Positions 1 to 32,463 of a stretch of DNA of 32,463 nucleotides are shown here, piece after piece (position 1 is the first letter of the stretch; the number at the start of each line of letters is the position of its first letter). The position numbers and the translations under genes were made by a program. The notes below the pieces were generated by a model. It worked only from the letters and a program-made list of their open reading frames with translations. It did no database searches and was not told where the DNA came from. Source of the DNA: Gammaproteobacteria bacterium. GTDB lineage: Bacteria; Pseudomonadota; Gammaproteobacteria; GCA-001735895. The stretch lies in the NCBI GenBank assembly GCA_014382695.1, contig JACNJF010000088.1, forward strand, positions 14,009 through 46,471, in the 5' to 3' direction.

Positions 1-977
1 TTAAGCGCATGTTTTTCATTTAGATCGTAGCGTAACGCGAGTGTATTTCTATGCTGCTGAAGCAGTGTCGTCCAGGCATAGTAAGGGTCGCTCGGATCTA
101 CATCCATTTCCGCAAAACGATAATGCAAACTGGTGACTTCATTAATGCGATAACCTGTCTGTAAAAAATATGCCGTCGCGTTATATTTTCTGCCAGAGTC
201 ATTCACCCGGTGTCCAACCCAAAAAAATTCCGCATTAAACTTCCAGTGTCCACTCCGATACTCAAGATCAATCCCGGCAATGCTTTCATCGAGGTGATTA
301 GCGGTGCCAAAATCAGCCTCATTCCGGTATATAAACCCTGCCAGCTCCCAGTCTTTTTGATCTGGAAAGGCACGAATTCGCAAAGAATAGCCGGGTGAGA
401 TAGCACCGCTCAAACTATCATTCGGTTCAATTTCGAGGTGCCTGAGTCCTTCATGATTGGTTTCAACCTCAATCGTGTGATCACTATGCAAGGTCGTTTC
501 ATAGGCATAATTGAGAGACTCAGTGTACACCTGTCCACCAGCCATAATCCCGACTACATGCAACGGAAATAAAATTTGGGTCTCATGGTATTCAAGAAAA
601 AACGGGCGTGTGATGGTATCGCGTAATAAAGAGCCATGGTGCTGAGTACGATTGATATTACCTAACGGTGTATGAAACCGTCCCAGCGCCAGATAAAACG
701 CGGGATCAAACTCATACTTCAGCGAAAAGCGCTCGACATGCTTTTCCAGATGGGCTATCGAATCATCATAAACGAACTCAAAAAGACCCGAGAATTTTTC
801 AGAGAACTCATGTGCCAGAAAAAAATCAAGCAACCCGGCGACTGACTTTTCATCCAGTTTCTGATTATTCTGATCAATCACCGTCACATCGCCAAACACG
901 CCATAAAAACTTTTTGCCTGTGCCGACTGAACTGCCAGTCCTAAATTCAGGACAACTAATAAAAAAACGAATTTCAT
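1..977 (-). CDS. Putative outer-membrane beta-barrel/porin-like protein (3' end truncated by the window edge)
   Basis: Manual translation of the - strand from ATG at 977 (MKFVFLLVVLNLGLAVQSAQAKSFYGVFGDVTVIDQ...ALGRFHTPLGN...) stays open to the window edge. It has a signal peptide and porin-like aromatic/alternating pattern. Start overlaps the stop of the upstream ORF (ATGA). Missing from the ORF track, probably because it runs off the window. Confidence 0.65.
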   Translation of the reverse strand, partial: MKFVFLLVVLNLGLAVQSAQAKSFYGVFGDVTVIDQNNQKLDEKSVAGLLDFFLAHEFSEKFSGLFEFVYDDSIAHLEKHVERFSLKYEFDPAFYLALGRFHTPLGNINRTQHHGSLLRDTITRPFFLEYHETQILFPLHVVGIMAGGQVYTESLNYAYETTLHSDHTIEVETNHEGLRHLEIEPNDSLSGAISPGYSLRIRAFPDQKDWELAGFIYRNEADFGTANHLDESIAGIDLEYRSGHWKFNAEFFWVGHRVNDSGRKYNATAYFLQTGYRINEVTSLHYRFAEMDVDPSDPYYAWTTLLQQHRNTLALRYDLNEKHAL

Positions 978-1417
978 TCTTCTCCCCGGGGATTCAGAGC
1001 TGCATTATTGAGCACTTTTAAATGGCTTTTAAGATAGTGACTTTCGATATAAGCCACCCTGTTTTTTTTAGCCGAAATCCAGTTAATCAAATCTTCTATC
1101 GACTGCAAGGCAGGGGGCGGAAATCCTTCTCCCCGGAAAACCCGAATGGACCAGTAGGCGGATAGTTTATTCCCGCTTTTACCGACAATATTGGCGTAAA
1201 ATTGATCTCTTAATGGATGCTGTTCAAATAAATCGGCGACTTCAAGCTTTACCCCGGAGACCTGATAGATTTGTTTGAGCCATAACTGGCTTAATTCTGT
1301 TACAGTTACTGAACTGATTTCACTATCCTGACGGGTAACCACCAGCAAATCGGCTGCAGACAGCGTGCAGCTAAAACTGGCCGACAAAAATATGATCAAA
1401 CAGCAGAATTTCATCAA
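974..1417 (-). CDS. Secreted periplasmic protein resembling PstS-like phosphate/substrate-binding domain proteins
   Basis: 147 aa with signal peptide; 'ADLLVVTRQDSEISSVTVTELSQLWLKQIYQ...GVKLEVADLFEQHPLRDQFYANIVGKS...YWSIRVFRGEGFPP' resembles the short PBP-like proteins often found near porins. Confidence 0.55.
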   Translation of the reverse strand: MMKFCCLIIFLSASFSCTLSAADLLVVTRQDSEISSVTVTELSQLWLKQIYQVSGVKLEVADLFEQHPLRDQFYANIVGKSGNKLSAYWSIRVFRGEGFPPPALQSIEDLINWISAKKNRVAYIESHYLKSHLKVLNNAALNPRGEE

Positions 1418-1529
1418 AATTAATTCCCACTATTCTCCGAATTGATTGTATAAATAACCGTTATCAGCATAATTTTTAACCACACATTACCTATTAACCC
1501 TGATCAACTAATCACCTGTTATTTTAGAA

Positions 1530-2315
1530 ATGTATTCTCAACAGATGGAATTAACTTTTTTATACCTGGCTTTAGCCTGTTATAGCGCATTCGGTGGCGC
1601 TGCGTTATTTAGTAAATACCGCGACCAGCATCATAAAGCTCTGCTACTACTCGCCATCACCGGCCTGATCCTGCATAGCACCAGTATTACCATTCGCTGG
1701 ATTAGAATCGAGCACGGCCCCTTTATTAATCTGTATGAGATATTAACCAGCAATGTCTGGAGCCTATCTCTCGGTATCACCCTGTTCCTGTATTTCTTCA
1801 GGCGCTGGGCCATCATTTTTTACACCCTGATACCCGTCATCTTCATCATGATGCTATGGCTGTTGACGATCGATGCAAAGGATACTTTTCTACCACCTAC
1901 CTATAATACGGTGTGGCTGTATTACCATGTCATCTCCGGCAAACTGTTTTTCACCCTGCTATTTTTGGCAACGGGGCTGGCAGTTCATTCGCTCAGAACA
2001 AATCCAAACCAGAAAACACAAACCCGGAAACTGGCGTATAAGTTTCTGGCGGTTGCTTTTATCGCCGAATCCTTCATGTTGCTGTTTGGTGCGATCTGGG
2101 CGCAGGACGCATGGGGACGTTACTGGGCCTGGGATCCACTCGAAACCTGGGCATTTTTAACCTGGCTAGCACTGGTTTTCACCCTGCATTACCAGATAAA
2201 CTACAAGCGCAACAAGATTTTTGGCTGGTTAATAGTAGGCTGTTTTATAATGGCTTTTTTAACATTTTATGGGGTACCCTTTATTTCAACTGCACCTCAT
2301 AAGGGTATGATCTAG
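1530..2315 (+). CDS. ccsA: Cytochrome c assembly protein, CcsA/ResC (CcmC-like) family
   Basis: 261 aa polytopic membrane protein with WWD-type haem-handling motif 'WGRYWAWDPLETWAFLTWL' and conserved His residues. Confidence 0.85.
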   Translation: MYSQQMELTFLYLALACYSAFGGAALFSKYRDQHHKALLLLAITGLILHSTSITIRWIRIEHGPFINLYEILTSNVWSLSLGITLFLYFFRRWAIIFYTLIPVIFIMMLWLLTIDAKDTFLPPTYNTVWLYYHVISGKLFFTLLFLATGLAVHSLRTNPNQKTQTRKLAYKFLAVAFIAESFMLLFGAIWAQDAWGRYWAWDPLETWAFLTWLALVFTLHYQINYKRNKIFGWLIVGCFIMAFLTFYGVPFISTAPHKGMI

Positions 2316-2402
2316 AATAGAAGCACGAATGTTAGAACCACCTGAAACCACTCTTTTCTCTAACGCTTAAACGCTAATGTAGCACGCCAGCAAAAATTAT
2401 TT

Positions 2403-3017
2403 ATGCGAACTAGCCCCCAACAACTAAAAAAACAGTTTTTCATGGCCTTGATGCTGATCGCTGCGGTGCTGGCAGGCGGCTGGCTAATCAATGTCCTGAT
2501 GAACCCATCCCCATACCAGGACAGGCTTGAGCCCACCCCGCAAACCATCGACCAGCACTTTAATCAGGGCCTAAGTTACATGCTCGACAAACAGTACCAT
2601 CTGGCCAGTGTCGAATGGCAGCAATTACTGGTACTCAGTAATACGATGCCAGAAGCCTATGTCAACCTGGGTTTTTCACAATTTGAACTGGGCCTGTATC
2701 AGGCCGCGCTGGATTCTTTTAATCAGGCCATGGAGATTAATCCGTATCAGGCGAATGCCTATTATGGGTTGGCTATCTGCTTTGAAAAGCTGGGGGACAT
2801 CCCGGCCGCAACCGGTGCCATTCGCAGCTTTATTCATCTAGCGAAGCAGGATGATCCCTTTGTGCGTAAAGCCAGATCAGCCTTATGGGAGTGGGAGGCG
2901 TTAACCACGGTGCCGTTATCGGAGCAGGCACCCGCTGAAAGTTCTGAACTCAAAAACAACCCTGAGCAAAACCTGCCGCTGGAAAAATCAGCGCCTATAC
3001 CCAGTAACGAAAATTAG
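2403..3017 (+). CDS. Membrane-anchored TPR protein
   Basis: 204 aa; N-terminal TM segment; TPR pattern 'PEAYVNLGFSQFELGLYQAALDSFNQAMEINPYQANAYYGLAICFEKLGD'. Confidence 0.75.
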   Translation: MRTSPQQLKKQFFMALMLIAAVLAGGWLINVLMNPSPYQDRLEPTPQTIDQHFNQGLSYMLDKQYHLASVEWQQLLVLSNTMPEAYVNLGFSQFELGLYQAALDSFNQAMEINPYQANAYYGLAICFEKLGDIPAATGAIRSFIHLAKQDDPFVRKARSALWEWEALTTVPLSEQAPAESSELKNNPEQNLPLEKSAPIPSNEN

Positions 3018-3562
3018 TTGCCTGTCAGCAAGCGTCGATATTTCTGTAAATATTGCTGCAGTTGTTGACGATCCGACGAGGTTAACGCCTTATACTCAGG
3101 ACTGGACAACTGTTCGACGATCAGCGCAATTTCATGACTGCGATTTTTTTCTTTCAACAGCCATTGATCCATAAGATCAATCATGCGATGACTGTTTTCA
3201 GCGTCCTGCTCAGAGTTACTGAAGTCACGCCGCTGCAACTTATCCAGACGCTTAGAAAAATCCGTAACCGTCTTGCGGATGTAACGCCCCCATATAACAT
3301 TAGCCAGATACAGCGCTATCAAATTGACCAGTAAAAACCCGCCCATCATCCATCCCGTCAACATGAATATGGAGACCCAGCTACTGTCAGCACCTTTGCG
3401 ATGGATTTGATACAACTGCTGCTCAATGATCTGATCGATACCTTGATACATGAAAAAAAGTAACAGGCCCACCAGCACCAGCTCCATGATGATCAGAGCG
3501 AGCAATAGATACCCCTGAATTTCCCGATCGGTATAAAGCTGCTTTCTTCGTTCAGACATCAA
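3014..3562 (-). CDS. Two-TM membrane protein with HAMP-like coiled-coil tail
   Basis: 182 aa; two hydrophobic segments flanking a short periplasmic loop, then a charged helical region. Convergent with the TPR gene; stop codons overlap. Confidence 0.5.
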   Translation of the reverse strand: MMSERRKQLYTDREIQGYLLLALIIMELVLVGLLLFFMYQGIDQIIEQQLYQIHRKGADSSWVSIFMLTGWMMGGFLLVNLIALYLANVIWGRYIRKTVTDFSKRLDKLQRRDFSNSEQDAENSHRMIDLMDQWLLKEKNRSHEIALIVEQLSSPEYKALTSSDRQQLQQYLQKYRRLLTGN

Positions 3563-3588
3563 GTTGAATTAAATTCGTTTACGTTAAA

Positions 3589-4365
3589 CTACATATCATG
3601 ACAGGAGTAGCAAAGCTTTTCACCTGTATTGTCCATGACCAGTTTGCCGTGCAAATCCGAGTAACCTAAGTGACACGAGATACAGCTGATTTTGCCATCG
3701 GGTAAAGAAATTTCTTTGGGCAATAATGCTGCCGGATGATAGCCGCCATAATTGACGCTATCTCTATATTGCATACCAATCGGATGCGCGGAGTTGTCAC
3801 TATTATGCTGCAACACATTGGTGGAAATCTGCACGTTCAAATTTTCTACCAGGGTATCGTGACAGGACATACACTGAATCGAAAAACTGTCTATATTGCC
3901 CTGCAACGAGGCACGTGGATCAAGATGCCCGGATAACAGCAACGAGGTGCCCCCATCTTTCATACGCGCGAAAAAATTTTTAGTATGGCAGGACAGGCAC
4001 AGCGGTTTGCCGATCAGATTAACTCGAGGCAGACCGGGCTCGGTGCTATGAATGCTATGACAGGTGCTACAGGTCAACTCCCCTTTCCAGTCCAGTGGAA
4101 AACTTGCTGGCGGTTTTTTTGACGGTTTCAGGCCGGTAGGATGGCTGGCGGTAATCGCGTTTTGATGGCAGCCTTTACACAGTACCTCCTGAGTCGCCAC
4201 CAGAGTTTTGGCATTCTGTTGATTGATTACTCCACGTACCAGATGGCACTTGTTACACGGCATACCTTGCGGGTGAACATCCAGCGCATACAGATCAGCA
4301 ATCAATCCACGGTTAAATACACATAATAGGAAAATGTAAATATGGGCGGAGTATCGCTTAGTCAT
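3589..4365 (-). CDS. Heptaheme c-type cytochrome (doubled CXXCH type)
   Basis: 258 aa with seven CXXCH: CNKCH, CKGCH, CSTCH, CLSCH, CMSCH, CISCH, CYSCH; N-terminal hydrophobic leader. Confidence 0.85.
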   Translation of the reverse strand: MTKRYSAHIYIFLLCVFNRGLIADLYALDVHPQGMPCNKCHLVRGVINQQNAKTLVATQEVLCKGCHQNAITASHPTGLKPSKKPPASFPLDWKGELTCSTCHSIHSTEPGLPRVNLIGKPLCLSCHTKNFFARMKDGGTSLLLSGHLDPRASLQGNIDSFSIQCMSCHDTLVENLNVQISTNVLQHNSDNSAHPIGMQYRDSVNYGGYHPAALLPKEISLPDGKISCISCHLGYSDLHGKLVMDNTGEKLCYSCHDM

Positions 4366-4940
4366 GGCTTTTGACTGATCAGCCGATTTTTTAATTGATC
4401 CAGAAGCTGGCTGTATTCTTCAGTGCTAATTTCTCTGTTTTCTGCCAGTCGCTGCTCGATAGTATCAACCAGAGCGAGCTGGTCTCCATAGTAGCCATGC
4501 ATTTCGGTCACCACCTCTTCCAGCTTGAGAGAAAGCTGCTGAAACTGGTCATCCTCTCGCAGCTTAATGATGGCGACCGGCCCGTACTCAATCTCCATCT
4601 CAATATTTCTGGCAAAACGGTATAACGGCCCTGCCACTCTGGCACTTGAGTAAAGGGTTATCAGCCAGGTGATCAGCGCGGCCAGCAAGACAATTAAAGT
4701 GCCACTAATCAACATCGCTATAATCAACTGATCCTGATTACGTGCAGTCGCCTGAATCGAATGAAAATAATCACTCTGTGGAGATTCGCCAAATACCAGA
4801 AAGAGCATGATGACCAGTACCAGTGTCGCCAGCAAACTGATACCTATCGCAACTTTGGCGGTAACACGGATATGCGACTGCAATGGCTGATGTAGCTCAG
4901 TCATCGCTGAGTCAGGTAGATGATTGTCAACCCGATTCAC
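4362..4940 (-). CDS. Membrane protein with HAMP-like domain (MCP/sensor-like)
   Basis: 192 aa; two TM helices followed by 'SSARVAGPLYRFARNIEMEIEYGPVAIIKLREDDQFQQLS', a HAMP-like P-x-x-x-x signature. ATGA overlap with the next gene. Confidence 0.6.
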   Translation of the reverse strand: MNRVDNHLPDSAMTELHQPLQSHIRVTAKVAIGISLLATLVLVIMLFLVFGESPQSDYFHSIQATARNQDQLIIAMLISGTLIVLLAALITWLITLYSSARVAGPLYRFARNIEMEIEYGPVAIIKLREDDQFQQLSLKLEEVVTEMHGYYGDQLALVDTIEQRLAENREISTEEYSQLLDQLKNRLISQKP

Positions 4941-4957
4941 TTGTCGTTACTCTGCCG

Positions 4958-6265
4958 TCAGGAGCCTGATTTGGGCAAAATACGCGCTACGCCCCCATAA
5001 CTACCCACCCAGAGCGTACTATCCGACTGTGTATCCATCGAAAAAATCGTATTTGAAAACAGCCCATCTGCGGTTGTCATGGTACTGAAGCTATCGCCGT
5101 TAAAACGTGACATCCCATTACTGGTTCCGATCCATAACACGCCCTGATGATCCTCATGCAGCATGAACACATGATTCGAAGCCAGACCGTCTTTAACCGT
5201 ATAATTTTTAAATGTTTGTCCGTCAAAGCGAGCCAGACCACCACCCCAGGTACCCACCCAGACGATGCCTTCTTTATCCACTGCCAGAGCAACAATGTAG
5301 TTCGGGTTATAAGCTGTATTGATATCTTCCAGCCCCATTTCGATTTTTTGCCGTGCATGATGGCTGGAAACCTTGGCCGGATCGGTATTAAACTGATTGT
5401 CATCCTTCACCAGATCATAATCGGCACCCTGGCCATCCTTATGATTCCAGTTTGTCCATACCCCATTTTCAAAACGCGCAAGGCCTCCTTCCGTGGCAAA
5501 CCAGACTTCTCCATTTTTGCCAAGATCGAGCCCGTATACCCAGTCATTCGGTAACCCACCTTTGGTGTTTTCAACGGTATAGGTTTCCCACGCAGAAGGA
5601 TCTTCCAGACGCCCGCCACGAACCAGATTGGCACCCGACCAGGTCGCAATCCACATATCACCATTCGGCATCACCAGTACATCATAAACAAATGCATCGG
5701 CCAGCCCATCCGGCACATTGTAGATTTCAAATTTATCCCGAATCTCGTCATAGATTGCCAGACCACCGCCATAGGTACCGACCAGTATCTTGTTTTCGGT
5801 CCAGCGGCTGACATGAAAGATGCCATTCGCAAGCAGGCCATTACGCACATCAAACAGACGATAATCATCCGTACCCGGCATATAACGAATGACACCACCG
5901 GAAGTACCAACCCAGACCACCTTATCCTCCGCATAGATCGACTTCACGTTACGGTTGCCCACCCTGAAGTGAGTGAACTTGGTATTTTCACTGGCAGGTT
6001 TCGGCATCGACTGACCGCTTGCAACGGAGTTGAGTAAGTTACTGCCAATGGGAGGGTGACCGGGTGACAACTCAGCGCCGCTGGCAGAGATTGTCGGCAA
6101 CTGAGCGGGAGGAGTCACACTCACGCTCTGGGCGGGAGCCACTGCGGCTGGAGTCGGCGCATTCGTGCTGATGTCTGCGTCTTTACTCTGATGTTGACCA
6201 AGCTTATATCCTGCTGCCAGGGCTAAAATCACCGCCACACCGAGTAAGGTAAATTTAAAATTCAT
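4958..6265 (-). CDS. Standalone Reg_prop-type beta-propeller protein, periplasmic/anchored
   Basis: 435 aa; N-terminal TM/signal, Pro/Ala linker, repeated 'VWVGTSGGVIRY', 'ILVGTYGGGLAIYD', 'VWFATEGGLARFE', 'VWVGTWGGGLARFDG', 'LWIGTSNGMSRFNG', 'LWVGSYGGVARI' blades. Confidence 0.8.
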   Translation of the reverse strand: MNFKFTLLGVAVILALAAGYKLGQHQSKDADISTNAPTPAAVAPAQSVSVTPPAQLPTISASGAELSPGHPPIGSNLLNSVASGQSMPKPASENTKFTHFRVGNRNVKSIYAEDKVVWVGTSGGVIRYMPGTDDYRLFDVRNGLLANGIFHVSRWTENKILVGTYGGGLAIYDEIRDKFEIYNVPDGLADAFVYDVLVMPNGDMWIATWSGANLVRGGRLEDPSAWETYTVENTKGGLPNDWVYGLDLGKNGEVWFATEGGLARFENGVWTNWNHKDGQGADYDLVKDDNQFNTDPAKVSSHHARQKIEMGLEDINTAYNPNYIVALAVDKEGIVWVGTWGGGLARFDGQTFKNYTVKDGLASNHVFMLHEDHQGVLWIGTSNGMSRFNGDSFSTMTTADGLFSNTIFSMDTQSDSTLWVGSYGGVARILPKSGS

Positions 6266-6344
6266 ATCGTTGCTATCTCCGGAATTCTGATTATCTGTTT
6301 CTAATGTTCTATTTCTATTTATTGAACTTAACTGTTCAATTTAA

Positions 6345-7469
6345 TTACTTAGCAGGGGCTTTGACACCAATACGGGTAACACCACCGCGGGTGCCGATCC
6401 AGACATCGTCCCGATCAATCGCAATGGCATACACATCATTCGACGGTAAGCCACTATGCACGTTCCAGTTCTGCCAGCTGGAACCGTCGTAGCGCGACAG
6501 ACCTTTATTCGTTCCAAACCAGTAAACCCCGGCTTTATCCTGCGCGATGCTGTACACAATGTTGCCAGCCAGACCATCTTTTTCCATCAGGTTTGTCCAC
6601 TGGCCATCCTTTAATCTGGCAACGCCGCCACCCCAGGTACCGGCCCAGATCGTATCGTCGTGATCCGCCAGCATACTGAATACATAATTCGGGTTATAGG
6701 TTGGCTTGCCACTTGCCATGATGCCAAGGTCATGCCGGGAACGAGTGCCCAGTCCGGTATTACGACTGAACGGCAGGGCATCCGGATTGTCACCACCGAT
6801 ACCATTTTCATGACTCCATGAAGTCCAGTTACTGCCATCGAAGCGACTCACGCCACCCTCGGTACCAAACCAGATGATGCCCTTACTATCGACGGTAATG
6901 CCATACACCCATTCATTAATCAGCTCTTTGACATAGGTCTTGAATTCGCCGGTTTTGCGATTCAGATAATTAGCCCCGGCCCAGGTACCAATCCACAAAC
7001 CGCCGTCCGGATCATTCGCAAAAGAGTAAATCCAGTAATCGGCCAGACCATGCATCGGAAAATAGGTCTTCCAGTCACCATCCTTAAAACTGGACATGCC
7101 GCCAGCATTGGTGCCAAACCATTTATAGCCATCTTCATCGATGCCGATGCCGAACACATATTCATTGGCCAGACCATGATCGCGAGTATAGGTATTGACC
7201 ACCTGACGGTTTTTCAGATTGACTTCATGCACACCGAGCGAAGTACCCACCCACAGTGTCTCGGTTTTCGGTTCGACCGCGAGTGAGCGTACATACACCT
7301 CGTTACCGACTTCAAACACGTCCAGAATCTCGGCGCGAGGTTTGTGAGCGGGCACCGCTGCAGTAACCGGACTGACGGTCGCCGTAGCCTGTTGTTCAGG
7401 CTTCTGATCAGAACATGAGACGAGCATAAAGCTAAAAAAAGCCAGCCCAATGTTAAGCAGTATTTTCAT
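6345..7469 (-). CDS. Lipoprotein Reg_prop-type beta-propeller, paralog of the adjacent gene
   Basis: 374 aa; lipobox 'FMLVSC'; repeats 'LWVGTSLGVHEV', 'KWFGTNAGGMSSF', 'LWIGTWAGANYL', 'IWFGTEGGVSRFDG', 'IWAGTWGGGVARL', 'YWFGTNKGLSRYDG', 'VWIGTRGGVTRIG'. Confidence 0.82.
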   Translation of the reverse strand: MKILLNIGLAFFSFMLVSCSDQKPEQQATATVSPVTAAVPAHKPRAEILDVFEVGNEVYVRSLAVEPKTETLWVGTSLGVHEVNLKNRQVVNTYTRDHGLANEYVFGIGIDEDGYKWFGTNAGGMSSFKDGDWKTYFPMHGLADYWIYSFANDPDGGLWIGTWAGANYLNRKTGEFKTYVKELINEWVYGITVDSKGIIWFGTEGGVSRFDGSNWTSWSHENGIGGDNPDALPFSRNTGLGTRSRHDLGIMASGKPTYNPNYVFSMLADHDDTIWAGTWGGGVARLKDGQWTNLMEKDGLAGNIVYSIAQDKAGVYWFGTNKGLSRYDGSSWQNWNVHSGLPSNDVYAIAIDRDDVWIGTRGGVTRIGVKAPAK

Positions 7470-7777
7470 GGGTAAAGGGTTCTCAGGTAGGAAATGACAT
7501 CATAGATTTGTTGATCCTTCAGTCTGCCAATAAATGGTGGACAGGCGCTCTTACCGGTTCGGATACGATCCCGTAATGAGGTATCAGACTTGAACAGGCC
7601 GTCTCCGCGTTTGAAGCTGGGAGCACTCGCCATCACACTTACGCCCTGCGCACCATGACACATGGCACAATTACGATCATAAACAAGTTGCCCATCAATA
7701 GTACTGGCCGCCATCAGCAGCGACGGGAAAAGCACTACAGGCAGCAACCACAGTAGCAGCCGATTATTTTTTCGCAT
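7466..7777 (-). CDS. Monoheme class I cytochrome c
   Basis: 103 aa; signal peptide; 'GQLVYDRNCAMCHGAQGVSVMASAPSF' and 'DVISYLRTLYP'; ATGA overlap with the downstream propeller gene. Confidence 0.85.
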   Translation of the reverse strand: MRKNNRLLLWLLPVVLFPSLLMAASTIDGQLVYDRNCAMCHGAQGVSVMASAPSFKRGDGLFKSDTSLRDRIRTGKSACPPFIGRLKDQQIYDVISYLRTLYP

Positions 7778-8396
7778 TTTGTTTCTCTTCTGTTTTTTGA
7801 TTGAGCTGGAGGGTTAACTGCGTTGAGCGGTTGATATCCACTGCCAGTCCTAGCTCACCATTTTTATAAGCCTGCGCCAGACGCTGACTACACACACTAT
7901 CACCAGCGGCATGACAACGTTGATACTGTACTTCCGCCTGCTGTGGATTTTGAGTGAATCCCAGAGTGCCATATTCGAGTGCCCTCGCATAAGCCCTCAC
8001 CGCAGGCATATAGTTCTGCACTGCGGACTGGTGGATTAACTCACCGGCTTTAATCGTATCCACTGCCGTACCTTCTCCTTTTGCATACATATTACCAAGA
8101 CCAAACTGACCCTCTGCATAGCCCTGCTCCGCAGCCTGCTGAAACAGCTTGAAAGCAGCGTCATCCTCTTCAGACTTGTCAAGGATATAGGCCAGTGTTG
8201 CCTGAGCGGGTGCGTAGCCTTTTTCTGCTGATTTACCGAGTAAATCCATGGCCTGAATCAGATTACCGACGCGAAAAGCCTCGATTCCCTGTTTGCCCTG
8301 TTCAATATAATCCGGCTCGGCAGCTGAACTCAGCGACGGCAACCACAGTAATGTGGCGATTAAATAATACATTGAGGCGTTCATTCTTGCGGGCAT
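7764..8396 (-). CDS. Sel1-repeat (TPR-like) periplasmic protein
   Basis: Sel1 pattern 'AAEQGYAEGQFGLGNMYAKGEGTAVDTIKAGELIHQSAVQ'. I prefer ATG at 8396 (MPARMNASMYYLIATLLW...) to the track start at 8435 because it gives a clean signal peptide and TGAGATG coupling. Confidence 0.75.
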   Translation of the reverse strand: MPARMNASMYYLIATLLWLPSLSSAAEPDYIEQGKQGIEAFRVGNLIQAMDLLGKSAEKGYAPAQATLAYILDKSEEDDAAFKLFQQAAEQGYAEGQFGLGNMYAKGEGTAVDTIKAGELIHQSAVQNYMPAVRAYARALEYGTLGFTQNPQQAEVQYQRCHAAGDSVCSQRLAQAYKNGELGLAVDINRSTQLTLQLNQKTEEKQNAKK

Positions 8397-8397
8397 C

Positions 8398-9777
8398 TCA
8401 ACTCGACTTCTGGTTATCATTCGCTTCACCTTCAAGCTTTCTATATAAACTGGAAATACCGATCCCTAACTCACTGGCAGCAGCTTTACGGTCACCTTCA
8501 GCGGCTTCGATCGCTTTTTTAATCACTTCAATCTCATACGCATGCAACTGCTGTTTAAGCGACCCTTTTACCAGACCGGGATAACCCATAACATTATCCT
8601 TAATATCGCTGATATTCTGCGGCAGATCGGTCAGCTCGATGCGTCCGTTTTCGCACAGTATCAAAGATCTGGCCACCACATTCTGTAATTCACGCACATT
8701 TCCTGGCCAGGCATAACTGAGCAAATGGGCCTTCGCTTCGGGTGAAAACTCTATGCCACCTTCCAGACTCATTTTTTTACTTTCCTTGACGATAAAGTAA
8801 TCCAGCAATGCGGGCACGTCTTCAATGCGTTGGGACAGAGGCGGCAGTGGCACATGAAACACATTCAGTCGAAAATAAAGATCTTCCCGAAAAGTTCCAT
8901 CGGTGACCATTTGCTCTAAATCACGGTTGGTAGCAGCAATGATTCGTACATTTATTTTACGCGCCTGTTCACTACCCAGGGAGCGCACTTCCTGATCTTC
9001 AATCACATGCAGTAATTTGACCTGCAGATTGAGCGGTAATTCACCGATTTCATCCAGAAAAATAGTGCCCTGATCGGCTTCGGCAAACAGCCCTCTTTTG
9101 GCTTTCACCGCGCCGGTAAAGGCACCTTTTGTATGCCCAAAAAACTCACTTTCCAGCAGGCTTTCAGGAATCGCCCCGCAGTTTACCGGAATAAATGAAT
9201 TATTGGCACGGGTACTTTTCTTATGGATTGAAAGTGCAATCACGCCTTTACCCGAACCACTCGATCCGGTAATCAGCACCGTACTATCGGTTGGTGCCAC
9301 CTTGCTCACCAGACGATCCACCAGTTTCATGGCCGGCGACACCATCTGGCAGACCTTTTTTTCCTGCCCCATCACCATTTCTCTTAACACTTCATTTTCA
9401 GAGCGTAAGCGAATGACATCAGACAGGTGTTCCAGCCGGTTCAACACATCTTCATTTCTGAGCGGCTTGAGCATGTAATCATAGGCTCCGGCACGCATCG
9501 CTTCGATCGCGGTATCTACTGAAGCATAAGCGGTCATCATTAGAAAGATGGTTTCTATGCCCGCACTTAATGTTTTTTCGACCACTTCGATGCCGTTCAT
9601 ATCGGGCATGCGGATATCACAGATAGCAACATCCACATCGCCTTTACTAAGGCGATCCAGCGCTTCGACCCCATTTGCGGCGACACTTACCGAGTGGCCG
9701 GCGCTGCTGGCTGTTTTAGACAGAATCTGTCGAAGGGCAGGTTCGTCGTCGACGATCAAAACTTGTAAAGATGGCAT
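8398..9777 (-). CDS. NtrC-family sigma54-dependent response regulator (REC-AAA+-Fis HTH)
   Basis: 459 aa; REC domain 'VLIVDDEP...VAICDIRMPDMNG...MLKPL'; Walker A 'GSSGSGKGVIA'; sigma54 contact loop 'GAFTGA'; 'IFLDEIGELPL'; C-terminal Fis-like HTH 'RKAAASELGIGISSLYRKL'. Confidence 0.95.
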   Translation of the reverse strand: MPSLQVLIVDDEPALRQILSKTASSAGHSVSVAANGVEALDRLSKGDVDVAICDIRMPDMNGIEVVEKTLSAGIETIFLMMTAYASVDTAIEAMRAGAYDYMLKPLRNEDVLNRLEHLSDVIRLRSENEVLREMVMGQEKKVCQMVSPAMKLVDRLVSKVAPTDSTVLITGSSGSGKGVIALSIHKKSTRANNSFIPVNCGAIPESLLESEFFGHTKGAFTGAVKAKRGLFAEADQGTIFLDEIGELPLNLQVKLLHVIEDQEVRSLGSEQARKINVRIIAATNRDLEQMVTDGTFREDLYFRLNVFHVPLPPLSQRIEDVPALLDYFIVKESKKMSLEGGIEFSPEAKAHLLSYAWPGNVRELQNVVARSLILCENGRIELTDLPQNISDIKDNVMGYPGLVKGSLKQQLHAYEIEVIKKAIEAAEGDRKAAASELGIGISSLYRKLEGEANDNQKSS

Positions 9778-9782
9778 AGCGG

Positions 9783-11015
9783 TTAATCCTTGGGACTGTA
9801 TTTAATGGGCAGTGAAACACAGACATTCGTCATGACCCCTACCTGCGAAGTTATGTCAATCGAGCCACGGTGACTGTCCAGCAACGATTTACACATCGCC
9901 AGACCGAGACCAGTACCCTCGCCGGGGCCCTTACTGGTAAAAAAGTTTTCAAATATTTTTGGCAAGATACTCATCTCAATGCCACAGCCATTATCCTTGA
10001 TGTTGATGTAGATATATTCTTCATCAAAACAGGTGGATATATGTACCGATGACTTGCGTGTCATTACCTGCTCTACCGCATAGGCAGCATTACTCAGCAG
10101 GTTGATTAAAACTTGCGTGATCTGATCCTTGGTGCCATACACCGGCGGTAAGTCGGGATCCAGCACCACGCGTAAATCGATGTGCGACCAGCGCCCATCG
10201 TACTGAATCAGGCGACAGGTGGTATTTATCATCGCATTGATATCGAGCAGCTCCGTTCTGGCATGGCGCGAATAGGAAAACTCGGAAATATCCATGGTGA
10301 TTCCGGTAATTCGATCGACCTCACCGATGACCTGATCCAGCTGTTTCGTCATTAACTGACGCAACCCCATATCCTTGATCAGTTTACTTAAATCCTTGAT
10401 GTCACAAACCAGACCGCGAATCGCAGCAATCGGGTTGCCGACTTCATGCAATATACCGGACGTTAGCAATCCAATCTCTGCCATTTTGGATTGCTGGATA
10501 ATCTTCAAGCGCTCCTGTTCCAGCTTTCGACGAGCATCCTTGATCTCGGTAATATCCTCCTTAATCGCAATATAATGCGTGATTTCATTATTCGAATCCT
10601 TGATCCCGGTGATTACCGCTCGCTCCCAGAATAACTCACCATCTTTACGCCGGTTATGAAACACACCATTCCACTGATCACCCGTAGAGATGGTATCCCA
10701 CAGGTCCTTATAGTCTTCCGACTGGGACTCTCCTGATTTAAGGAAATTTGGATTTTTACCGACCACTTCATGCAGTTTATACCCGGTCACCTCTTCAAAC
10801 TTGGGGTTAACAAACTCAATCAAGCCCTTGGCATCGGTAATCACCACCGCAATCGGCGCGTTTTCTACGACATAGGCATAGTTTTTACACTGCGTCTCAC
10901 TGGAGCCGGTATTGCCAAAATCATCCAGCTGGCGCTGACTATTTTCCAGCGCATTTCGCACCAGACTCAACTCCTGGTTTAAATTCTTTTTTGATTGCTT
11001 GTCTTTATCTTTCAT
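9783..11015 (-). CDS. PAS-domain sensor histidine kinase (soluble)
   Basis: 410 aa; PAS/PAC '[29 protein letters not shown]'; H-box '[14 protein letters not shown]'; ATPase '[35 protein letters not shown]'. Confidence 0.93.
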
Positions 11016-12526
11016 GACTCGTTGCCTACCTTATTAAGCGGCAAAACTATGCTTATTACACTTCCTCGTGCGACATCAGTCGTAGCCTGTATAGTGCCGT
11101 TATGTGCTTTTACAATATTCCAGCAGATAGCCAAACCAAGACCCGTTCCCTGCCCTTCCGGTTTTGAACTAAAGAACGGATCGAAAATATGCTCCAGAAT
11201 TTCAGGCTGAATACCGATTCCGTTATCTGAAATGCGAATTAATAAATGCTCATCATCCTGTTGCTGCGTTTTGATCACCACTTTCGGATCCTTAAGATAA
11301 CGCACCGCATCTAATGCATTATCCAGTACGTTACTGATTAACTGAGTCAGTTGATTGATTGAAGCGAATAGCGCAGAAATGGAGTAATCCAGATCCATCT
11401 GTATGTCGATTCCAGCCCAACGTTTATCGTAACGCACAATATTGCAGGTGCTGGTAATCATCTGATTGACATCCAGCCATTCAAACTCATCTCTTTTATG
11501 CGTATCAAAAACGGATAACTCACGGGTCAGGCGTACCAACCCTGAGGTATAGCCTAATAGGGTTTCAATATTTTGCAGGGCTTCTTCGCTTAAATGACTA
11601 TCCTTATCGCTTTTCAACTCCTCTACCAGGCCGGAAATACAGGTCACCGGATTTGCGATTTCATGAGCGATACCACCGGCCAGCGAATCAATCGCGACCA
11701 TTCTGTCCATGAAAGAAGATTTACTGCGTTGTATCTCCAGCGCATGCTCTCTTTCAGCCAGAGCCTTTGCCATATGGTTGACACCCTCTGTCAACTGACC
11801 GACTTCATCTTGACGGTAAACCGGCAGCGGTTTGCCTCGATAGCCCAGGACTATTTCAGCCGTACGTTGCTGTAGTGCCAGTAAATCTTTTTTCAACTTG
11901 CCGATAAACAGATTTATCATAGTACCCAGCAACACCAGACCGATGATGGCCAGGGTTAAAGTGATCACCACCATAGAATCATTTTGTGAGCGGTAATCCT
12001 CCACCAGACTCGCTAGACGTACCCGGTTAAGCGCCATCAATCGATCCAGTTCCGATTTGGTGCGAGCCAGATGGAACTGAATTTTTCTTAAATTATCGCT
12101 ATTGGGTTCCTCCATCGACAATGGAATCGATTCGACCAGCATGCGGAACGATTCCGCCTGCTCCGGAAACCAGGTCTGTAAATTGATGTACTGCTCACGC
12201 AAGCCCGAAAAATAACCCACCACCATTTTCAGGTCAGACTGGGACACATCAGAAAACAACACCGTTACCAGATGGAATGCAGCCAGATCGGCCTGCACCA
12301 GAGCTTCCTGTGCCTTTTGAATTTTTTGATACTGTTCAAGTTGCTGCAGCGGTTTATGGCGCTGGTTGAGTACAAATACAGAGATAAAAGCGATATAGGA
12401 AATGAGCAATATATTAAACAGGTAGCCTTTGGACTTGAGGGAAGAAAAAGCACCACCTTTGGGCTTTGACTCGCTCACTATTACCGGCGTCTCAGTTCTG
12501 GGCTCAAAATCCTGTTTCATATTCAT
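11012..12526 (-). CDS. Membrane HAMP-domain sensor histidine kinase
   Basis: 504 aa; two TM helices with periplasmic domain; HAMP-like linker; H-box 'GGIAHEIANPVTCISG'; ATPase 'DNGIGIQPEILEHIFDPFFSSKPEGQGTGLGLAIC'. Confidence 0.93.
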   Translation of the reverse strand: MNMKQDFEPRTETPVIVSESKPKGGAFSSLKSKGYLFNILLISYIAFISVFVLNQRHKPLQQLEQYQKIQKAQEALVQADLAAFHLVTVLFSDVSQSDLKMVVGYFSGLREQYINLQTWFPEQAESFRMLVESIPLSMEEPNSDNLRKIQFHLARTKSELDRLMALNRVRLASLVEDYRSQNDSMVVITLTLAIIGLVLLGTMINLFIGKLKKDLLALQQRTAEIVLGYRGKPLPVYRQDEVGQLTEGVNHMAKALAEREHALEIQRSKSSFMDRMVAIDSLAGGIAHEIANPVTCISGLVEELKSDKDSHLSEEALQNIETLLGYTSGLVRLTRELSVFDTHKRDEFEWLDVNQMITSTCNIVRYDKRWAGIDIQMDLDYSISALFASINQLTQLISNVLDNALDAVRYLKDPKVVIKTQQQDDEHLLIRISDNGIGIQPEILEHIFDPFFSSKPEGQGTGLGLAICWNIVKAHNGTIQATTDVARGSVISIVLPLNKVGNES

Positions 12527-12528
12527 GC

Positions 12529-13083
12529 TCAGCCAGGACCCAGACTTTTAAGCGGATACTGGTCACCCTTATGAATTCTTTCCAGCAGGCTATGAACGGC
12601 TTCACTATTCCAGGGTTGTTCACCGACAATGCGCATAATAATAAGCCCCTCGGGCGAAATGATAAATGTTTCAGGGTAATTACGAATACCCAGAGTTTCG
12701 TAGGCAAGTTGCCGTTCAGCATCATGATAATTGTCAAAGTGTATTTGATGTTGAATCAAAAACTCACGCATCAGGTTTTTGTCTTCATCGACAGACACAC
12801 CGATCACCCGAAAATGCTGTCTGTTCATGGCGTCATCCAGACCCTGTAGAGCGGGCATTTCCTTGCGGCAGGGAGGGCACCAGCTTGCCCAGAAATTTAC
12901 TACCAGCGTTTTACCCGCTATTTGTGCGACGACTTCACCACCCATCAGCTCTGATAGAGAAGAGACCGGAAAGGTATCTCCTGGCTTCAGTCTTCCCCGA
13001 GCGCCAGAGTCACAGCAATTTAAAAATGAGAGCGAAACCAGTAAAACAATAACCCGGTTTACTGTCACGGAATAAATCGACAT
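12529..13083 (-). CDS. ResA/TlpA-like thiol-disulfide oxidoreductase, lipoprotein-like
   Basis: 184 aa; lipobox-like 'LSFLNCC'; 'VVNFWASWCPPCRKEMPAL'; cis-Pro 'NYPETFIISPEG'. Confidence 0.85.
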   Translation of the reverse strand: MSIYSVTVNRVIVLLVSLSFLNCCDSGARGRLKPGDTFPVSSLSELMGGEVVAQIAGKTLVVNFWASWCPPCRKEMPALQGLDDAMNRQHFRVIGVSVDEDKNLMREFLIQHQIHFDNYHDAERQLAYETLGIRNYPETFIISPEGLIIMRIVGEQPWNSEAVHSLLERIHKGDQYPLKSLGPG

Positions 13084-13291
13084 TACTTCACTGCCTCAAT
13101 GTGATAAAAACCGGTCACAGTCATTGCATTACTCAGATTCTATAAAGTGATAACCCGGTCAATCTTTAAGGGCTCCCTGGTGCATCAGTAATCCTGCAAT
13201 TGAGCCGGAACCTAACTGAAAAAATGCTAAAATAATCAGCGCACTACAGGTCAAATTTTAATCTGACATCAAGTCATGTAAGTATTGATCA

Positions 13292-13307
13292 AGCAATTTA
13301 GATGCCA
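13292..13307 (-). promoter_or_regulatory. Candidate sigma54 (-24/-12) promoter upstream of resA-HK-HK-RR operon (weaker match)
   Basis: - strand TGGCAT-CTAAA-TTGCT; GG-N10-GC spacing exact; one mismatch to TGGCAC-N5-TTGCW; about 210 nt from ATG at 13083. Confidence 0.45.
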
Positions 13308-13452
13308 CATTGAAAATGCCGGTAATAGCACCCAGTACAGGAATTGATAAAAATCCGCCCAAGCGCAATTCTCTTATCCGGGAACTAACAGGGCTATATT
13401 CTCATTTTCGAGAGTGAATTGCACGATATCAGCATCAAACAAATCACTTTAT

Positions 13453-14439
13453 TCAATCCTTCAGCGGATAGAATGCATCAGAAATATAATCAATAACGTG
13501 ATCAATCTGCTCATGATTCAGTACCTGTCCCCAGGCCGGCATGGATGTATTAACCAGGCCGTTGCGAATTCTCTGCCTGAGTAAATCGCGCGACATGGTT
13601 GACATAAACACCCGATCTCTCAAGTCACGCGGGGAAGGCTCAAGAAAACTACCTATCCAGTTTTGCCCACTTCCATCCGCGGCATGACAAAAAGCACAGT
13701 TCTGCAGCCATAAAACCTTCCCACTGGCGGCACTCTCAGACAGCTCAGCCGTTTCTGGAGAAATATCGTGCTGTGCGTAAATACTGGCCGCGCTCACCGC
13801 GTCAATACGGGTATGTGAATAGTTATTGCGTGGATAGGAAATCGACTGCTTTTGCCATACCAAACCCTCATCAACCACACGTGAGCGATCATGGCAGGTG
13901 ATACAGCTGGCAAGAAACAGTCGCTTGCCACTGGCCTGCTCCTCGGAAAGCTCTTCCCAGGGCTTATCCAGCGCAATTTCACCCGTTGCAAAAGGAAAGG
14001 CGATCGCATAGCGGGCATGCTCGGGCCATCCATTCTCGAGTGTATGATATTGCGTATTGAGCGCTCTATTCTGCATAAACTCAAGCCGGATAAAATCCAC
14101 CACCGCCTCAATCTGCTGCGCATTCAATACGCGGGAAAAAGCCGTCATCGCGGTTTGGGGCTTACCCTCGGTAACCGCGTCAATCATTTGCTGGCGCGAC
14201 AACTTATCGCGCGGCGTGGCCGTGAAATCGCGTGGCGACGGCGTTACAAAGGTTGCAGTAAGCGTGCGTGCATCACCTGAATACCCATGACAGAAATAGC
14301 AACGGAAATTATAGATTTCACGTCCCTGCTCAAGCCTATCTGCTGTTTTCGGCTTCAACGGCTGCTGCGCCGCCAGCAGACTTCCGTGCAACAATAAGCC
14401 ACAGCAAAGTACCCACAGACTGCCTATCAATATCCTCAC
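13453..14439 (-). CDS. Triheme class I cytochrome c (three tandem mono-heme domains)
   Basis: 328 aa; signal peptide; CYFCH, CITCH, CAFCH; repeated 'SPRDF/SPRDL ... MPAWGQVLNHEQIDHVIDYI' domain ends. Confidence 0.88.
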   Translation of the reverse strand: MRILIGSLWVLCCGLLLHGSLLAAQQPLKPKTADRLEQGREIYNFRCYFCHGYSGDARTLTATFVTPSPRDFTATPRDKLSRQQMIDAVTEGKPQTAMTAFSRVLNAQQIEAVVDFIRLEFMQNRALNTQYHTLENGWPEHARYAIAFPFATGEIALDKPWEELSEEQASGKRLFLASCITCHDRSRVVDEGLVWQKQSISYPRNNYSHTRIDAVSAASIYAQHDISPETAELSESAASGKVLWLQNCAFCHAADGSGQNWIGSFLEPSPRDLRDRVFMSTMSRDLLRQRIRNGLVNTSMPAWGQVLNHEQIDHVIDYISDAFYPLKD

Positions 14440-14454
14440 AACAAAGTCAGGGGA

Positions 14455-15453
14455 TTAATGATCCTGAATATACTGCTGAAAAATATACTCACTCACATCT
14501 GCCAGTTGCTGGCGATCAAAAACTTTTTCCCAGGCCGGCATTTCCGTACGCAATTTACCCTTGGCTATAAAATCATACAGTGCAGGACGGTTCAGCGCAG
14601 CACGCGAAGAAGTATGCAGGAAATTTCGCGGCTTGGGATTGATAAAATAAGCCCTCGGGCCGCGCCCATCCCCACTGGCTCCATGACAGGCAGAGCAATT
14701 GCTCATATACAATGCAGCGCCGTTAATCGAGTCTCCCTGCAAGCCAAACGGCAGGGGCTGAGACATATCTGCACGCGCATTCGCGCTATCCTTCGAGCTA
14801 TCAGCTGATACCATTTTTGCCGAACTGGCAGACATGAATGTATTGATAACATAATCAACCACCGTTTCTATCTGCGCCGGACTAAGTCGATGCTCCCAGC
14901 CGGTCATGGCAGTTTCCGCCCGTCCAAATGAAACCGACTTGATCATTCTCTGCCGATCCAGCTTGGCCTGAGTTTCCGCCGAGCTAAAATCAACCGGCGG
15001 AGGATTCAGCCCACTGGTGGCCCAGACCGCACCTTTCCCAGTATCACCATGACATACCGAACAGAAATCCGCATAGATTCGACTGCCCTCAGAGGCACTG
15101 GTAACAGTCGTCGGGAGCATAAATTTTTGCTGAATAAAGTTAGAAATTTCTGCAATCTGGGTATCGGATAGTCGCGATTTCCAGCTCGACATAGCCGTGC
15201 CGGGAACGCCATTTTTTATGGCCGCCATAATGCGCTCATGACTCAGCTCAACCGCAGATTGCGGGCTGGTAAAATTTCTGGGAGGCGGCACCATACCCTG
15301 CGTCGCATGACTTTGCCCATCGCCTTTATCGCCATGACAGACCGAACAGTAATCTTGATACAAAGCCCCGGCATCAACCTCAGCAGCGTTTACCGGCAAC
15401 GTTAATACGGCTGCAATCACCGCAAGGGACAGGGGGAAAATAAAATATTTCAT
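14455..15453 (-). CDS. Triheme class I cytochrome c (three tandem mono-heme domains), paralog of the next gene
   Basis: 332 aa; signal peptide; CSVCHGDKGDG, CSVCHGDTGKG, CSACHGASGDG; repeated 'PPPRNFTSPQS...AMSSWKSRLSDTQIAEISNFI' units. Confidence 0.9.
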   Translation of the reverse strand: MKYFIFPLSLAVIAAVLTLPVNAAEVDAGALYQDYCSVCHGDKGDGQSHATQGMVPPPRNFTSPQSAVELSHERIMAAIKNGVPGTAMSSWKSRLSDTQIAEISNFIQQKFMLPTTVTSASEGSRIYADFCSVCHGDTGKGAVWATSGLNPPPVDFSSAETQAKLDRQRMIKSVSFGRAETAMTGWEHRLSPAQIETVVDYVINTFMSASSAKMVSADSSKDSANARADMSQPLPFGLQGDSINGAALYMSNCSACHGASGDGRGPRAYFINPKPRNFLHTSSRAALNRPALYDFIAKGKLRTEMPAWEKVFDRQQLADVSEYIFQQYIQDH

Positions 15454-15577
15454 GCGCGAACCTTCAGCTTAATTCTTTAACTATTTTCAAATGATGTGAC
15501 ACAAACAACCTATATCAACTACTATTCAGAGCCTTTAAACCTGAATTAACTCGTTACTTTATGTAATTATTTAACCC

Positions 15578-15593
15578 AGCAAGTATAGTGCCA
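15578..15593 (-). promoter_or_regulatory. Sigma54 (-24/-12) promoter for the - strand triheme cytochrome genes
   Basis: Reverse complement reads TGGCAC-TATAC-TTGCT, a perfect match to TGGCAC-N5-TTGCW; 125 nt upstream of ATG at 15453. Confidence 0.8.
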
Positions 15594-15608
15594 TGTATTC
15601 CTATTTTC

Positions 15609-15624
15609 TGGTACTGTATTTGCT
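15609..15624 (+). promoter_or_regulatory. Sigma54 (-24/-12) promoter for the NHL lipoprotein gene
   Basis: TGGTAC-TGTAT-TTGCT, one mismatch to consensus, exact GG-N10-GC spacing, 46 nt before ATG 15671; divergent from the 15578-15593 site. Confidence 0.7.
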
Positions 15625-15670
15625 TTATTAAACCACTAAAAGCGTTTTGAGAAGATTTCCCGGTAGACAT

Positions 15671-16771
15671 ATGCAACTTACTAAATTCAGTACCGCCCTG
15701 TACCTCGCATTCATCCTGACCCTGATCAATGGATTGAGTGGATGTGCATCCACGCCCGATCAGGCAGAGTTCGTCGCCCCGGTATTCCCTCCTCCACCCG
15801 ATGAAGCTCGGTTTTACTACCAGCAAACATTGATTAGTAGCGCGGACGTAGAAATAGAAGATAAAGACTCTGCATTTAAACGCTTTGTAACCGGCAGCAC
15901 GCGATCAGGAACCGGCATGGGAAAACCATTTGGCGTGACCGTCCACAAGGGCCGAGTTTTTGTATCCGACACCCTGAAAAGAATGGTCATGGCATTCGAC
16001 AAACAGAATGGAAAGTTTATTGAAATAGGCGCCTCATCCCCCGGTGAGCTATTCAAACCGATGGGGCTGGATGTCGATAGCCAGGGCACATTATACGTAT
16101 GCGATTCCAGCATGAAACATGTTGTGGTGTACGATCGTGATGGCAAATACCTGCGCACCATTGGAAGCCGCGAAATGTTCAGTAGACCGGCAGGGCTGAC
16201 AGTCAATCCGGAAGGAACCAGAGTATTCGTTGTAGACACGGGCGGAGTTAAAAGCGACTGGCACCGTGTCGTCGTATTTGACGCCTTAACCGGCGAGTTT
16301 CTCTACAATATCTCAAAACGCGGCAATGAAGAAGGTGAACTCAATCTCCCCAGAGAAGCGACCATCGCCAGCGATGGCAACCTGTATGTGGTCGACGGGG
16401 GTAACTTTCGCATCCAGGTATTTACCCAGCAAGGTGAGTTTTTAAGAACTTTCGGCACCATTGGGCGTCGAAGTGGACAGTTTTCCAGGCCCAAAGGTAT
16501 AGGCTCTGATGCAGACGGTAATATTTACGTTGCCGATGCCGCCTTTGGAAACTTCCAGATTTTTAATCCCGAAGGACAGCTATTACTGCCCATCGGACAG
16601 AGAAACAGTATATTTGGAGCCGCTAATTTCATGCTACCTTCGGGCCTTGCAGTGGATGAAGACGGCAGGGTCTATATGGTTGACCAGTACTTCAAGAAGG
16701 TCGACATTTTCAGGCCTGCTTCTGTGGCTGAAAACCAGGGATTCTTTGCCCCTAAACCCGAGGCAAAGTAA
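15671..16771 (+). CDS. NHL-repeat beta-propeller lipoprotein
   Basis: Start moved from the track's TTG (15647) to ATG 15671: MQLTKFSTALYLAFILTLINGLSGC (lipobox LSGC). NHL repeats such as 'FSRPAGLTVNPEGTRVFVVDTG' and 'FSRPKGIGSDADGNIYVADAAFGNFQIFNPEGQ'. Confidence 0.88.
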   Translation: MQLTKFSTALYLAFILTLINGLSGCASTPDQAEFVAPVFPPPPDEARFYYQQTLISSADVEIEDKDSAFKRFVTGSTRSGTGMGKPFGVTVHKGRVFVSDTLKRMVMAFDKQNGKFIEIGASSPGELFKPMGLDVDSQGTLYVCDSSMKHVVVYDRDGKYLRTIGSREMFSRPAGLTVNPEGTRVFVVDTGGVKSDWHRVVVFDALTGEFLYNISKRGNEEGELNLPREATIASDGNLYVVDGGNFRIQVFTQQGEFLRTFGTIGRRSGQFSRPKGIGSDADGNIYVADAAFGNFQIFNPEGQLLLPIGQRNSIFGAANFMLPSGLAVDEDGRVYMVDQYFKKVDIFRPASVAENQGFFAPKPEAK

Positions 16772-16865
16772 TGTACATCTATGACCCGACAGAAATCATG
16801 AATAGATTAATCGGCTCATTATTTATTTCCACAAACTTAATCATTACATTCATCAGGTAACCTCC

Positions 16866-17525
16866 ATGAATAAAAAATCAAGCAAGCTGCAAACGCTATC
16901 CAGATCACTTCTACTGCTATCCCTGATCCAACTGTCTGCCTGCTCGGACGAAGCACCCACCGTTGCTGCAGCGGAATCGACTCCACCCCCCGTACAGAAA
17001 GCAGCACCCGTCGCCCCCGCAACTCAAACTCAAGCTACTGCCACCACACCAGCCGCTAACAATGGCATCGTTAAAAGCGTACAGCATCTGGGCGGCTACT
17101 CTTATATCGAAACAGACATCAATGGCAGCATCTTCTGGATAGCTTCAGCGATTACCTCGATTAAACCCGATGACAAGATTGCCTGGAATGATTACGCCAT
17201 CATGAGGAATTTCACCAGCAAGTCGATGAACCGTACTTTTGATCAAATATTATTTGTCGACAAAGTAGTACCAGCCGCTGCGATGATAGCCACAGGACAC
17301 ACCGGCATAGTCACTGAAGCTATGGATGCCGCAGGTTATAGCTATATCCAGGTTGAAGAAAAGGGTAAAAAGATATGGCTTGCAGCCCCTGTTAGCAAAG
17401 TCACGCCCGGTCAAAGCATCAGCTGGAACGGATCGTCACCGATGCATAACTTTTCCAGCCAGTCGCTGAACCGGACATTCGATGAGATATTTTTCGTCGG
17501 CGCAATCCAGGTTAATCAGATTTAG
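16866..17525 (+). CDS. Lipoprotein with two tandem NrfJ-like domains
   Basis: 219 aa; lipobox 'IQLSAC'; two copies of the unit G.V......GYSYI......(I/K)(F/I)W.A......K...I.W.....M.NF.S.S(M/L)NRTFD.I.FV. Confidence 0.7.
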   Translation: MNKKSSKLQTLSRSLLLLSLIQLSACSDEAPTVAAAESTPPPVQKAAPVAPATQTQATATTPAANNGIVKSVQHLGGYSYIETDINGSIFWIASAITSIKPDDKIAWNDYAIMRNFTSKSMNRTFDQILFVDKVVPAAAMIATGHTGIVTEAMDAAGYSYIQVEEKGKKIWLAAPVSKVTPGQSISWNGSSPMHNFSSQSLNRTFDEIFFVGAIQVNQI

Positions 17526-17589
17526 ATTCGTTACCCCTGCTCAGACTAATTTGAACAGCAGAGAACCGACTGCCATAAAATATAGACCA

Positions 17590-17619
17590 CCCTGCATAAG
17601 CCTGCCAGGCTATGCAGGG
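17590..17619 (+). terminator. Strong stem-loop downstream of the NrfJ-like gene (terminator/3' stabiliser candidate, no U-tract)
   Basis: CCCTGCAT-A-AGCCT-GCC-AGGCT-ATGCAGGG: 13 paired bases interrupted by a single bulged A. Confidence 0.5.
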
Positions 17620-18362
17620 TCTAACCCATTTTCAGAATACATAAGACGACGACCAGGTTGCTCGCCCCTCATTTGCAAACTTATTCCAACACAAATGTTC
17701 GAGTTCCAGAATAACCGCTTTATTCAACTTTCCAGATTATGGGAAATTAACTTAAGTTACTATAACTATGATCCGCCATTACCTCTTAGACAGAAACTGC
17801 ATAACCGTAACGGAAGCAGGCTTTTAAGCCTTTTGGTGCGCCGCGCTATCAATCACACAACAGGTGCCATGATTAAATTCAACTCAATCAACCCTAATTG
17901 ACACGTCCCGTGAACAAAAACAAGGCCAAAACAGCGATGCAGTTCACATATTTTTAATTAAAATTCTGTATGTATTTAATTAGATCTAAAGCTTATTAAT
18001 GTATTTTATCCATTAATTTATAAAATATTAATAACCAGGTGATGTTTTACAATCTTATTCAAACCAACCAAAGCCCTGCTTGAGAAAATATCATCCCATC
18101 CAGCTCAATTTTTTTCCTAAAAACATTCGATTAATTGAATCTTTTCTATAACGACACCACTCGATCAGTACAGAACAGGCCCGCCTATCCTGTTTATGGG
18201 AATTATAGATCACTTTTATTCCCGCTTATGAGAGCGCCGGTCATCGTGAAGCCCCTACACGCCCTCAATCTGGCCCTATATTTAGCGTTAGAGTTAAATA
18301 TTTCCATGCATTTTAATGAGGTTATTCACAATTACCTTCTTTTTTAGCACCCCATTCAATCA

Positions 18363-18378
18363 TGGCACGATAGTTGCT
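18363..18378 (+). promoter_or_regulatory. Sigma54 (-24/-12) promoter of the tetraheme cytochrome gene
   Basis: TGGCAC-GATAG-TTGCT, perfect match to TGGCAC-N5-TTGCW, 80 nt before ATG 18459. Confidence 0.85.
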
Positions 18379-18458
18379 CACTAATAACTCAAGGTAAGTT
18401 GATAGCGATATCAGCATATTTACTAAAATTTTTTCATTTTCCACTAGAGGTATTTACT

Positions 18459-19289
18459 ATGAAAACCGGAAAGTTAATTTTCACCGCAAGCAAGCTTGCA
18501 TTAGCAGCCAGTCTGCTAATGACGGCAGGCAGCGCAATGGCAGCAGGTATTGCCGACACCAGACATAACTTAGGTTCTGGTGGCGGAGTTAATGCAGTGA
18601 ACTCATTTAGCGGCACCGCTGAGATTTGCGTATTCTGTCATACTCCTCATGGAGCAGATACTTCTGCGTCTGTTCCACTCTGGAACAAAACACTGGCAGC
18701 TCCAGCTTCCTATACAACCTACGATACATTAGGAACAAGCAGCCTTGACGGTGCAACCGCTCCTGTAGGTTCAGTGTCTTTAGCCTGTCTTTCCTGTCAC
18801 GATGGTAGCCAGGCAATGGATACCGTATTGAATGCTCCTGGCTCAGGTGCAACAGTCGCTAGTTATTCAGCGGGCACCTGGACAGGTCCTGCAGCAACTA
18901 CGACTCCTGTTGGCGCGATCACAAACAGTATCGTTAATCTGGGCAAAGATCTGTCCAATGATCACCCTGTTGGTATCCAATATGGTGGCGGTAACTTAAC
19001 AGCCGCAACACCTGCTGCTGCAACTCGTGACCCAGACTTCAAGACTGCATCAAACCAGATCATCAATGGCAACACTATTTGGTGGGTTGATACTGAAGCC
19101 ACTCCTAACGGAACACGTCAAAAAACGGATATGCAGCTGTACACTCGTACTGTAGCGGCTATCGATGGCGGTGCTTCTCAGCCTTTCGTTGAGTGCGCTA
19201 GTTGCCACGATCCACATACTACAAACTCTACCTTCCTGCGCGTTTCTAATGCCGGAAGTGCTGTGTGCCTGGCCTGTCACACCAAGTAA
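18459..19289 (+). CDS. OmcE-like tetraheme c-type cytochrome, candidate filament-forming (nanowire) subunit
   Basis: ATG 18459 (RBS-like agagg) gives MKTGKLIFTASKLALAASLLMTAGSAMAA^GIADTRHN. Four motifs CVFCH, CLSCH, CASCH, CLACH. The mature region has exactly four other His (TRHN, TPHG, NDHP, DPHT), as expected for four bis-His hemes. Family features 'CVFCHTPHGA..PLWNK', 'CLSCHDG', 'L.NDHP', 'CASCHDPH', C-terminal 'NAGSAVCLACHTK'. Confidence 0.82.
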   Translation: MKTGKLIFTASKLALAASLLMTAGSAMAAGIADTRHNLGSGGGVNAVNSFSGTAEICVFCHTPHGADTSASVPLWNKTLAAPASYTTYDTLGTSSLDGATAPVGSVSLACLSCHDGSQAMDTVLNAPGSGATVASYSAGTWTGPAATTTPVGAITNSIVNLGKDLSNDHPVGIQYGGGNLTAATPAAATRDPDFKTASNQIINGNTIWWVDTEATPNGTRQKTDMQLYTRTVAAIDGGASQPFVECASCHDPHTTNSTFLRVSNAGSAVCLACHTK

Positions 19290-19316
19290 ACTAATGTAAC
19301 ATAAGGCAGTTAAACC

Positions 19317-19353
19317 AGCCCTTCTCTGAGAAATCATTGAAGGGCTTTTTTTT
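19317..19353 (+). terminator. Rho-independent terminator after the tetraheme cytochrome gene
   Basis: AGCCCTTC - 14 nt loop - GAAGGGCT followed by a run of 8 T. Confidence 0.85.
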
Positions 19354-19678
19354 GGCCGCAATAAAGATTCCGGCTCAATTTTTTATATTTCCCAAACTGA
19401 ACTTTTAAATTTTGTCAAAATCTTAAAGCTATAAAATTCAACATATTTTATATTTTTAAGCAAAAAAATGAGTCAGGCTAATAAATTATCAATATATACC
19501 AATTAGAAACTCAAACCTTTGATTTTACTTATGAAATATTTTCAGTAATAACAATGGTAAGCTTACATTTTAGATACCACTGACAGACTAAATCGAATAA
19601 AATGAAAAATGTAAATTCTGATCTTCGAACGGTCGATGCGGACTCTCTCAGAACTGTAAAAACTAAAAAGGCTTTATT

Positions 19679-20674
19679 ATGCGGTTAAAATCTTTCTTCA
19701 AAATCATAACTCTTTATCTGCCATTTATACTTTTCGGTAGCTTCTCACTCCCAGTACTTGGTGCAGAGTCCCCCTCCAACGATCAGGTCTTCGCACGCAT
19801 CAACGATAGAACAATCCTGTACGGTGAGTTTATGGAAATTTTCCGTGGTGCGGTGCGCTATAAATATTACCATGGCGAAGTTCCCGCCAAAGAACTGGAA
19901 GAGTTTCAACTACAGGTTGGTAAAGACATCGTCGAGCAGGAACTGCTGCATCAGGACGCCATCAAACAGGGGCTCAAACCTAACAACAGTAAAATCCAGG
20001 CTGGGCTTGAAAAATTTGACGAAAAATACCGCAATGATCCGGAATGGAAAGTCCAGAAGGATAAAGTTCTGCCGAATATGATTAATAACTTAAATCGGCA
20101 AAATCTGATTGAACAAATGAAAATCAAGATTAAGTCGATCCAGGCACCTGACCAGAAAGACGTCCGCAACTACTACCTACAACATCCGGAAAAATTTACG
20201 GAGCCGAAACGGGTATGGGTATCGGTGTTACTACTATCTGTCCCGCCATCCTCTATGAGTCAAACCTGGATCGATGCTGAAAAAGCGGCCCAGCAGTTTA
20301 AGCAACGCATTGAAAACGGGGAAGCTTTCGCCGACATTGCAAAACAGTATTCAGGACACCCGAGCGCGGTTAATGGCGGAGATCTTGGCTATCTTCATCA
20401 GGGCATGCTGGAAGGTGACTCCAATATTGCAGTAAACAACCTTAAAGTAGACGAAATCAGCAACCCGGTGCGCGTACTCGAAGGCTATACCCTTTTTCGC
20501 CTGAATGGTGTTCATCCTGAAAAATTAAAACCTTTTGAAGAAGTTAGTCAGCGCGCTGAAGATCTTCTATACCGAGAGCTGCAGGATAAGAGCTGGGAGG
20601 ACTACGTAACAAACCTGAAAAAATCAGCCGATATATTTATTAATGTTGATTTATACGCCAAGTCCAATGATTAA
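19679..20674 (+). CDS. Periplasmic SurA/PpiC-type peptidyl-prolyl cis-trans isomerase
   Basis: 331 aa; signal peptide; SurA_N-like helical region; parvulin core 'AQQFKQRIENGEAFADIAKQYSGHPSAVNGGDLGYLHQGML...VDEISNPVRVLEGYTLFRLNG'. Confidence 0.9.
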   Translation: MRLKSFFKIITLYLPFILFGSFSLPVLGAESPSNDQVFARINDRTILYGEFMEIFRGAVRYKYYHGEVPAKELEEFQLQVGKDIVEQELLHQDAIKQGLKPNNSKIQAGLEKFDEKYRNDPEWKVQKDKVLPNMINNLNRQNLIEQMKIKIKSIQAPDQKDVRNYYLQHPEKFTEPKRVWVSVLLLSVPPSSMSQTWIDAEKAAQQFKQRIENGEAFADIAKQYSGHPSAVNGGDLGYLHQGMLEGDSNIAVNNLKVDEISNPVRVLEGYTLFRLNGVHPEKLKPFEEVSQRAEDLLYRELQDKSWEDYVTNLKKSADIFINVDLYAKSND

Positions 20675-20679
20675 CAGTC

Positions 20680-22449
20680 GTGCATGCGCATAATCGACTA
20701 CTCCCCTGTTTAATAAAAAGCATAATCCTGATCATGCTGCTAATACAGGCCAGCCAAGCGACTACCCAGGTCCCGGTACGAGTCTATGGTGACTTAACAT
20801 CAGTCTATAGCGAGCGTGAGTTTGGGGACGGCAATAGCAGCTCCAAAGGCTGGTTAAACATCGCCACGATCAATGCCAATAGTTATATTTGGCAACCCTG
20901 GTTTGCACTCATCAGCGGCGGGATTTCATTTGCCACGAATGAACAGCAGTTTAACGAAGAAGAGCCAACTCGAAGTGAGTTTATCAATGCTAAATTCCAG
21001 TTAAATCTATTCCCGAGTAGTCGCTTTCCTTTTACCCTTTACGCCAGTCAGAGTCAGAATGATTTAACCGACAAACTCATCAATCGCACCACCACCAGTA
21101 CCATCATCGGACTCCGCCAGCAATATGACAGCCTGGACGGTCGGGAATCCTATAACGCCAATATTGAACAGACCACGCGCGAGGATATCGCTCAGGAAAC
21201 CTTTTTGAGCGAGATCTTTAACTTCTCTGCAAGAAAAAGAATGGATGAAAACGATATTTCTGGCAGTGTTGATTACGCCACTACCGAGTCGCCAAAGAAT
21301 AACGACGCCACCAACTATTCGGTCACCGGTCGCCACTCGTACTCAGGCAACCGAAATTTAAGCTGGGAAAACCTGGCTTCAGCCACCCAGTCTCACAGTG
21401 ACTTCATTAATAATACGGTGGATACGGTTGAAAATCAGTTTTCCAGTTTTTTATCCTGGCGCCCGGAGGATAATAATAAACTCAACGTAACGGGAAACTT
21501 TCTAATCTCAGATTTCGAACAAACGACAGAACAGAAAGACCCTGCGTTACTGGATACCCAGGTTGCCAGAACCGATCGTCCATTCATAAACATTAATCAG
21601 GGATTGATTTATAACTATAGCCCACGAGTCACGCTAACTCAGTCAGCCAATGTGAGTCGTAGCCAGATTGGGGATGAAAGTCAGATAGCCGCCTCAGAAT
21701 CTGGCAGTGCAGGATACAATTCTGAATCGGTCAAAACGTCTCAGGGTCTGTATAACTGGAATAGTTCCGCCAGCGTCAATCATACGCATGGAGATAGCAT
21801 AGATTCTGCCACCAGTCTTTCTACTCAGCTGGGGCACTCGCTATCCAGGGACTATTTACTAACCCCGGAAAATAAGATTCAAACCAGTTTATCCCAGTCG
21901 ATCGGCTACAGCACAGGAACTTCGCGCAGAGACTCCACCAGCCTCAATCACTCTGCCACCATAAACTGGTCCGAATCGACCTTCCTGAATAAGACTTCGA
22001 TTCGCTTAACCGCATCAGACTCGCGTAGCAGCTCGTTGGATGAGTCGAAATTTCAATTATTGAACCTTCAGATTACCAATGACTATCGCTACGGCAGAAA
22101 TACCACCCTGCTGGCCAGCATGACCCTGCAGAAAAGCTGGATTGAAACCAGCGGGGATACCAGCACATCCCAGAATAGTAATGGCCAGCTGAATCTGATT
22201 AAAACCCGCGTCTTTAATACCCCAGAGTTGACCTACAAATCCAAATTAAAATTTAGTGCACAGAGCTCCACCAACAATAGGGACTCGGTTGCAGCCAGTG
22301 ATTCATCGAATGATAATTCATGGGAAAATGAACTGGTTTATCGAGTAGGACTTTTTGAGTCACGCTTTAAACTAGATTATGTTAAGAATGATGATCAATA
22401 TGACAGATTAATATTAATACAACTAACAAGAAACTTTGGCGATTTATAA
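20680..22449 (+). CDS. Putative outer-membrane beta-barrel protein (conduit/porin candidate)
   Basis: 589 aa from a GTG start, signal-like N-terminus. Long series of short amphipathic alternating strands rich in Ser/Thr/Asn and aromatic residues, e.g. 'VTLTQSANVSRSQIG', 'SWENLASATQSHSDF'; ends 'YDRLILIQLTRNFGDL'. Confidence 0.72.
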   Translation: MHAHNRLLPCLIKSIILIMLLIQASQATTQVPVRVYGDLTSVYSEREFGDGNSSSKGWLNIATINANSYIWQPWFALISGGISFATNEQQFNEEEPTRSEFINAKFQLNLFPSSRFPFTLYASQSQNDLTDKLINRTTTSTIIGLRQQYDSLDGRESYNANIEQTTREDIAQETFLSEIFNFSARKRMDENDISGSVDYATTESPKNNDATNYSVTGRHSYSGNRNLSWENLASATQSHSDFINNTVDTVENQFSSFLSWRPEDNNKLNVTGNFLISDFEQTTEQKDPALLDTQVARTDRPFININQGLIYNYSPRVTLTQSANVSRSQIGDESQIAASESGSAGYNSESVKTSQGLYNWNSSASVNHTHGDSIDSATSLSTQLGHSLSRDYLLTPENKIQTSLSQSIGYSTGTSRRDSTSLNHSATINWSESTFLNKTSIRLTASDSRSSSLDESKFQLLNLQITNDYRYGRNTTLLASMTLQKSWIETSGDTSTSQNSNGQLNLIKTRVFNTPELTYKSKLKFSAQSSTNNRDSVAASDSSNDNSWENELVYRVGLFESRFKLDYVKNDDQYDRLILIQLTRNFGDL

Positions 22450-22463
22450 CAGGAGCATAAACT

Positions 22464-22883
22464 ATGAGTATTAAAATATTGGCATTATCGGTTTTGTTAC
22501 CAATAATAATGTTTTTTTCCACACTTTCACAGGCCGAATACGGTGATGTAGTGATCAATAACTACTCTGAAGAAGCGGGTATGAGACCCGTCATTTTCCC
22601 TCACTGGTTCCATAGAATTCGTTTTCGTTGCAAGGTTTGTCACGCCGACCTTGGCTTCGAATTCAAGGCTGGTGGCAACGATATCAACATGCTCAAGATC
22701 ATCGATGGTGAGTACTGTGGTGCCTGTCATAACGGGGAAATCGCATGGTCTGTCGAGAGCTGTAATCTATGTCATTCGGCAAAACCCGGAACTGAGACAC
22801 AGGTGCATGAAAGCACCATATCAAAACTGTTAACCAACCAGAAACCCGCTGCAGCTAGCACCACAGGAGGCACAAAGAAATGA
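22464..22883 (+). CDS. c7-type triheme cytochrome (type 1)
   Basis: 139 aa; signal peptide; CKVCH, CGACH, CNLCH; 'GMRPVIFPHWFHRIRFRCKVCH'; resembles the c(7)-type/'nanowire triheme' domain. Confidence 0.85.
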   Translation: MSIKILALSVLLPIIMFFSTLSQAEYGDVVINNYSEEAGMRPVIFPHWFHRIRFRCKVCHADLGFEFKAGGNDINMLKIIDGEYCGACHNGEIAWSVESCNLCHSAKPGTETQVHESTISKLLTNQKPAAASTTGGTKK

Positions 22884-23845
22884 GTATTCAAAAACCAGGC
22901 TATAAGTCGCTTTATCTCTACCTGTCTCTGAGCATGGCACCTTTATTCTTGGCCTTTACCCCCCTGCAGCCAGCCTATGCTGAGGAAATTAAAAACGGAA
23001 AACAGGTATACGAAATCGGCTGTGCTGGATGTCACGCATCAGGCGTTCTTGACGCACCCAAGTTTGGCAATAACGCCGACTGGCTTAAACGTGAGCAACA
23101 GGGATTTGAAACGCTGGTCAAGCATGCCCTGAACGGTTTCAATAACATGCCCGCGAAAGGCGGTAACCCGGCCTATAAAAATGAAGAAATCATAGCGACC
23201 GTTGCCTATATGCTGTCCGAGGCCGGTTTCCCAAACTACGCTGATAGAACCGGGGTAAAAGCGGTTACCACAGCCTCCACTCCGAAACCGGCTGAAAAAC
23301 CGGCTACTGTGGCACCGAAAAGCAAACCAGCAACGGCCACCAAGTCCTATAAAAATACCAACCAGTTTAATCGCCTGATGGCACCCTCTTCCGAATGGAA
23401 CCCACCGCAGTCGAAAGATGGCATCCATGACCCGGAAAACGATGGTACAGAGATGTTACAGAAGCCAAGGGTCGCCTTTGAGCCTTTAGCCAATTCAACT
23501 TCAGGCAACCGGGTAGACTGGGTAAAAGCCTTGCATAATGGTGAAATAAACCCTCGCTACGATCGCGTTAATCCCGATGCAATGCCGGTAGTTATGGATC
23601 TAAATATTGTTCGTGAGGTCAAAGGATCAATGCCGAATGTTGTCTATCCGCATAAACAGCATACGGAATGGCTGGACTGTTCGAATTGTCATCCTGCTAT
23701 TTTTATTCCACAAAAAGGGGCTAATCAGATTAGTATGGCTTCGATACTACTCGGGCAGAAATGCGGGGTATGCCATGGTAAAGTAGCTTTCCCTGTGTCT
23801 GAATGTCGGAAATGTCACTCGCAGGCCAAGACAGCAAAAAAATAA
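22880..23845 (+). CDS. Fusion of monoheme cytochrome c (c5-like) and c7-type triheme domain (type 2)
   Basis: 321 aa; CAGCH in a class I domain ('NNMPAKGGNPAYKNEEIIATVAYML'), Lys/Pro/Ala-rich linker, then CSNCH, CGVCH, CRKCH. ATGA coupling to the previous gene. Confidence 0.85.
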   Translation: MSIQKPGYKSLYLYLSLSMAPLFLAFTPLQPAYAEEIKNGKQVYEIGCAGCHASGVLDAPKFGNNADWLKREQQGFETLVKHALNGFNNMPAKGGNPAYKNEEIIATVAYMLSEAGFPNYADRTGVKAVTTASTPKPAEKPATVAPKSKPATATKSYKNTNQFNRLMAPSSEWNPPQSKDGIHDPENDGTEMLQKPRVAFEPLANSTSGNRVDWVKALHNGEINPRYDRVNPDAMPVVMDLNIVREVKGSMPNVVYPHKQHTEWLDCSNCHPAIFIPQKGANQISMASILLGQKCGVCHGKVAFPVSECRKCHSQAKTAKK

Positions 23846-23875
23846 CGACTACATAAATTACAGGTACGGAACGTC

Positions 23876-24745
23876 ATGAGTCATTTAACATTTATACTAA
23901 CAGGCTGGCTTTTTATAAGCACAGCATTTGCACAGGGTCTGGACACAGTAAATATCAATTCAGTGGACTTTGGTGAAGGAAATAACCAGCTGTCCATGAA
24001 ATTTACGATGGCTCAGCAAATGTTAAAATCCAGCCTGTCTAAATATAATGAATCGGACAATAGCACGGATGCTAGCCATTTAATGGAAAAGGCACAGGCT
24101 AATTTTAGCCTTGCCATTAACCGCGCACATGAAAAAAACTGGCTGGAATGCAATGCCATTATCGACTCGGTAATCCGGGATCTCACAACGGCCTCTCAAA
24201 TATTAAGTAAGAAAGCCTTTAATCAGAATGTCTACCGGGAAAATCTTAAACGGGTCGAAGCGTTCATTTTGCCCGAATGGTCAGAGGATATTTCACAGCA
24301 GGACCGGGATAGCCTCGATAAAGAGTCAAAGGAAATTGATAAACTGATCGAACAGGCAAAATTGTTTGCATCCAATGAAGAGTTTGAGCAAGGAACTTCA
24401 GAACTGTATAAAGCCTACCGTCTTAAGTCCGCTCTGCTGCAGAAAAACAAACATAAAAGTACCATTATTTATGGCTATTTATTTGATACCCCGGAAGAGG
24501 AATACGAGTATATGCTTAGCCGTAACCAGCACTTTCAGGGGCTTGTTGAAAAAGTATTAAACGAAAAAGCCTTTGATGAACAAACCAGCAGTTTAATCAA
24601 TGTCTACCTGGATAAAAGTAAGTCAGGTACCTTTCAGGCTTATTCCTTTCAGTTGAATAACCAGCATAAGGAAGCCATTCAGGTGCTCGATCAATCGATA
24701 CAGGATCTGTCGAACGCACTCAAGGTAATGGGAATAAGAATTTAG
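23876..24745 (+). CDS. Secreted coiled-coil/helical protein of unknown function, copy A
   Basis: 289 aa; signal peptide; mostly helical; C-terminal region with 'PEEEYEYMLSRNQHFQGLVEKVL' is paralogous to the next ORF; no CXXCH. Confidence 0.7.
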   Translation: MSHLTFILTGWLFISTAFAQGLDTVNINSVDFGEGNNQLSMKFTMAQQMLKSSLSKYNESDNSTDASHLMEKAQANFSLAINRAHEKNWLECNAIIDSVIRDLTTASQILSKKAFNQNVYRENLKRVEAFILPEWSEDISQQDRDSLDKESKEIDKLIEQAKLFASNEEFEQGTSELYKAYRLKSALLQKNKHKSTIIYGYLFDTPEEEYEYMLSRNQHFQGLVEKVLNEKAFDEQTSSLINVYLDKSKSGTFQAYSFQLNNQHKEAIQVLDQSIQDLSNALKVMGIRI

Positions 24746-24763
24746 ATAATTGGGATAATCACA

Positions 24764-25615
24764 ATGTACACACTCCGTTATATTCTGTTGACTTCACTAT
24801 TGTTGATCAGCACTCAGGTTTTGTCCGATTCTTCCGAGCTCGACCCTCGACTGGGCTCGGTAGATAAATTAATTAACACCTCTTCAGGTGCACAACAGGT
24901 TCTGAAAAGTGCCGACAATGAAGTGAAGGCTTTGCACAAACTGGCAAAAGGTCTGTTTAACCAGGCCCGGAATGAATACAAGATTGGCAATGATGAGGAA
25001 GCCAAAGCGCTGATCAATCAGTCCACTAAAACCATGTTTAAGGCGATACGACTGGCGACTCCCAGCTCACTCAATAACGCAAAACTCAAGGCCGACTACG
25101 ACAAAAGAAAAGAGTCGATAAATACCCTGTCCAGCGCGTTTAATCGCATCGCAGATGAAAAGGAAAAATGCGATTGCAAGGATAAAACCAATGAGCAGAT
25201 TAATACTCTGGTGATCCAGGCAGATAAATTACTGAAGGACGGACAGCACGTAAACGCCAGGGTTGAACTTGATAAAGCCTATCAAATACTAAAGGTTTCG
25301 ATTGAATCCTTACGCGGTGGTCAGACTCTGGTCAGAAGTCTCAATTTCGCCAACCCGGAAGAAGAGTATCAATACGAACTGGATAGAAATCACACCCATA
25401 AAATGCTCATCAAGCTATTACTGGATGACCGGGCTAGCTCGGAATATACCCAGAAAAAAGTTGAAGAATTCACCAATAACGCCAATGCTTTCAGAGAAAA
25501 GGCAGAGATTTCGGCTCTGCAGAAGCGTTTTGAAGAAGCTATTCAGCAACTGGAAAGCTCCACCAAAGAACTGGTCAGAGCGATTCGCAGTGCTGGAATT
25601 TATATTCCCGGATAA
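24764..25615 (+). CDS. Secreted coiled-coil/helical protein of unknown function, copy B
   Basis: 283 aa; signal peptide; 'PEEEYQYELDRNHTHKMLIKLLL' paralogous to copy A; contains a 'KCDCKD' CXC motif absent from copy A. Confidence 0.7.
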   Translation: MYTLRYILLTSLLLISTQVLSDSSELDPRLGSVDKLINTSSGAQQVLKSADNEVKALHKLAKGLFNQARNEYKIGNDEEAKALINQSTKTMFKAIRLATPSSLNNAKLKADYDKRKESINTLSSAFNRIADEKEKCDCKDKTNEQINTLVIQADKLLKDGQHVNARVELDKAYQILKVSIESLRGGQTLVRSLNFANPEEEYQYELDRNHTHKMLIKLLLDDRASSEYTQKKVEEFTNNANAFREKAEISALQKRFEEAIQQLESSTKELVRAIRSAGIYIPG

Positions 25616-25627
25616 GCCGTATTTAGC

Positions 25628-26194
25628 ATGAACAAAAAGCTCATCCTAGGCATTTTACTGTTAACACTTTCAGCGGCCCTGTTTGCCCAGAAAGCAAAAT
25701 GGGTGGCACTAAAAAATGATCAATTGCATGATCCGCAGTCACCAGCCATCCATGTCTTACAGCAACCGGCAGAAGCCCTCAGTCTGCTGCCTCCAGACTA
25801 TACCGGTAATCTGGTTTCATGGGTTGATGCTTTACAGGAGCACTACATTGAGCCAAGATCAACTCTGTTTTCAGACACTCAGGTGAATACCCTGGAAATG
25901 GATATAGTGATGGGCAATACCGGCGAAATGCCGATGGTGATGTTTCCACATACCCCGCATACCGAATGGCTGGATTGCAAAAATTGCCACGACGTTATTT
26001 TCAAGGAAAAAGTAGGGGCAAACCCGATCAATATGTTTGCCATTTTAAATGGTGAATATTGTGGCCGTTGCCATGGTGCAGTCGCCTTTCCATTGACCGA
26101 ATGTAACCGCTGCCATAGCGTGGCCAGAAATGTCTTCACCGGAAAACCGGGGGTGCAGCCAAAAGGTTTCATCCAGAACAGAAAGCCCCGGTAA
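25628..26194 (+). CDS. c7-type triheme cytochrome (type 2, without the monoheme domain)
   Basis: 188 aa; signal peptide; CKNCH, CGRCH, CNRCH. 'FPHTPHTEWLDCKNCH...GANPINM..ILNGEYCGRCHGAVAFPLTECNRCHS' parallels the C-terminus of the 22880 ORF. Confidence 0.85.
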   Translation: MNKKLILGILLLTLSAALFAQKAKWVALKNDQLHDPQSPAIHVLQQPAEALSLLPPDYTGNLVSWVDALQEHYIEPRSTLFSDTQVNTLEMDIVMGNTGEMPMVMFPHTPHTEWLDCKNCHDVIFKEKVGANPINMFAILNGEYCGRCHGAVAFPLTECNRCHSVARNVFTGKPGVQPKGFIQNRKPR

Positions 26195-26209
26195 GCCATA
26201 CAGACCTGT

Positions 26210-26620
26210 ATGAAAAACAAAACCACACATTCACCAGAATCTTTAGTCAGACGAATCATACTAAGCCTGTCTCTGGTATTTTTTATCAGTTTCTCAGCCC
26301 CCGTAGTTGCCGAGTATGGTGACGTCGTGATCAACAAACGTGCAGAAAAAGAAGGCATGCGACCGGTTATATTCCCGCACTGGTTCCACCGCATTCGCTT
26401 TCGTTGCAAAGTCTGTCATAACGAACTGGGGTTCAAGATGCGCGCCGGAGGCAATGATATTACGATGGGCGAAATTACCGAGGGTAAATACTGCGGCATG
26501 TGCCACAATGGTGAAATATCCTGGACCATCGAAAACTGTGATCTATGCCATTCCGGCTTACCCGGCCTGAAAAGTGCCATTCATGGTAGTAACGAAACAT
26601 CAGGACCAGGAAGATGGTAA
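26210..26620 (+). CDS. c7-type triheme cytochrome (type 1), paralog of the 22464 ORF
   Basis: 136 aa; CKVCH, CGMCH, CDLCH; shares the exact 22-residue stretch GMRPVIFPHWFHRIRFRCKVCH with the 22464 ORF. Confidence 0.87.
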   Translation: MKNKTTHSPESLVRRIILSLSLVFFISFSAPVVAEYGDVVINKRAEKEGMRPVIFPHWFHRIRFRCKVCHNELGFKMRAGGNDITMGEITEGKYCGMCHNGEISWTIENCDLCHSGLPGLKSAIHGSNETSGPGRW

Positions 26621-27696
26621 TCAACACAATTAAATTTTTACTGCTTGTTAGCACGCTGCTAAGCGTATTGATGGGCTGCGCTACCACACCGGACAAGCTC
26701 TTATTCAGCATGCCCTCCAGCACTCAGGCTCAGCCAGAGCAGCAGATGATATGGCCAGATCCACCGCAGACACCCCGCTACCAGTATATCGGCGATTTAC
26801 GCGGTGAATCCAACCTGGTTAAGGACGAAAAAAAGAAAGGTAGCCTGATATCGCGCTTCTTCTCAGCACTGGTCGGACTCGATAATGAATCCATCCCGCT
26901 GGTAGATTTGATCCGTCCACAACAGGGCACGATCGATCGACAGGGTAGAATTTATGTGGCAGACCCTGGCAAACAGGCGGTGTATGTGTTCGATGAAAAA
27001 GTGTCAGAGTTTTTTATCTGGAATGAAGACACTTTGAATATTCCTTTTAAAAGCCCGGTGGGGATCGTCAGCACCGACGACAGCATCCTGGTCACTGATT
27101 CAGAGCAGGGACTGGTGTATATTTTGAATCTGCAGGGGCAGCTCCAAAATACGCTCGGCAGTGGCATCCTAAAAAGACCCACGGGCATAGCGTTTGACCC
27201 GATTCAGCAGCGTGTATTCATCAGCGATACTAGTGAGGACAATATAAAAATATTTGACCTGCAGGGAAAGCTGCTTAGCACTATCGGTAGCAGAGGTGCA
27301 CAACCGGGAGAGTTTAATCGCCCCACTTTCCTCCAGTTTCACAAGAATAAACTATACATTGCGGATTCGCTTAATACTCGAGTTCAGGTCATTAACCAGC
27401 AAAATGGTAACATTCAGGTTATCGGAGAACGCGGTCTGTATATCGGAAACTTCAGTCGCCCCAAAGGCATCGCGATTGATTCCGATGACAATATCTACGT
27501 GACCGAAAGCTATTACGATTATGTATTAATTTATAACGCTGAGGGCGAATTTTTGATGTCGATTGGAGGCTCAGGCGATCAGCCTGGCGAATTTTCCCAG
27601 CCTACGGGTGTGTGGATAGACCAACAGGACAGACTGTTTGTTTCCGATATGCTAAACAGCCGGGTATCTATATTTCAATATCTAGGAGGCCAATAA
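26614..27696 (+). CDS. NHL-repeat beta-propeller lipoprotein, second copy
   Basis: 360 aa; lipobox 'LMGC'; NHL blades 'FNRPTFLQFHKNKLYIADSLNTRVQVINQQNG', 'FSRPKGIAIDSDDNIYVTESYYDYVLIYNAEGE', 'FSQPTGVWIDQQDRLFVSDMLNSRVSIF'. Confidence 0.88.
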   Translation: MVINTIKFLLLVSTLLSVLMGCATTPDKLLFSMPSSTQAQPEQQMIWPDPPQTPRYQYIGDLRGESNLVKDEKKKGSLISRFFSALVGLDNESIPLVDLIRPQQGTIDRQGRIYVADPGKQAVYVFDEKVSEFFIWNEDTLNIPFKSPVGIVSTDDSILVTDSEQGLVYILNLQGQLQNTLGSGILKRPTGIAFDPIQQRVFISDTSEDNIKIFDLQGKLLSTIGSRGAQPGEFNRPTFLQFHKNKLYIADSLNTRVQVINQQNGNIQVIGERGLYIGNFSRPKGIAIDSDDNIYVTESYYDYVLIYNAEGEFLMSIGGSGDQPGEFSQPTGVWIDQQDRLFVSDMLNSRVSIFQYLGGQ

Positions 27697-30104
27697 TGCA
27701 AATATTTCAGCTGCTCAAAAAACAATTTCGCCAGGCCTCTTTAACCCTTGGCATGACGGCCCTGCTCGGCACTACAGCTCTGTATGCCGCAGATCGGATC
27801 TCTGATATTGCCAATACCAAGCATAACTTTTCAACTTCTGGTAGTGGCACCGTTAAAGCCACCACTGAAAGTCAAATTTGTGTTTTCTGTCATACCCCGC
27901 ATGCGGCGGAAGCCTTTCCCCAATCGCCACTCTGGAACCGTAAACTATCCGGTGAAACTTATACGCCCTACACCTCTAATTCGATTGATGCGAATGATAT
28001 TGCCGCAACGCCGGGGGGTAGCTCCAAACTCTGTCTGTCCTGCCATGATGGCACCATTGCTATTGGTAATGTCAACGTTGCCAACGGCCAGGCTAATGTC
28101 AGCATTACCCTGACCGGCACCGGTGCTGGCGGTATAATGCCATCAGGAGCCGGTGACACGACTGGTTTTACACGCAAAATCGGCACTAATCTGACCAACG
28201 ATCATCCGATATCTTTTACCTATAACACTACTCTGGCCACAGCAGATGGTGAGTTAAGAAATCCCGCCACTTCGGCCCATATCGGCAACCGCTCTCCCGG
28301 TAACACACCACTGGTACCGCTGGAAGCCAATCAGGTACAGTGTACCAGCTGCCATGACCCGCATATCCGCGACGTGGACATCACTAAAAACATTAAATTT
28401 CTGCGCCTGCACCGGTTTCAGGAAGCAACCCCTACCGGTGGCAACTTCAGCGATGCGAATGATATTATCTGTCTCGCCTGCCACGATAAACTGGGCCAGG
28501 CCTGGGCCACATCCGCTCACGCAGATCCACTTGCGGCGAATGAAACCTATAATACTGCTGCCGCAGCTTTACGTGAGTTCCCCGCCAATCAGCCGGTCTG
28601 GAAAGCCTCCTGCCTGAACTGCCATGACACCCATACCGTTCAGGGCGCTCGCCGCTTGTTACGCGAAGGCACCGACAGTGCATCAACACCGAAAACCGGT
28701 GGCAATGCAGCGCTGGAAGAAGCCTGCTATACCTGCCACTCCGCCAATGGCAATGTATTAACCGGCCAGGGTGGAGCCGGATTTGAAGTGCCGAATGTGC
28801 GCACCGACTTTACCAGCCTGACCCACATGCCTATCACCACCGCGGATCAGCCCCAGCCGACTGAAACCCACGATGTGTTGAATGCTGACCTACTCGAGGA
28901 TAAGGCCAAATTCAACAACGCAAATCGCCATGTTGAATGCACCGACTGCCATAACCCGCACCGGGTAACCAAGAACCGACTGTTCAATAACACCGGCAAT
29001 ACCGCAGCAGCCACACACAATCACGCAGCAGGACATACCAATATTGCATCCGGTGCGTTACGCGGAACGACCGGAGTAGAGCCATCTTATGGTGCCGCCA
29101 ACTTCATCCCAACCAATCTACCGCTGCTGTACACCGTGAAATCAGGTGATGGCGGCGCTGCAGCCAGTACTACCGTTGGCAGTGCCTATGTCACGCGTGA
29201 GTACCAGATCTGCCTCAAATGCCATTCCGATTATGCCTACGGTAATACACCGCCGAATCTGGGGAGCTCAGGTGGAAATACTTCATCCGGCACCAATGGT
29301 TTGACACAGTACACCAATCAGGCGATGGAGTTCCAGGCACCCGCCACTCATAGAGGGCAAACCACCACAACCAATTCTGGAGCAGGCGCCAACTGGAGCA
29401 CCAACAATCACAGATCCTGGCATCCCGTGATGGGCAACACCGGACGTACCCCGGCTATTCGCGATGCAGCCGCAGATAACTGGCTAAGCCCATTCAATGG
29501 TGCTGCCGATATTGGTAACCAGACCATGTACTGCTCAGACTGCCATGGTAACGATACGGCGAGTGGAACTTCAACGCCCAGTGGCGGTGAAAACGGCAAC
29601 CCCTGGGGACCGCATGGCTCCAATAACAACTTTGTGCTGAAGGGCGCCTGGAGTAGCACCACCGGAACCGGGAATCAGAATCACCTGTGTTTCAAATGTC
29701 ATGACTACAATGATTACGCAACCAGAAATGGTGGTGCTAGTGGTTTTGGTGGTCCCAAGGACTCTAACCTGCATCAGTTCCATGCCGACAAAATCGGCCG
29801 TATGCGCTGCACCTGGTGTCATGCCGCGATTCCGCACGGCTGGAAAAACAAGGCATTCCTGGTCAATCTGAACGATGTCGGGCCGGAGGTCGGACTCACC
29901 GCCGGCACCCAGGTCAAAAACAATATCAGAACCCCCTATAACCGCCCACCGTATTACCTCAACGCGGTACTTAAGGTGCGCAACTTTGCCACCAGTGGTA
30001 ACTGGTCTGAAAACAACTGTGGATCGAGCGGAGCACCGGGTAACGGTCAGAGCGGAAGAGACTGGATGAGAGATAGTAACGAAAGTTGTGAAAATCTACC
30101 TTAA
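27696..30104 (+). CDS. 11-heme c-type cytochrome with OmcE-like four-heme N-terminal module
   Basis: Start reassigned to ATG 27696 (RBS aggagg; TAATG overlap), giving signal peptide MQIFQLLKKQFRQASLTLGMTALLGTTALYA. Eleven CXXCH: CVFCH, CLSCH, CTSCH, CLACH, CLNCH, CYTCH, CTDCH, CLKCH, CSDCH, CFKCH, CTWCH. Confidence 0.88.
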   Translation: MQIFQLLKKQFRQASLTLGMTALLGTTALYAADRISDIANTKHNFSTSGSGTVKATTESQICVFCHTPHAAEAFPQSPLWNRKLSGETYTPYTSNSIDANDIAATPGGSSKLCLSCHDGTIAIGNVNVANGQANVSITLTGTGAGGIMPSGAGDTTGFTRKIGTNLTNDHPISFTYNTTLATADGELRNPATSAHIGNRSPGNTPLVPLEANQVQCTSCHDPHIRDVDITKNIKFLRLHRFQEATPTGGNFSDANDIICLACHDKLGQAWATSAHADPLAANETYNTAAAALREFPANQPVWKASCLNCHDTHTVQGARRLLREGTDSASTPKTGGNAALEEACYTCHSANGNVLTGQGGAGFEVPNVRTDFTSLTHMPITTADQPQPTETHDVLNADLLEDKAKFNNANRHVECTDCHNPHRVTKNRLFNNTGNTAAATHNHAAGHTNIASGALRGTTGVEPSYGAANFIPTNLPLLYTVKSGDGGAAASTTVGSAYVTREYQICLKCHSDYAYGNTPPNLGSSGGNTSSGTNGLTQYTNQAMEFQAPATHRGQTTTTNSGAGANWSTNNHRSWHPVMGNTGRTPAIRDAAADNWLSPFNGAADIGNQTMYCSDCHGNDTASGTSTPSGGENGNPWGPHGSNNNFVLKGAWSSTTGTGNQNHLCFKCHDYNDYATRNGGASGFGGPKDSNLHQFHADKIGRMRCTWCHAAIPHGWKNKAFLVNLNDVGPEVGLTAGTQVKNNIRTPYNRPPYYLNAVLKVRNFATSGNWSENNCGSSGAPGNGQSGRDWMRDSNESCENLP

Positions 30105-31071
30105 CTCTGAGGGCCGGGGAATTAGCGGAGTCTTAGCGTCCCCGCTACTCACACTGGCTTCGATCATCGCCCTGTTTGCATCTATTTCGCTTTACCCCTA
30201 TCTAGCGGGGAGAACCCAGCTCACCCTGCTGCTGATACCGACAGTGGCATTGATGATAAATTTTCTTGCCCTACTCTTTGTGCGTGGCGCTTTTTCAGCC
30301 AAACCTGCACTTCTATTATTCCATTTCTGTCTTTTTTCTCTGGTCATTCTGGCCATCATTGGGCAGCTAACCTACCTGAAAGCCACCCTTGAACTCAGCA
30401 GCATGGAAGCTTTCGACGGCAGGCTGGAGAATGTAGAGGCTGGACTATTTCACGATTATCAGCTGGATCGCGAAAAATTCTCTAATCTGGGGTTTAGCAT
30501 CAGTTACCGTCCGGGGATTAAGCGTGACAGCACAGTTAATCGCATCCAGCTGGAAACGCCTGGTCAAAAACTACGGGTGGTAGAAATTGGCGATCATATC
30601 CCGCTGGTACTTGGCCACTACCGACTGTACACCACGCATAACAAGGGTTATTCACCGCTATTCCGCTGGTTTCCAGACGATAACAGCCCTTCCCAGCTTG
30701 GCAGTGTGCATCTGCCCGCCTATCCCATAAATGAATATAAACAGGCGCGCGAATGGACGCCACCGGGCTCTCAGCAACAGCTGTGGACCATGCTGGTGAT
30801 GGAAGAGGATGTACTTCCGGAAAATCGTGAATTCAATTTCAGTATCCCCTACCGGCACCATCTGGTAATACGCATCGGTGAAGATCGAAACGTGCTTAGA
30901 GTGGGGGAAGAAATTCGACTCGACTCAGGTATTTTACGCTATGAATCTCTGACCAGCTGGATGGGGTATAAAGTAGACTATGACTGGACGCGCCCCTGGT
31001 TACTGGCAACCTGCCTGATCGGGCTAGTCAGCCTGAGCCTGTACTACCTGAATAAACTCCGTCGGCTGTAA
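30088..31071 (+). CDS. resB: ResB-like cytochrome c biogenesis protein (GTG start, overlaps upstream gene)
   Basis: 327 aa; N-terminal TM cluster, large periplasmic domain, C-terminal TM after 'LTSWMGYKVDYDWTRPWLLATCLIGLVSL', the ResB/Ccs1 arrangement. Confidence 0.7.
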   Translation: MKIYLNSEGRGISGVLASPLLTLASIIALFASISLYPYLAGRTQLTLLLIPTVALMINFLALLFVRGAFSAKPALLLFHFCLFSLVILAIIGQLTYLKATLELSSMEAFDGRLENVEAGLFHDYQLDREKFSNLGFSISYRPGIKRDSTVNRIQLETPGQKLRVVEIGDHIPLVLGHYRLYTTHNKGYSPLFRWFPDDNSPSQLGSVHLPAYPINEYKQAREWTPPGSQQQLWTMLVMEEDVLPENREFNFSIPYRHHLVIRIGEDRNVLRVGEEIRLDSGILRYESLTSWMGYKVDYDWTRPWLLATCLIGLVSLSLYYLNKLRRL

Positions 31072-31192
31072 ATTACCAGTTACGAGAATATAATTTTCCC
31101 ACTTTCTCGCTTTCGGGACAGCCACGAGCCTTCATTTAAATTACACCCACTAATCATCACGTTTTAACTCCATTATCCAGCCCAATTTTTTA

Positions 31193-31208
31193 TGGCTCAA
31201 TTATTGCA
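31193..31208 (+). promoter_or_regulatory. Sigma54 (-24/-12) promoter of the pentaheme cytochrome gene
   Basis: TGGCTC-AATTA-TTGCA, one mismatch to TGGCAC-N5-TTGCW, exact GG-N10-GC spacing, 75 nt before ATG 31284 (similar to the tetraheme gene). Confidence 0.7.
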
Positions 31209-31283
31209 TAATTAAAGACAATAATTTTAAATTTGGCCCCAGTAATTAAAGCCATCACCCAACACACAGCTGGAAAGGATCCG

Positions 31284-32210
31284 ATGAATCATAAAATCCT
31301 GAAATATTTATTTAAGCACCTCACCGTTTTAGCCTGCCTGTCTACGACGGCACTTTATGCAGCGGGCGATCTGCCTACTAAATTTAGCAATCAGGGCGGC
31401 ATTAAAAATACTCGTCACAACCTGACTCAAAACACCCTGCCAAACAATGGCGGCGGTAATATGAACTCATCCAGAAATGACTATGGGCAGGTTTGTGTGT
31501 ATTGCCATACTCCACACGGTGCAAATACAACCGTTAACCTGCCGCTCTGGAACCGGACCATCAATGCCAATACCTATACCACTTACGACACGCTGAACAC
31601 CTCAACACTAACTTCAGATGTAGCCCAACCCGGCATCAACTCGCTATCCTGCCTGTCCTGTCATGACGGCACATTGGCGGTTGACTCGATCATCAACATG
31701 CCCGGTTCAAATGGCTACAGTGCCAGTCAACAGACCACACAAAGTGATGCGTTTCTGAATCAATGGGCGACGGTATTTGGTGGTAACGCTACCTCAACCC
31801 ACGCAGGCCTGAGTGCCGACGGTACCGGATGTCTGGCCTGTCACTCGACTACAGCACTCGCAGTAATCGGCGGTACAGCCACCGACTTTAGACTGTTTGC
31901 GATTGGGACCGACCTGACCAATGACCATCCAGTCGGGATAGCCATGCCAGCAACAGGCGCGGGCACCGATTTTAATACACCGACTGCAACCCTTGCCAGT
32001 ATCAGCTGGTTCGATAATGATGCTGACAGTCGACCCGACAGCAATGAGATTCGCTTTTACAATACAGGTTCCGGCCCCCGCGTAGAATGCGCATCCTGTC
32101 ATGATCCACATGGTGTTTCACCTACTGGAATCGGTGGCACCATCAATGCCAGCTTCCTGCGCATCAATAATGCCGGTAGCGCGGTCTGCCTGACTTGCCA
32201 TGTGAAATAG
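31284..32210 (+). CDS. OmcE-like pentaheme c-type cytochrome, candidate alternative filament subunit
   Basis: ATG 31284 with RBS ggaaagga; signal peptide ending LYA-AGD; CVYCH, CLSCH, CLACH, CASCH, CLTCH. Same skeleton as the 18459 ORF (IKNTRHN, TPHGA, PLWNR, NDHPVGI, CASCHDPHG, FLRINNAGSAVCLTCHVK). Confidence 0.82.
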   Translation: MNHKILKYLFKHLTVLACLSTTALYAAGDLPTKFSNQGGIKNTRHNLTQNTLPNNGGGNMNSSRNDYGQVCVYCHTPHGANTTVNLPLWNRTINANTYTTYDTLNTSTLTSDVAQPGINSLSCLSCHDGTLAVDSIINMPGSNGYSASQQTTQSDAFLNQWATVFGGNATSTHAGLSADGTGCLACHSTTALAVIGGTATDFRLFAIGTDLTNDHPVGIAMPATGAGTDFNTPTATLASISWFDNDADSRPDSNEIRFYNTGSGPRVECASCHDPHGVSPTGIGGTINASFLRINNAGSAVCLTCHVK

Positions 32211-32254
32211 GCCCAAATCTAAACTCGTAAAACATATCGATAATTCTTTTGTAT

Positions 32255-32290
32255 GTACTGAACTGAGGCACACTGCCTTCAGTTCAGTAC
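32255..32290 (+). terminator. Long stem-loop downstream of the pentaheme gene (terminator/3' stabiliser candidate)
   Basis: GTACTGAACTGAGGCA-CAC-TGCC(T)TCAGTTCAGTAC: 16 bp stem with a single bulged T; no clear U-tract. Confidence 0.6.
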
Positions 32291-32463
32291 GCTACTAAAA
32301 TTAGATCGCTACCTTTGCTGAATCAATACTGCTCTACAACTTCCTGTCACCACTGACTACTCAATATTTTTTTAATCAGCCCGGTCGCACTACACCGACC
32401 TATTTATCTTTAAATAAACTTCTGCAAAATCTCGACTAAAGTCTTTTGATCACAACATAATTA

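Follow-up and report, generated by a model that had tools for sequence, protein, structure and literature searches.

An extended Uet gene cluster of a gammaproteobacterium with a candidate OmcE-type cytochrome filament

The locus at positions 15671-32210 of the gammaproteobacterial contig is almost certainly an extended Uet (undecaheme electron transfer) cluster, and its tetraheme cytochrome UetA is, judged by sequence, a clear relative of the filament-forming OmcE of Geobacter. The bacterium therefore probably builds OmcE-type wires. The reading according to which an extended Uet cluster controlled by sigma-54 and a two-component system would give rise to an OmcE-type cytochrome filament with an outer-membrane base is assigned a probability of about 0.65. 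"The window" denotes the whole stretch of DNA analysed, which has a length of 32,463 nucleotides.

Gene content of the locus

The window contains 48 TGYN6TGYCAY heme motifs, compared with 2.9 by chance. Pfam and NCBIfam searches assigned NHL propellers (at 15671 and 26614), a PPIC-type PPIase (19679), Cytochrome_C7/TIGR04257 triheme domains (22464, 22880, 25628, and 26210), and paired-CXXCH cytochromes (18459, 27696, and 31284); the interval also codes for two OmcE-like cytochromes, a cytochrome with 11 hemes, two helical proteins that are paralogues, and a ResB-like protein (Table 1). Together with the barrel model and the homologues, these assignments bear out the gene content given by the first-pass annotation, namely OmcE-like, PPIase, NHL, c7, barrel, and ResB-like genes. 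The description of the locus as "complete" was too strong, because no quinone-facing inner-membrane component was identified within 15671-32210; for the same reason, and because UetC could be a secretion channel, the trans-envelope path is still a hypothesis. The conserved unit reaches leftward past 15671, to about 1530.

Table 1. Features of the extended Uet locus and its surroundings (positions in the window).
Feature	Position	Strand	Evidence or remark
CcsA/CcsB-type heme handling protein and TPR protein	1530..3017	+	PF01578 9.9e-21, TIGR03144 2.1e-31
NtrC-type sigma-54 activator (8398-9777) and two histidine kinases	8398..12526	-	PF00158 5.7e-68, with Response_reg
Two class I cytochromes, three CXXCH each	13453..15453	-	PF13442/PF00034; divergently transcribed
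Sigma-54 site for divergent cytochrome operon	15578..15593	-	exact match
Sigma-54-like site for NHL1	15609..15624	+	one mismatch
NHL1, six-bladed NHL-propeller lipoprotein, lipobox LSGC	15671..16771	+	PF01436 6.7e-26
Lipoprotein, two GYSYI..FDEIFFVG repeat copies	16866..17525	+	conserved in close relatives
Sigma-54 (-24/-12) site TGGCACGATAGTTGCT 5' of uetA	18363..18378	+	exact match
UetA, tetraheme OmcE-family cytochrome, candidate filament subunit	18459..19289	+	7TFS match
Intrinsic terminator 3' of uetA, 8-bp stem then T8	19317..19353	+	sequence, about -16.7 kcal/mol
UetB, exported SurA/PrsA-like PPIC prolyl isomerase	19679..20674	+	PF13145 1.8e-15, PF00639 5.9e-15
UetC, 28-strand outer-membrane beta-barrel (model)	20680..22449	+	AlphaFold
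c7a, UetD-like triheme c7	22464..22883	+	TIGR04257 4.2e-18
UetE-like, class I monoheme domain fused to triheme c7	22880..23845	+	PF13442 5.2e-12, TIGR04257 4.8e-18
cc1, UetF-like exported helical protein	23876..24745	+	paralogue of cc2
cc2, UetF-like exported helical protein	24764..25615	+	weak TPR/YfdX matches; conserved in relatives
c7b, UetG-like triheme c7	25628..26194	+	TIGR04257 3.4e-17
c7c, fourth triheme c7	26210..26620	+	TIGR04257 2.4e-19; 59% identical to c7a
NHL2, UetH/I-like NHL-propeller lipoprotein	26614..27696	+	PF17170 3.9e-20, NHL 2e-19
UetJ, undecaheme cytochrome: N-terminal OmcE-like tetraheme module and seven hemes	27696..30104	+	11 CXXCH
Short ResB-like (System II) cytochrome c maturation protein	30088..31071	+	PF05140 via homologues
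Sigma-54-like site 5' of pentaheme gene	31193..31208	+	one mismatch
Pentaheme OmcE-like cytochrome, fifth heme in insertion	31284..32210	+	7TFS 1.6e-19

The proteins cc1 and cc2 are 26.6% identical (3e-16) and hence paralogues; the coiled-coil pair of the annotation is indeed present as two genes, which are now understood as mutual paralogues placed like the single TPR-like gene of Tenderia. The repeat lipoprotein (16866..17525) matched no Pfam or NCBIfam family. For UetC, the AlphaFold model is confident (pLDDT 92.1) and comprises 28 long strands, in agreement with the predicted beta-barrel. A profile search of the PDB with UetC matched no porin and returned only a designed barrel (E=0.03). 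The assembly-factor reading of the annotation holds up.

UetA and the OmcE-like modules

UetA matches the chain of the OmcE filament (PDB 7TFS) with 3.8e-25 as a single sequence and with E=3e-41 by profile, both aligned stretches of the profile match taking in all CXXCH motifs. It contains exactly eight histidines, corresponding to four proximal and four distal heme ligands; across 80 homologues, seven of them are invariant and one is present in 79, with one substitution in all. Four bis-His hemes are therefore accounted for, with none left over. The OmcE relationship claimed for 18459-19289 is thereby sustained. Of the sequence searches proposed for UetA, the one against OmcE was positive, and the one against OmcS gave no significant similarity (E=0.29, short heme-motif stretches only), by which membership in the OmcS family is rejected at the sequence level. 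The AlphaFold model of UetA, calculated without hemes, is too poor to use (pLDDT 58), and Foldseek retrieves no meaningful match with it. A search of the plasmid collection found no UetA. Kinship to a polymer is no proof of polymerizing; assembly of UetA into a filament is nevertheless regarded as probable.

The N-terminus of UetJ matches 7TFS with 6.5e-22, and all 8 histidines of this module are invariant among 14 sequences. Since the OmcE-like module at the start of UetJ is complete, the filament may be seated on this protein, and a function as filament base is put forward tentatively. The cytochrome at 31284, annotated as tetraheme, carries five hemes; the extra CXXCH and an extra histidine are conserved in its family.

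The ResB assignment of 30088..31071 rests on homologues: PF05140 was matched by 7/7 members of the family (best 4.9e-11), which confirms the "ResB-like" maturation factor, compared with only E=0.31 for the protein of the window alone, and a PF05140 search of the genome itself gave no match. The resB gene is contiguous with a CcsA gene in the loci L033, L096, and L110, and CcsA/TPR genes of the 1530..3017 type lie immediately 3' of resB in L033 and L125.

Conservation in relatives

The definition of Uet is recognized here in the joint occurrence of the UetA tetraheme, the UetB PPIase, the UetC barrel, the UetDEG trihemes, NHL proteins, and the UetJ undecaheme. The cluster, reportedly described by Eddie et al. 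in 2022, retains its synteny in the majority of 80 named relatives. The synteny search suggested with the annotation (PPIase, barrel, triheme, NHL, and tetraheme) returned linkage of the PPIase gene in 66/75 relatives, of the barrel gene in 67/71, of c7 genes in 66/70, of UetF-like genes in 57/64, of NHL genes in 58/62, and of the undecaheme gene in 43/56. A metagenome-assembled genome labelled Candidatus Tenderia (L062) contains UetA (52% identity), PPIase, barrel, and c7 genes. NHL1 is located 5' of uetA in 45 of 70 testable relatives and adjoins the pentaheme OmcE-like gene in other genomes; the class I cytochrome pair is found 5' of uetA in 38 of 59.

Transcriptional organization

Co-orientation of the locus was stated correctly, every open reading frame of 15671-32210 lying on the + strand at the coordinates given; transcription as a single unit is contradicted, because gaps of 933, 389, and 212 bp, sigma-54-like sites, and a terminator divide the locus. 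Six sigma-54-like sites with at most one mismatch are present, compared with 1.48 expected, and five of the six that score at least 9/10 are intergenic, with intergenic bases making up only 2,972 of about 31,190. A score of at least 8/10 is reached 5' of uetA in 55 of 85 loci, versus about 9.6 expected from shuffles. The NtrC-type activator is 69-74% identical in relatives sharing the gene order.

The terminator 3' of uetA was identified by inspecting the sequence; the loop exceeds the limit of the automated terminator scan, which, like the search for sigma-70 sites, gave counts no higher than chance. Terminator-like hairpins follow uetA in 27/67 relatives (shuffled, 0/67); most loci with a short uetA-uetB gap are without a terminator. 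Such a terminator suggests that UetA is made in excess over the other Uet proteins.

Proposed pathway and alternatives

For the order of export, polymerization, the role of UetJ, and the direction of electron flow, we infer the following scenario. UetA would be exported and its four bis-His hemes would then be loaded by System II (ResB/CcsA encoded in the locus), with the UetB prolyl isomerase assisting its folding. It would cross the outer membrane at the 28-strand UetC barrel and polymerize outside. The OmcE-like N-terminus of UetJ would join the remaining seven-heme part of the protein to the base of the filament, the c7 triheme proteins would connect UetJ to the periplasm, and the NHL propellers and the UetF-like pair may be accessory assembly or scaffold parts. 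An arrangement of two OmcE-type polymers, in which a UetA wire on UetJ as built-in first subunit is accompanied by a pentaheme wire offering side heme access via its surface insertion, both switched on by one sigma-54 two-component system, is considered quite unlikely.

The same genes could specify a porin-cytochrome conduit, with UetA as a monomeric tetraheme at the surface or outside the cell, docked on UetJ/UetC as extracellular cytochromes are on MtrAB. The literature reads Uet in this way, treating it as a porin-cytochrome complex and placing the tetraheme UetA outside the cell (PMC10734462, PMC5371394, PMC12575090), and an MtrB chain (6r2q_B) has the top query TM-score for UetC, 0.40, among the 50 Foldseek matches listed. 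Still, UetA is specifically OmcE-like and not MtrC-like, the terminator speaks for an excess of UetA, and a dedicated PPIase together with NHL proteins recalls the osc set for nanowire assembly, so that a monomeric UetA appears unlikely.

Somewhat unlikely, too, is a role of UetC as secretion channel, where UetC, the c7 proteins, and UetJ would export and assemble UetA and another conduit would bring electrons to the filament. The large barrel of 28 strands would suit this role, and a part in OmcS secretion has been proposed for OscE, OscF, and OscG of Geobacter (PMC13194489, PMC12977616); yet four trihemes and an 11-heme protein would be an unlikely price for secretion alone, and the triheme and undecaheme genes of Tenderia cluster in expression with respiratory complexes (PMC10734462, PMC5371394, PMC12575090). 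A secretion function of UetC is compatible with filament formation and competes with the conduit half only. That all cytochromes of the locus are periplasmic electron stores or shuttles without an extracellular role is very improbable: signal peptides are no proof of surface export and c7 domains are a typical feature of periplasmic carriers, but the OmcE family is one of surface filaments, and the widely linked barrel gene is modelled as an outer-membrane protein.

If UetA polymerizes, cytochrome nanowires would occur in a large beta-/gammaproteobacterial group, made up of iron, sulfur, and cathode oxidizers and, in addition, of genera that include named strains (Ramlibacter, Dechloromonas, Azoarcus, and Halomonas among them). 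Uet, hitherto interpreted as a porin-cytochrome complex, would then become a nanowire system. UetJ is a concrete, testable candidate for filament-to-cell attachment, and culturable relatives that carry the cluster, such as Dechloromonas hankyongensis and Ramlibacter alkalitolerans, make testing practical.

Comparison with known systems

The OmcE filament of Geobacter sulfurreducens (7TFS) and UetA, a candidate filament subunit, are both tetraheme with equal motif order and all eight ligand histidines aligned, UetA being about 45 residues longer; 9YUQ ("putative multiheme cytochrome c", 16 chains) is a further close counterpart. The osc (omcS-companion) operon of Geobacter is reported by Shen et al. 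(2025) to combine a prolyl isomerase that acts in folding with channel-like secretion proteins and a propeller protein affecting morphology. Likened by gene content, with linked PPIase, channel, and beta-propeller genes, it appears to be an assembly cluster analogous to the present locus, albeit serving the hexaheme OmcS, to which UetA lacks significant similarity. MtrAB, PCC3, and PCC4 conduits also place a large outer-membrane barrel beside multiheme cytochromes. Membership in the MtrAB type is rejected by sequence, as Pfam and NCBIfam placed no MtrA-family decaheme or MtrB-family barrel over the cut-off in the window and no porin of the PDB was matched.

The uetABCDEFGHIJ cluster has been described in Ca. 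Tenderia electrophaga and Gallionella and comprises PPIase, barrel, c7, TPR/coiled-coil, NHL, and undecaheme genes; in Tenderia grown on a cathode, transcripts of the triheme genes rank with the most abundant (PMC10734462, PMC5371394, PMC12575090). The configuration that may be undescribed according to the first-pass annotation is therefore that of a published gene set, tetraheme, PPIase, barrel, trihemes, helical/TPR, NHL, and undecaheme genes being common to both. The window differs in having two UetF-like genes and four trihemes (one fused to a monoheme), and adds an upstream NHL lipoprotein, the repeat lipoprotein, linked ResB/CcsA, the gene for the pentaheme OmcE-like cytochrome, and a sigma-54 two-component system that is linked as well. 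The link between UetA and OmcE may have been drawn earlier in the literature. New, as far as searched, are the uetA terminator in the window and its relatives, the intergenic sigma-54 sites before transcription units beside an NtrC-type activator, an undecaheme cytochrome with a complete N-terminal OmcE-like module, and the membership of the last gene in a conserved pentaheme OmcE-like family.

Identity and Layout of the Locus

The locus represents a known system in an extended version. Its gene combination, which the first-pass annotation had considered a possibly undescribed configuration, was recognized in a literature search as the published Uet (undecaheme electron transfer) pathway, composed of the undecaheme UetJ, the extracellular tetraheme UetA, the triheme UetDEG, the peptidylprolyl isomerase UetB, the NHL proteins UetHI, and the porin UetC (PMC10734462). 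According to a citing paper, Uet was named in Tenderiales by Eddie et al. 2022. When Ca. Tenderia electrophaga is grown on a cathode, its triheme genes rank with the most strongly expressed and are apparently cotranscribed with a TPR gene (PMC5371394).

All ORFs listed in that annotation were found on the plus strand, and the heme-motif pattern has 48 matches in the window versus 2.9 expected. Pfam and NCBIfam assign two NHL-propeller lipoproteins, one PPIC-type prolyl isomerase, and paired-CXXCH cytochromes; the triheme c7 domain TIGR04257 (nanowire_3heme) is found in four proteins of the locus, and a fifth such protein (351 aa) is encoded elsewhere in the own genome. Consecutive genes from uetB through resB lie -17 to +30 bp apart; wider gaps are found 5' (933 bp) and 3' (389 bp) of uetA and 5' of the last gene (212 bp). 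On the minus strand, a cytochrome with seven CXXCH motifs adjoins a 192-aa protein predicted to span the membrane twice; the pair, possibly an inner-membrane electron entry point, was not seen at the equivalent position in the relatives checked. Two Reg_prop propeller proteins lie beside the NtrC-type regulator and recur next to it in relatives at 66-75% identity.

Positions of features in the window and in other loci (L-handles, loci from relatives' genomes or the own genome, G000)
Feature	Position	Strand
Seven-CXXCH cytochrome and 192-aa protein	3589-4940	-
Two Reg_prop propellers	4958-7469	-
NtrC-type activator	8398-9777	-
Divergent class I cytochromes	13453-15453	-
NHL1 (NHL-propeller lipoprotein)	15671-16771	+
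uetA	18459-19289	+
uetB	19679-20674	+
uetC	20680-22449	+
uetJ	27696-30104	+
resB-like	30088-31071	+
Pentaheme OmcE-like gene	31284-32210	+
Fifth nanowire_3heme protein (G000:C54)	L008:6144-7199	
Broken pentaheme gene	L030:15080-16010	
Second Uet-like cluster	L039:947-9196	
Second Uet-like cluster	L040:311-8216	

Conservation in Relatives

The UetA alignment, used to scan 84,980 species genomes, yielded 80 loci, mainly beta- and gammaproteobacterial. As these are the best matches to the window UetA, the following fractions, counted over loci with enough flanking sequence, apply to closer relatives only: uetA is accompanied by a PPIase (66/75), the barrel (67/71), c7 (66/70), UetF-like helical/TPR (57/64), NHL (58/62), and undecaheme (43/56) genes, and preceded by NHL1 in 45/70 and divergent class I cytochromes in 38/59. 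Leftward in the nearest relatives the gene order continues, with minor differences, into the two class I cytochromes, a thioredoxin-like protein, histidine kinase(s), the NtrC-type activator, a Sel1 protein, a monoheme cytochrome, two Reg_prop propellers, CcsA, and a TPR protein.

Two same-genus genomes (L039, L040) each have, in addition, a diverged Uet-like cluster of smaller size, with a tetraheme gene, two c7 genes, a 670-aa ORF, an NHL gene, and a gene for an 11-heme protein of ~600 aa. In L043 and L051, an 18-CXXCH ORF with weak OmcE-family similarity, preceded by ORFs with 8, 7, and 3 hemes, lies 5' of uetA.

OmcE-Like Cytochromes and the Barrel

The OmcE-like call on UetA held up: 7TFS, the OmcE filament structure, was matched at 3.8e-25 by the single sequence and at 3e-41 by a 59-sequence profile (9YUQ: 3.7e-30 and 5e-40, resp.), while in the profile search OmcS reached only E = 0.29. 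The eight histidines of the window UetA, four in CXXCH plus H36, H64, H169, and H253, are conserved among 80 sequences (seven invariant, H64 in 79/80), which is the number required for four bis-His hemes. According to reviews, it is common to OmcE and OmcS that one heme takes a His ligand from the adjoining subunit. The AlphaFold model, built without hemes, is poor (pLDDT 58) and gave no Foldseek match. Good evidence at the sequence level places this small cytochrome in the OmcE filament family, and UetA would likely form filaments.

Many betaproteobacterial loci have a second, diverged tetraheme OmcE-like gene 5' of NHL1; in the aligned cases (loci L069, L076, L079, L084, L085, L090) Q (CHTPQ) takes the place of the distal ligand corresponding to H64, leaving one heme without the usual in-chain ligand.

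The pentaheme product of the last gene (five CXXCH) has homologues in other Gammaproteobacteria (16/369 genomes at 1e-30, own genome counted), with a common insertion located between heme 2 and the NDHP motif. Of the 16 aligned sequences, some of them from four-heme relatives, 14 have the additional CXXCH His and 13 an additional His upstream of it. The gene in several genomes adjoins an NHL1-type gene and class I cytochromes, and the full Uet cluster was not found around it within the stretch examined. In L030, a relative's locus, its reading frame is broken into two that overlap, through either a frameshift or an error of assembly. No description of an OmcE-like pentaheme family was found in the literature; the cable-bacteria pentaheme family linked to archaeal nanowires is a different, ExtKL-related one.

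UetJ residues 1-260, with four CXXCH, match OmcE (6.5e-22); all eight histidines of this module are invariant in 14 sequences, and seven more hemes follow. Such a head on a larger cytochrome, not found described before, suggests as a structural hypothesis that UetJ might be the filament base or cap. The UetC model (44 sequences; pLDDT 92.1, 28 long strands) matched general outer-membrane barrels in Foldseek, MtrB of the Mtr complex having the top query TM-score (0.40) among the 50 matches listed; it supports a predicted outer-membrane barrel without pointing to a particular function.

Terminator and Sigma-54-Like Sites

Directly 3' of the uetA stop lies a hairpin, AGCCCTTC..GAAGGGCT-TTTTTTTT, of about -16.7 kcal/mol. 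A search for a hairpin plus T-run gave hits in the uetA-uetB interval of 27/67 relatives, the stems differing in sequence, versus 0/67 in shuffled controls; loci where the two genes are very close together mostly have none. A terminator separating the first gene from those that follow, not found described before, would be expected for a major structural subunit, and UetA would be made in excess.

The sigma-54 consensus TGGCAC-N5-TTGCW occurs in the window with two exact and four one-mismatch sites versus 1.48 expected. A slightly different count, in which GG and GC must be present and at least 9/10 core bases must match, gives six sites, five of them intergenic (intergenic sequence being 2,972 of about 31,190 bases); intergenic sites precede uetA, NHL1, the pentaheme gene, the divergent cytochrome operon, and the thioredoxin-kinase operon. 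A score of at least 8 is reached 5' of uetA in 55/85 loci versus about 9.6 per 85 in simple base shuffles. The window encodes an NtrC-type activator and two histidine kinases, which would be the regulators linked to these sites; no earlier description of the sites was found.

Electron Flow

The own genome encodes a cbb3 oxidase, dsrA, and a RuBisCO fragment, which leave the direction of flow undecided and are compatible with an electron-uptake chemolithotroph, the lifestyle proposed for Tenderia.
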